NCBI GenBank assembly: GCA_021527695.1
Contig: JAKFAO010000003.1
Coordinates: forward strand, 1,798,001-1,862,000
DNA length: 64,000 nucleotides
Source of the DNA: Naematelia aurantialba
Taxonomy: Eukaryota; Basidiomycota; Tremellomycetes; Tremellales; Naemateliaceae
Reading direction: 5' to 3'
The notes under the pieces: model-generated
What the model saw: the letters and a program-made list of their open reading frames with translations, nothing else
Databases searched by the model: none
Told to the model about the DNA's origin: nothing
Shown here: positions 1-64,000 of the stretch, one piece after another
Layout of the letters: the number at the start of each line of letters is the position of its first letter
Position numbering within the stretch: position 1 is the first letter of the stretch
Position numbers and translations under genes: made by a program

Positions 1-434
1 TCTCCCAAGCCGAGGCAGCATGCAAGGAGGCGCTGGCCATTGACCCCGAGTGCGATGTGGCTGTCGCTACACTTGCACAGCTCTCGCTCCAGCAGGGCAA
101 GATTGACGAGGCGATCGAGTGGTTTGAGCAGAGTGCCAAGCTTGCGCGCACGCAGGACGAGCTGTTCAATGCTATCCGATGTGAGTGCTGTTTCCCTTCT
201 CCGTTCCTATCTTGCCTTCCTGCGCTGCCTCCTTCCCTCTTCCTGATTCCCCTCCTGCCAACGGGGCAGAAACGAGTGTGCCGAATGCGTCGGAGTGACG
301 GACTCCTGGTGTGAATCGCGTCGAGTGCTTAGCTGACGACCACAGTCGAGAAGATGAGCAGGACCCAGAAGGACTTCTTGCGGGATTACCCCGAGATGGC
401 GGGGATGCTCAGCCAGATGGCGGGGCAGATGTAG
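1..434 (+). CDS. TOM70: TOM70 mitochondrial import receptor, 3' end (partial)
   Basis: Only the C-terminus is present; the gene starts upstream of the window. Exons are 1-180 and 346-434, with a 165-bp GTGAGT...CACAG intron. The first exon reads as a TPR repeat ([20 protein letters not shown], then [20 protein letters not shown]). The last exon completes Phe at the splice and ends in a Met/Gln-rich tail ([13 protein letters not shown], then stop). Tom70 is the outer-membrane receptor that takes Hsp70/Hsp90-bound carrier precursors from the cytosol; its C-terminal TPRs bind preproteins. The TPR followed by a short helical tail fits the C-terminus of fungal Tom70. Another TPR protein cannot be excluded from about 90 residues. 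Confidence 0.75.
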
Positions 435-1506
435 TGGGGATGTTGTGCGCACCAGCGGAGTGGGGAGGATGCGAGGGAATGGGCGGGGAGATGGACTAGG
501 AAGGCATGTTGGCAGGAGGGCGAAGGCGAGCGAGGCAGCGCAGGGACCTCCATCAGTCTGGGCTATAATCCACGTCCATGCATCACATCACCACTGCATG
601 TCGTGCAGCGACATTTCGTTGTTACGACTGAGGGGTTTGTCGACGGAGATGAGACATGTGGATGGAGATGAGACATGTGGATGGAGATGAGAGTTTGGCT
701 GGCGGTGAGTATTAATTCAGGCTGCGGGTGTGAATGATTGAGGCTCCGAGTACTCCAAGCGAATGATCGAGGCTGCGAGTACCAGGGCGAACTGAGACTG
801 CTCTAACCCAGTACCTACCATAGGCTTCGACTTGCCGGTATGGAAAACAGCGAGCTACTGGGCGTATTCATCGAAACTCGACGGAAGCCAAGGCCAAGGA
901 GCAAACTGTCCTGAAGGGGATGCATGGCAATTTGATCACTGAGATAAGAGGAGAGGCCTCGCAGCAATACGTAATATGTACGGACCACCGTCCCCGCCCA
1001 ACCCTACGCCGTGCCGCGCCTCTGCCGAGGGAGACGGTACGGCCTTCACGCGAAGGGAGAAGCAAAGGGAACTCAGACGCCCGAGGACCGTCGACCGTGT
1101 GGTCTAGGTCCTGCTCTGACCTGCAGATTGACGCTCGACTATCCGTGGGCCCTGGCCCGTGGCGACACGAGCAAGGAGGGAGAGGAGCAACCGGGGAAGG
1201 TAGATCGCAGGCCGCCGCACGACCATATTGGTCTGAAGAGCGGTCGAGCGCACAGCATCGAATTTCGTGCGCCAGCGCGACGGGCGGAAGGAGAGTTATC
1301 ACGGCTGTGGTGTTCCAATGGAGGAGCTGGAATGCCACGTGTGTCTGTGAGTGTGTTGGGTGGGAGGGTATGGCAGCTTGCCACACTGGCAAGTTGCGGT
1401 AATTTCCGCTCCGATAGGCTGCTCAAGAGGTGTCCAAGGTGTATACATACATATACATACATACGTATACTGCTCGGTATTCTGACAGCTCGACGGCGAC
1501 ATCGCC
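435..1506. other. Intergenic region, TOM70 to NDUFS4
   Basis: No supportable gene. Overlapping open frames on both strands at 870-1920 have no domain logic and are GC-driven. At 645-691 there is a 19-bp direct repeat (about 2.5 copies, core gagatgagacatgtgg). A TA-rich stretch with alternating tacata lies at about 1442-1470, just upstream of the NDUFS4 start and probably within its promoter or 5' UTR. Confidence 0.5.
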
Positions 1507-3017
1507 ATGTCGCTCCTCCCCGCCCGCGCTGTGCTCGCGTGCACCCTCCGTCCCATGTCGTCCTTCTCCCATGCGCACGCCTACGCCTACTCTGCCCGGC
1601 CCCTCCCCATCCCCCAGGGCCAGAACCAGCGCCTGGGCCAGCACCAGCGCCTGGGCCAGAGACAGCACCTTCAACGTCGCGCGCTCTCGTCCTCTCGCCC
1701 CGTCCAGGCCGACGCAGCTGCCGTCGACCCCCTCCCACAGTCGTCGTCCACACGCGCTCCGGCCGACCCCGCCCCGAAACCGACGAGCGGCGCACCGCAT
1801 ACCCCCGTGATGGATGTCGTAGAGCGAGGCACGGAGGACGGCGCGGTGGTGGCTGCCGAGGTCGTTTCCGGCGCGCCGGGTGAGTTGGCGTCGTGTCGCT
1901 TCGGTTGTGTTTGGGCATCGGTATGTCACTGGGGGGGGATGAGCTGGGTGTGCTTGGTGCGAGATGGAAGGAAGGCTATTTGAGCCACGCTAGGCTGCTT
2001 GAATAGAGACAAGGAAGGACAAGAGGAGAGGCGTCGAAGGTCGGAGAGGATATACGGTGTGGGCAAGGGCACAGTCATAAACGAACTGTAATCCTATGGC
2101 TGCATGGCCCAATCTACTTGTCCTGAATCCATTCGACGTGTCGCGGTGCTGCTACCCTTCAACTTCCCATCAGGTGGAATGCTCCTTCCGACCATCCCTC
2201 CTCTCTCATACAATCCGTTGCTGTTCGTCACCGTCTTCGCGTCTTCGTGACATACGATCTCTCCAGACTGGCACGCCGCTGACACACGCCACAGCCGAGC
2301 TCCAGTATCGCCAAGTACGCATCTTCAAGCCCACAAAGTCCACGATGCAGTCCGCCAAAGGCAAGACCAGGCGCTGGATCTTGGACTGGGACGTGCTGCC
2401 CGGTGCGGGGCGGTGGGAGAACCCGCTCATGGGCTGGGCGAGCAGTGCCGATTATATGCAGGGGACGAGCTTGGCGTTCAGGTCGCGCGACGCGGCTGTT
2501 GCTTTTGTGAGTCGGCGGTGTCGGGTCACTGTCGCTGTTCCCACTTGTCTGTCGGTCTCACTTCACTGTTGATGTTGTTCGTCTCTGGCATCAGCCTCTC
2601 GCTCTTCTCTGGCACCATGGAGCCGCTCGCTCTGGCTCCGTATGCCGCTCGCTCTGGCTCATCGTGTCCATCCTGCTCTGCCTGCTACGCCTTCCTGCTA
2701 CGCCTTCCTGCTACGCCTCGACACCTCCATTGATGAGCCCGCTGAACCCGCTGACGCCTGCAGGCCGAGAAGCAGGGCTGGAACTACATCGTCTCGGAGC
2801 CCAAGGTCGCCAAGATCCCGCCAAAGAATTATGGTGCGTTGCGTCTTCCTCTCGCCTCGGCCATCTCGTTCCTTCTCGCGGTTCCTCCTTGGAGACAACA
2901 GATCTCCACCTCCACCTCCATTCCATTCCCTTCTTGTCTATGACGATGCGCTGACAGCCCGCAGCGAGCAACTACGTGCACATCCCGGGCAAGCTGCGGA
3001 TCCACCATACCAAGTAG
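1507..3017 (+). CDS. NDUFS4: NADH:ubiquinone oxidoreductase 18-21 kDa subunit (NDUFS4 family, complex I)
   Basis: Exons 1507-1879, 2295-2506, 2764-2833, 2965-3017; 235 aa. The conserved core follows the first intron: QVRIFKPTKSTMQS, then RWENPLMGWASSADYMQG and the C-terminal IPGKLRIHHTK. These match the NDUFS4/NUYM family closely, including the RWENPLMGW block. The first ~120 residues are rich in Arg, Ser, Ala and Gln with almost no acidic residues before residue ~70, as expected for a mitochondrial presequence; they contain a duplicated QRLGQ element. The subunit sits in the peripheral arm of complex I near the N-module and is needed for assembly and stability. The first intron is fixed by frame: the acceptor at 2294 restores SGAP-AELQYRQ, whereas the AG at 2266 breaks frame. 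Confidence 0.95.
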
Positions 3018-3581
3018 ATCAGAGCTCGCTCGATTCATGTATTCTATCCAATGCACCTTGCCTGCATAGTCCTCTACGCGCTGCTACGACTGGTGTATCC
3101 CCACTGCAGGCGATGTTTGGACGCTTTTGCGTGTGCTGGAAAGGCCAAGGATGGCGGCGGTAGACTCGCACTGGCTGCGTGTTTGGGTGTTCAAACCAAT
3201 ACATTTCTTTAATCGTTCGAACTTGGCGGCCAGTTGGAAGAGATCAGAGCAGCAGTAGATATACAGCTGGTGCTGATTTTGCAGCAGAATCAACGCATTG
3301 CCTGATTAATGGCTGCATGGACTGCGTTGCAGAGCTCTTCGTCGAAGACTGCAGGTGCAGGCTGCTACATGACCCCGCGTATGCGAAACGCCACTGCGCA
3401 GCCGTTGGGCAACGCAAGGCCGGGGAGTTTACAAGTACTACGGAGAGATACCCCGCGTGTCAACGCACCGGCACCCTCGTTTCTCCACCTGCCACTCTCC
3501 TTCCCGGACACCCGAACCCAACTCGTGACTTGTCCATCAACACCATTCCAGCTGCGTAGTCTCTCCATGTAGGGCTCCTTG

Positions 3582-3664
3582 CCATCTCCATCTCCATCTC
3601 CATCTCCATCTCCATCTCCATCTCCATCTCCATCTCCATCTCCATCTCCATCTCCATCTCCATC
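3582..3664. repeat. (CCATCT)n microsatellite
   Basis: About 14 near-perfect copies of the hexamer ccatct, followed by degenerate copies to about 3690. It lies downstream of NDUFS4 in non-coding DNA. Because the unit is 6 bp the array is open in several frames, which produces spurious Pro-Ser and Met-Glu reading frames. Confidence 0.9.
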
Positions 3665-4552
3665 TTCATCTCCTTCTCCACCTCCATCTCCATATGTAGC
3701 TCCATCCCCGGCCCCACCCTCCCTTCTGAAATCTCTTGTGCTGGTGCTTATTCTCGTCTTCCCCGCTCCCTGATGCTACGCTACAGAAGGAGCGTTGGCG
3801 CTGTGCTCGCTTGTTTGTTGATGGTGATGACGACCTAAACACGGGTGGGGAACTCCGCGGCCGTCCCTCTTCCCCCTCCTGGGGGGAATTGGGGTGAATC
3901 ACTAGCGGGGGAATCGGGAATGATCGGTCCGACCTTGCGATGCTTCGATTACATCACGAATCACACGAGCATCGTAATTGCGACGCCGCCGGGCAGACAG
4001 TGCGGTGGCGCCACGAGGCCACGGCGGCACAGCAGAGCCAGCAGACTCAGGGACTCGTCGTTTGCCGCCGGCAGCGTGTCATTCAGGGTCTTCCTACCTT
4101 GGCGGTCCTCTAGCGTCAATTTCTTTTTCTTCTCTATTCCCGCCTGTTTCCCTCGTCGCGCTCCTCGTAGTGTGAGGACGTTGCGCCACCGACCTCATTC
4201 CCCCCGAAACATGGGACATAACCACCGCCAGGGATCGCATCCAACTGCCAGGTGCGGCATGCTAGCCACGACCGAAGGGGGGTCGAATGAAAATTTTTCT
4301 TGTGGACAAGTACACCGTGCAAGCCGCACGCGTCGGCGGTTAAACCTGCCGACGGGAGCGGGGTTCAAGACAGCAAGCCCGCGAGATGAGCTGCATCGCA
4401 TAGACTTCGGATGGAAATCATGCATGTTCCCCAAAGGAGGATACGACGAGCCAGCTCAGGGATCTAGGAGCCGTCGAAGCACTTCCGGGGTGCTCTGACG
4501 CTTCTGGGTGGATGGGCGAAAACGTCAATACACCGTCGGTAGCTCGGGGAGG

Positions 4553-4680
4553 AGGGGAGAGGGAGGAGGAGGGAGGAGGAGGGAGGAGGAGGGAGGAGGA
4601 GGGAGGAGGAGGGAGGAAGAGGGAGGAGGGGGGAGGGAGGAGGAAGAGGGGGTGAAGGGTGAGGAAGAGGGGCCGAGAGG
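4553..4680. repeat. Purine tract (GGGAGGA-type repeats) upstream of the sugar transporter
   Basis: One strand is almost pure G/A for about 130 bp, built from ggaggaggga units. It ends 16 bp before a TATATAA element and about 200 bp before the transporter start codon. Such tracts can form triplexes or exclude nucleosomes; whether this one regulates transcription is inference. Confidence 0.8.
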
Positions 4681-4695
4681 GGGGTGAAAAGCAGA

Positions 4696-4702
4696 TATAT
4701 AA
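4696..4702 (+). promoter_or_regulatory. TATA-like box of the MFS sugar transporter gene
   Basis: The sequence tatataa lies about 190 bp upstream of the ATG at 4890, directly after the purine tract. Position and sequence fit a TATA element; no start site is known. Confidence 0.45.
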
Positions 4703-4889
4703 CGACTGTGCCCCCGCCGTTCCGACTTTGACATTGTTTTCCACTGTGCGCCAAAGCTCGTCCTCTATACGGCAGCTCTATACCCGCGCCCTCACCACTG
4801 TACACACACTGGCTTCCCACCCACACTGACTGATCCTCACCCACAGGCGTAGACACTACTCAGACGCATTCCCATAGCACCCACGCACC

Positions 4890-7420
4890 ATGGCCATTTC
4901 ATTCATGGCCACCTCGAACGAGCGGGCGGCAGCGATCAACGCCCGTGGCGGGCTCGCCAAATACGGCGGCCTCAACGGCACCCCCCTGTTGGTGGCTATC
5001 GTCGCTATCGCCACCTGCGGTTTCTCCCTCTTTGGCTACGATCAGGGTGAGCTCCCTGTCTCTTCTACCGCTCCTCTTCTATTCCTCCTCTTCTACCCTT
5101 CCTCTTCTACCCTTCCTCTTCTAACCCTCTTCTACTAACCCTCCTCCTCTGAGCCATCCCAGAATACCCTCTGCCATCCTGTATATCGGCGCTGTGTTGC
5201 GCTCGGGATGGGAAGTTATGTATGTGACTCGCACGCCGCTGACCTCACCAGGTTTGATGTCTGGAATCATCGCGTCTACCCAATTTAACGATGAATTCCC
5301 CGCCACCAAGCAAAATGGCTCGGACGACGTGCACGCCGGCACTGTCCAGGGCACCGTCACCTCGTGCTACGAGGTCGGCTGTTTCTTCGGCGCCCTGTTT
5401 GCCTACTTTGCAGGCGAACGTATGGGCCGACGCAGAATGATGATGTTGGGCGGATTCATCATGATCATTGGCACGATTATCACCTGCTCCGCATTTGGTC
5501 CCGGATCCCCAGGTGGAAACGTCGGTGGCTTTGTGCAGTTCTTTGTTGGCCGTGTGAGTAGCCCTTATCTTCTCGTCTCTTCCCCGTCTCCTCCTGCCAA
5601 GTGGACTTCTCTTTTCCATCCCTTCCTCACGCCACGGCCTCGAACCAGCTTCTCCTACCACGGTCCGCTTCCCTTTCCCTCCACCACCCAGCCAAGTCGG
5701 ACTGTACTCACACCCTACAGGTCACCACAGGGGTCGGAAACGGCGCCAACACGGCCACCATCCCATCATGGGTCGCTGAGTCGTCTAAGGCGCACAACCG
5801 AGGATTCCTCATTTGCATGGAAGCGTCCACTGTCGCGGTCGGCACTGTGATTGCTTATTGGATGGACTTTGGCCTTTCTTACGTCAACGTGAGTCGGACC
5901 CTGCCTGCACTTTGGTCTTAGCGTGATGCGTTGGTACGTGCAGCGGCTGACTGTCTCTAGTCGAGCGTGTCGTGGCGATTCCCCATCGCCTTCCAGATCG
6001 TCTTTGCTCTCATCCTCATGGCCGGTGTCGCGGTGCTCCCTGAATCACCCCGTTGGCTTATGGTCCACGGACACGACGACGAGGCTCTTCGCGTGGTCGC
6101 TGCTCTAGGCGGTAACAGCGTCACGGACGAGATTTCCATTATCGAGAAGAACAAAGGTGAGTCGAGTCCCTTGTATTGTTTAGTCCCTTGCACCTCTTGA
6201 GACCCTGGTCCCTCTTGTGGCTTGTGCCAAATGCACATCCAAACATACCCGCCCGCCACCGACCTCCCGCCACCCAACTGGACTCCATGTAGAAGCACAT
6301 CTGACTCGGTTCAGTTGCCGATGCCATTGCCGCGCAGCAGTCCTTCGCTGCCAGCCGAAAGAGCGACATTCTCAAGGGCGGCAAGCAGCAGCACCTCCGT
6401 CGTGCACTTGTTGGTGCATCTACCCAGCTTTTCCAGCAAATTGGTGGCTGTAATGCGTAAGCTCCACCGATACCTCTGGCACTGCACCCGTGGCTGACGT
6501 CTTCCAGTGTCATCTACTACTCTACTATCCTGTTTGAGAACCAGATCGGTCTCGAGACCCGGCTGTCGCTCATTCTGGGCGGCGTGTTGTCGATCGTCTA
6601 TGCCATCTTTGCGCTGCTGTCGTTCTTCCTCGTCGAGAAGGTGGGCCGTCGCAAGCTGTTCCTGATCGGCACGTTTGGCCAAGGCGCGGCCATGTTCATC
6701 ACGTTTGGCTGCCTGCTTCCCGGCCAGGGCTCGCCGACGGGCCAGATGTCGGCGTCTGCGCGCCAGTCGGCCAAGGGCGCCGCGTTCGGGCTGTACATGT
6801 TCATTGCGTTCTTCGGTGCGACCTGGCTCCCGCTGCCGTGGCTGTACCCTGCCGAGCTCAACTCGATGGCGGTGCGCACGCAGGCCAACGCCATTTCGAC
6901 CATGACCAACTGGCTGTCCAACTTTCTGGTCGTGCAGGTGCTGCCGACGATGACGGCCTCGATCGGGGCGTACACGTTCCTGCTGTTCGCGCTGGCGAAC
7001 GTCATCTTCCTGCCGTTCATCTACTTCTTCTACCCCGAGACGTCTGGCCGCACGCTCGAGGAGCTCGACGTCGTCTTTGCGCATGCGCACCTCGTCAAGC
7101 GCCGCCCGACGATCATCGCCGACGAGCTGCCCAAGCTCACCGACCACCAGATCCAGACCATGACGGAGCGATACGACATCCACGGCGGCGCCGCCGACGT
7201 CGAGATCGGCACGAGCTACGGCGCCGCAGAGGGCACAGCAGGGCCCGACACGACGCTCCCGCCCGTCGCGCCGGACGTGTACAACAAGGCCGAGGCGGCT
7301 CCCGGCCGCCTCGGCTCGAGGACCGACAGCCAGTCGGACACGGAGACCAGAGTGCCCACGCCGACGGGGATCAACGAGAAGCTCGACGGCGGTCTCAACG
7401 ACAAGCCAGAGGGCAACTAG
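4890..7420 (+). CDS. MFS sugar transporter (SP family)
   Basis: Exons 4890-5046, 5252-5553, 5721-5888, 5961-6156, 6315-6456, 6508-7420; 625 aa. All junctions keep frame and rebuild family motifs: FGYDQGLMSGII in TM1, ERMGRRRMMM after TM2, PESPRWL at the end of the first half, QQIGGCNAVIYYST in TM7, and PETSGRTLEELD after TM12 (about residue 498). This is the 12-TM sugar porter plan of the fungal SP family (hexose or lactose-permease-like). The substrate cannot be read from sequence. The ~110-residue cytosolic tail is long and acidic/Ala-rich. The start codon is the first ATG after the TATA-like element and leaves a short cytosolic N-terminus. The second sugar transporter in this window (41667-44287) is only distantly similar. 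Confidence 0.94.
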
Positions 7421-8505
7421 ACCAAGGCATCGGCGTGCACTACAGCTCTCTCACACAACTATCCCCTCTTCACAGCTCACAGCCCACCTCCCACGTTCCC
7501 ATGTTTGGATTCATACTCCCACGTTGGATTCATACTCCCACCTTTGGATTCATACACCCTCCCACCTGTGGATTCATACACCCAAGGGGCCACCACTGCC
7601 CCTTGACCGCACTCTGTCGTTTGCAGTAGCAACCGCACCTGTAGCCTTAGTTGGGGCCGCTCGGCAGGAGCGCCATAGTATAGCCTAGATCGTACCTAGA
7701 TGCAGTCGTTGCACTGTCGTCTTTCCCTGGCGCTCTGCGGCCAACTAACCGGTTCGCCGAATACTACGAGCACTACGAGCACTACAAGCACTGCGAGCAC
7801 TACGGGCACGACGAGCACTACGAGCACTACGAGCTCTACTGTACGAGCACTAGGTCCACTACCGGCGCTACGGACACTCGGCGGTCGACTCGAAACTGCT
7901 AGACGGTCAGTGTCAGTGTCGTTCGAGTGCTGGCGCTGTGCTAGACCGCTCCCTAGAGAGGGTGGCGGTGTGGAGATATCGCGGTATCGCGGTATCGCGC
8001 CTCTGCAACGTCTAGGGCCTGGCACAGTGTACTCGTACCACTCGCACCACTCGGAACCAAGAGCAAATCCTTCATTCGACACCACGACGTGCCTGTATAT
8101 TTTGCCACTTCAACGTCCAGTTACGCCTGTATTTTTCTGCCTGTCCACTCGTTCGGCTCCACTCGCTCGGCGGCCGCGCTGGCCCTGGCACAAGTACTGC
8201 CCGGGCTGATACTCCTGCTTGCTCCTCCCTCCTCTTACTTGCCTCCTTCCTCCCCCCTACACCGTATACCTCGTGTCTATCGATCTACCCTCCCCCTACA
8301 CCTCGTGGTCTATCTATCGATCGATCCTCCCCCCCCCCCCCCAAAAAAAAAAAAGAAATACCTTGTTGTCTATAATCTACTCATCCTTCGTCGGCAGGTC
8401 TTCAGCCTGGCGCACGAAATCGCCCTCGGCGCCCTCGTGTTGGTGGTCGAGGTGTTTTCCGCTCCTGCGCACACTCAGCCGTCGCCATTCGGCTGATCCG
8501 CCGAC
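7421..8505. other. Intergenic region between convergent genes, rich in short repeats
   Basis: This separates the convergent 3' ends of the sugar transporter and the AIG2-PLP fusion gene. It holds four imperfect ~21-bp copies around ttggattcatactccca at 7498-7587, a run of (ACTACGAGC)-type units at 7763-7846, and a homopolymer block (poly-C then poly-A) at 8331-8354. No supportable gene. Confidence 0.6.
7763..7846. repeat. (CACTACGAG)n minisatellite
   Basis: About eight 9-bp units of the form cactacgag, with variants. Non-coding; it gives Ser-Thr-rich spurious frames. Confidence 0.8.
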
Positions 8506-11500
8506 TCACCTGATCCCTTCACAGATCTTGCCCAACACATCGGCGACTGCATCGAAATCGCTCAACTAATCATGTCAGTCTCGAAACTAACTCCCTTCCC
8601 TCCTCTCCCGCAATACACCGTGTTCACCTCGCGCACCGTTCCACCGTGTAGGGAGGCGACAGGAGAGAGCGAAACAACAAGACAACTCACCTCGTTCCAT
8701 ACCTGCACCGAGAACCGCGCCCACCACTTGCCTGCGTGCCGGTACTGCCGCAGATCAGCACCGTTCCACGTCTCAGATGAGAAGACACTGTACTCGGAGG
8801 GAAGGGACGGCGTGGAGCTCGAGAGTGAATGCGTTTAGAGCAATGGTGCAGGTCAAGAAGGACGTCGAGACTCACCGGTGCGGCGTAACAATTGCCCGCA
8901 AACAACCCGTCTTCAAAATACTTGAGTTGCTTGGACGTTTCTTCCACGTCCTTCGGCTCGGGCACATTCGGCAACTCCACATTCACCTAGGTGCATCGTT
9001 ACTCCACATCGGGGCTTCAGGTCCACCGCGATCAAAACAAGCACGTACCATGGCAGCTGTCAATTCACCTTCGGCATTCTCCATGATCGAAGTTGCCCAC
9101 CTCTTGCGGAGCCTCTTGCCGCCCCTTTCAAATCCGTTCAGCATATACCCACACGCGTGTATGAGATGGCGAGAGGGAGAAAGCACAGGCCAATGACGCA
9201 CTGCACAGCTAGAGAATGACAGTACTCCATGATTCGATCTTCACCGCCGATCTGTTCGCGGAACTCGAGCGCCGGCTTGATCGACATGAATGGAGTCCAG
9301 TCTTGCGTGCCCGTCCAATCATACTGCCCTCCGTTAGCATGTCTCGAAAGACCAAGATTCGACAAAATACGTCAACTCACCTGCTTCACGAACGACCACG
9401 GACGGCTGATACCCTCCGTAGGGTACTTTGTCGACTCGTATCCTGCCGATGTGGGGAACGAGGATCTCATGAGGTGTTGGTTTCTGCACCGCGTGAGCTT
9501 CTAATTAGAGCTACTCAGTTGCAGTCTACTCACTTGACGGGCACATACATCACTGAACCTCCTCGATGACTGGGCGGATCAGTAACCAACTGCTACTACA
9601 ACGCCTCGTTCTCTCATCACCAAGAGCTAACGAACCTCAGAAGCCACTTGTGGCAATTCTATCCTCTGGCGTCAGCGAAACATTACCGTCTAGTCCTTAG
9701 GCAACACGTACCGACACCCAGAAGTCACAATCGGCGCGTTTGACATCCGTCTTGATCTGCCCGATAGCATGTGCCGCATCGACGAGGCTGAATATCCCGT
9801 ATTTGTGACACAGTCCAACAAGCTCTTCCCATGGAAAGACAACCCTGGAACCCAAGCTCAGCCCCAAAATGAATCTCCACGACCGTTCAACGTACCCTGG
9901 GTTGCTGGCGATGGCGTCGATGACTAGCATTCGTACCCTCTTATCCTGGGTAAGACCGATAGGTCGCGCCTCGCCACTGTAGTTGGGCGTGGCGATTTCG
10001 TTGTGTTTCTCCAAAACTCCTTCCGTCTTCTGCACAACCTCCGCGTGAGAGCACGGGAATGCCACATCGATGACTTCAAGCGTCACGCCTGGGTGGCGAT
10101 CACAGATGTATTTCATGGTTTGACCGACTGCTCCGTACGTTGTCGAGTCTGTCCACAACTTCAGCGATGTGCGCCGACAACGTCATCTCAGTGAAGCGAC
10201 CCGGAGCGGGAAACCGCAGATGGAAGAGGGAAAGGAGGAAGAAAGAGTGCAACTTTAGGCGCTCACAGATCAAGATGATATCGCCTGCAGACCAGTTGAT
10301 GTTGGCAACAACAGTGTTGATGCCATGCGTGGCATTCGGAACAATGACCACTTCGTCCGTGCCCGCGCCAATGAGTTTTGCCGTCCGCTCCCTCACATCG
10401 TCCAGTAGAGGGAAGTATGAGCGGCGCATGAAAAGATCAGGCTTTGCCTCGATCTCATCAGACAACTTGCGCATCGCTTCGATCACTGGTCGAGGTGGAG
10501 ATCCGTAAGAGCCTGTTGACGACAAGATTATCAGTAATTTGAGCGTATCATCTTTGCTGTCATCCAGACCGACCATGATTCAAGTTGACATCTAGGGAGC
10601 GCAAGTGTCAGCGGACACGCATCAACTCAGACGCTGAAGGACGCACAGCCGGGAGCGAATTTCCAGTATTTCAGCATATTGTGACCGAATGTTGGATATC
10701 CCTCTTTGACCTTTCCCACGATTTGGGTCTCGTCTGCATCCTCCAGTGGCTGGGTAGGACTGTCAGGCAATGGTGTGAGCTCGCGAACCCCTGGTAACTG
10801 CTGTAGAGCGCGGTGCCGATCGACTTGGTCATATTCGGTAGAATTCGCGCCGACCCAAAGTGAGGCCTTGGCTGACAAGAACTCTTCGAGGCTGTTGAAA
10901 GTCAGTCGGAACTCTAGGCGTCTCTTCAGAACAGGAACTCCCCTCCACGTCTCCTTCACAAGGTCTTTCAAGGGCGCCGTCCACACGTAAGCCCATGCAT
11001 AAGCCGTGCCAACTGCTTCGTTCGTCTTTGCTTTCGTACTGATTTCAGGAGGCTTCGAGGCTGCATTTATCTTCGGGGAGAGTGTGTGTACATTCACCGT
11101 TTTGCGTGCATATTGCTGTTCCTGTCAGCGCAAATCGAATGGAGCTGGACGATGCAGCAACATGTGCGCGCCGACTGACATTGCCTTCGAAGATGTCTAG
11201 TGCTTGAACATCTTTGTAAGTCAAACCACAAACAAGCGTGCCCCGAGTATGGAGCTCCTCTTTTGAGGTAATCCTATGCGACCTTCAACATTTGGACGGA
11301 TGAAGATGGACGAGAGACTGACTGCGTATCGCCGACCAGGCGCCTCCTCTGTTCCTCATCTATGAGGGCCGGGTAGTCTTCGCCCTTCACGCAGTGACGG
11401 GTGTGTTTCTTTAAGGTGTCAACGTGGTTTACACCAGAGGGCAACAAGCAGGACGTACCGGCAGTAAGGCGTCTTGAAAGGTCAAGCCCTCGCCCTTATG

Positions 11501-11660
11501 GCCCAAGACACGGACCAGGATCGCAGGCACGCACAGCGTTCCGTAAAAGAAGACTGTTCCCACCAGTCAGCTCAAAGCATAGCATGAAATATGCACGCCA
11601 GAGGCACTTACAATTGAAAGGCTGCTCCTTAGCCTCAACAATAATATCCGACTCGGCCAT
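8506..11660 (-). CDS. Fusion protein: AIG2/GGCT-like domain plus class V aminotransferase-fold PLP enzyme
   Basis: 17 exons (minus order): 11612-11660, 11459-11553, 11323-11408, 11180-11273, 10647-11121, 10574-10591, 10267-10512, 9896-10148, 9712-9844, 9636-9658, 9534-9569, 9381-9483, 9202-9323, 9049-9124, 8876-8986, 8691-8744, 8506-8565; 677 aa. Residues ~17-200 are an AIG2/gamma-glutamylcyclotransferase fold: FFYGTL (19-23), TRHCVKGEDYPALI, and LDIFEGN with the presumed catalytic Glu106. From ~residue 250 it is a class V PLP enzyme: FGHNMLKYWKFAPGYVNLNHGSYG, DAAHAIGQ (Asp461, His464), NCHKW with Schiff-base Lys487, then HAGKWWARFSVQVWNE near the end. This half resembles the isopenicillin-N-epimerase/Egt2/cysteine-desulfurase-like group. 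Both halves lie in the single 475-nt exon 10647-11121 with no stop or ATG between them, so they are one protein. Substrate unknown; a role in gamma-glutamyl or cysteine-derived compounds is inferred. Confidence 0.9.
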
Positions 11661-12121
11661 CTCAGGTGAGAAGTCGAACGAGCTTGAAATGTGGGTCAGC
11701 TGGGATTTCGAGGTCGGACGACGACTTGCTCACAGGGTCAGAGAGAGCTTTGAAATATCTTGCTCTGCCAGTCGCGGCATGAATACAACAAGACGAGAAC
11801 GTTTGAGGTATGCACAGGTGGTAAACAGCGATACATTCTACTCGATATCCAGTTCTTTAATCGTCGACTCTCCTCGTACCTTATTGCCACGTGCATGTCA
11901 CGTGGTGCAGGGAGTACCCTTATCAAACTCGTTTTGGAGGGCCAACCTCCACCGTTGAGAAAGGAAGGAAGGAAACAAGGCGTGCAGATACCCAAATAGG
12001 CTTGCAATCTACTTGCACGCCTTTAGTTGGTGAGCTTCAAAGATTTGCCTCCGCTTCATGCTTTTCGTGGTTTCCTTTCCCTCTGTTGTGACAACGACGA
12101 CGCAGACTTGTCACCTACGCG
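11661..12121. promoter_or_regulatory. Divergent promoter of the AIG2-PLP fusion gene and RPB5
   Basis: 461 bp between two divergent start codons. The most striking content is a pair of CACGTG hexamers at 11888-11893 and 11899-11904, starting 11 bp apart (one helical turn) and roughly 230 bp from either ATG. CACGTG is the core site of Cbf1-type bHLH proteins, which in fungi control sulfur amino acid genes and also act at general promoters. Which gene the sites serve cannot be decided from sequence. Confidence 0.6.
11888..11904. promoter_or_regulatory. Twin CACGTG E-boxes
   Basis: Two perfect CACGTG palindromes at 11888-11893 and 11899-11904, with start-to-start spacing of 11 bp, place both on the same face of the helix. 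They sit midway in the divergent promoter of the AIG2-PLP fusion gene and RPB5. Cbf1/USF-type bHLH binding is expected from established knowledge; occupancy is not shown. Confidence 0.6.
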
Positions 12122-13115
12122 ATGGAATATGACAGAGAGCTGGCGCGGCTATGGCGGGTGTCGCGGACAGTACATGAGATGGTACGAGATCGCGTGAGTA
12201 TCTGCTTGTCGCTTGATGACCAAGCTTCGAGAAGACGTACTGAAGCTCTCTTGCAGGGGTACCTGGTTGCCGACTACGAGATTTCAGAAGACTTTGAGTC
12301 GTTCAAGGCACGACAAGGAGGCGGACAGGAGGTCGAGTGTGTATCTTCACTTATTTGAACTGGTGTATGCTGACGGATGTAGCCGAATAAAGCTCAACTT
12401 CAGTGTGGACCACCGGCAGAACGAGGGAGACAGGATTCATGTATATTTTTGCGGGGATAAGAGCGTTGCCAAAGCTTCTATCAAGAAGTGCGTCCACCGA
12501 GCATCTCCTCACCTGCTATCAGTGGCTGATTCTGGGGAATTACAGGTTTGTCGGGGACATGGAGAACTTCAAAGCGACAAGAGGTATCCTGATTCACGTG
12601 GAAAAGCTTGGAGGTGTTGCCAACAAGGTGAGCAGTCATGCCCGTAGATGTGAAGCACAGCTGATGGGGCTAGACAATGCAAGAGCTGCAGTCAGAGTAT
12701 CACCTCGAAGCGTTTCGCGAGTCAGAACTGCTCGTCAATATCACCAATCACTTCCTGGTTCCAAAACACACAGTCATGACGAAGGCTGAGAAGCAGGAAT
12801 TGATCAAGCGGTAGTGAGCGGGCTCTTTCATTCACGCACAGGATCTAGCACGGTCTATGCCGCACTCCTCGAGCTCGGCTGGGTCGTGGAGACGTACATA
12901 GAGTGCTGACGCCGTCAGTCGGCTGAAGGAGACCCAATTACCACGAATCATGCTTAGCGACCCTGTGGCTCGGTACTACGGAGTCAAGCGTGGCGAGGTG
13001 ATGAAGATTGAGAGGGCGAGTGAGACTGCTGGAAGGTGAGTGCCCATGTCATATTGTCGATCGTTGAAGCAGTGCTGACTTTCGCAGATACGTTACTTAT
13101 CGTATATGTATGTAG
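12122..13115 (+). CDS. RPB5: RNA polymerase I/II/III shared subunit RPABC1 (Rpb5)
   Basis: Exons 12122-12193, 12257-12336, 12383-12487, 12546-12627, 12674-12810, 12919-13035, 13088-13115; 206 aa, close to the usual ~210. The N-terminal jaw domain begins [20 protein letters not shown]. The assembly domain at the C-terminus is nearly diagnostic: [20 protein letters not shown], then [17 protein letters not shown], followed by the short tail ICM. Rpb5 is common to all three nuclear RNA polymerases and contacts downstream DNA. The last exon is only 28 nt. Frame is kept at all six introns. It is divergent from the AIG2-PLP gene across a 461-bp promoter. Confidence 0.97.
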
Positions 13116-13426
13116 AGGACGCCTCCAGCTGACAGGAGTCAATGATGTCAGGCATCGCCGGGCCAAGCCATCATATCACCTTGCATGTATTATCACTTGC
13201 ATCTTTACATTTCACATGGTCCCGTATGGTCGGGACAGTCTCTATGAAGGAGCAGACATGGCTGCAGCAGACGGGCATCGCTCGCTTGCAGCGAAGGTGG
13301 CGGAAGTTGAAATTTGGCCTATCTCCCCCTCGCAGTCGTCTCGATCGCCAGTCTTGCGCCGGAAGACGGTCGGGACTGATGTCTTCAGGTAAGACCAGAG
13401 ACATCTGCGGCGCGCAATCGCCAGCA
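13116..13426. other. Short intergenic region between convergent RPB5 and family gene A
   Basis: 311 bp between the RPB5 stop and the stop of the minus-strand gene A. Overlapping open frames on both strands are short and lack family signatures. No repeat of note. Confidence 0.4.
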
Positions 13427-14476
13427 TCATCCTTCTGCAGACGTAATAGAGCCAACACTTGTCGAGTCTTCGAGCTCGGAGGGGTCGGGCCAAGTACATT
13501 TCCTCTTCCTCTGGCGACAGGAAAGGCACGAAGGCATTCCACCGGCCCGGGACTTTAGGGCTCTGGAGTGCTCATCCAAGTTTTTCGTCGACACCAAGCA
13601 TGAAGCACCGCTCTTTGAACACGAAGTGCAGATCATTGAAAGTTGCACGCCGTCTTTGCCAGCGTGTAAGACGAAGAGATTCGTGTATGCCGGCTGCATG
13701 AGGACCGTTTCTTTCTGACCTCGATACCCAGAGCTGATTACCACCTGGACAAGATAAGGATATGGGCTTGTTCTGGAAACAGACCGGTCAGTGGCGTCAG
13801 TATGAGCAGAGTCCGAGGCTGCCCCTGTGCCCCCACCCGACGTGGTCGCAGGACGTGAGGCTGTCACCTGAAGCGAGCTTGTTTTCCGACTCAGCCTCGT
13901 GTCGTAGTGCTTGCTTGGTAAGGGGGCACGACGTGCAGCAGAACCGCGCACGGCCCCCCCATCTCCAGAGCTGGCTGTTTCGTTTGCGATAGCGACGGGG
14001 GAAGCGGGAGAAAGTCGTGCAGAGAGAGCAGATAGTCCAGCGCTCTCTGTAAGGTCTGGCTGTTGTTTCTTCACAGCCAAAGGAAGGTAGCTACCCATCT
14101 CGTCTGTCTCGAGACCCGTATGTCCCTGCGGGAGAGTCTCAAGGCTCTGGTGACTCGTCGAGGACATTCCCACTTGTCGTTCTGGTTCAGGTGTCTTTGA
14201 GTACGAGTCGTGGGAGGACTCGACTTGGTCAGTTTCCCCACGGCCCTCACCATCGCTATTATGGCCTTGGGTTGGAAACATCCCAGTTGTGATAAAGACG
14301 GTGAGATCGTCAAAGTCAAGGTATGGATAGTCGTCGTTCGAATCGCCAAAGTGATTACTTGGGGAAGCACGATCTCCACCGTGCCCATAGTCGCATGAGC
14401 CGTCGGTTAGGGCTGAATTGTCGTCTCTCAATAACCTCTCGTCCTGACTGTTCAGAATCATTGGGTGTGAGTCCAT
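13427..14476 (-). CDS. Double-CxxC family protein A (unrecognised)
   Basis: Single open frame of 349 aa with an ATG start; no intron needed. Residues 1-~215 are low-complexity and Ser/Asp/Gly-rich, probably disordered. A more hydrophobic segment around residue 245 (PYPYLVQVVISSGY) precedes two Cys motifs: CTSCSKSGASC (283-293) and CLSCRQRKRKC (317-327), 23 residues apart, followed by TWPDPSELED and a short tail. The second motif looks like the first half of a canonical fungal Zn2Cys6 cluster (CxxCRxRKxKC); the first looks like its second half. I do not recognise the protein. Metal binding, probably zinc, is inferred from Cys spacing; DNA binding is possible but unproven. It heads a tandem array of four same-strand relatives (13.4-19.7 kb). 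Confidence 0.75.
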   Translation of the reverse strand: MDSHPMILNSQDERLLRDDNSALTDGSCDYGHGGDRASPSNHFGDSNDDYPYLDFDDLTVFITTGMFPTQGHNSDGEGRGETDQVESSHDSYSKTPEPERQVGMSSTSHQSLETLPQGHTGLETDEMGSYLPLAVKKQQPDLTESAGLSALSARLSPASPVAIANETASSGDGGAVRGSAARRAPLPSKHYDTRLSRKTSSLQVTASRPATTSGGGTGAASDSAHTDATDRSVSRTSPYPYLVQVVISSGYRGQKETVLMQPAYTNLFVLHAGKDGVQLSMICTSCSKSGASCLVSTKNLDEHSRALKSRAGGMPSCLSCRQRKRKCTWPDPSELEDSTSVGSITSAEG

Positions 14477-15099
14477 AGAGCCTGGTTTGCACGTCCGTGC
14501 GAAAGGTAGCTAGTATCAGAGGATAGGTGATGCGCAGCAGTATGTCCTTCGGAGCAGTCGACGAGAGTCTTTGCAGCCCACTCGCAGCGCTCGCTAGCCA
14601 GGCCTCGGTTTTGGAAGGTCCTGCTTCGGTATTAGATTGAAGAAGTCAAGCTTGTATAGGTGCAGACGTCCTTCCGAAAAGAGGCGCAGTGATGCCCCCA
14701 GTCTGGGTCACGCACGGATGGCCTTTTACTTGTGCGGAGGAAAGTTGCCGCCTTCTGATTCTGTTTGAAAGGAGGAATTCAGTCTACTGCAAGTCACTCG
14801 CCACTTCAAAACGATATCGTCCATAAAGGAAATTGAGCAATGTGCACCAGGAGGAGTGAAGCTGTCCATCCCTATAGCCTGAGGTAACCGTTCCATCTTG
14901 AGTGGTCGGCGTCCAGTACCCCTCCCCTCGTCTTGCATTCTCTAGGCCATGTTCACTTTGCGTTCGCCACCAGCAGGCAGGAATGAACTCTCGCAACCGT
15001 GACAGCACCGTTGTACTGAGAATATATGACCTCAACGTAGCATTGTAGTACGTCTATGTACAAAGGTCCGACTGCTCCGTGTGTATGAGCCTCTATTGA
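14477..15099. other. Spacer between family genes A and B
   Basis: No confident gene. A minus-strand open stretch at 14784-15035 (ending ...LNFLYGRYRFEVASDLQ) could be an extra 3' exon of gene B, because gene B's last coding codons contain a GTGAGT donor just before the stop at 15100. No acceptor that keeps the frame was convincing. Confidence 0.35.
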
Positions 15100-16344
15100 T
15101 TACTCACACGTCCCGTCATCGTAAACGAGCGTGGGCACTGAGCCACACCCTTTGACACTCAAGTCGTGTACTACCCTCCTTATATTTACACGCGGGCTCC
15201 CAGCGTTCGAGTCCCACGTAACCATGGAAGGCGGCTCCTGTTGAGCTGCATTGACACCCGGGTTGGACTCTGGCACAGATCCTTTTGGCCTGTGGCGGAA
15301 CTGAGTCTTAGAGGCCACTGTACGGGACGTCGGAAGCTCGTTGTGGCGATCCGGCCACACGCATCCGGGTCCGCCGATACGTGTGGCTCTCGGGCCAGAA
15401 CTACAATTGTCGCAACTGACTGGCTCTGCAAAGGTGGAGTCGCGGCGTGGCTTGCCTGTGTTAGGGTCGCATTGGCTCTTTGGGATGCGGCACGTGAGCC
15501 ATTCTTGCCAGCAAGACGTGCATTTCTTCTCCTCGGGGACCGTATGCCATTCCTCAGACGAGGGGTGCGCACTGGTTCCATCGAGCACAGCTTCTTTCTG
15601 ACCATCTGTTTGAGTTTTGCTGTGAGGCTGAGAGGTGACGCTGTCAAGTGAACTGTGTCTCCCTTGGACGCGCGGAGCATAGTGCTCCGATTCTATTTCA
15701 TGGGCTGCAGGGCGACCATAGGGATGGGTTTGAAGATGGGGCGAAGATCTGCCTTCTTGCTGGTGGTGAGTAGTAGGATGTCTTGAGAGACGGTGGTGCT
15801 GTTGAGGGAGTCTGGGGTTTCGAATACCCGTAGATGTTAAGGTTCCGGCTCCTTGAGGGGCCGTAGGAGTCGCAGACAGCTGCGATGTTATCGGCCCCTG
15901 CGAGAGGATCATTCGGGGCCCGCTTGCCTCTACAGCCGACGAAGTCAACGCAGCCGCGGCGGTAGACCCACGCATTGGTGAGCAGTCGATGTGATCGAGT
16001 TGCCCGAAGTTTTGGCCGGAAGTTTCCCCCTGTTCAGCAGTAAAACCACTCTGGGAAAACATCGTCTGCGGCGGAACATGATGCGAACTCGTTGGGTTCG
16101 TGAAGACCACGGCCGAGTTGAAGCGATAGTCGTAAGGGTAGCTGCTCCCTCCTTCAGAACTAATGCCAGAGTACCAGAATTCATTCCCTGCCATCTTACT
16201 CTGGTACACTGCAGAGGAGTCCAGTTGGACGCTGGCATCCCCGTAGGGGCCTTGTTGGTAAGTGTAGACAGCTTGCTGAAGGTGGAGGCTTTCCAGGAGG
16301 GGATTTTGGGATATCTCTTGTTGTTCAAGGTCCTGAGGCTGCAT
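15100..16344 (-). CDS. Double-CxxC family protein B (unrecognised)
   Basis: Open frame of 414 aa from an ATG. The first ~260 residues are Gln/Ser/Thr/Pro/His-rich and disordered. The Cys motifs are CTSCWQEWLTC (275-285) and CDNC followed by Cys 13 residues later (311-328, ending GGPGCVWPD), separated by 25 residues that include DPNTGK and EPVSC. These linker residues match members C and D (PTEGV..., TPV[S/K]C), which supports common ancestry. Unlike D, about 85 more residues follow motif 2. The stop overlaps a consensus donor (gtgagtaa), so a further exon cannot be excluded. Function unknown; nuclear zinc-binding is a guess from the motif type. Confidence 0.72.
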   Translation of the reverse strand: MQPQDLEQQEISQNPLLESLHLQQAVYTYQQGPYGDASVQLDSSAVYQSKMAGNEFWYSGISSEGGSSYPYDYRFNSAVVFTNPTSSHHVPPQTMFSQSGFTAEQGETSGQNFGQLDHIDCSPMRGSTAAAALTSSAVEASGPRMILSQGPITSQLSATPTAPQGAGTLTSTGIRNPRLPQQHHRLSRHPTTHHQQEGRSSPHLQTHPYGRPAAHEIESEHYAPRVQGRHSSLDSVTSQPHSKTQTDGQKEAVLDGTSAHPSSEEWHTVPEEKKCTSCWQEWLTCRIPKSQCDPNTGKPRRDSTFAEPVSCDNCSSGPRATRIGGPGCVWPDRHNELPTSRTVASKTQFRHRPKGSVPESNPGVNAAQQEPPSMVTWDSNAGSPRVNIRRVVHDLSVKGCGSVPTLVYDDGTCE

Positions 16345-16850
16345 AACGTCTGACTTGACGCTGCCTTACTACTTGCTCAGTTAGGACAGTAGAGTGGCGA
16401 AATGAAGACCTTGAATGCGAGCAAAACCTTTCAACTTTTCAGAGCCCCGTTGGTCCCCTCCTTTCAGTCGCTGGTCTGGACTTAGGATGTTCGTTGGTGT
16501 CTTCTGGTAGGACGCATCGAGTGCATCTGCACGCTGTTGCTCCCGGAAGCTGGGAGGCCTGCTGAGCGAGAGAGGCTGCGCACGTCAGAAGCAGAGGATG
16601 CCAAATGTGAGGTGACTGGCTGCAACAATCTCATGCGGAGTGTTCTTCGAGGCTTGTGGCAGGTTGGTGCGCTGGAAACTGAGACCTAGGCTTTTTCAAT
16701 GAAATAAAACACGTCTTAGTCTGTATGATGATAAGCTGAAGAACCACCGATCGACTCTATCAACGACGGGACTCTCTTGTTCTGTTATTTTTCAGAGCCA
16801 TGCGACATGATCCGACGAACTGTCCACAATACGAGCATCTCTCAAATGGA
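16345..16850. other. Spacer between family genes B and C
   Basis: 506 bp holding the presumed promoter of B and 3' flank of C. I see no gene, RNA or clear repeat. Confidence 0.4.
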
Positions 16851-17768
16851 CTATCCTGTATACAGACCACTCTCGAAGGGAAATTCTCGAGTCCTTCGGG
16901 AGCGTGCCGATTGACACTCCGCGGCTATGGATCGGCTTCGGTATTGCGTTTGTCGTTTCCTCAATCCAAACCGAGTCTTTACTTCGCTGCAAGCTGGAGC
17001 GGTGACGCTGTATTCACATTCACAGTGCAGGTCCCAACAAGTCATGCACTTTACCGGTGTCTCGGACCCCGTGACTCCCTCCTTCCCCGAGACGGGATAG
17101 CTGTCAAACACTGTCAAAGTGGCGACGTCGACCCCTTCTGTAGGTGCGAGGCAGATCCTGCCATTTCGGATGCATCCCTTGCATCGCTTGTCGTCGGAGA
17201 GCCGCGTGGTCTTTCTAGTGTGGTTGATCAGTGTGCGATGCGCGAGCTTTCCTTGATTTTGCACAGAGCCGCGTGCCGCCGTTGAGCAGTACTTTGACGC
17301 TTTGAATTCAAGTGAGGTACGATTCTTCGTCGGACACTCCGGTTCGAAATCAGCATCTCCATCTTGTGAGGGAGAGCGCTCGGGCCCTGGCCCCGTTGAG
17401 GTACTTGACACATTCGTCTCCGACGCTGAACTGTCCCGGTGCCACGCTGAAGGATGCAGGTAGGCCAGAGACTCGTCCGATGGGGCAGGAGACAGCCATG
17501 CCCTTGTGTACTCATCGGCCCCCTGAGGGTTCGCCATAGTAGTGGACAATTGCTGCTGAAGCTGGCGGATTCTGGGTGGCAATTTCACATACGGAAAGCG
17601 GGGGCTGTGATCTGGCTTGAGCCAAAATCGAACATCATCCGTCGCCGTTGTTGCGGGCAAATAGTCGCAGGTCGGGGCCAAAGAGAATGGCGGGCTGGAC
17701 ACCGCCTGCATGAAAGAGCTGTTGTGTGACATATCGGAATGATGCGGTTGGAAGATATTTCTCGGCAT
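16851..17768 (-). CDS. Double-CxxC family protein C (unrecognised)
   Basis: Single frame of 305 aa from an ATG. It has a disordered N-terminus with SPAPSDES and GPGPERSPS stretches. Motif 1 is CKGCIRNGRIC (196-206). The 34-residue linker starts LAPTEGV and ends ETPVK. Motif 2, CMTCWDLHCEC (241-251), has an additional Cys inside. The tail is basic (FGLRKRQTQYRSRS, then RSRRTR), which could serve as a nuclear localisation signal. The linker has exactly the same length (34) and the same ends as in member D, so C and D are close paralogs. No named family recognised. Confidence 0.72.
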   Translation of the reverse strand: MPRNIFQPHHSDMSHNSSFMQAVSSPPFSLAPTCDYLPATTATDDVRFWLKPDHSPRFPYVKLPPRIRQLQQQLSTTMANPQGADEYTRAWLSPAPSDESLAYLHPSAWHRDSSASETNVSSTSTGPGPERSPSQDGDADFEPECPTKNRTSLEFKASKYCSTAARGSVQNQGKLAHRTLINHTRKTTRLSDDKRCKGCIRNGRICLAPTEGVDVATLTVFDSYPVSGKEGVTGSETPVKCMTCWDLHCECEYSVTAPACSEVKTRFGLRKRQTQYRSRSIAAECQSARSRRTREFPFESGLYTG

Positions 17769-18163
17769 TGCTTCTGGCTTTATAGGACGCAGAACGATGG
17801 CCCATCTTTCTCTAGCTCCTTTGTACTGAGTACAATGCCATGATTCCTACCTGTGAGGCCTTCCTTCCTCTAGCTTGTTGGTGTCCTATTCACTGGCAGT
17901 AAATCCGATCCGCAAGATGCAAACCTCGGTGGACGGGGGGAAAGCGGATGCCCTCACTCTCTGTCTTTCTCGTATAGAACTGCATCAGTGTCCCATTGCC
18001 TTGTGAAGCGGCTCTTCAGGGTTGGTGCTCATCTCGAAGGCCTTCTACATTGAACAGTAGAAGTGTACACTTCCAACCCTTTCTTCCAAGCATAGCCAAA
18101 ACATGCAAATCGGCCAAATCTGTCTTCGGACAACTTTCCCCTTTCAGATGGGTGATCTGCCTC
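17769..18163. other. Spacer between family genes C and D
   Basis: 395 bp; nothing supportable beyond presumed promoter and 3' flank. Confidence 0.35.
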
Positions 18164-19690
18164 TTAGGCGTTCCAGAGTCCCGGTAGGCTGTCACGGAAC
18201 TGTGAGACCGTGAGGCGGAATCTGGCCTGGAACCGCTTGACATCCTCCGCTGTGACGAGGTACAGAGGCTCGTCCAGGTCTCTCTCGTCCCAGATGCAAC
18301 GTGTTCCCGATTCGTAACACGAATTGCAGCTCACTGGCGTCTTAGTCTGTACTAGCTTTCCGTTTTGCAGTCTGGTTCGATTGGCGTAAACCCTTCCAGT
18401 ATCGGGGTTCACACCCTCGGTAGGAACCGTGCAATCGTGTGTCCATCGGCACCTTGTGCACGTCCTTCCTCTGCCCAGCTGGGTCCACTGGACAGTCGCT
18501 CGTATGGTTAATCGCATGCGGCGATACTCGTACCTGACGAGCAATGCGTCCTGAAGTTCCGCCACGCTGGGGCAATCGGAGCTTGAGGGTCCGTTATACA
18601 CGCTGACCGTTGAGGCCGAAGTGTTCGGCCGCCTGCTACGCATAATCGCGTACAGGCTGTTGTGCTCCTGTGGCCGAGAAACTGCTGTGCTGTCGTCCCT
18701 ATTGCGAGTACCCGCCGTGGGCCCTCGGCGGGCAAGGGAGAGCACCTCCTCGACTTCATCCTCCGAGTCGATCTGGGGCTCAGAGTCCTCGTCCAAGCTT
18801 TTAAATCGATTGCCAACACCATGGTTATCTGTGGACCTCCCCCCGAGCTGTGCAGTCATGAAGTCCCGCCGGAAAGGCGCTTGCGAGGAGCCACCAGCAG
18901 GAGCTGTTGGCTGGATTTCTTCGCCGTCCTCGCTCGGCTCCCGCTTGCGCCAGTTCCTCTTCGCAGGGAAGGGTCCACTGATGCACTCCAGGTCGGAGTC
19001 GGATGAAGATGAGTCTGAAGACAGAATGATAATGGTGATACGACCGTCGGTGTGCTCGACCTTGAACTCATGTTTCACGGTTGGAGAAACTCGTGCTCCT
19101 GGAGACTCAGGTTCCCGCATGCCCAGATAAACGACCTCGGACGGCCGCGTACCCATATAAACGACCTCGGGCCGCCGCGTACCTACGTACACGACATCGC
19201 TGTCTTCCATGGCCGTATCATTACAAGCAGGCGTGCCAAGGCACTCGATTTCATCGTCGTCCTTAACATCCACATCTCCAAATGCCTGAATTGGATCTTC
19301 TCGTTTCGTCACTCCATGGGTCGTTGTAAGTCGTGAGGACAATTTAGTTCGTCGGGCCGGTACCGTGGGCCTTCGCGTGGATATCCATTGAACCTCATCG
19401 TCGAAATCGTTGGATGGCGGTCGTGATGCAGCCACTTGACATGCCAACTCGCTAGCAAATGCCGTGTTCTCACTGTTGGTGAGTGGACCTAGGCTTCTAG
19501 AATGCGGCGTGTTGTCCTCAACCTTGAGGATAGGTGCCGGTCCCAGGAAGGGAGCAGGTACAGCATACCTGTAGCTATGAGAAGATGGTCCTCCCAGGCC
19601 AAACTCCTCTGCGTCGCTTGAGTGGTGTTGGGGTTTGACTTGCGATACCTCTGGCAGAGCACGAAATCCTCGTCCTTCCGGCCGGGTCAT
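18164..19690 (-). CDS. Double-CxxC family protein D with multiple SUMO-interaction-like motifs
   Basis: Open frame of 508 aa from an ATG. Between residues ~95 and 240 it carries short acidic-hydrophobic motifs of one style: DDEVQWIS (98-104), DDEIECLG (145-152), DSDVVYVG, PEVVYMG and SEVVYLG (163-190, a tandem near-repeat), ITIIILSSDSSSSDSD (218-233) and DSDLECIS (231-238). The IIIL core followed by Ser/Asp is a textbook SIM pattern; the others resemble SIMs. An acidic segment (DEDSEPQIDSEDEVEE) follows. The C-terminus has CTRCRWTHDC (411-420) and CNSCYESGTRC (455-465) separated by 34 residues (PTEGVNPDTG ... TPVS), then a 43-residue end (LYLVTAEDVKRFQARFRL...). No RING domain is visible. Function unknown; a SUMO-linked nuclear role is inferred. 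Confidence 0.75.
   Translation of the reverse strand: MTRPEGRGFRALPEVSQVKPQHHSSDAEEFGLGGPSSHSYRYAVPAPFLGPAPILKVEDNTPHSRSLGPLTNSENTAFASELACQVAASRPPSNDFDDEVQWISTRRPTVPARRTKLSSRLTTTHGVTKREDPIQAFGDVDVKDDDEIECLGTPACNDTAMEDSDVVYVGTRRPEVVYMGTRPSEVVYLGMREPESPGARVSPTVKHEFKVEHTDGRITIIILSSDSSSSDSDLECISGPFPAKRNWRKREPSEDGEEIQPTAPAGGSSQAPFRRDFMTAQLGGRSTDNHGVGNRFKSLDEDSEPQIDSEDEVEEVLSLARRGPTAGTRNRDDSTAVSRPQEHNSLYAIMRSRRPNTSASTVSVYNGPSSSDCPSVAELQDALLVRYEYRRMRLTIRATVQWTQLGRGRTCTRCRWTHDCTVPTEGVNPDTGRVYANRTRLQNGKLVQTKTPVSCNSCYESGTRCIWDERDLDEPLYLVTAEDVKRFQARFRLTVSQFRDSLPGLWNA
19105..19215 (-). repeat. In-gene tandem repeat coding the VVY[VML]G motifs of protein D
   Basis: Three imperfect ~30-36-bp units encode DVVYVGTRRPE, EVVYMGTRPSE and EVVYLGMREPE. 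On the plus strand they share the core cgtaccyayrtaaacgacctcgg, shown here in degenerate form. The repeats stay in frame. Confidence 0.75.
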
Positions 19691-20940
19691 ATTAACGACA
19701 CTATTGGTGGCGTGTAGTGGGCGAGGAAGAGGAAGGACGGAGACACTCGCTACAAAAGCCCATCAGGATAGCTGTGCTTACCCCAGCCCCACTCTGGAAG
19801 AATTTGGGGAAGGCGCACGTAAATGACGGTAGAATTTCACGGGGCTGGACCGGGTGTCTGCCTCTCCTAGATACGACCTCGCCTTCGTTGAAGCTGAAAC
19901 GCAGAACTGCATGCCTAGACGGAGAGAAATTGAGTTCTGGGCCTTCGTGCCCCAGAGCGTGGAGCGAGAAACGTCACTAAACCTCCCAAGAAATGCCACA
20001 CCGAGTGGGCTTGAAAGGGTAGACGACTCAGATCCTCCACAGTCTGCTCCATTCAGCCGCGCAGCGACAGATACCGCCTGCACTGAGAGATATTGGGCAC
20101 TACAGTGAATGGGCCAGAGGCAGAATGGTGACCGAATAAAAGGTTTCCCTGCTAAACAGATGCTGTGTTTCCCGACAAGCTGACCTCACCCTCCCTTACT
20201 GTGAGCTGTAGACCTCTCGATGATGAGATGGACGACTGACTCCAACTCCTTTGCGACATGAGTGGAACCCTATGAGTCTTTCTGTTTCACTTGCCCAACT
20301 CAAGCTCCCCACCGAAATGAAAGGTCAATTTCCTCCGTGGAGCAGTCATTTTCCTGGGAGTCTCACGACACACCACACAAGCCACCAAGGCCGAGTAGAG
20401 TTGCAAATATCGAGGACGGAGGAAGGGATCTCCTTTGTCCACTCGAACATCCTTCTTGACTCGAACATCCTTCTTGACTCGAACATCCTTCATGACGTGT
20501 AAGGTCGGATGACCCCGTCGGCTGCAGAAACGCCCGGGCGTAGACTGCCATTCTAGGTCCCCAGCAGTACGCCCTGCTAGCCTGCTGTATGTCGAGTACT
20601 GAGGTTCATGGGCAAAAACGCGGGCAAATCGCCACTGCGTCGTGAACCTGCGCACGGACCTGCCTCGACGGCTTCGGCCTCTCTTACCGGTTGTGGGGTG
20701 CGGTTTTCACGGGAGCCCGGGTTTGCCCTGAAGCTAAATCCATGCCGAGTTGCGCATCTCTCATCCATCCTTGCATTGCACTGAACACCTGGACTCTCTA
20801 GAGAAGCTTGCATCTGGCCGGGCAGACGTGAAATCCCGGCTCCTGAAATCAGCGCTCGAAACCGAGCCTATCGTACCTTCGACGACGGAGAATTTTCGAG
20901 GAAAGAAACGTGCCCGGACTGAGAGTCGGCGTGCTCCATC
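19691..20940. other. Intergenic region between divergent protein D and membrane glycoprotein genes
   Basis: 1.25 kb. It contains a short 15-bp tandem repeat (core gaacatccttcttgactc, about 3.3 copies) at 20446-20495 and otherwise no feature I can support. It must hold the promoters of both flanking genes. Confidence 0.45.
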
Positions 20941-23168
20941 ATGAGGCCGTATGGCCTGTGGATGTCAATATGGGCCGTTGTGGTGGGTCTACTGGTTGCG
21001 GATCGGGTCCAAGCAGGCTACATCAGTCTGAACATGACGACGTGGGTCCTCTTTCTTGGTCAAAGGTCGTCGGGAAACTGACGACTTGTAGCCCGAGGCA
21101 ATGCGGTGTTGCCAAGATTCAGTAAGCCATTTTCCCAACTTTGGCTGGCAGGGACTGACTGCAGTTAGGTGGTGGGGCGACGACGGGCCATATCACGTCC
21201 TCCTCACACCAGTGAGCCTTTCATCTACAGTTGAATAATTGCTTATTGTCAGACCGAGTTTGTTGAACACGGCTATAATGTGAATCAGCTTGACACTCGA
21301 GCCCTCAGGTACAGACTGACATGTATTTTCGGCAGGTATGGATCCCATCCGTCGAGAATGGTACCACTTCCTACGATGTGACTTTGCGACAACCTGCTGG
21401 TATGCAATTTATTCTCACGGTGTGGGGTGCTAGTGGGATCCAGTTTGCCGGCACGACGGACGTCTTGAGTGAGTGGATCAGGTTCCCGTCAGTGCGAGTG
21501 CTGATTGCTTCGCCAGCCGTGGGACAGCCTGAAGCTGGTGCGACCTCGTGTTTCCTCACAGATGAGGAGATCCTCGACCAATATACTTTCTCCTTCAACA
21601 TCTCAGATACATCTAGCGGGTACCCAGCACAGTGTTCCAATCTTTCCTTGTCCTGGCCAACCTCCCTAGAGTCCAACGTCACTGGGACCGTCGACCGGCG
21701 AGACTTCACCGCGAACATCAGTGCATTGCTCGAGGAGGCCTGGGACGATGACCCTACTTTGGTCCAGCTAGATTCGAGTTCGAGTAAAGATGCCGGCAAC
21801 ACCACAAAACCGCCTACAATGTTCGGGGTCATCCCCCTCGGTAACAGCTTTGAGATCCCAATCACCTTCGCCCGGTCGTCCAAATTCGCAAAGTACCTGC
21901 CCGAATCTTCTTTGTCTGATACGCCGACGACGCACACCTCTGACGGCGTCGCCTATCTTGAATGGACGGTCGATCTCGCCAAAGGCACCCGCTTTATTCT
22001 GGTCGCGGGTATCGGTGCGGAAGAGCAGTGGGCAAGCGGCGGGTCGAGCATCATGTTGACTGTAGGTCAGGGCTCGACAGACTGTTCGGGGAACGAGGCG
22101 GGGTCTGGCGGTGTTCCAAGTGTAACTGCCACCGGAACAGCGTGCGTGCCTCGCCTTCCATTGTACTTTTCTTACAACCGCGTACTAACATTTCCTAGGA
22201 GTACCACTGCGGTGCCCACGGCCTCGGCAGATTCTGACGATTCAGGTCACGAAAACAGACTCAGTCTCATTGGCACCATCCTCGCCTGCGTGTTCTCGAT
22301 TCTCGCGACGCTACTGGTCGTCGGGATTTGCTTCTTCTGCCGGCGACGTATACGACGGCGACGAGCTGCTCAATCGCAGGCGGCGGGATCATTCGCCTCG
22401 CCTAACAAACACCGATCATCCGCATATGACGAAGACCGTCAAGGTACTCCCGAAACGCAGCTTGATCTCATTGCATCCCGCGACGCGGAAAGTACCGGAC
22501 GAGGACTTGCGCCTCTGATCACTCATGCGGCTAGGCAGCCAGAGTCGCCCAGCACGCTCACACCGACGCTATATGATCCGTTTGGCGATGCTTCGGCACG
22601 AACGCAAGGGTTCGCGGCGCCAACTCGGACAGCGACGTTCGACGATACCGCTAGCTCGCCGGTCTCGCCTGTCCATGAGCCAAGCTACTCGCGCGATGTC
22701 CCACAACGGCAATCATCTCAGGACTTGCTGCTCCCTCGCCTACCGCGGGTCGCTTCTCCGTTTGACGGCTCGTATCCGTCCTCACGGGGTCCCTTGCGTC
22801 TTCACGATGGCCCACTCCGAGCAAGAGGTGGAGACGACGGCGACAACGATGTGGACGTGGATGAGGATGGGGATGGCGACGGCGATGATGTGACTGAATT
22901 GAAACGGGACATCCTCACAATGGGAGACGGTACGACGTCGCGCTCCTCGACAAGTGGAACGTCTGTCTCAGCAGGGACGGGTCAGCGTACGCAACGACGG
23001 AGACAGGGTGCGCCGCGCGACGTAGAGTATGTGGTGCATTACGATGCGGGGCGGGTTGCGCAGCCATCGTCGTCGGCTAGGGTGGAGCGGGTCGAGTTGC
23101 CGCCGCGGTACGACGAGTTGAACTGGGCAGAAGGGGAGCAAGAGGAGCACGAACGAGCTACGCGTTGA
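20941..23168 (+). CDS. Single-pass membrane glycoprotein with secreted N-terminus (unrecognised)
   Basis: Exons 20941-21041, 21092-21121, 21169-21211, 21253-21279, 21336-21468, 21517-22141, 22199-23168; 642 aa. The first exon gives a clean signal peptide (MRPYGLWMSIWAVVVGLLVA, cleavage near VQAG). The ectodomain (about 26-340) has QWWGDDGPYHVLLTP, VWIPSVENGTTSYDVTL and several N-x-S/T sites, then a Ser/Thr stalk. One TM segment follows at about 342-366 (IGTILACVFSILATLLVVGI) with a basic stop-transfer (CRRRIRRRR). The ~270-residue cytosolic tail is disordered, with an Asp-rich run (NDVDVDEDGDGDGDD) and a PPRYDELNW motif. The layout matches a widespread basidiomycete cell-surface protein type of unknown function. 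Short exons (27-43 nt) were set by frame and the GG/W-type motifs. A wall sensor or adhesion role is only a guess. Confidence 0.85.
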
Positions 23169-23300
23169 CGATATACGCGTTGACGATATACGCATTGACG
23201 ATATGCGCGGTGACGGCATTCGCGGTGACGGCATGCGAACGGATACGCGGTGACGACAGGCGCGTTGACGACATTCGAGTCGGCGCGGTGCCCGTCGTTG
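23163..23300 (+). repeat. 15-bp tandem repeat starting at the stop codon of the membrane glycoprotein gene
   Basis: Units of the form acgcgttgacgatat (15 bp), with variants acgcattgacgatat and gcggtgacggcat. The first unit contains the gene's own TGA, so the next four or five units repeat an in-frame TGA every five codons. It decays into degenerate copies by about 23300. Confidence 0.85.
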
Positions 23301-23848
23301 GCACTGACCTTTCTCTCGATCCGCTACTGAGCGTGTCCCTTGTCATCCCTTGGTCTCCCTGTGGTTTGCGACCCCTTCAAGAGGGACCGAAGGACGGGGA
23401 CAGCATAGCGATAACGCGGGAAGAGACAGCGTACAACGTTAGGCGTAGACCTTAGAGCTCAGACGGGGTATCAATCTGGTATCGGCGTCGGGTCTATACT
23501 GGCGTCCAGCAATGGGCCATGCGGCAGGAAGAGAAGAGATGGAGGAGAGAGCTGGTGCGGACAATTTGCATCTGGGACCCTCGGGGGGATATCTGTATGT
23601 TGAGACTCTACTTGTTGTATGCAGTTTGTGCAGCTGGTGTACCGGCAACAGCGTCAGCCAGCTGTTGTCAGCCAGGCAGCCGTCTGACTTGGTTGTTCAA
23701 CGCAATATGGTACCAGCGTAGACAATACATGATACACGACATGATACGTCTGATCGCACCATGGCCAACGCCGTCCTCGACACCACCATCCTCTCATACA
23801 GGATGCCAGCAAGATCCTCCCCTGCCCACCCTACCGGCTAGTCACCAA

Positions 23849-24034
23849 TCGTCCATCATCATTGATCAATCGTCCATCATCAATGATCAATCGTCCATCA
23901 TCAATGATCAATCGTCCATCATCAATGATCAATCGTCCATCATCAATGATCAATCGTCCATCATCAATGATCAATCGTCCATCATCAATGATCAATCGCC
24001 CATCGTCCATCATCAATCATCAATCATCAATCAT
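23849..24034. repeat. 21-bp minisatellite at the 3' end of TAF7
   Basis: About seven near-identical 21-bp units (core cgtccatcatcaatgatca) between the convergent membrane glycoprotein and TAF7 genes. The array decays into caatcat trimer-like copies at 24005-24034, which overlap the TAF7 stop codon (24027-24029). Each unit keeps frame, giving spurious open frames on both strands. Confidence 0.92.
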
Positions 24035-27000
24035 CGCTCTCATCGCTGCTGTCGTCTTCGCCCTCGCCATCCTCTTCGGCACCCTGTACGAGCCTCCTCA
24101 GCCCTGCCCCGCCATCGACCATCCCGATCCCGATGCCTATGCCTATCCCTATCCCCATGCCGACGCCAAGACCACTGCCACTGCCACTGCCACTCCCACT
24201 CCCATACGCGCGCTTCGTGTCGTGCGCCTGAGCCTGCGCCTGCGCCATCCGACTGAGCTGCTCCATCCCTCCAGCACTGGTGAGCTCGTCCAGCGCCGCA
24301 GTAGCGTCAGCGTCCGCCTGTTTCTCCTTCCGTTCCGCCTCTGCCGTGGCTTGTGGGTCGAGGCCAGGCTGCTGCGCTGCGTCTGAGTCCGGATCGGCCA
24401 GCGCAGCACGGAGCATTTCCGCCATCTCGTCGTCTTGCTCCTCTTGTTCGTCCTCCTCACCTTCGCCGTCACCTTCCCCTTCCCCTTCTCCATCCTCTTC
24501 TCCGTCATCGTCTCCATCGCCGTCCAAGTCCCCTTCCACCCCTCCGTCGCCTGGCTTGGCCCGTGCCTTGGTCTTGGCTGGTGCCACCGACTTGTCACCC
24601 TCCGCACCGCTCGCCTCGTCGTCCTCGGCCTCGGCATCGCCAAACAGATCCTCCTCTTCTTCCTCTGACGCCACCAGACGGCCCTCCCCTACGTCCGGCG
24701 TGCCTTGGACCGGAGTCGCCGCACTGCCCTCTTCCTCCTCGCCTTCCGCATCCACATCCCCCATCTCCACGTCGCCGTCCTCGTCGCCCGGGGTATTATC
24801 TCCCGTGCCCTGGCCGACCACTTTGCCTTTCTTGCGGCTCCCTGCAGCAGCATCAGCAGCCTGTGATGCTGCCGCCGCCTCGGATCGCCCAGCTTCCTCG
24901 AGCTCGTCAATCAACGCTTGTCGTGCCGCTGCTTTGGTCGCAATGTCCCCTTGCAGCCCAGCTATAGTCTCTTCGAATCGTCTCTGAGCACCAATCAGCT
25001 TCCAGCGTCATCCCTTTGCAAGCTGTCCGACACCCACAATGATGATTGGGTTCCCGCCAGTGAAGCCCGCGCGCTTCTTCTCGATCGCCCCTTCTAGCGT
25101 CTTGATCTCTGCTGTGAACTGCTTGACCTTAGCCTTTTTCTCCGCAGTCTCGTCGTCATCATCGTCTTCAGACTTTTCCGCTTCGTCGTCGTCATCGTCC
25201 TCTGTCATGCCCTCGTCGTCAGATTGACCAGTAGCAGAACCCTAAGAGGTACATCAGCGTTCCGTCATAGCTCGACAAACTATCCACGGCGAGGGGCGTA
25301 GACTCACTTCGCCCTCCATCTGATCGCGTAATGCGGCTGCCAGTTCCCTACGCCACTACGTGAGTACTGCGATCAAGGAATACTTGGCGGATACGCACTC
25401 GTCAAATGCCCCATCTTCGTCCTCCTCGCCCTCGCCTTCTTCTCCGTCCTCCGCGTACTGCCCGTCGTCGTAGTCCATCTGCGACGCCGTGATGCTGCCT
25501 GGATCATCGTACATCTCTGACCCGCCATATTCGGACCCGTACTCGCCCTCGCCATAATCGTCAGGAGCGTTCGGATCGTAGTTGATGTAGTATTCGTCCG
25601 GGACGTCGGGATCTGGCGCGATATCCAGCAGCTCTGATAGTGTGTCAGCTGATAAACCAGAATCTCGAATGTGTTTGGCGAGAAGCAGCACAGGCGGTGC
25701 ATCCGAGTATAGGAACGTTCAGGTCTGAAGCACGGGTTTCCTCGGAGGGACATACCAACAGTAGTGGCCGGTCCAGCGTCGGTCTTATCCGCTTCGGCAT
25801 CCTTCTTCAGCAGCTCTTCGACCTTTTCTTCCACGACCTCAATGGTCTGCCGCGACATGCGCTTCCGGAACCGGCGCTTGCGCACATGGCGAAGGGGCGG
25901 GGTGATGCCGTGCGGCCAGACGTAATCGTCGACTTTGAGCGGGGCCTGAGTCACGTATGATTCGTCCTTGACGGGATTTTCGACGACGAGCATCTGCGCC
26001 TGTCAGTTTGAACTTGCATCTGCGCCAGCAGGAGGCTCCGGCAAATGCAAGTGTCGATTGACGACGTGGCCCCCTAGCGTGTTCTAACGGGTCGATCTGA
26101 CGAGACGAGCCCGGTGTAACACTAACAAGGGCATGGCGAGTTTGCATTCACCAAGGGAAGATGGCGTGGCGTGAGTCGGGGAAGATTGCAGGTGTGGCAA
26201 AAAAGGTCATTTGGTCTCCACCAGGGGGATAGGAGAGTGAGGATGGTGGAGGATTGCGAGAAGGGCACAAACCTGGGAGATATCTGCCACTTTGAACAAA
26301 TGACGATTGTCAAACGTCTTTTGGCTCTCAATGATGTTTGGCAGGTCTACGAGCTTGCTGGCGTACGTGGCGCCGTTGATCTTGAATGCGGCGCGGCGGG
26401 AATCTGCGGAGTTAATTCTGGATCAAGAGAAGAGGTGGGTCCGAACGGCATCGAAGGAGGAGAGGAATGACGAGAGGCAGAGGCAGAGGCAGAGGCAGAG
26501 GTGGAAAGGTAGAGAGGAAGAGAGGAAGAGAGGCGAAGAGGGATGTGGTGGTGTGGCGGTGTGGTGAAACGAGAGGGAAGGAGAGAAACCACCTACCTAA
26601 AAACTTGAACTCGACGCCCTCCAACCCCCTTCCCTTGCCTTTGACCATCTCCCTCAACCCCCCGGGCCCGTCCGCCACCTCGTGCGGCACGCGCAGGATA
26701 AACTGCTCTTCAAACGCCAGCGGGTCGTCTGGGTTCTCATCCAGCTCTCTATCGTAGTCTCCCAGAAAACTCGTCTTCCTCCCTCCTCCCTCTGCGCCGC
26801 CCACCCGGAGGCTCAACTTGAGCCCCCCGCCTCCCCCTCCCCCTCCTGCACCACCGCCACCGCCACCGCCACCGGCCCCGCCCCCGCCATGGCCCGTACC
26901 GCTGCCGGTGTGCCCGTGGGTGAAGCGGTCGGTGCGCTGGGAGATACGTGTGCTGGCACGGCCACCGGCGCCTCCGCCCGGAACACGGCGAGACGACGGT

Positions 27001-27635
27001 CCGCCGCCGCGACCACGGCCGCGGCCGCGTGTGCGAGCCCCGGTGCTGGGGGTTGGTACGGCGCCCTTCACTGCGGCAAGCGCAGAGATGTTGAGCTTGA
27101 TCGGTCGCGTGAAGGGTGCGCCAGCGCCGGTGCCAGTGCCAGAATCGGCTCCGGCTCCAGCTCCAGCGCCAGCTCCGGCGCTAGTAGGAATGGCAATAGA
27201 GTCAGAGATAGGAAACGCAGACCCGTCCTGCGCGTGCTCGCCTCCCTGGGCCGTGGCGTGCATCTGCGGGGGAACTGTCTGCGCGTGGGTATTCGCAGTG
27301 ACGTGAGAAGGAGTCACAGGTGAAGTACTGACGGGGGAGTTGAGAACCACGCTTGACGGCCCAGCAGTCGGGTCGGAGGGGTGGAACCGCGCTGTGACAG
27401 TGTCGTTTGCATTGCCAGTGTCGTTCACATTGCCAGTGTCGCTCGCAGCGGCAGTGTCGTTCGCAGTGACAGTGTGGCTCGCAGTGACAGTAGCACTCGT
27501 ATGTACAGTCTCGCTCGCATTGGACAACGTCGCTGCCAACGCTGGCGGAGGAGGAGGGCCGAGAGGTCGCGCGTGGAAGTCACGTTGAGCCTCGGCAGGC
27601 GCGGCCGACGGAGATGGTGCAGCTTGGTCTTCCAT
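24027..27635 (-). CDS. TAF7: TFIID subunit 7 (TAF7/TAFII55)
   Basis: Exons (minus order) 26597-27635, 26273-26403, 25756-25993, 25399-25633, 25308-25347, 25038-25241, 24027-24983; 947 aa. The TAFII55 N-terminal domain is spread over exons 1-3: FEEQFILRVP, INGATYASKLVDLPNIIESQ, FKVADISQMLVVENPV, WPHGITPPLRHVRKRRFRKR. This is the part that binds TAF1 and inhibits its acetyltransferase activity in other species. A conserved DEELAAALRDQMEGE helix follows in exon 5, then a coiled region (KVKQFTAEIKTLEGAIEKKR). Odd points: a ~300-residue N-terminal extension of low complexity (Thr/Asp-Thr repeats, Gly runs, RGRGRGRGGG) and a very acidic C-terminal third ending in Gly-Ser/Gly-Ile repeats and DDSSDESDD. 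I chose ATG 27635 (MEDQAAPSP); the frame is open further upstream without an ATG. Confidence 0.93.
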
Positions 27636-28139
27636 TCTGCCTCGGCGGAGCACGACTTGGACTCCGTAATGGGTCCACCCGCGCAGCACGGCTCGAGCCT
27701 GAGCAGCCCGACAGTGAGCAGCTCGACAAGAGTAGGCTGTACGGTAGAAGGTCTAGACAACTTGAACGGCTTTCGTGTCGCCTTCCGCCGGAGCAGGACC
27801 ACGTGCTCTGATAGGCGTGCCATCTTCGTCCTGAGTTGCAGGCTGCAGCTGCGTGCCTAATACCAGTGACTGGCATTCCATTCCTGCGTTTGGTGCGGGT
27901 CGCAGCGGCGAGACTGCCAGACGCTTGTGCTTGTGCAGCTTCAAGTTTGAATGCTAGCTCGAGACTGCATGGCTGAACTATATAGCTCGGGCAGGGCCGA
28001 AGGATACTCCGTATCGACCCCCACGCAGCCAAGCACTAGCACTACCGAGCACTCCAAGCCTACCAAGCACACCAAGACCACCGCGCAAGCCATACTCCTC
28101 TGCTACGCCACGCCGCGACTAATGATGGCAACATGTCAT
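27636..28139. other. Intergenic region, TAF7 upstream and permease downstream
   Basis: 504 bp upstream of TAF7 and downstream of the NCS1 permease, both on the minus strand. I see no gene or repeat array; it should include the TAF7 promoter. Confidence 0.4.
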
Positions 28140-30412
28140 CTATTTGTGAAAGTACTTGAGCTCGAGGTATCGCAGCGGCGGGAAGGTGAGCGCGGTGAAT
28201 GCGAACGAAAGCTCGAACCCAATATCACCACCATACGCGTCGGCCGCTCCACCAACTGCTGCGCCGACTGTTGTCTGTCAGCGTTGCACGAGCAGTCAAG
28301 TGGTTTTGCTTCGATCGCTTTTGATCGGGACGCATAATCGCGATCAAGGAAAGACACAAGAAAGACCGATGACTCACCGGGACCGATATACCAAATCTGT
28401 GCCATCCCAATCACCGCCCCCGCAACGCCGACACACCCGGCAGCGATCGCGGCAAAGCCATGCGGCAGCAGTTCCTTGCGATTCCACGCCTCGGCCGCAT
28501 TGTAGTTCTCCCACTTGCCCTTGCGGAAGATGAAGTGCTCCTCCAACACGACCGCGACGAAGATGGCCAGCCAGTACCCGAGGACACTGAGGAAGTCTTC
28601 CAGCGTGTCTGCAAAGTGGTTGGCGCCGACGATGGACAGGGGCAGGTAGATGGCGGTAATGACGATAGGCCAGACCAAGCGCGGCACGGCGGCGAGCCAC
28701 GCCGAGATGACACTGATGGACAGACCCATCGAGTAGACGTTGACGATGCTACGAGGGTCAGTACGGGCAGATGATAAAAGGACGACAGGGAACGAAGAGA
28801 ACGGCGAGGTCGACCATAATTAGATCAAAACATCACGTGAAGGACAATGAAGGATAACGGAGGATAATTGATCCGTAAAGGTCAATTAGGGAAATTCAAT
28901 TAGGGACGTCGGCAATCAAGCACAATGAAGAAGGCGCCGGGAGCTCAAAAATGAAAGGTATCGAGGCGCATAACAAAGTCGGCACTCACTTGTTCGCAAC
29001 GACCGAGAGCACCAGGAGCACCATGAAGAACTTTCCGCCCCCGCCCATAGCAGGCACGAGCACGGCGTGGATGAGGCCGCCGAGCTCGTGGTCGGTGTAC
29101 GCTGTCCCCCAGTCCTCGACGATGAACGACGTGGCTGCGATCGCCGCGCCGAGCCACATGATAAGCACGCACGGCACCGCGATACCGAGGTAGGTCCATG
29201 CGAACACCTTCCAGGGCTTGGCGTCTGCCGGCATGTAGACGTTGTAGTCTGAAGCGAGGGACACCCAGCCGACACAGAAGGAGAAGATGATGCTGCCAAA
29301 CGAGAGGACCGAGGCTGCTTCCGCCTGACCGGTCGGCATAGGCAGGCCCGCGAGGTGCTTGGCCGAAACACCGAGGAGCACAAAGAAGGTGATGGCGGTA
29401 GGAACCCACGCGATCTGCTCGAACCGGTGCACGAATTTGTACCCGAACAGACCGATGATCAAGGTGCAGATGGCGATAATCACGACACCGACGGCGTCGG
29501 ACATGCTCCAGTCAGAGACGGCCACGAGCACTTGGGTGCCGGCGATGGTGTTGGCTATGGACCAGCCGACGCAGGCGATACAGTTGAGCAGCGCGACGAT
29601 TTTGGCACCGTAGAAGCCCCAGGAGAAGCGGGACGACGTCATCTGTCGGAGACCGAGCTTGGGGCCAAAGGTCGATGTGAACGCGGGAAGCAGGGACGAG
29701 AAGACGACGAAGAAGAAGATCGTGAGCCTGCGGGCGTCAGCGTCGTATCTTGGGAGCTTGGGTCCGCATTCGCGGGTGCATGTCCGTGGGCAAGGCGCAA
29801 TCGAAAGCACTCACATCGAGTCGGCAATAGACATGTAGTATACGAGCGGGCCGAGGATACCAACGCCAAAGGTCGGGAGCACGCAGTTGGCGGCCAGCCA
29901 GATGAACGTATTACCATACTGCCTCGTGTCAATACATGTCCATGCATGCCACGCATGTCCCGTGGGGCGGCACACTCACGAGGCGCTTGTCTGGACGAGT
30001 GGATTCTGGGACCCGTTCGATACCGCGCTGTAAAAGTCTTATCAGCGCCACGTTTCGCTCCACAGCCAAATTCGGCGCGCCACCCACGGCCTAGCAATGG
30101 TGCGTGGGAACTGGGCACTGGGACGTGACGCCTGGATGGTGGCCTGGATGCCTGGTGATGGTGATGGTGGTGGGGGGGGGCCCTAGGGTATGGGCTGCAA
30201 ACGAGACTCACCGTCTCGATGCCGAGCTTGTGCTCGAGCTTGCGGTTGTAAGCGTCGAATCGCGCCCACGAGCCGGTCGCCGGCTGGGTGAATCCGTCGA
30301 TTTCGCCAGTGTAGAGCCCGGGCTCGACGGCGGGGGGGCCGTCGAACGCGTTCTTCTCCACGTCCACGGGGTGGCGCTTTTCCGTCGTGTCTGACATTTT
30401 TCTTTCTCCCAT
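28140..30412 (-). CDS. NCS1-family purine/cytosine permease (Fcy2-like)
   Basis: Exons (minus order) 30212-30412, 29980-30027, 29815-29918, 28990-29727, 28378-28748, 28140-28258; 526 aa, typical for fungal NCS1 carriers. Family blocks: RGIERVPESTRPDKR and YGNTFIWLAANCVLPTFGVG before TM1, LGLRQMTSSRFSWGFYGAK, LNCIACVGWSIANTIAGTQV, FCVGWVSLASDYNVYMP, GANHFADTLEDFLSVLGYWLA, FIFRKGKWENYNAAEAWN and a final KYFHK. NCS1 carriers of the Fcy2/FcyB group are plasma-membrane proton symporters for cytosine, adenine, guanine and hypoxanthine; the exact substrate is not decidable here. Two in-frame ATGs exist (30412 and 30397); the second has the better upstream context (A at -3). Confidence 0.95.
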
Positions 30413-32117
30413 GCGCGCTACTGCTGCGGTGGTTGTTTTTGGTGTTCAAAGGTGGTGGCTGTGGAAATCCAGAGCAGTTCAGTACCGGTGATGGTGGTGG
30501 TGGTGGTGGTGGTGATGATGACGGTGATGGTAGAGATGGAGGTGGCCGTGGTTTAATGATCCCAGTAACGGCGGGAGGAAACCACGAAATTAAAGACCGG
30601 AAGAGAGGTGCAACTCGCCAACAGAGGCACCACCGGGTCGCAAGACCACAGTCTTATATGCTCGCCCCGCCCATGAGGTTACTGCATGGCCGCTATCTTT
30701 TGCTCGTTTCCCGGCCACCGCGGGCAAGGACCACATCCGTGGCGGCTCTCCGATAGTTTCGCCCTTGGCCCCCCCCCCGCCCCCCCGCTGTACGCGCGCC
30801 CCGATGCTGTCGCTCCTCCTTTTGCTCTCTTTGCCCAACATGCCCAAACTTGTCCCACCTTGGTCGGGGATAGACACTCCGCGTAACAAAATCCCAAATG
30901 TGGGACGAAAGGCGATTGGTCGGAAACCTTGACGGCTGCAGCGAAAATTTCCCCAGGTGGAGCACGCGCTTCCTATTTCGTTCCTTTTCCTTCCTTCTTT
31001 CCCCCTTGCTGGCTAGCTGGCTGGCTTGCCCCGTCGCTTGCTTGCTTGCTTGCTTGCCCTTCTGGCTTGCTTCCCCCCCCCCCGCGCATGCCCTAAAAGA
31101 GGAAACTACGCTGCATGTTCGGTAAAGGCGTCGAGATAGGGACGAGTTTGTCATGCTCAATCCCGATACTGACGCTGGCTCTGATGGCCCGGGCCCTGGG
31201 GCTCTTTGCTCTGGGGCCTGCTCCAAGCCCGAGATTGGCTCTAGACCACATTCTGGCCTCTAGGCTGCATGCTCTGGCCCTCTGCTCAGCTGCGCTCCAC
31301 TACTGACAATCCCCCCAGCCCCCCGTGCCAAGCCGCGTCAGCAAGGTGGAGAGAATCCAAAAGCAAAGATAAGGACAGGTACGGTTAGTCGGAAGAGCAC
31401 GTGACAAGAGCGATCAGGGCGGGGCCGAGGAAAGCTCCGTTCTGATCGTATCGATGGGATGGACGACTAATCCGTGCTGGGGTGGATTTAGTGCGTCTGT
31501 CGCGTCTGTCACCGGCGCACGTCTCTGGTAGGTTTGCCCAGGTAGGCTGCTGTGGTCTGGGTGATCATCCAGTGGAGCCAAGGGTCAAGGTACTAAGTGC
31601 ACCTGTTCGGCAGCTGCGCCCCGCCCGCACTAGAGCTAGACGTAATCCCGATGATGGGCGCGCAACAGGGGAACGGGAGCGTGGGCGGGATTGATACTCG
31701 TTCAAAGTGACGTGGCTATCCGACTGTGCGCACATGCGCTCTTGGCGCTGCTTGATCGCAGGCGTAGGCTAGTCTGTCACTCGATATCTCCAGAGCAGCG
31801 TGTGTTTTCAGAGCAGTGTGCATTTTCAGAGCAGCTTGCATTCCATAGCCCGGGCGTATGTACCGATTCATCACCGTCATCCTGGTCAACAACGATCAAA
31901 CGTCTGTCGCTGTGCTGAAAGCCGACGTCGTTGACAGACGCCTGTCGCTTGTTCCCCTTGGCATCTAATCGTCACGCTACTGACGCTTTCAACCAAATTA
32001 GCATATGGCGGCTGGGCCAACGACAATGTGCCAACGGCGAGTGCAGACAACATTGTGCATACGGCGATGTACATACGGCACTGCACAGGCATGTACGACG
32101 AAGCCTCTGCAGCCTCG
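30413..32117. other. Intergenic region upstream of the permease gene
   Basis: 1.7 kb with the permease promoter and the 3' flank of the next minus-strand gene. It contains a (GGTGAT)-like stretch at about 30490-30530, two poly-C blocks (about 30770-30790 and 31074-31083) and a run of gcttgctt units at about 31040-31060. No supportable gene. Confidence 0.45.
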
Positions 32118-33393
32118 CTACAAGACGCGGTCCCGATACTCGTCGCTGCCCTCTGCCCAGCGCTCGTCGTCCTCCCCCAGCGCATCCACCTCCTCCCCCG
32201 TACCTGATTCTCGCCATTCCCCGCCTCCGCCACCGCCGCCCGCCTCGCCGGAAAAGTCCAGCCTGTCGCCGTCGCCGTCGTATTCCCCTTCCCAAGTAGC
32301 GCTGACCACGCCGTTGGCATTCCCATTTCCGCCCTGGTCGCCAAAGCCCATATTGTTGTCATGGCCATTCCGGTCGTCCTCGTAGATACCGTCCATGCCG
32401 TCCCCATCATCGTCGTCGTCAGCCCCCTCGGCCTTGTAAGACATGAACGCCCGCATCCGCGCCTCGGCCTGTGCCCGCGCAATCTCGTCGTCCGGCGCAG
32501 CCCTCCGTCGAGACTTGCCTCCTCCCCGTGCTTCTCCAGATGTGGGTCGGGCAGGTTGCGCGAGGGAGAGCTGGGAGAGGCGCTGAGCAGCGGCGTCGTA
32601 GTAGTCCCGCTGGCCTAGGGCGACCGTCTCGTCGAGCGGTCTGTGGCGTCGCGTCAGCACCGGCACCGCTGGATGAGACGCCATCTGAAAGAGGCGGCTG
32701 TCGCCACAGATCACAACATATCACAACCAAGAATCACGCGTCGGTCCACCAACGTGTACTGCCCATGTCATCGCGTGGTGCCGTTGGTGAGATTTTGGCG
32801 AGGAGAGTAACTGAGACTCACAAGAGCAGTCCATTCTTCGCCAGCCGAGACTCGTTGGCTTGGATAGCCTCAAGCGCGCGCGCCTTGCCACTTCGTGTCC
32901 CGCCATTTATCGCACCCCCAGCACGGCCAGTAGCGGAAAGAGCTGAACCTGCCGAACTCCGCCTCCTAGCTGCCGCCGAGCTCTCCGGCATACCTCCATT
33001 CCCTTCGACACCGTCGTCGCCTGCATCTCCAGCGCCAATATGCACCCCTTCTACTCCGAGAGCTAGTAGCTCCTGTTCGCGCGCCAACAGCATCTCCCGC
33101 GCTTCCAACAGCTTTTGCCGCACAGGATCGGGATCGGCAACGGCAACGCCGCTATGAGCAGTCGCGGGAGCAGCTGATGGCGGCTTAGCGCCAGAAGCGG
33201 GGCTGCCGAGCGGAGATGTAGAGGCGGCGACAGGAGGGGACGTAGGTCCGAAATTCCCGCTTCCTAAAATGCCCAAGACCCGGGCGTTACGCTCAAGGCG
33301 CGCGCGGACGGCGTCCAGAGATAGTTCAGAGACGAGGGAGGGGTCCGCCGTGCCGGGGATGGGCGAGGGGAGTGACGAGCGAGGCCGGGGCAT
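32118..33393 (-). CDS. Hypothetical protein with coiled-coil/acidic segments
   Basis: Exons (minus order) 32822-33393 and 32118-32640; 364 aa, with a 181-bp GTGAGT...CACAG intron that keeps frame. The N-terminal part has a helical stretch (PSLVSELSLDAVRARLERNARVLGIL) and a second one (VRQKLLEAREMLLAREQELLAL), both likely coiled coils. The centre is Ala/Ser/Arg-rich. Exon 2 begins LPLDETVALGQRDYYDAAAQ and then becomes acidic and Gly-rich (EGADDDDDGDGMDG; SGEAGGGGGGGEW). I do not recognise a family. Consistent length, codon bias and a clean splice make it a likely real gene. Confidence 0.6.
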
Positions 33394-34285
33394 CGTGTTG
33401 TTACACCTCAGAGTAGATAGCTATGATGGACTGAGGGGCGGGTGATTATGCAGGCGATACAAGGACGTCAAGCCAGACAGGAGCTGAAGGAAGATCCGGA
33501 CCTCGAAGCAAGGCGAGCAGATGTGTGCTGGACGAAGATGAATCGGGGTCGAGTGATGGATGATACGTGTAAATGCCAGTAGTGGAACCAGACTCGGTGA
33601 TGGCGCTAGAGCGACGGCAGGGAGATACGGGAGATACAGGGCTACGAGTGACAGAGGATATGAGCACAGTTGCAAGACTACAGTGCTTCAGTACTCGACA
33701 CTGCTCGGGGCCACGAGGGCGTAACATTCCGCCACGTGAACTGGAGTGATACCGCGACACGTCTAAAGCACACGTCATCCGGTGGCAAACACGCCGCGTC
33801 TCGTCGACGGGACTGTTTTTCCTTGTCAATCTGCTCTGATACGCTTGCGACTGTCGAGGTTGTCTTGGTTTGCTGGTTTGCGGTCCTTGCGTGTCACTGA
33901 GTGTCGACGCCGGAATCTTGTCAAACGCGGACTGAGCGGAGCAGCGGGTCCTTCTCGACAGGGTCATATCATCATTCCCTATCCTGCAGGGAGTGAAGTA
34001 GCCGACCGTACATGTCAAGGTGAGTCGCAGCGCACCCGATGCTCGGTCCCTCGGTCCCTCGATCCCCAAGTGCCCGGCCCAAGGCAGCTCAAAGTCGATA
34101 CAACCGCCACACCACCGCCGCACATATAATCTAGAACGTATGCACAGGGCTGACGGTGCAGACGGCGAGAAGCTGCCGAACTCGCTCGCGTCCTGCTGCT
34201 GTCCACCCAAGAAGCCACGAGCGCCGCGCTCGTGTCCCCGCACACGCTGTCGTCCTCGGACAGGCACACCCAGGAGTCGAAGGAG
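33394..34285. other. Divergent intergenic region between two hypothetical genes
   Basis: About 890 bp between the minus-strand coiled-coil gene (start 33393) and the plus-strand nuclear-like gene (first ATG 34286). It holds both promoters. An ATG at 34140 could start an upstream exon of the plus-strand gene, but I found no convincing splice. Confidence 0.4.
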
Positions 34286-36872
34286 ATGGAGCTGCGGGCG
34301 TGCGAGCCCCCGCTCCAGGCCATGCTTGGCGATCACGGCGCAGGCGGTGCAGGCGGTTCAGGCGACGTGCGCACAGGCCTTGGCCGTGGAGTGGGCATGC
34401 CGCCCATAGTGCAGTCCGTGGACGGTCCGCTAGCGCAGCCGATGGAGATTCCGCTAGCGCAGTCGATGGAGATTCCGCTAGCGCAACCGATGGAGCTTCC
34501 CGTTGTGCAGTCAATGGAGCCTATGCCGCCTCCTCCGTTGGCGGAGAGCTCGGTGCTGTCCAGTAGCGGGAACGGAGGGCCAGACGCTGTCAAGGCGACC
34601 AACACCAGCAGTGAGCGGGCTTTGGCACCGTCTTGGACCGTCAGACTGATCGTATGCCAAGCCCCTACCAGTCTCATTCGGTCTTTCACATCGTCTGATT
34701 CGTCCAACCCACGCAAAGCCATCATATCCCTCAGCACTCACCAGCCGTCTGTACCTAGCCGACCTGACCAAGGCGATCTCTCGTCACCCTTTGATCCCGA
34801 TGCCGCCCACAAGGCACCAAACAGCAGCGAGTCGTCTGATCGACCGCTGTTCTCCCCTACGCAACGGTCCAGTCATATTCCCGTGGATCCACCCCGGCGC
34901 ACTCCGGTCGCCGGAGCGTCAGTAGATTCCCGCAGGTCGGCTGTCGTTACTTATGGGAGGACCAGTAACGACGTCGATGCTGACAATAGAGAGCCGTCCT
35001 CGATGTCCGCGCCACGCTCGTCGTCTCGGAACGCACATGCCGTCCCCTCCTCGCCGGATCTGACCCCTCTACGGTCGACTGTCCGCCAGTCCATGCAGCC
35101 GATCGTGGTATCCTCCGACAACGAGGTGGAGGAAGAGATCGAAGCGGCCAGTCCGAAACGTCGAGCCACCGTCCAGGTGGTCGTACCCCGGCGAGACAGG
35201 CGGTCTGCGGACAACCGGCACACATCGCCTGATCCGCTGTACGGTCTCATAGATAAGCCCGACCACGCGAGCACGTCGACGCGAACGGCGCGGGCCTCTC
35301 TGCCCAACGAACGAGCCTCGTCAGCGTCGGTGCCAAAGACATCGCAGATCTCGAGTCAAGGGCCCGGTGCGGATGGCGGTCCGGAGAGAAGGTCCTCGCG
35401 GGTCAAGGAGAGTGCCGAGAAGAAGCAGGCGGCGCTCGAGGCGAGGCGGCGAGAGCGGGCGGAACGAAAGGCTCGAGAAGCGCGAGAAGCGGAGGAGGAG
35501 CGCAAGAGGGAACGTGGGGAAACACTTCCCGTGGAGCCAGGCAGGCGGAGAGATCCCCCGGCCATGCGAAGCGAGCGAAGGGAGAATGGGAGAAATGGGG
35601 GATCGATGGTGCTTGCGGAGGAGAACGTGCCGCCAGCAGATGATGCGCCAAACGCCAGAACGCATGGAACCAAGGGACGGGCGGCTGAGACTGCCCCACT
35701 CTCGCGCCCGCAGACAGAGGCAGGGAGTTCCGTGCGAGATCGAGATCCGTACCCACCGGCTGAGGTGGAGAGAGCCGCAAGGCAAAAGCGGAGACGGGGG
35801 GACGACGCGGATGCAGACGAGCTCGATAGCTGGCACGGCTCGGAGGACGAGTACGCTCTCCCGGTCAAGAAGGCCAAGAACAAGGTCAAGAAGGCCAAGA
35901 ACAAGGTCAAGGATAAGAAGGGGAAAGGGCGCGACAAGGTGCGCAAGGCGAAACCTACTGCAAGAGAGCGTGCGAGAGCGGATGCGCAAGTACAGGACGA
36001 CAATGACGATGCGCCAGGACCCGTGGAGGGAGAGCAGGATGAAGCAAAGGCAGAGGATGCCAAGGCTGCTGGGGCGGCCGATTTGGAATCGACGGAGCGT
36101 GAGACGGCTATCAAGGTGCGGTGCTCGCTGCTAACTGTCGACTGTCGACTGCCAGTTGCCATGGCAGTCAGAAGCGGAGCAGACGCTGATATTGCTACAG
36201 CCACAAACAGAGCCGACTCGTGCATCTCTGATACCAGACGAGACACCACCACCACAGCGATCGAGATCACAATCACCCGTGAAGCCCAGGCTCGAGTCCG
36301 GTGGCGCCGGGACGCCGTTGGCCGTGCTTGGCGCCAACACGCTCGCGGCCTCGCACCGCCCGTCGCCTGGGCCCCGACTGCCGAGCGGGTCGTACGTCAA
36401 GCCCGGTGGGATCCAGTGGAAAACGCGTGAGTGCCGTACCTGTCCATACTCTGGCCCTTGGGATAATCCACGCTGTCGTGCAGCGCGGTCCTCCCCTCGT
36501 CCGTCACTGACACGCTACGTCACTTACACGCTACGTCACTTACACGCTACGTCACTGACACGCGTAGCGCGCAACGACCTGTCGGCCGTGCTGAACAAGT
36601 TCAACGGCGCCCGGCAGTCCGGCATGTCCAAGCGCCACCGCATCGCGCCGCTGCACACCAAGATCGGCCCGCCGGCCAAGGCGCTCCCGCCCGTCCCGCT
36701 CAAGCCGGCGAAGAAGAAGAAAGGGGAGAGCGAGGATGAGGATGAGGACGAGGACGGGGAGGGCGAGGGCGAGGGCGAGGACGAGGGGTCGACGGTGGAG
36801 GATGACGAGGGGAATTTGGTGCCGAGGGGGAAGAGGGGCAAGGGGATCGAGTGGTATATGGTGGAAGACTAG
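34286..36872 (+). CDS. Large disordered, probably nuclear protein (unrecognised)
   Basis: Exons 34286-36115, 36168-36426, 36568-36872; about 797 aa from the first ATG in frame. The frame is open further 5' (to about 34232), so the true start may lie upstream. It begins with a short internal repeat (PMEIPLAQS / PMEIPLAQP / PMELPVVQS). A long Ser/Pro/Arg-rich region contains PIVVSSDNEVEEEIE, which looks like a SUMO-interaction motif. Then comes a charged helix (about residues 375-420, EKKQAALEARRRERAERKAR) and Lys-rich repeats (VKKAKNKVKKAKNKV). The most ordered part is near the C-terminus: SGSYVKPGGIQWKTPRNDLS, LNKFNGARQSGMSKRHRIAPL. The end is acidic and closes with GIEWYMVED. The C-terminal block may define an uncharacterised chromatin-type domain. 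Family not recognised. Confidence 0.65.
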
Positions 36873-37019
36873 GTGTATGGTGGAAGACAACCAGGTGTAT
36901 ATGGTGGAAGACCAGGTGTATATGGTGGAGGACCAGGTGTATATGGTGGAACTAGGTGTATATGGTGGAAGACCAGGTGTATATGGTGGAAGACCAGGTG
37001 TATATGGTGGAAGACCAGG
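36856..37019 (+). repeat. 21-bp minisatellite seeded at a stop codon
   Basis: About seven copies of a 21-bp unit (core atatggtggaagaccaggtg) begin within the last five codons of the preceding gene. There the same sequence reads YMVED followed by TAG. In later copies the TAG position has become CAG, so the array would read YMVEDQV if translated. The array is cut at 37020 by an LTR and resumes at 37490. Confidence 0.92.
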
Positions 37020-37489
37020 TGTCATGACCCGGTCCGGATTGTCATGACCCACACCGTGGTTTGGCCCATCGTGGAAAAGCTCATAGTAGCAAATAGTGGA
37101 AAGTCTTATCGTGGAAGTACTTATCGTGGTTGAACCACGCGTGGAAGAGCCACAATGAGCGTGGAAGAGCCACGATGCCAGAGGTATAAAAGGATGCGCA
37201 TTTTGTAGTTTGTAGTTCTCCAGTCTTTTATTTATCTCACGTTCTTCCCTCACATTCTTTCCTCACATTCTTTCCTCACATTCTTCCCTCACATTCTTCC
37301 CTCACATTCTTCTCACACTCATCTCGCACTCCTGGTCGACGCTACCTCGTCAACCAGGCTGGTCACCGCTTGCTGTCCGACCAATCCACAAGCTTCACGG
37401 TCTACACCCGTCAGACGTAGGCCAAGCTTAGTAAACCTTTGCGGTCCATCCTGTCTCAAGCCATCACTACTTGGGACAGGTTCGTGACA
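37020..37489. mobile_element. Solo LTR of a retrotransposon, 470 bp
   Basis: The element starts TGTCATGACC and ends TTCGTGACA, so it has TG...CA ends with the 5-bp inverted termini TGTCA/TGACA. It is flanked by identical 5-bp target duplications CCAGG at 37015-37019 and 37490-37494. It interrupts the 21-bp minisatellite, which continues on the other side. Internal features fit an LTR: a TATAAAAG box at 37185-37192 and a pyrimidine-rich run of cctcacattctt units at about 37240-37315. There is no internal coding region, hence a solo LTR. The superfamily (Ty1/copia or Ty3/gypsy) cannot be told from the LTR alone. Confidence 0.88.
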
Positions 37490-37545
37490 CCAGGTGTATA
37501 TGGTGGAAGACTGAGTGGTATGGGTGGAAGACTGAGGTGCAGGTT
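37490..37545 (+). repeat. Continuation of the 21-bp minisatellite after the LTR
   Basis: Two further degenerate copies (ggtgtatatggtggaagac, then ggtatgggtggaagac) follow the LTR's right target duplication. They show that the LTR inserted into a pre-existing array. Confidence 0.85.
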
Positions 37546-38966
37546 AGTCGCGAAATGGGCATGTCGGGGTATGCGAGGAAATAATAGACCTGTGATAAGT
37601 GGCATGAGTCACAAGTCATTAAGCATGAGTCACGAGTCATTAAGCACAAGTCGTAAGAGAGAAGTGCCGCAGAAAGACATGTCAGGATACGAGACAAGTG
37701 GCGTGCGAGGTTGTCTCTTTGAAAAGGTATCTTGGGCAAGGTGCCTGCCGAGCACTTTTGGCCTGTGCCCAGCGGGTCGGCGGTGTGCAAGCAGGATACA
37801 TGGAGCTGGTGGTGACTCTTCGAAGTGGGGATCAAGGCGAACAGTCATACACTACGGTACAGTACTCTCCACAGTGGCAGCGCCACTGCCAGTTGTCCGC
37901 GCTTCGGTGCGTCTCCATTTCCAAGAGCAGCGGCCCTCGCTGCCGTCTGGATCGGAATCACCAGAGGCTGGATCGCGACGCCTGCTATGAACCAGGATGA
38001 GCGACCATCGGTCCAGGCAAACACCGTCTCTCCCAACCCGTCCCGCCACCTCTCCCCTCAACCCCGCCGCACGCGACCCGCCCACAACCAACCCCTAAGC
38101 CAGCCCAGAGACCACCGCCACCGCAACCGCCACCGCAAAACCACCGCAAGCGCCACCGCAAGCACCGCAACGGCCGCAGCCGCAGCCATCCGGCAAACAC
38201 CTGCTCCAGCCCGAGCTCTCAGACACCCCAGACCGCGTCGCCGCGTCGATCCCGGGTCTGGGTCTTGGTTTCTACGTCGTGGGTGCCGACTGCTACAAGT
38301 AGACTGGGGAAGAGCCATTCGACCACTGACCCGAGCCGTCGACGCATTGCTCCTTGTGCTTGTGTAAGTTTATTGTTCTGTCTATTGTCTTGTCTATTGC
38401 CTTGTCTGTTGTCTTTCTATTGCCGACTGTGTTGTCACTCGTCTTGTCTATAGTCTTCATAGCGGTGTTTCTTGTCGACGGGTTCGACGGCTCCGCTTCG
38501 CTTCGCAACTCCCTCTCACGACGCACGGAAGAAGCAAGAGGCGTGTCTCTCACGACGCACGGAAGAAGCAAGAGGCGTGTGCTCGACTAGCAGGTCGTTC
38601 ATTGCAGACATCTCGCTGGCTCGGGAACGACTGCGGCCAGAACATTACGATCATTGACCACGACCGCGGACATAATCACACCCCACGACAACACCACACA
38701 GACAACGACGCATACCACGCACCCACAACGGCACCCACAACAACGCAAACCACGACAACGACAGCGACAACGACAACGCACAGACAACGACACGTAGCCC
38801 CCACGCACAACCAGAGAAACGACTATTACGAGCCCTAACACGGCTACGCTTAGACCACGACCAGTTAACACCATCACGGCCACGACCACCGACAACCACG
38901 GACACCTACCACCACCCCTCCACTGTGAACTCGGAACACTCGTCCAGCTCTACGCCCCTCTACGAG
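37546..38966. other. Intergenic region with low-complexity DNA
   Basis: No supportable gene. It has direct repeats of gagtcac/aagtcattaagca at 37600-37650, an ACCGCAAGCGCC-type stretch at 38110-38190, a TTGTCTATTG-type stretch at 38375-38460, a duplicated ~33-bp unit (cacgacgcacggaagaagca...) at 38517-38580, and ACAACG-rich DNA at 38690-38800. Long open frames here are compositional. Confidence 0.5.
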
Positions 38967-40236
38967 ATGCAGCACCTCGCCTCGGGCTACACGCCTCACT
39001 CTCCTCTCAATGACGAGACCGACCAGCACTCGCTCGCGTACTTTGCGTACCTCGACACCCCAACACGACCACGGCGGTGGCCAATCGCCGCGCCGCGGGA
39101 ACTCGTCTATCGGCCAACCCCAGCTCCCCCACCTCTCGCTTCTCTCCCACCTCTCGCTCCTCTCCCAGCTCTCACACATCTCCCAGCTCTCACACCTCTT
39201 CCGGCTCTCACACGTCTCCCGGCTCTCACACCTGCGCCCACCTTGGTGTCCGGCGCGTTCGGCGTGTCCCCGGCAGGACTCACAGAACACGACGCCTCAC
39301 AGGCAGCGCACGAAGGGGACAGCTTCACGTCCGACTCGACATGTCCGAGCGAGCCGCGCGAGTTCGGCCTGTCACCCTACATTTGGGACACTCGCCGAGC
39401 TGAGTGTGCTCCTCCTGCTTCAGCCGGACCAGGCTCGACCGGGTCGTGCGGCCAGATACTGGACTCTGACGCGCAGACGCGGCAGTACCTCCTAGCGGCG
39501 TTTGTCACGCCCACCTTCTACCCCTCGGCCTCATCATGGGTGAGCTGCGTCAACTTTTGCTCTACCCCTCGTTATATTCCCTCTGACAAGAATCCTCTCT
39601 CGGTGTCCCCTGTCGCCTGGCGAACAAGATCGTTCCTTGTGATTTTCACTGACAGGACAGACCACCGACCCAGCCGCATATCACCACGTGTACGACCCGA
39701 TCCCAGCGCAGTACCTCGCCCCGAGGCAGACGGCCTTGTGTGCATGGGCGTACGATGCGCCCGAGTCGGGACCATCGCGCAGCGCGTTCGAGTACGACCT
39801 CACGCTGTCGCTCGAGCCATCTGCGCTCCCGCCGGACGCGTTTTGTCCCCCCGCGCCGGTGATCGAGCAGGTCGGGTTCATGCCGGCACCGCTGGACGTT
39901 CCACCGTGGGGGTACGGCGTTGGACGGCTTGAGCTAGAGGAGCGGCAATACATCTTTCGAGCATGCAGAGACGACCGGGAATACTGGAGACACGGAGCGC
40001 ACGCGGCTGACGCGGCGTATTGGGACGGGGACGGGTTTGGCGATGGAGGAGGAAGTAGGGAGGGAGGACATGATGACGAGACGGGAACGCGGATGGGAAG
40101 GGGAATGGGAGATGGTGAGGCGGACAGCGAGATGGACCGAGGGTGGGCAGTCCCGGTCGGAGAGGGATCGGGCTTGATCGGCCTGGGAATCAGGCTCGAC
40201 GCGCAGGATTGGGTGAGCACGCCCAGGGGGCAGTAG
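38967..40236 (+). CDS. Hypothetical protein with Pro-Ala-Leu-Thr repeats
   Basis: Exons 38967-39539 and 39661-40236; 382 aa from the first in-frame ATG (MQHLASGY). The frame is open to about 38925, so the true start may be in an earlier exon. The intron is GTGAGC...GGACAG and keeps frame (PSASSW-TTDPAAYHHVYDP). Exon 1 carries a tandem motif LPALTHLPALTPLPALTRLP. Exon 2 is aromatic- and Pro-rich (YDPIPAQYLAPRQTALCAWAYD; PLDVPPWGYGVGRLELEERQ) and then Gly/Asp-rich. No signal peptide, TM segment or known domain. The even codon use and clean splice support coding; the function is unknown. Confidence 0.6.
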
Positions 40237-41666
40237 GTGGCTGCACAACGGTAAAGTGCTCCAAAGTTAAGTTCTCCACCGGCCACGAAGACGGCAAGGT
40301 ACGCCACGGGAGACGAGGGTCGTACAGCTTGGCCAGAGAGACAGACGAAGAAAATCCAAACTACATGACCGACGCAGGAGAGAGTCAAATGGGAGCTCAT
40401 CGGAAGAAGAGATCAGTATAATTGAAAACCATCAGAAGTAGACGTAAGCAAGACATGTTATGAACGACAGTCGGGTAGTAGGATCAATAAGATCAAGTGC
40501 ACAGTAATACACTACTCTGTACATGTAGCACAATAGGCCGGCGGTCTGCTTCATCTCCCAAACGAGGACGCACCTGAACCAACGTCCGGCTCAGACCAGG
40601 TGAAACTCAAGCGAGGTGGATGCGGCATACGGTGCTAACGGTGCTAACGGTGCTAACGGTGCTAAATGCCGCGACTGACGCTGCTCGGCCGAGGGGAAAA
40701 GTCTGAGAATGGCTGTCCAGTGCCCCTTACCGCCTGCAACCGCCGTCGCCACCTGCCACCGCCACTGCCGTTGCCGTTGCCGGCGGCAATGGCGTCTGAC
40801 CCTGAACCACTCGCTTGGACCGGGAGTGGGAAATGGAAATGAACGGGGGGAGTGGGAACCGTTTGCGTTTGCGTTCAGCAGCGTGTGTCATCTAGCTCGC
40901 GTCAATGGCACACATGTCATCGTGGCTTGCGGTTTTTGCGCTTGCAATCGGGGTACTTGCGGCACTTGCGGCACTTGCGGCAGACGGATCCCACATGTTC
41001 CAGGGCCTGACTACGTCAAGGGTAGACACCCATTCTACTCGAAGGTAAGAGAACGTCAGGGGAGGTGCGCCAGGGTGAGCAACCACGCCAGGGGAGCAGT
41101 CAGGGGGGCAAGCGAAGACGACGCGGAATGCGCGCCGGGATGGGCAATGGTGTGTGATTGGCTTTGGACGTCTCGAGAGTTGCGAGAGCATGTACCAGCT
41201 TGAGAGTTTTTTTTCGGAGCACATCGCTCGGGCAGGTTTTTCTTCTTCTGCTCTTGGTAGTAGTTGGTAGGGCCGAATCTAGGGGACGACGGCAGCCGCA
41301 GATTTCGTTTCCCTTGGACCATGGCATCCCTCGCTCGCTGCCGCTTTGCGGCAGACCGTGGCTCGCCGTCTCGGTGTGCACCTCTGCCTGCTGACTTTGA
41401 CTTGTCACTTGCGTTTACCCAACACTCGACGTCGACGCTGGACAGTGACCATCGCTTACATCTCAGTGCTGTCGCCCATATTCTACCACCCACGCTCACT
41501 TCGTCCCTCATTGCCAGCACTGGAGTTGGCAGTGGCCGCTCTCGATCCGCATAGCATAGTGTAGCTTCATCCGCATAGCATCGAGTGGCTTCCAAACCCA
41601 TAGCAGAGTGTTCGATCAACATAGCATAGTTTTCGATCCGCACAGCAGACACAGAAACACATCGCA
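40237..41666. other. Intergenic region upstream of the second MFS transporter
   Basis: 1.4 kb without a supportable gene. It includes four 9-bp copies of cggtgctaa at 40631-40668, three copies of cttgcggca at 40950-40985 and a repeated block around catagcatag/gatccgcatagca at 41545-41650 just before the transporter's ATG, probably in its promoter or 5' UTR. Confidence 0.5.
41545..41650 (+). repeat. Imperfect ~30-bp repeats before the second MFS transporter
   Basis: Four or so degenerate units sharing atccgcatagca and gtgttcgatca/gtgtagcttcat. They end 17 bp before the ATG at 41667, so they may form part of the 5' UTR. Confidence 0.6.
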
Positions 41667-44287
41667 ATGCCAGCATCAAGCAAGAAAGCCCTCACATTAT
41701 GCCTCTTCCAGAGTCTGGCAGGCGTCATCTTTGGCTGGGGCAACTCTGAAGGCAGTGGTCTGGTGCGTCCCGGCGCTTGTCGCTCTGCTCTGCTCGACTG
41801 TGCATCCTGCTCTGCCTTTGCTCCTGACCTCGATTCATCTCTCATGCCGAACCGTTCCATCCGCATCAGCATCATGCTATTGGCCCTTCGATCCCCCTGC
41901 CCGCCATACGTTTGAGTTCTCCGCCCGTCCTATGTTTGGTTTTCGTCGTCGGGCGAAATCCAGACGAGACCCGCCCCGTCTATCCGCCCCGTCTATGGCC
42001 TTCCACTGGACGACGCAAGACCGTCGGCTGTCACCCAAGATGCCAAGCTGACACGCGAGCAGTTCAGTATGCCATCGTACATCAGCCGGTTTGGCGAGTG
42101 CGACGCCGCAGGCACATGTGCGCTATCCACCACCCGCCAGAGTGCAATCACCGGCCTCCTCTCCGTCGGCGCCGTGATCGGGGCAGTCGCGTCCGGCTCT
42201 ATTGCCGATAGGGTCCGTCGTGCCGACTTTACTCCTCCAACCCTCAGTCTCCATCCCTTGCATTCTCCTGCCGAGCCAGGAGGTAAAGCAAAGCTAACGT
42301 CGGGCGCAGATCGGTCTTCGTCGCACTTGCATGGCATTCATCTTTGTTCACCTCATCGGCGCCGCCATCGAGGTGAGCTCCTGCCTCCGCTTGTCTCGTG
42401 ACCTTGAATTGCGCTGACACACCCAGACATCCTCCAGGAACACCTACGTCCAGATTCTTGTCGGCCGGCTGCTCGTCGGGCTGGGTATCGGCGCGACGTC
42501 GGGCCTGGTGCCGGTCTTCCAGGCAGAGGCATCGCCGCCTCGCTTCCGTGGCCTTGTCACTGGTTGGTTTCTCCCTCTCCCGTGTTTCACGCCCAATCGT
42601 CGACGCGATATGCTTTGGTTCCTCGCGTATCCGATGCCAGATTGCCGAGAACTGTGGGGGGCTGACGAAGCAGGCTCGTTCCAGCTGTGCGTGACAATGG
42701 GTATCTGGGGCGTAGCAATGACCAGCTGGGGCATGAGTAAATACTCTGGCGACATCACGTCAGTCCCTCTCCCATTTGCCCTTTCTATCCTCGGTCGGTA
42801 CGATCGCTGATGACAACGATGTGCAGTTGGCGAATCCCCGTCGCTCTTCAGATGGTGTGGTCGGCGCTTTTGCTCATCGGATTCTTGTTCTCCCCTGAAT
42901 CGCCGCGATTCCTCGCGAAGATGGGCAAGTGGGAACACTGCCGCAGGAACCTCGCTAGTCTGCGTGGTCTCCCGGTCGACGACCACGAAATTGACGTGAG
43001 TCGCTGGTCTTCACTATCAGGCCTACACACGGCTGGGTGAGAGTGACCCCCGACCCGCACGCGTATCGAACGAGTGCTGCGGCGCTAGAGCGCCAAGAGC
43101 ACCGGACAAGCTGAGCATGTCGGACTCGGCTGACTGAAGCAGGTCGAGATGGACCGCGTCCACGAAGAGACGCTCAAGGACCAAGAACACGGCGACGCAG
43201 GCTACGCCGAGTGTTTCTCGATGAAAGACCGGATTCTATGGCGAACCATGATTGGTATCCTCGTGCAGGTCGGCCAACAGATCACCGGCGTCAACTTTTT
43301 CTTCTCGTATGTCGCTTCTCTTGCTGCCGCATGCTGCATGCCATTTGTTCGCCGGCAGCTTGATGTGTGCTAGTGGACCAGCTAATGCCTCGCAGATATG
43401 GTGTGCAGTTTGCGCAGACTGCTGGGCTCGACAATACCTGTGAGTGCCGCGCTTTCCAACAACACAAGCAGGAAGCAGGAGCCAGATCTCCGCTGACACT
43501 GGCAGATGTCTTCCAGATCATCATCGCGTCCGTCAACGTGGCCATGTCGTTCCCCGGTATCGTCGCGGTCGACCGATTCGGCCGGCGGCCCGTCCTGCTC
43601 ATCGGTGGCTTTGCGATGTTTGCCGGGCAAATCATCGTCGGCGCCGTATCCAATGCGTACCCCGACAACAAGGTGGCCGGCGACGTTCTCATCGCATTCA
43701 CATGTGTGTTTATTGCGGCTTTCGCGTCGTCCTGGGGGCCCGTGGCGTGGGTGGTCTGTGGAGAGACGTTCCCGATTCGCCTGAGCAGTCTTTGTGTCAC
43801 GCTTGGGACCGGCGCCAACTGGCTCTTCAATTTGATTATCGCGTTTGCAGCGCCGCAGATCCAGAGCATCATCGGCACTTCGATCACGTTTGTCTGGGCC
43901 GGCTGCCTCGCGTTGTCGTGAGTTGCTGCGCGGGTGTCTCGATACTGCAGTGCTTGATTCGGTGTGGGTGCCAGTGCTGATTCGCCAGCTTCTTGTTCGC
44001 CTTCTTCTGTATCCCCGAGACCAAGGGCATGTCGATCGAAGAGTAAGTCCCCGCGCTCCCATGCATGGGAGGCGGACGTCTCGAATGGTACTGAGGCGTG
44101 TGGTAGGGTCGACGCGCTGTACATTTCCGGCACGCCGGCATGGCGCTCAAACCACTTCAAGATGGACCAGCAGACGGCCGCGGTCATACAAGAGCAGAAA
44201 CGCTACTCGCGGTCTTTGCACCAGGAAGACGCCGAGCACAAACGCAGTGCTCGGACGTCGGCGCGCACTAGTGCAGATGACGTGTGA
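41667..44287 (+). CDS. MFS sugar transporter (SP family), second copy type
   Basis: Exons 41667-41762, 42063-42212, 42310-42372, 42427-42562, 42674-42758, 42827-42995, 43143-43306, 43396-43439, 43506-43917, 43989-44042, 44107-44287; 517 aa. Motifs are in order: FGWGNSEGSGLFSMPSYISR in TM1, ADRIGLRRT after TM2, VGRLLVGLGIG, PESPRFLAKMGKWE, GQQITGVNFFFSYGVQFAQT in TM7, VDRFGRRPVLLIGG, WVVCGETFPIRLSS, and PETKGMSIEEVDALY after TM12. This is the high-affinity glucose/hexose-transporter plan (the GNSEGSG first-TM motif and the FFSYG motif of TM7 occur in fungal hexose carriers). Sugar specificity is not decidable. Eleven small exons contrast with six in the other transporter, so the two are not recent duplicates. 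Confidence 0.94.
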
Positions 44288-45262
44288 TGTCAAGGTCGGA
44301 CCCTGCAGGAGGAGCCGACTCTTGTGGCCTTGGACAACTTTGAGTACAACTTTGAGGATGACCGGTGACAGTGGTCAAAAGTCGTGACGAGGTCGAGGCT
44401 GGTGACTAAGGTGCAGGTCGGGTGAGGAAGCTGGTGTCGGGGAGAGAGTGGAGAGAGTGGAGAGAGTGGTGGAGGATGCGAGGCGGGGAACGATGACGAG
44501 TACGCCATATAGACGCTTAGATCAGCTAGAGACTCGTAGACATACCATCACGCACTCAGTCATGCACTCACTCATCCTCAGTGTCTTCAAGCTTCCTTGG
44601 CGCAGTTTGCAAAGAATCTGCTCGTCTGCGAATCCTGCCTGAGCATGCGTGTTCCAAACCAGCTGGTGAATGTCAGTTCGGAGCGGTTGACTGCCCCCAT
44701 GACTTGCTTGGTCCTGCTGTGTCGTGCATCTGAGATTGGAGAGCGCTAAAGCTTTTGATTCTCCGCAGCGCCAGCCCAGCTGTCCACTACGAAGATGCCA
44801 TGGCAAGAGCCGGACAACGTCAAGGGTCGTTGGTTGGGTAGCACCAACCTTGGACTTCGGATGCATGTGACCCGAGCTCACATGTGCACCACCGGCAATT
44901 CCCCGAACTCCACCAGGACTCCAGACTCGAGAGGAGACAACAGTAGCACCTTGGCTCGCCTTGTCGCACGCTTCGTTGTGCACCCCAGCTGAATAGAAGG
45001 AGACGTTTGCGCCTTTGACTCGTAGAGAGCACGGTATCAGTCCCCACGGAGACCCGGTCCGACACCCACTCTCCCTGAACGACACCACTATCCTTGTTAC
45101 ACTCGTCTTGGAAACCTGCCTACGCGCTCGCATCACGACTCAACCATCCACCTGACCGCTCTCCGCCACAGCAGATAGCGGGTTATCGGTATACAAGGTC
45201 AACGTATCGCCCAACCTTCTTCGTCACACCACACCCACGCCTTCAGACCGCAGTACTGCAAG
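44288..45262. other. Intergenic region, transporter to SYM1
   Basis: 975 bp; a short gagagagtg repeat (three copies) at 44440-44469. No supportable gene or RNA. It contains the promoter of SYM1. Confidence 0.45.
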
Positions 45263-46798
45263 ATGGCTGGCCTGTTCGGGGCTTATCAGTCTCTGCTGGC
45301 GCGTCGACCCATGTTCGGCAACATCGTCACGTCTGCTGTGAGCCTCTAGCTGTGTCCCTCTCATCTTCGCCCTTCTACCTATAATACGGCAGGGCCGGGA
45401 CCAACGTCGGTCGGCACCTCGCCGCCCTTCGCCCTTCTCTGTATCCTTACGCCCAAATAGAACATGATCGCTGATGCCTCGGTGTGGTGCAGACGTTGTT
45501 CGCGGTCGGAGATCGTAGGTGGATGCCCATGAGCAAATAAAGGAAACTGATGTGCGCAGTGGTTGCACAGCAGGGGATTGAGCGTAAGGGCAAGGACCAC
45601 GATTTGGCCCGCACGGCGTGAGTCTTTCGACATCAACGCGGCGGCGTGCTGCCCCTTGGGCCCCCGTGTCCCTCCCCTGTGCGCTTCGTTAGTATAGCCA
45701 GCAAGGTGCCCGTCGTCAGATCTCATACAGGCGGGCCCATCTTCACCTGGCAGCTCCTGTCTATCAAGGACTGCCTAAGCTGTAGCTCTGCCAAGCGGTC
45801 TTCTCCTGCAACAAGTCATCTGGATGGCCAGCAAAGCGTGACGCAGACCCCCAACTGACGCCATCAGCCGGATCGTCGCATGGGGCGGCGGCATCTTCGC
45901 CCCGGTCGTCACTGTGTGGTTCCGCACGCTCGAGCGCGTGCCCATCCGGTCGAAATGGCCTGGTGCTATTGTTCGGATGAGCTTGGACCAGTTCCTCTTT
46001 GCGCCGCTCGTCTTGAGCGGTACGTTCGCTCTCCTTTCTGTGCTGTACAGTACGCTGATGCTTTTGTCCGCCGACGACTCGTTTCCCTCGCACATCCTAC
46101 TCTGTATGTTGACCCATCTCGTCTCGTCTCATCTTATTCTCGCCGGTCGGCCGGACTGGTCTCGACTCCATTGCGTCTCTCTTACCCCCTTCAATTACGG
46201 CGCCTCGCTCACTCCTGCCCGTGTGACGACCTCGGCACAGGCTTCTTCACCGTCATGACCCTCCTTGAGGGAAAGGACATGAACGCCGTCAGGGAAAAGT
46301 GGAACGCGGTGCGTTCGCTCTCTGGGTCCTGGGCGTTGAGCTGATGCGTCTGGGCGTAGTCGTTCGTGCCGACTCTCAAGGCGAACTGGTCGCTGTGAGT
46401 GTCTGCTCTCACTTTCCTTCCCGAGACACATAAAGCTGAGATACCACAGCTTTATCCCTGTGCAGATTCTGAACATGGGCGTGAGTACTCTCGCGTCCTC
46501 TGAATTTTCTCCTTTCCTTCTCTACCTCCCGCGTTCTTCTCCCCTTTCTTGTCTTGATTCTTCTTCCTGCTTTGCCTGTCCGTCTTCTGGCAGGTTGTCG
46601 ACGTTCTGTATCCGAGCCTCGCTCTTCTTCCCCCATGGAACGCGCCTCTGAGCTGAGATGACACTCCAGCTTGTGCCTCTGCAATACCGCCTGCTGGTGA
46701 TCAATGGCGTCAACATCCCCTGGAATGCCTACCTGTCTCTGCAAGCTGCAAAGGGCAAAGGCAATCCCGCAGTGGGCAAATTCGAAAAAGAGCTGTGA
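45263..46798 (+). CDS. SYM1: Mpv17/PMP22 family inner-membrane protein (Sym1)
   Basis: Exons 45263-45337, 45493-45514, 45560-45617, 45868-46019, 46241-46308, 46360-46394, 46450-46480, 46670-46798; 189 aa, the usual size. It starts [20 protein letters not shown]. The family signature is rebuilt across small exons: [16 protein letters not shown] (exons 2-3, exon 2 only 22 nt), [87 protein letters not shown]. Sym1/MPV17 forms a channel-like four-helix protein in the inner mitochondrial membrane; in yeast it is needed for growth on ethanol at high temperature. The reading is highly consistent with the family, so the microexon is trusted. Confidence 0.96.
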
Positions 46799-47102
46799 AA
46801 TAGAACAAGCGAATAGATATGCAGTTGCGTCGTCTCCACCAGGAATCTGCGATACATATCTACAGGGTGCATGCTGCTCGAATATGACATGCCGATGCCC
46901 ATGCATCTATTCATTCTCATTGGTTAGCGGCCAAGTCCGCTTTAATTGGGCGCGTTTGATAGCGCTGATCGTTCCGTGCTCTGATCTACCGAGGCCATTC
47001 TTTAGTCGTCTGCACTGGCCACTCGACGCTGCTAGTGCTAGACACCGGACGGTAGACGGTCATTGGTAGACGATAGACGACAGACGACAGCGGTAGTAAA
47101 GG
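46799..47102. other. Intergenic region, SYM1 to PAP2 phosphatase
   Basis: 304 bp, tandem genes. Nothing beyond presumed terminator and promoter; a short gtagacg/gacagacgacag repeat near 47050-47095. Confidence 0.35.
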
Positions 47103-49508
47103 ATGACAGCGTTTGCAGATACGGTCCGATTCTGCTTCCCGGCTCCGCGGCCGGCAGCGCCGACGTTGCCTCTGCATGGTCCGTCGCCGAATGGCGCGGC
47201 GCACTCGAGGAGCAGCGCGCCCGAGCCGGACTTGAGTGCGGGCGTCGCCAAGGCGACGGTTGGCAACGTGCTGCGCGCGTACGCGCCCGACTGGATCCTC
47301 GCCGCTGTCTTGTGGTGAGTGCCGGTGTTGGCGTGCCCGAGGCGGGGCATGGCAGGGCGAAAGGAGTGGCAGGAAGGAGGGTTGCGCCAGCGTGATGGGG
47401 AGGCAGTGGCGAACGTCCAGAGAGGGAGCAGCGTGAAGCACGGGCCAGGAAGGTGACGAAATGGGACAAAGACGCAAGAGGGGCACGAGCAGCATCATCA
47501 ATGGGGTGTTGCACAGTAAATGGTTGTACTCCACGGCCCATGGTCCATGGTCCATGATCAATTGTCAATTGTCTTGCTGTGGCTGATGCCGACCTCGATA
47601 GGGGTGTGCTGGCGATCCTCAATCGCACTCCGGGCCACAAACGCGAATTCTCCCTGAACGACATCTCGATCCAGCACACATTTGCAGAGCACGAGCGGGT
47701 CGACACGACGTAAGAGCGCTTCTCTGTCTCGTGCCCATTCTTCTCGTTGTTTTCCCAATTTCTCGTGTCGTCGCGGATCCTCTGCCGTCTCCTGATGTCC
47801 TGGCTTCGTCGTCGTCTTGCCCTTCCCTCTTCCCTCTTCCCTCTTCCCTCTTCCCTCTTCCCTCGTTTCTCGCTCCTCTTCCCTTCCCTCTTTCTAACAT
47901 CTTCATTCTTCTTCTGTCCTCTTTCTTTCTTACTTCCTCTGGCTACTCCATGTTACCTGTCGCTGCGCTGTGGCTGTTGCTGTTGCCTGATCGGAAATCA
48001 TTTGGAGAAATACTAAACTTCTAGTCTGCTGGCATTCATATCAGCCGGGATCCCCCTACTCGTCCTCTTACCAATCTCGATACTGGTCGCTCGGAACGCA
48101 TGGGACGTGCACAACTCCGTCATCGGTAAGCGCGACCCTGATGTTTCCACCCTTCACTTCACTTGGAGAACGAACGACCCCGGTTTGATGCCCTACCCAG
48201 CTGAGCTGATCTGCAACAGGGCTGTTCATGTCGTACACCATGACGGGTGTTGTGACCCAGATTGTCAAGGCGAGTCTCGTTTAAATCCACATTCAAACCA
48301 GAAACCCTTTCGCAGGCGCTCGCATCCCGCTTAAATCCACATCAAAAGCAGAAACCCAATTGCAGGCGGTCGCACTTCACGCTTCATGCCATGCGCGGGC
48401 TCGATCCTTGTCTGATGAGATCTGGCTGACGAGGCTCTAGATGATGGTCGGCCGACCACGACCTGATCTGATCAATCGCTGTTTGCCTGCCGCGGGCGCA
48501 GTCGATCATCCTGTCTTTGGTCTGTCGACGTACGAGATTTGCACTTCTACCAACAAGTTGCGCTTGGACGATGGGTTCAAGGTGTGTGTCTACGACCAGT
48601 CCTTCCTGTGTTGTTTCTCGTTTCTCTTACTTGCCTTGCTTGTCTACTCGTCCTTGTCCTCTTTTGATCATTTGGTTGCTCGGCCGGCAGCTGACTGGTG
48701 TGATCCGTAGAGCTTCCCCAGCGGACATAGTTCACGTTAGTCTGCGTGCGACTTGCTTGGTGGTACGAAGCGGTACTAACAACGTGCAGTCTCATTCGCC
48801 GGCCTTGGTTTCCTGAGCCTCTATCTCGCGGGAAAGATGCACCTCTGGGACAAACGAGGCCACCGAGTCAGTATCTCGCAAGTGTGCATTGGCTTCAGTC
48901 CTCAAGACATATGGTCGTCTGCTGACGCCTCGTCTGCAGAACAGGGCATGGTTTGCTCTTTCTCCATTACTAGGTGCGGCGATGGTCGCCATCAGCCGGA
49001 CTGAGGATAACCGCCGTGCGTCTTGGCTCTGTCTTTCATAAAGACGAACGAGACTCGGGCAAATACTCGCAGGAGAAAGAAGGCGCTGACTGGCAACTCA
49101 GACCACTGGCAGGACGTGCTTGTTGGTTCTGTCCTCGGTCTGTCTATCGGTAGGTGCAGGTCCACAGCCAAATCAGGTCACCGTCGTCGATCGTCGATCG
49201 ACAATGGCGCTGGGGATATCGCTGACGTTCGCAGCTGGCGTAACTTACCGCACCTACTTCCGTGAGCTATCTCCCTAATCATCAGTGATCCAGTATCCGG
49301 GCGATGGCACATGGCGAGCCACTGACACACCGCAGCGCCGCTCTCGCACGGTCAATGCCATCTCCCCCTCGCGCCGCGTGCTACGTCCCCTGACGAGCCG
49401 TACGATCCCGATACGGGGCTCGAGGACGGCAGAGTGCAGTTGCTCAGCGAGGACGACGCGCGGGCTGCCAGGCCGAGCGAGGAGGAGGTCGTCTGGGGGA
49501 ACCGATGA
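47103..49508 (+). CDS. PAP2-superfamily lipid phosphate phosphatase (Dpp1/Lpp1 type)
   Basis: Exons 47103-47314, 47602-47709, 48025-48125, 48220-48269, 48441-48581, 48711-48735, 48790-48866, 48940-49015, 49102-49149, 49235-49261, 49336-49508; 345 aa. All three catalytic motifs are present: K-x6-RP (Lys157 to Pro165, MMVGRPRP), PSGH (207-210, His210 the proton donor) and SR-x5-H-x3-D (Ser257, Arg258, His264 the phospho-acceptor, Asp268). Six TM segments are expected; visible ones include PDWILAAVL and ISAGIPLLVLLPISILVA. The enzyme would dephosphorylate phosphatidate, lyso-PA or DGPP at a membrane. Intron 4 (48270-48440) appears to use a GC donor (aag|gcgagt), needed to join the Lys to MMVGRPRP. 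Exons of 25 and 27 nt are present. The C-terminal tail is acidic and probably cytosolic. Confidence 0.95.
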
Positions 49509-50583
49509 AGCGAGGGCACTTGCCGGTGCTGTCGCTCACCACAGTGGGCGGAGGTGCCTGCCTGGGGGCAGGGCTGAGGGTGTCGTCCCCACGCGAATGT
49601 GAGGGGACGAAGTGGAGCGGGGGAGCGGGAGCGGGCTCGGACACGCAAGGACCCAAGGCAGTCCAGGCAGAGGAACGGACCTTGTGAGCGCGAGGCGGTT
49701 CCACTTCACTCCGCTTTAGACAGGATATCAGAAAATTACAAAATACACCAGTAACACATGCAGATCTTGGCGAGCCTGCTTGTCGATGGTGCAGCTTGAC
49801 GCTGGTGCACCATGAACGATGCGCACGCTTTCTGCGATCCTATGCCCTATGCGCCTTGTGGCCTTGTTGGGTCCTTGCGAGACAACCTGGGTAAACGTGG
49901 GTCCATACATGCTATTGGCGGGGAACAAGCCCCGCGAGGTTATACGAATGTAGACTAAATATATGTGTAGATCTGTTGCGCATACTCACACCCGACTGAT
50001 CCCGTATGCATATCGCTTCTTGTCGCCGATACTGGCCAAGTAGGGCGCGTCACTGACCGAGCAGCCCCGTTAGCCCCGTTAGCCGTTACGTCCTGTTCCG
50101 CCGTGTTCCGTCGTGTTCCCCGGCCAGACCAAGTGCGAGCGTGTGTCGAGCCGAGACCTCATGCACATTGCGGCGAGACCTCATGCACATTGCTGGACCA
50201 TGCTGCGAGACCTCATGGACATTGCTGGACCAGCTGTGGGCTTGCGGCGGAGATGGGACGAGACTCGCAGTGCTGGCGGTCGATGATATGCTAACTTGCG
50301 TCGATGTGTCGATGTGTCGTAGCCCCGAACCGCTTGGGCTGGCTGACGTCCACCGCTTCCCGGTTCCACCAGTGCCCTTATGTACAGTGGCGTGACAAGG
50401 GCGACGTCGACGTCCAAGCAAGGCTGAGGCATAGTCACAGCCAAGGCCAAGGCCACAACCAACGACGCCACAGCCACAACCAAAGTCACAGCTGCAGCCA
50501 AAGCCGCAGCCGTAGCCAAAGTCACAGTTGCAGCCGAGCTGCACCACCGGCGATGATCCTCGTGTATGTGTGTGGCCGGCAGC
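49509..50583. other. Intergenic region between convergent phosphatase and bHLH genes
   Basis: 1.1 kb. It contains a ~23-bp direct repeat (core gagacctcatgcacattg, three to four copies) at 50146-50234 and a (CACAGCCAAAGC)-like stretch at 50430-50540. No supportable gene. Confidence 0.5.
50146..50234. repeat. Direct repeat, core gagacctcatgcacattg
   Basis: Three copies of cgagacctcatgSacattg with intervening ctggacca segments. Non-coding, about 350-440 bp downstream of the bHLH stop codon. Confidence 0.75.
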
Positions 50584-52103
50584 CTATTCCGCGCGGCTCC
50601 AGCGCTCCTCCTCCTCCTTGACGCGGACCGCGCCGTCTCCCCTGTCCATCGTCATATCTTCGTCCGCGTCGTCTTCGACCTCGTCCCCCTCCCACTCGTC
50701 GTATCGCGCCCCGCCGGCTGCTCCAGCCCCAGCGCCGCCTGGCCCGATGCCGCCTGCGCTGCCGCCGCCGCCCATGGCCAGAGCCATGTTCGGTTCCAGG
50801 CCGGCGCGGCGCGCCAGCGTCTCGAGGTGTTTGATGTGCAAGACTGCTTTGCGCAGGATGATAGCCTTCGAGTCAGTGGGGATCGACGACGGCAGCGCTG
50901 CGCGTAGTGCCGCAAAGCCCGAGTTGATCGATCTGTGCCGCGTTGTCAGCGTCTACAGCTGGGGTAGGGGCAGGCGCTGACGCCTCGGCAAGGTCACGAG
51001 GTCGCAAGGAGGCACCTTTTGCCACTTGACAGGGTGGGAGTGGTGGCAGTCCATCTTGGGGGAATCACGACATCGCAACAATGGACAAGACGCGTCGCCC
51101 TGTCTTCCTGCTGCCCGAGCGAAGGGAGAGAAAATCGAATGGGGAAATGTGAATGTGACGGGATGAGCTGAAAAAAAATCACTCACTCTCGCCGCTTTTG
51201 CTCGCTCATCAGGTGCGCCAGCCGCCGATTTTGTCCCTGTCCCAGGCCCTGCCCGTGTGGTGCGCCGCCGAGCTCCCCCTCCTCACCGGGACGAGAGACG
51301 ATGCTCGTCTCTGACTGACTACGGCTGCGTGCGTGCGGGGGTGGTGGGTAGTGTGGCGGGGGGTGCGGTCTGGGCTCTCGCGTGAACGAGCGGGATGGCG
51401 CGCCGTGCTGCGTGTAGTACGGCTCCTGGAGGGGGCGGAGGGGAGGCGAGCCCTCGTCCCGGTAGCCGCCGTACGAGTGCCAGCGCGTTGGCGGTGGCTG
51501 CTCGTAGCCGTAGCTCGGGCGGAGTCCGGGGGGCGCCGAGACCGAGGCGGACAGCGGCCCCGGGGGACCGTGGCTGTACGACGGATGGGGACTCGAGGGC
51601 GACTCGGGTCGGAGTGGTGGCGGCGGCATGTTCTTGGCCGAGGGGGCATCGCGCGACACCGAGTGGTGCAGCGGGGGCAAGACGGGCCGGCCAGCGCTCG
51701 TGGAATGCGATAATGGCGGGCGACTGCGGTCGAGCCATTCTGGCGGACTCGCTAGCGCCAGCGATGCGAGGCCCGGGATCTCACCGCTGCGTAGCTGGCC
51801 GCTCGCGCTCGGCGGCGGGAGGTGTATGCGCGGCAAGTTCTGCGAGTCTGTCGGCGAAGGCAGCTGTGGTCCACTTGGCCGCCGGGTGTACGGGTGCGAG
51901 CGGTACGACGAGAGGCTCGAGCTCGTCGCTGGCGAGCGGGCCGACGACGGCTGTGAATGCGAGTACGAGGTCGAGGAGGAGCCGCCCGATGGGCGGGGCG
52001 CAGGAATGGGGATCGCAGGCAGGCGCGGCGAGGTCGACATGGGCCGCCGCGGCTGCACGGCCTGCACCGACGAGGCCCGCTCATACGACGGCGGGCTGAC
52101 CAT
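50584..52103 (-). CDS. bHLH transcription factor
   Basis: Exons (minus order) 51187-52103 and 50584-50932; 421 aa. The 254-bp intron splits the basic region. Joined, it reads RRLAHLMSEQKRRE, then SINSGFAALRAALP (helix 1), PTDSKAII (loop) and LRKAVLHIKHLETLARR (helix 2), at about residues 293-350. The basic region has the Glu and paired Arg expected for E-box binding (SEQKRRESI). The N-terminal 290 residues are Pro/Ser-rich and disordered (transactivation-type); the C-terminus is Gly-rich then acidic (EWEGDEVEDDADEDMTMD). I chose ATG 52103 (MVSPPSYERA) as the first ATG; the frame remains open upstream to about 52190, so an upstream exon is possible. Targets unknown. E-boxes of the CACGTG type occur elsewhere in this window, but no link can be claimed. 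Confidence 0.92.
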
Positions 52104-54082
52104 GTTGTTGGGGTCCAGGCGCGGATTTGGGTCTGACGCGGGCCCCAACCGTCGTTCTATGATAGTGCACCACTCGTCGTCTCGGATCAACGATCACCCG
52201 AAAAAATAATCCAGAACCCAGAATGCAGAGAGAGCGCGACGCGGGCGAGAGAGGGGCCGAGTGCACCCGGGCAACGATGGTGCGTCAGCTGGGAGGCGCG
52301 GTTCGCGGTTGCGATAGTATGTGCTAGTAGCGCTGTCGGGTCGCCTTGGAGACCTCGGGACTCGGGTCAACTCGTCTTTGTGCAATCTTTGCGTGTCCTC
52401 GTGCTCGTGATTCCGGGCGGGACCACTGCAAAGGGAGCACGGGACTATGCCTTGTGACTTGTGATCAGGTGTGGTTTTTTGTTGTGATCTGTGGTGTGAT
52501 CAGTTTCCAGTGGCAGGTGGACAGTCGACAGGTCGCCCGATAAAGGAGGGTGGTGTGTGTGGGCACGAGATGGCTCGGTACCTCTTTTGCTGATTAAACC
52601 GGGACCCAAGGGGCGGAATGTGCAGGTTTGCGCACAGCAGCAGCGGCGCTCGGGTCGATCGTCTCCGCGGGAAGCGGCGGGGGGGGTCGCCGCAGATGAG
52701 CACGTCACAGAGTCTTTCCCCCTGTTCGCCCTGCGTTGATCGACAGCGTCGGGCCCTTCGCGCCGTTCCTGTTCGGTTGGGCAGCCTGGGCCTCGTAGCC
52801 AGCGCTGCTTCCGGTTACCGAGTACCGTTACGTATCGTGACCCGTCACCGTCACCGTAACCATCAACCGAGCGCTCCAACGGGGCCAAAGGCCAAAATGG
52901 GACCAGCGAGCGAGCGAGACGGTGCGAGGAGCGGACGAGTACAATAGGAGAAAAAAAAAAAGAGGGCAGCGGTCGAGCGCAGTCACGAGCAGCCGATAGG
53001 ATCTAAATTCCGTGGATCCTCACAGCACAGTTAGTTACGGGGCCTGTGATGCGATGCCACGCGATGGTGTGAGCGACGGGGGGCGGGGGACTGCAAAGCT
53101 ACTTTTCCGGTCGTCGATCTGTTCCAGGGACTGTCGAAATGGGCGCTGGCGTTTCGAGGCGAGAGCGAGTGGGCCAGGGACGGCCCCTACAAGGGTTGGC
53201 GCAGGAGCCAGCAGGCGGGGCAGCTGCGGTGATCTCCGCGGGAGATTGTCAAAGTTCAGACACAGTTTCCCCCTTTGATTTTCCCCTGCTAAACTGGACG
53301 CCAAGTGTCCCCCCCCTGGATCACGTTGTCTCGCTAGTCGTCTCAGTGGAGAGATGGGCGTTGGAGGATGGTTGTGAGGAAACGAGGAGAACGAAACAGC
53401 AGGACAGAAGCGGGGCGTGGGGAGGGGCAACAAAAGGGAGCTATGGAGCGCTCCAAAGCTGCAGGAACGGGGTGGACAGGGTGTGGGATGTCGCACTCGG
53501 TGATGTGCAAGCTTCTTTAATATAATAGGCTTATGACGAGGATCTGACAGACGCCAATGGATGAGATGCGGAATTATTTGGCTAATTGGCAACGCCGCTC
53601 GAGGGAGATACGTCCAGAGATTGCGAGATCTCCGAAGGGCTCGAAGGCGTCTGCCGTGCTCGCCCATGCGACCCTGAAGGCGCGAACCATCCCAACGACC
53701 GGGTGCGTCGCACGCCGACGTCGACGCAGGACGGGGCAGCTGTTGGGGCCTTGGGACCCGTGATCGTCAGCCCTCCCGCTTTCGAGGTACGAGCACCAGG
53801 AAAGGCGCACATCCGCTTGGAGCTTAACGTGACATGTCAACCTCTGTGCAGGCTGTGGGTGGTAGGTTGTGGGTTGCGGGTTTTGGGAAAACAGAGGCCG
53901 CTGATCGCTTCGTTGGCTGCGTTTTGCTTCTGGCTTCTGGCTTCTCCCGCTGCCCTTGTCCACAAAAGTCTCTGCAGCGCAGGCCGCGCACGTACGTGCG
54001 TCCAGGTGGCGCCGATCAGGATGGCCAGGTCCCGGGCGGGGCGGGGTGGGAACGGCAGCGCGGCCAAGAACCAGCGGCCAGT

Positions 54083-54084
<2 letters not shown>

Positions 54085-54130
<46 letters not shown>
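54085..54130. repeat. (GAGGAC)n microsatellite
   Basis: About seven copies of gaggac, giving a Glu-Asp run in one frame. The surrounding frame lacks any domain, so I treat it as non-coding. Confidence 0.8.
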
Positions 54131-54141
<11 letters not shown>

Positions 54142-55550
54142 CGAGAGGAGCCGAGGGCGGGCGTTTCGGGCTTCAGTTTGGGGATCAGGGCGCGGCGGCG
54201 ACGATCAGAATCACACGGGGGACAAGGTTTTTATCGACCACATAACCCAGTTTCCCGAACGACGGTCTAACCCCGCTCCGTCGCCTGCGATCTGCCGTCA
54301 ACCGTGGTCCCGAGGCATGCGACTCGGCACCCTGAGACACGCGTGCACGACGTCTGTGGTTTCGTCGCTGCGCGCGGTTTCCCGCAATCGCTTCGGCCCC
54401 GTTCCCCCTAGTACCCCCTGGTATCAGGGATCGATCTGCACTCCTCCCCGTCGATGGATGGACGGCCACGCTCGGCGCCACGATCCACACCCACACCCAG
54501 ACCTGGCCGACCGTCATCCGACACGCGCACACACGTATTATGGTAATATGGAAATATGGTAATATGAAAATATGGTAATACCGTTCACGTAATCACTTGG
54601 GCCACCGTGGGCGCATCACGTTGCCGCTGCCGGAACGCGACCGCGACATGCCCCCCGCAGATCGCAGATCACGCGCGCGTTTGGCTCCTCGCCTCGCCTT
54701 TGCTGGAACCGAATTCTCGACCGCCTCGCCTCGCCTCGCCTCGCACTTAGCACCCAAGAAGAGTCGACGCCACACGAGCAGGCTGGCGTGCGCGGCGCTG
54801 TCTGGGATCTCGATCTCGGGAGTAAACACAAACGTTCGGCATGGCGGTGTCTCAGCGTAACAGCGTTTGGGAGTTGGGCGTCGGCGTCGGCGTCGGTCCC
54901 CCTACAGCTCAGCTCCCCCATACCAGCTGCCGTTCTGTCAGTCGACCACTCCAGTCCGGGGTTTCAGCCTTCTTTCCCTGTGGCCCGTCACCCGCCTGGG
55001 CCCCGCCTGATCTACGAGACGGGACACGACTCCCTCCCCCTCCCGACGAGCACTCGGTTAGTCACTGCGCCCGTGCTGACGAGCGAAGCGACGAGATCCC
55101 ACTTGAGCCCAGCCACTGCTGACGAGCGACGAAACCGAAACGAGATCCCACTTGAACCCAGCCACTGCCCAAGCGCGTGATGCACCTCATACCATGATAC
55201 CCTGTCGCGACAGACACCGGACATGCTTCAGAGTGTCACGCGGGGCCTGTGCCGCGTCCCCTTGACCTGTCAGCCGATGAGGCATCTTTACTCCCGTTCA
55301 CAAAGTCTGTCTCGGCGCCCTCCCGTCCCCTCCCTCCCTCCCTCCGACTCTCCCTCCCTCCGACTCTCCCTCTCTCCCTCCCTCTCTCTCCCTCCCTCCG
55401 ACTCTCCAATCCTGGTCGGTGGCATCGTCCAGATCTCTGGGTCGGTCGTCCCCTCGATCGGGAATACCGCAACCGCTCTCACGTAGACACGCCTGAGACA
55501 CGCCGAATTGGCAAGAACACCTCGGTCACTGGAGCCGAACAGCATCGCTT

Positions 55551-55630
55551 GAAAATCACCAAAATCACCAAAATCACCAAAATCACAAAATCACCAAAAT
55601 CACCAAATCACCAAAATCACCAAAATCAGC
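55551..55630. repeat. (CACCAAAAT)n minisatellite
   Basis: About eight copies of the 9-bp unit caccaaaat with small deletions. Non-coding. Confidence 0.9.
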
Positions 55631-56491
55631 GATCCGTCCAGGTCAAACAGCACATGTGCATGTCGTAACGGCAACAAAGGCAACAGTAGTCACCACCCTC
55701 GCCGAGCCCTTCATCTCCGCCGTCCATCCCACGGATGAGCATTTTCCTTGACACAAAACATGTTATGTTCGTTCCCGTTGGCTACGCCTGAGAAGCTTGC
55801 AAATGCCGAATATCTGGTATACGAGTATCCCCCGGGAGATGTCCCGATCCCGATCCTCCCTACCACCGTCTGCTGTGACCAATGTTGCCCATCGGCGAAT
55901 CTAATTATACTCTCCAGCACGATTCAATCAAGATCTCATTCGGAGCCTGTCGATCCATGAATTTGTCACCTTGGATCGTCTGGCGGTCGAGCGTGACAGC
56001 ATTTGCTTTACAGCAACGGCACGACATATACCAAATTGTCCGACCTCAGGGTCAAGAGTAAGCTTCAGTCTAAGAATGGATCCGTTCGCCGATCACACAT
56101 CATGCTTGCATGTGGTCCAGGATAGCACAAGATATTGTTGATGCGCTCCATGCATGCAGAGTTGTGGCGCGTCATTTGCACAATATATTGTTCATCGTTG
56201 ACGCTGGCGCGTCATTCGACTGACATTCGCATTAATGCCAGGTCGGAGCGCACCTAATGTACCTAACATTACATCGCTGTTGGAGCAGGCCCTAGTCCCC
56301 ACGTGCCTGGAAGAGCAATTGTGGGAGTTCCGGGGGTTTGACCGGCTGCCACAACTGCCTGCGTGGTTGCGCATGTCTCTTCGCCAGCTGGAGCTGCCTT
56401 GTCCGACGTGGCGTCGCGGTAGGCACAAACGCGATACCTCCGCCTGTACTGACCTCCGAGGTATAGATCTCCGCCGTGGCATCCAATCGTG

Positions 56492-59400
56492 CTAACCTTC
56501 TACATGTTCGCCTGTCCGTTTTCGATGCTCCCGAGCATCCAGGAACGTCTGAGCGCCGAACAATGTCCTAGCAGCCGCGACCAGCTACACAGTGATGAAC
56601 ATGGCATCTCGATGACGTCCTTGCCACGTCCAGCAGCTGGTGGAGGACTTGGGCTGGGAACATTGGCATGCACAGGCGACGCTGACGATGCTGGATTGGG
56701 ACCAAGGAGGGGGAGGCACGCTCCGAGCCACTCACCTCGTCTAGTATATTGCAGAGCTCTCCAAGCGCCTCGTTCTCCGCCATGGCGTAAAAGATTGCTA
56801 GTTCCACTCCGCCGTGATCTTTGAGCACCGACGAGTTTTGATGTCGTAAATCCCGTATATGGTCGTCCACAGCTCGCATGAGCTCTTCGAGCGGTATCCG
56901 AGCTGAAGGCAGATATTGTGGGAGAGGCGAGTGCGAGTGGAACGCCTGTCCACACGTCCACAGCGTTACGAGGACAGCCGAAATCTGATTGAATAAGCAG
57001 GGAAATGGGTTCTGACCCACAAGTTCTCGACGGATCGGCAGCACGTCCAGAACGGTCGCTTTTCGCGGAACGCTGAATCGCAACGCTCTGATCTCGATCA
57101 ATGTCTCAATCAGCCGCTCGACACCATCCACCACCTCGGAGTACAGCCGAATGGGGCGAGGCAGCAGCGACAGCTCTCTCCGTTGGATAGCTATCAAGTT
57201 GCGCGAAATGGCGATGTTTCGCTACTTATGATCAACTCAACACAAGATAGAGTGGAGAGTAGCACGCACCCGCACGTCCGCCTCTATACCCGCGTACTGC
57301 TTGGCGTTGTCCTGGTAGACCAAGCTACTACGCAACAGGTCTCGGCTCATTCGCAAGTAATATTCAGTCGCCCGTTCCATGGTTACAGAAACGGCGCGGA
57401 AGTATCGGACTCTGGCATGATTAGGCCAGACCAAGGTGCCTATAAGCACAGCAGCGGCGATGCCGATAGCAATGTCCACAAAGCGGTGCCAGGCGATCGT
57501 CCAAGACGACTGGCCGTCGTCGAGGTTTAAGTAAGAAATAAACATGATTGGTGGAAGGGTTATGCCTCTGCTCGCATGAGCAGGTATCTCAGATGGTATT
57601 TCCACCTACCAGTACGACTCACGAGATGGTTCCAACAGCGGGAAAACTGGTAAATAAGATGACGTAGGATATCGGTACAGAGCAAGCGGTCGCAAGGGTC
57701 ACAAGTGCGTATGGATTACGGTGGGCAATGATTGTACACTTTGAAAGTCGATCAGTGAGGATCTAGGGTATTCAAGCAAGAAGATCGCTACTGACGAGAA
57801 AGCCTCCCAGTGCTCCCACAAAAGTGCCGATGATACGGTAAAATCCAATCTTCAGGGTCGCTCCTGTGTGGACCTCTAAGACATACATGAAGCTGATCAC
57901 GGCCCAAGCCCCACGATACGACGCGTATAGCGCGCGTCCTGAAGAGCCGGGTTGCAGAAGGGCCGGAACGGCGAGTAGCATTATACCGGCTGCTTGCTTG
58001 ACCGCGAATTTGATGTGTGGTGAGTGCTTGCCTTGGTGCAGCAGGCGGGACAACGTTACTCTCCCTGATCTGCGCGTCAGCCTACGGAAGCATGAGACCC
58101 GCCATGGTGCTGACAATATAGGGCGTCCGGATGGTCCCAGACATGACGCCAAGCATGCTCAATCCGTAGGGAAAGCGACGTCTTCTCAACTGGATGCCGG
58201 TGCCGCTGATGCATGACCGCCGTGGCAAAGTCCATGTTCTCGTACGTCCGCGGTTCGTCATCGAGGGTTCGATCGTCTTCTGCGCTTGTATCTGATTATG
58301 GTCAGTATGAGCAGAAGAACGACATTAGGTAGCATACCCTCACCAGATTCCTCCGCTCTGTAGGCAAAGCGAGACAGACCGGGTATGCCCTCGATAGGTG
58401 ATCGCCAGTCGAAGGACGGTAGGAACCACTGCAGACTGTCTGGCAGAGAGGCTGTTCGATCCTGTACGAGGTCCACGAGTGTGAGCACGTCTTTGCCGAG
58501 GTCTAGCAGCGAGATCATGTAGAATGCGAGTCGGAAGTGTTCACGGCCAGTGCGCCGATCACTCCCACTACGAGGAGTAGCAACTCCCTCGTCGAATGGG
58601 ACTCCCCTGCTAAGATTGTGCGAGTGTTCTCGATGATGATGCGAGAATGCGAACGGCCTGTGATGGATCCGCGATCCATCAGTTGCTGAGGGCAATATGT
58701 CAAGCATCCCCGCTAGGCATCGCTGTAGCTCGGCGAGTGCAGCTTGCAACCCAGACTGCGCACCAACAATCTGTGTGGTCGGAGAGCTCGGCGCATGGGA
58801 CCATATATAAATTTTGGCCAGGCCCCCGTCGGCCGCTTTCAAAGCCGCGATGATCGCTAGGACGAGGCAGTTGCATGACTCGGACAGGCCGTGGGGCTCG
58901 CTTGGCGATAGAGCACCGTCATGAGGTGCAAGAGGAGCCCCGTTCGACGCCGTTTTAGCTGGGAAGTCGATACCTTCCAGTTTGCTCTGCAGCGTGAGGG
59001 AGAATGACTGCGGTATGCTCTTGGCCCCTTCGTCTTGAGACCTGCTCCTCTGACGAGAGGTCTTCGGTGACCTAGGGGTTCCGGGCCGAGAGGCAGGAGT
59101 AGACCATGGATCGGAGGCCCTCTCAAGAGCTGCGCGGATCCGTTCACCTGGTGAATGGCTAGTTGGTCCGAGGAGCGGATTGCGGTGAATACGCTGTACT
59201 GCACGGATGATGGGGCCGAGCTGCGCTGGCGAAGCACGCGCCCGTACCAAGTCCCGGCCGATCGCCTTGTGGGTAGTGGCGAGCTGTGCGACGAGGTGCC
59301 GAAGTCGCTGAGAGAGCTTGTCCTGCAGAGGGGCGTTTGACGGTTCTGCCTTGTCCGGCACCTCGGGGTCGAATGATGCTATCGAGCCTGTCTGGCCTGT

Positions 59401-60229
59401 TTCTCCTGTTGCGTCGACCTGTAAGACGCCTTGGAGGGACAACGGAAGGACCTGGCAAGTCGTGTCACAGATACTGTGCAGCAGACCACCGAGGCGTGGA
59501 AGAGATGACTGGCGGGGCAGGAAGAGAACGGGAACGAGGGCAAACAGAGCTGCGAATATTGTCACGTAGAACTGGTCGAGAAAGTAGGACGCTTGCATCT
59601 GTTCAGATACGTCAGTTGGGATGGGGAATTGGTTCTGGAATTTGATGTACATGTACGATATCCTGTGTCGAAGTCCAGAGGAATATGGGAAAGAACAAGG
59701 CTATCCGCGACGCAACCGTCAAGCGAGGGGACCAGCTTCTTAGGAAACCGCCTGGCTAGTCAGCACACCGGCCTGTCCAGACCCAACACGTACAGGTGAA
59801 GCTCAGCAGGCCGAGCCCGAGTCCTATGACAGCCCTCGCCGCATCCGAGTCAGCCTCATAGCGTCTCCCGCATACCGCCGCGACCGCCAACGTAGCATTG
59901 GCCCAAGCGAGTCCCAAGATCGCGCCGCTCAAACTGAACACTGTTCCGCTCAGCCACAGAGGACAAGGACGTGGTAATACATACGCGTGAGTTCAAACTG
60001 TGTGGTGATGTTGTTGGAAGGAAAGAAGAAGAGTAGCAACGAAGTATAAGGAAGGAACGCATATCTGGACACTCCAGTCAGCTCATCCAAGGTATGGCTC
60101 AACACACTGTCCAGCTATGCTGCCCCAAGGGCGGACAGCGGTGAAGACGAAACACAAAAAGGAGGCGAGGATGGGCACGAGCAAGCGCTGGATCTTGGTC
60201 GTCCACGGGGGCGATGCGTTGATGTCCAT
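56492..60229 (-). CDS. Large multi-pass membrane protein of the Bre4/FUSC (aromatic-acid exporter-like) group
   Basis: Model (minus order): 60108-60229, 59985-60064, 59794-59940, 59657-59751, 58344-59598, 58148-58291, 57796-58064, 57623-57738, 57270-57567, 56736-57221, 56628-56653, 56492-56567; 1037 aa, as expected for the family (~1000). First membrane half: RLLVPILASFLCFVFTAVRP, PYTSLLLFFLPSNN, FSLSGAILGLAWANATLAV, CGFLRSWSPRLTVASRIALF, DQFYVTIFAALFALVPVLFL. A ~380-residue cytosolic part follows. The second half begins IKFAVKQAAGIMLLAVPALL, YRGAWAVISFMYVLEVHTGA, FYRIIGTFVGALGGFL, and PISYVILFTSFPAVGTISGI. A duplicated FUSC-like fold with a cytosolic domain is typical of Bre4. Transported compound unknown. 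The boundary 58064-58148 has two workable splice choices, and the last two exons (26 and 76 nt) are tentative. Confidence 0.85.
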
Positions 60230-60452
60230 CTACTATACACACATTTGCAGCTGACGATGGAGAGAGTACGAAACAGACAGAAAACATGTCACGGCCGGCG
60301 AATTCGATGGCGGGGACCCATGCAAAAACCCTCCGAGACTGAATGTCTCGCCCCTCAAGCAAGCGCTATGCACAACTCTCTAACTCTGCAAACCTCGTCT
60401 TAGACACAAGAAGCTAGACGGCACTACGCCTATTCTATGCAAGAGAGCATCA

Positions 60453-61441
60453 TCAAGTCCTCCTATGCAAGACAGCATCATCAGCCACAGAGCTGCTCGC
60501 CGTCCCTTTGGGTGCACAAGTCATCGGCGAGGTACGACTCTTGCCGCGTGCGTCCTTGCTCGTCACACACTTGACTCTGCTGGTTTGGCAGAACAGGCAG
60601 GCCAATCCCCGTTTCATGCGATGCCCATATGGGGTCCAAGAGGTGGGGCCGCCACTATCCATCGCTTTGTCCCAGAGCCGCTTTGACCGGAGACACGGAA
60701 TATCCTTGGACGTACAATTGATACAGGATTCTTCGCGGGAGGCGGGCGTACATTTCTCATCCTCTGCGACTCGGTCAGCTTCCCGAAGAAGACGAGCGAG
60801 TCGACCCTCGACACAGGGCGGAGACACGTACGGAGGGGTGTGGGGACCTTCAATGCACAATGTGCTTCCACAGCTTTCCTCAGTGCTTCGACTAGCAAGG
60901 TGCAGTCGGTGTCATGGGACCCGTAGCGAGAACCCAAGGTTTCCGCCAATGTCATTGCTCGTTGCAGGCTCGTGAATACTCTCAAATGGGCCGCCCTTCT
61001 CGTGCTCTTTGGGTGTGCTGTAGCCTCTTCAATGCTCATTATTCTAGGCCCGTCTACGGTCGCTATGTCTCCGGCGGACGTGGCTGTACGATACGGGGAT
61101 GCGTCCTGACTGGAAGCAGTCCCGTTCTGCGACTCAACCAGTCCTCGGTCTGGAAGCAACCCAAAGGAAGTGGCCAAAGTGAACTCAACAGGAAACGGAT
61201 TGGCCATCGGAGACGTCCAAGCGGAGGCTTCAGCTGTTTCTGCGAGGACTGAATGCCGTGGCATCAGTAGGCTGCCGACAGGGTCCTGCGAAGGCGCCGG
61301 CAAGTAGGACAGGTCGCCTGCCCTTCCAAAGCTGAAAATGTCCGCACTTTCTGGCAAGTATTCTCGATCTGTGGAGCCACTGGTCAGCTATTCTGCCCAA
61401 ATAACTGAATTGAAACGCTCACAATCTCCTAGTCCGCTCAT
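60453..61441 (-). CDS. Double-CxxC family protein E (unrecognised)
   Basis: Exons (minus order) 61423-61441, 60848-61368, 60807-... modelled as 60453-60806; 297 aa. The first exon is only 19 nt (MSGLGD plus one base) and splices to YREYLPESADIFSFG. The second intron is 41 bp (60807-60847) and is required by a frame change inside an otherwise open stretch. A helical region (ATAHPKSTRRAAHLRVFTSL to EALRKAVEAHCALK) precedes CINCTSKDIPC (208-218) and CLFCQTSRVKC (250-260), 31 residues apart. Overall plan and motif pair match members A-D and F. The last codons (DDAVLHRRT, stop) are duplicated just after the stop. Function unknown. Confidence 0.7.
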
Positions 61442-61942
61442 TGTGGTCTTGCAATACTCGTATATGAGGGATACCGCAGGTGGCGAAGTGGCGTTTATGG
61501 AAGTCGAATGCGAGATAGTATCTGCATGAAGCCTCTTGGGATTAGAAGCCGGTAGATAGGCTACGGGTCTAAATGGAGCGTTGTCGCCGCGGAGGGCGTG
61601 CGCTCGTCTTCGTGAGCCCACTCTCGTTTCAAGCAGCCCAGTCCTTGACTTCCATTGATGGCTGACTGCACTAGTGTACAGTATTACCCAGCGTGACAAG
61701 AAATGCACGCAAGAGTTGGCTTCGAACGACAATCTGCACAAAGGCCATGCATGTAAGCCCTAGGGGATGCCTCCCCAGCCCCAGTCGCTGCCCCAGTCCC
61801 TGAACTCGGTATCCCATTCCTTCTCCTTTCACGTTCTCTCTTTCTCTCGAGGAATGCATCTCTGATTCCCCTCTCCCTTGTTCTAGTATACCTCTTGTCA
61901 CCTCACAATCCCAGCGTCGTCCTGAGGCCTCTAGTCCCACAG
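61442..61942. other. Spacer between family genes E and F
   Basis: 501 bp with the presumed promoter of E and the 3' flank of F; C/T-rich around 61760-61890. No gene supported. Confidence 0.35.
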
Positions 61943-63121
61943 TCACCGACCTGACCCAGAGCCACTCGACTCGGACGCAAAGAACTTCTCGGTGACATCA
62001 CAGGCTGTGTCATACCGGGTGCACATGTTGCATTTCTGTACTTGGACGGGTTTCTTGCGTTGCAGCGTAAAGCCTGTATGGCCTCTCTCTGCGGCGGCTG
62101 CGTACTGCTTGAGAGCCGCTAGATAAAGTGGTTCAAGTCGGCAAGACTCGGGATATCCCATGGAAATGCATTCTGTACAGGGAGACTTTGCCCGGACGTA
62201 ACTGCTGGGTCCGTCTATCCAGTCGTCGTGAACGGTCTCCGGGACGGTTTGGGTACGTTGTGTTTGGCTGGTGATGACAAACCTGCCTCCGAGGTCCTGC
62301 CCAGGGGTGTCATGGGGAGTGCTCCGTGGCTTTGGTTGACGAGTTTGGGAAGGTGCATCCCTTGCTGGTGGGGCTGGTGGGGGCAATCGTTTTCTAGTGC
62401 CTCGTTCCCGCAGCGCGATTGTCTGAGGTGGCCAGCTTGGCCGAAGTGCATGAGTCGGCATGGAAGAGGAGGCGCCCTCTGTAGGCTCTGGCTGCGGGGC
62501 CTCGGCCTGTGGTTGGCCAGGGTAATGAGTACCATAACCACCGGGCTCCCTTGCTCTACTTCCTGTGAGCGTCGTAGACATCGGTCTGGGAGACGGGGCT
62601 GCAGACATTCCAGTACTCGGCCAATATGACATTGTGTTCTGTGGAGGCCGCCAGTGTGACCGAGGGTTCGACGAGGAGGGACCTCGTGTAGAAAATTCTG
62701 CGTCTTGCGAAGATTCGGCTTGTTGTTGAGGTTGTTGAGCTGCATATGTCTCATATGCCATATCATAGCCCATGCGAGGCCCCATGGATCCCTGAACTTG
62801 TAAATTCGTAGGGAAAGCAGTGTCCAGCGAGGGTTGGGCTTGCTGTCGGGCTGCATATGTCCCGTAAGGATCATCGTAACCCGTGGGAGGCTCCATGGAT
62901 CCATGAATTTGGGAACTAGTAGGGAAAGCAGCGTGACTTGACGGTTGGGCCTCTTGTGACGCTGCATATGCCCAGTTCGAGTCATTGTAATACGTGAGAG
63001 GGGTTGTGGTAGCATAACCTTCGGGATTCGAGGGCAACGCAGGGTTCTGGGAGGATTGGTCTCCCGACTCGTCAGGGTCCGGCCAGTAGTAACCATAAGA
63101 ATCAGTAGGGTTCGTAGCCAT
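61943..63121 (-). CDS. Double-CxxC family protein F with internal repeats (unrecognised)
   Basis: 392 aa from the ATG at 63121 (MATNPTDSYGYYWPDPDESG); the frame is open to about 63316, but that part contains the TATA box, so it is not used. The N-terminal half has three imperfect ~36-residue repeats built on [GN]xYDxxYGTYAARQQAQPS, SSHAAFPTSSQIHGSMEPP and DTAFPTNLQVQGSMGP. A Pro/Ser/Arg-rich middle follows, then CTECISMGYPESC (315-327; 8 residues between second and third Cys) and CNMCTRYDTAC (364-374), 36 residues apart, with KKPVQVQKC resembling the PV[S/K]C linker ends of B-D. Tail FASESSGSGSGR. Function unknown. Confidence 0.72.
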   Translation of the reverse strand: MATNPTDSYGYYWPDPDESGDQSSQNPALPSNPEGYATTTPLTYYNDSNWAYAASQEAQPSSHAAFPTSSQIHGSMEPPTGYDDPYGTYAARQQAQPSLDTAFPTNLQVQGSMGPRMGYDMAYETYAAQQPQQQAESSQDAEFSTRGPSSSNPRSHWRPPQNTMSYWPSTGMSAAPSPRPMSTTLTGSRAREPGGYGTHYPGQPQAEAPQPEPTEGASSSMPTHALRPSWPPQTIALRERGTRKRLPPPAPPARDAPSQTRQPKPRSTPHDTPGQDLGGRFVITSQTQRTQTVPETVHDDWIDGPSSYVRAKSPCTECISMGYPESCRLEPLYLAALKQYAAAAERGHTGFTLQRKKPVQVQKCNMCTRYDTACDVTEKFFASESSGSGSGR

Positions 63122-64000
63122 AGCTTTAACTTGCTGTGTTCGTAGTGGACAGGTCTTTGGACGATGGCTAGGCACACACGACTGTAGCTTGATATGTGAC
63201 GAAGTATTCGATAGTAGCAAGGCTCGTTGGGCAATCAAAGTTGGTTGACTGATGAATGTTGAAGTTTGTGAGAGGCCAACAGGTCTGATTAGGGTCCTTA
63301 TATAGCCGCGCCGCAAGGACGAATCCTAACTCCAGACTGCAACCACACACAGAGGAGAAGCGAAGAACCCGCTGACGGCTTCCGACAGCTGGGACCAGTG
63401 TGCAACTGGTACATGTGCAGAAGAGAAGACCCCCTTTGTTCTCTTTGGAAGCGCATAGAACGGGGATGGGAACAGATTTCCCTCTGAAGGGTGTAGAAAG
63501 GGCAAGAGAGAGGATTTGGCATCATGGGAGCTTGAGCGCTAATTCATGCTGCTGTGCAGGGGGAACCTGACGGCCACTCCTGGATAAGAAGGCAGTTTTT
63601 TTTTTGCATGTTCGGCGTGTAATGACGCGTGCGGCACTGAGAAACCTGTGCTTGAGCCTGGAAACGGTTCTTGGGATAGATTCGGTACGTCAGAGCTGGC
63701 ACCATGCAGGAAGTCAAGCAGCGACATTCCTTTGGCAACTCGACTTTTGAACCGTCCAGCACGGAAAGGAGCCAGTAGCGGCTACATCTCAGCGTGTACA
63801 ACTGCATTTGGCTTCCTGATGAACGTGCGCGCCTCACCTTGCGAGTAGGCGAGAACGGAAGAGGCGCTAGCCTCAGTGGCGATAACAAGAGCGAAGTGGC
63901 GAAAACCACAGATTCAAGGATTCGGCAGCCCATATCTGGTGACCACATGACCTCTATGACTGAGAAGTCAGCTGGCAACCCCATCAATTTACAGGATAGA
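63122..64000. other. Window end, upstream of family gene F
   Basis: Holds the promoter of gene F with a TATA box at 63298-63304. The remaining ~700 bp have open frames on the minus strand but no domain, so no gene is called; a neighbour may start beyond the window. Confidence 0.4.
63298..63304 (-). promoter_or_regulatory. TATA box of family gene F
   Basis: Reading the minus strand, ctatataagg lies 177 bp upstream of the chosen ATG (63121). It supports that start over upstream in-frame near-cognate codons. Confidence 0.55.

What the first reader, a model, noticed from the sequence alone, without database searches (positions are those of the whole stretch)
13427..63121. A new-looking protein family: six genes with paired C-x2-C-x(5-8)-C motifs joined by a 23-36-residue linker
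Seen: genes at 13427, 15100, 16851, 18164, 60453 and 61943 (all minus strand) encode a disordered N-terminus and two Cys triplets near the C-terminus. B, C and D share linker residues (P-x-x-GV / DPNTG / PV[S/K]C), and C and D have linkers of the same 34-residue length. Known: fungal Zn2Cys6 clusters have two such triplets only 5-12 residues apart and at the N-terminus. Inference: these are a separate or strongly diverged zinc-binding family that expanded locally.
Basis: partly seen in the sequence, partly recalled or inferred. Interest (0 to 1): 0.85.

Follow-up and report, generated by a model that had tools for sequence, protein, structure and literature searches.

The report
Stretched zinc-cluster genes in tandem
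A fungal chromosome carries two small groups of neighbouring genes whose proteins end in a stretched, possibly re-ordered version of the common fungal zinc-cluster DNA-binding domain, most likely fast-changing gene regulators rather than a wholly new kind of protein.

Summary
The six genes are real open frames with two cysteine triplets near the C-terminus, far more than chance gives (5 of 120 frames against 0.027 in shuffles). Corrections: B's second triplet is C-x2-C-x13-C, and E reads as three exons. A seventh member (G) lies 358 bases past the window end; an unlinked gene on another contig has four triplets. B-D and C-D are clearly alike, A-B and C-G less so; E and F are tied only by architecture. 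No intron explains the linkers. The domain is not foreign to known families: its non-cysteine residues resemble halves of the fungal Zn2Cys6 cluster, G passes the Pfam Zn_clus cut-off by 0.2 bits, and a low-confidence model of A's domain retrieves mainly Zn2Cys6 structures (D's retrieves nothing). Long linkers and C-terminal placement are already reported for Zn2Cys6. The odd feature is order: first triplets look like the second half of Zn2Cys6, and the basic DNA-reading motif, where kept, sits in the second triplet. That hints at a permuted cluster, but 'both triplets second-half-like' fits as well or better. Searches with A and D found no relatives, though the database holds related fungi. 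Verdict: a diverged, partly locally duplicated zinc-cluster variant.

The parts
13427..14476 (-). gene A, 349 aa; triplets CTSCSKSGASC (13598-13630) and CLSCRQRKRKC (13496-13528), linker 23
   Evidence: second triplet matches Zn_clus 2-14 below cut-off
15100..16344 (-). gene B, 414 aa; triplets CTSCWQEWLTC (15490-15522) and C-x2-C-x13-C (15361-15414), linker 25
   Evidence: linker related to D
16851..17768 (-). gene C, 305 aa; triplets CKGCIRNGRIC (17151-17183) and CMTCWDLHCEC (17016-17048), linker 34
   Evidence: shares CxxCWxLHxxC with G only in this genome
18164..19690 (-). gene D, 508 aa; triplets CTRCRWTHDC (18431-18460) and CNSCYESGTRC (18296-18328), linker 34
   Evidence: linker related to B and C
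60453..61441 (-). gene E, three exons 61441-61423, 61368-60832, 60763-60453, 288 aa; triplets CINCTSKDIPC (60693-60725) and CLFCQTSRVKC (60567-60599), linker 31
   Evidence: splice model
61943..63121 (-). gene F, 392 aa; triplets CTECISMGYPESC (62141-62179) and CNMCTRYDTAC (62000-62032), linker 36. Gene G follows 358 bases past the window end (L011:358-510, minus)
   Evidence: G

Best explanation
These are lineage-restricted, partly tandem-duplicated regulators derived from the fungal Zn2Cys6 zinc cluster. Each has a mostly low-order N-terminal part and a C-terminal six-cysteine domain. One triplet has too few ligands for a zinc site, so the two triplets most likely come together, with the 23-36 residue linker looped out, to hold two zinc ions as in Gal4. 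Where the second triplet is basic (A; partly E and G) it would read DNA, and the N-terminal part would recruit partners. Shown by computation: the paired triplets, duplication of part of the set, and residue-level resemblance to Zn2Cys6 halves. Inferred: zinc binding, the binuclear cluster, DNA binding, regulation.
Against: Pfam: 0 of 6 window genes reach the cut-off, and the PF00172 genome search lists no place in the window or at G among its places up to E 10. The best PDB sequence hit is BCL6, a C2H2 protein (E 0.16). No Foldseek match is significant (Zn2Cys6 rows E 1.8-6.0), and re-aligns Foldseek's own list. Model confidence is low (pLDDT 64). D's domain models as strands at pLDDT 57 with no PDB match. 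First triplets show no first-half signal (p 0.64), so 0 of 7 keep the canonical basic first half. A's first-triplet piece also matches ACT_9, and G's second Copper-fist, both below cut-off.
Confidence: 0.6

Rival explanations
1. A zinc-binding domain unrelated to Zn2Cys6 that reached the CxxC pattern independently, for example with single-zinc sites completed by His, Asp or extra Cys, serving protein or RNA contacts.
For: No Pfam hit above cut-off in the six genes; D's model unlike Zn2Cys6; B and C carry extra Cys in or near the domain.
Against: Non-Cys residues fit Zn2Cys6 halves; G passes the Zn_clus cut-off; 3 of 17 triplet pieces match Zn_clus.
Confidence: 0.2
2. A Zn2Cys6 descendant that lost its DNA-reading half: both triplets are second-half-like, the domain still binds zinc but serves dimer or protein contacts instead of reading DNA.
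For: Of four assignments, 'both second-half-like' scores best over A-G (-38.4; swapped order -65.2; canonical -115.0; both first-half -141.9). B, C and D lack a basic triplet and fit canonical order slightly better than swapped.
Against: A, E and G keep basic residues in the second triplet, each first-half-like at p 0.0001-0.007; A's fits the Gal4 contact motif exactly.
Confidence: 0.15
3. Not a real family: decayed or chance frames that happen to hold Cys triplets.
For: Few pairs are significantly alike; E and F show none that survives 28 tests; codon usage does not single out the coding frame; G's gene model is unsettled.
Against: 5 frames against 0.027 expected; B-D and C-D linkers beyond all 2000 shuffles; GT-CTGAC-AG introns in E; two same-strand groups.
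Confidence: 0.05

Closest known systems
Fungal Zn(2)-Cys(6) binuclear cluster (Pfam PF00172, Gal4 type)
   Same: Two CxxC-x-C triplets, residues around them, weak fold match of A's model, regulator-like architecture with a low-order part
   Different: Linker 23-36 instead of 5-12, C-terminal place, no basic first triplet, basic motif (if any) in the second triplet
Zn2Cys6 proteins with long Cys3-Cys4 linkers: CgZCF36 (77 residues, PMC4025492, passages); L036 and L037 of this genome (35, 36 residues)
   Same: Long linker between the triplets
   Different: L036 and L037 keep a canonical basic first half; for CgZCF36 the sequence was not seen here
AlcR of Aspergillus
   Different: Canonical order with a basic first half
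Ume6 of yeast (C-terminal Zn2Cys6; title in a reference list)
   Same: C-terminal zinc cluster
   Different: Not compared by sequence here

Membership tests
Zn2Cys6 (PF00172) | Six Cys as two C-x2-C-x6(6-8)-C triplets | tested here: inconclusive
   Near match in A, C, E, F, G (x6, F first x8); D first x5; B second x13
Zn2Cys6 (PF00172) | 5-12 residues between the triplets | tested here: not met
   23-36 in A-F, 27 in G; no intron explains it; exceptions are reported
Zn2Cys6 (PF00172) | Basic R-x2-K-x-K motif between Cys2 and Cys3 | tested here: not met
   0 of 7 first triplets; in the second triplet exact in A, partial in E and G (first triplets not first-half-like, p 0.64)
Zn2Cys6 (PF00172) | Score over the Pfam gathering cut-off | tested here: not met
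   0 of 6 window genes; G alone passes, 21.2 against 21, on half of the profile
Zn2Cys6 (PF00172) | Two-helix binuclear cluster fold | tested here: inconclusive
   A: weak matches to Zn2Cys6; D: low confidence, no match; other members not modelled
Zn2Cys6 (PF00172) | Two zinc ions bound; sequence-specific DNA binding | not testable with these tools
   needs purified protein
[quoted passage not shown]
   not listed for any of the 7 frames of the six genes

The most novel reading that the evidence does not exclude
The domain is a naturally permuted Zn2Cys6 cluster: second half first, then a long linker, then the basic DNA-reading half last. As the two halves are pseudo-symmetric around the shared zinc pair, the swapped order could keep the cluster while moving the DNA-reading helix to the C-terminal side. 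A, E, G and the four-triplet gene on contig C13 would show it; B, C, D and F would be variants that lost the basic half.
Probability: 0.25. Interest if true: 0.65.

Novelty: new variant of a known kind. Interest (0 to 1): 0.4.

Why it matters
Zn clusters are a main fungal regulator class (about 20% of the signature in basidiomycetes, about 40% in Pezizomycotina: PMC5415576, passages) and are counted with one profile in one order. A stretched or swapped version that falls below the cut-off would mean that inventories miss fast-evolving local families. If the swap is real, it is a natural experiment on how far the topology of the cluster matters for DNA reading.

Tried and rejected
Protein database: D full length had no hit at E 0.01 among 7993 scored candidates; A residues 270-349 had 5 candidates and none at E 0.1. 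Control: a canonical zinc-cluster gene of this genome (L004) gave 44 hits among 62 candidates, two of them named, Vanrija albida and Cryptococcus sp.. So related fungi are held, but the search needs shared exact words and B, C, E, F, G were not run. Own-genome protein searches with D, F, B, C, G, the C13 gene and E found only themselves, plus one weak stray place for D (A not run). That search does not even find A-G from each other, so it says nothing about family size.

Order of halves: the sign-flip test is not significant (A-F P 0.28-0.31, A-G P 0.14-0.16, with L038 P 0.07-0.09 over three settings). B, C and D favour canonical order slightly. In 'both second-half-like' beats the swapped order, and even canonical order is better than random (p 0.004). 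In one search only Leu3 shows its second half on the profile's first triplet; the second halves of AlcR and Hap1 fall on the second triplet. 62% of random triplets already lean to the second half, so the sign of the half score alone is no evidence.

Hidden introns in the linkers: tested and rejected for 7 of 7. Codon usage does not discriminate the frame. The CxxCWxLHxxC pattern has 2 places in the genome, but the reversed control pattern has 1. In one search, 13 rows were listed; the 6 besides A-G were set aside by eye as Cys-rich frames. One search had a parsing fault and is superseded by 47 and 83 (it only serves to name L036 as the one misplaced half). One search failed; one search stopped after its first part, which is used. 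G's full gene model was not settled.

Literature: searches for a permuted or reversed Zn2Cys6 cluster and for long linkers or basidiomycete expansions listed no paper whose title or shown abstract describes a swapped cluster. Seen as passages only: PMC3998117, PMC5415576, PMC4245848, PMC4192604 (64, irrelevant), PMC2447501, PMC5559640, PMC4025492. I recall, from no call, unnamed basidiomycete proteins with similar CxxCx6C pairs; if right, the architecture is wider than this genome.

Full report
Setting. The window is C9:1798001-1862000 of a 21.0 Mb assembly in 15 contigs. One canonical zinc-cluster gene of the genome is 71-91% identical in its domain to 44 database proteins, two of them named, from Vanrija albida and a Cryptococcus species, so a tremellomycete is likely (inference).

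Observation. All six frames exist. Four (A-D) lie in a row at 13.4-19.7 kb and two (E, F) at 60.4-63.1 kb, all on the minus strand. A scan of 264 kb of contig C9 gave 13 rows: these six, a seventh (G) 358 bases past the window end next to F, and six Cys-rich frames set aside by eye. The strict pattern is rare in shuffles: 5 of 120 frames against a mean of 0.027. B fails it because its second triplet is C-x2-C-x13-C. E reads as three exons with introns of 54 and 68 bases, each with GT, CTGAC and AG. The linkers are 69-108 bases long, so hidden in-frame introns were tested: none of the 7 linkers has one with a GTRNG donor and a CTNAY branch.

One family? With Cys-anchored alignment and 2000 shuffles, B-D and C-D are beyond all shuffles, A-B reaches 0.0005 and C-G 0.0015, of 28 pairs including the middle two triplets of the C13 gene. 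CxxCWxLHxxC occurs in the genome only in C and G; the reversed control pattern occurs once. A-D and G hang together with graded strength. E and F are linked by architecture, place and strand, not by significant sequence.

What is the domain? Pfam finds nothing above cut-off in the six genes; A's second triplet matches Zn_clus positions 2-14 below cut-off. G matches Zn_clus at 21.2 bits (cut-off 21) with its first triplet on profile positions 17-34, the second half. Of 17 triplet pieces from A-G and L038 scanned apart, 3 match Zn_clus, each in the swapped sense: G first on 16-37, A second on 2-14, L038 last on 2-18. A profile of A-F against the PDB sequences lists 9 chains at E up to 10: the best is BCL6 (C2H2, E 0.16), the other 8 are Zn2Cys6 regulators, where the profile's second triplet falls on their first part; Leu3 also shows its second half on the first triplet, while the second halves of AlcR and Hap1 fall on the second triplet. 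All are weak.

Half-models from 15 canonical clusters (10 of this genome, 5 from PDB alignments) place 29 of 30 halves correctly when left out. Against random triplets of the same composition, the first triplets of A-G score as second halves (p 0.0001) and not as first halves (p 0.64); the second triplets score as both (p 0.0006, 0.0001). Over A-G the assignments rank: both second-half -38.4, swapped -65.2, canonical -115.0, both first-half -141.9. By member, swapped order is favoured for G, E, A, F and for the second with the last triplet of L038, canonical slightly for B, C, D; the sign-flip test is not significant (P 0.14 for A-G). So kinship with Zn2Cys6 halves is supported; the swap is suggested only.

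Elsewhere in the genome. PF00172 has 51 places at E 0.001 and 97 at E 10, none listed in the window or at G (only the best candidates are scored). Five places matching little more than a first half were fetched. L036 and L037 are canonical-order clusters with linkers of 35 and 36 residues and no intron-like signal in them, so long linkers as such are ordinary here. L038 on contig C13 lies in a 439-residue frame with four triplets, the last basic. L039 and L040 show a first half and no second half in the piece fetched.

Mechanism. Three Cys cannot complete a zinc site, so the two triplets should cooperate; the simplest arrangement is the Gal4-type two-zinc cluster with the linker looped out (general knowledge; inference here). 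Gal4 reads CGG through lysines between the second and third Cys (PMC4245848, passages; PMC4025492, passages). Here comparable residues sit in the second triplet: exact R-x2-K-x-K in A, partial in E and G. The N-terminal parts of A-D and F look disordered by composition and would be the effector part.

Known or new. The family consensus has 5-12 residues between triplets and a usual N-terminal place, with reported exceptions (PMC4025492, passages; Ume6, title). As two or more defining features fail, these genes are not filed as members; they are best seen as a diverged variant of that kind that probably works like it. If the swapped order is confirmed, it would be a new topology for the domain.

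Noticed in passing
L041, L038, L042 (contig C13:914200-917200): A 439-residue frame with four Cys triplets in its last third, two pairs with short linkers; its first triplets share a G-Y/F-x-x-C look with F.
   Followed up: partly
window 18164-19690 (-), N-terminal half of D: Five short acidic-hydrophobic repeats (such as DSDVVYVGT, EVVYMGT, EVVYLGM) and a hydrophobic-then-acidic/serine stretch that look like SUMO-interaction motifs (label recalled).
   Followed up: no
window 62739-62974: Tandem repeat in the N-terminal part of F, period 111 bases (37 residues), 2.1 copies, 74% matches, rich in Tyr, Gln and Ser.
   Followed up: no
L036 and L037 (contigs C14 and C13): Canonical-order Zn2Cys6 domains with linkers of 35 and 36 residues, likely split by the Pfam profile into a first-half match only.
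   Followed up: partly
contigs C5:50714-50839 and C6:49502-49627: Two Zn_clus places with the same score, profile range and frame length, as a duplicated segment would give.
   Followed up: no
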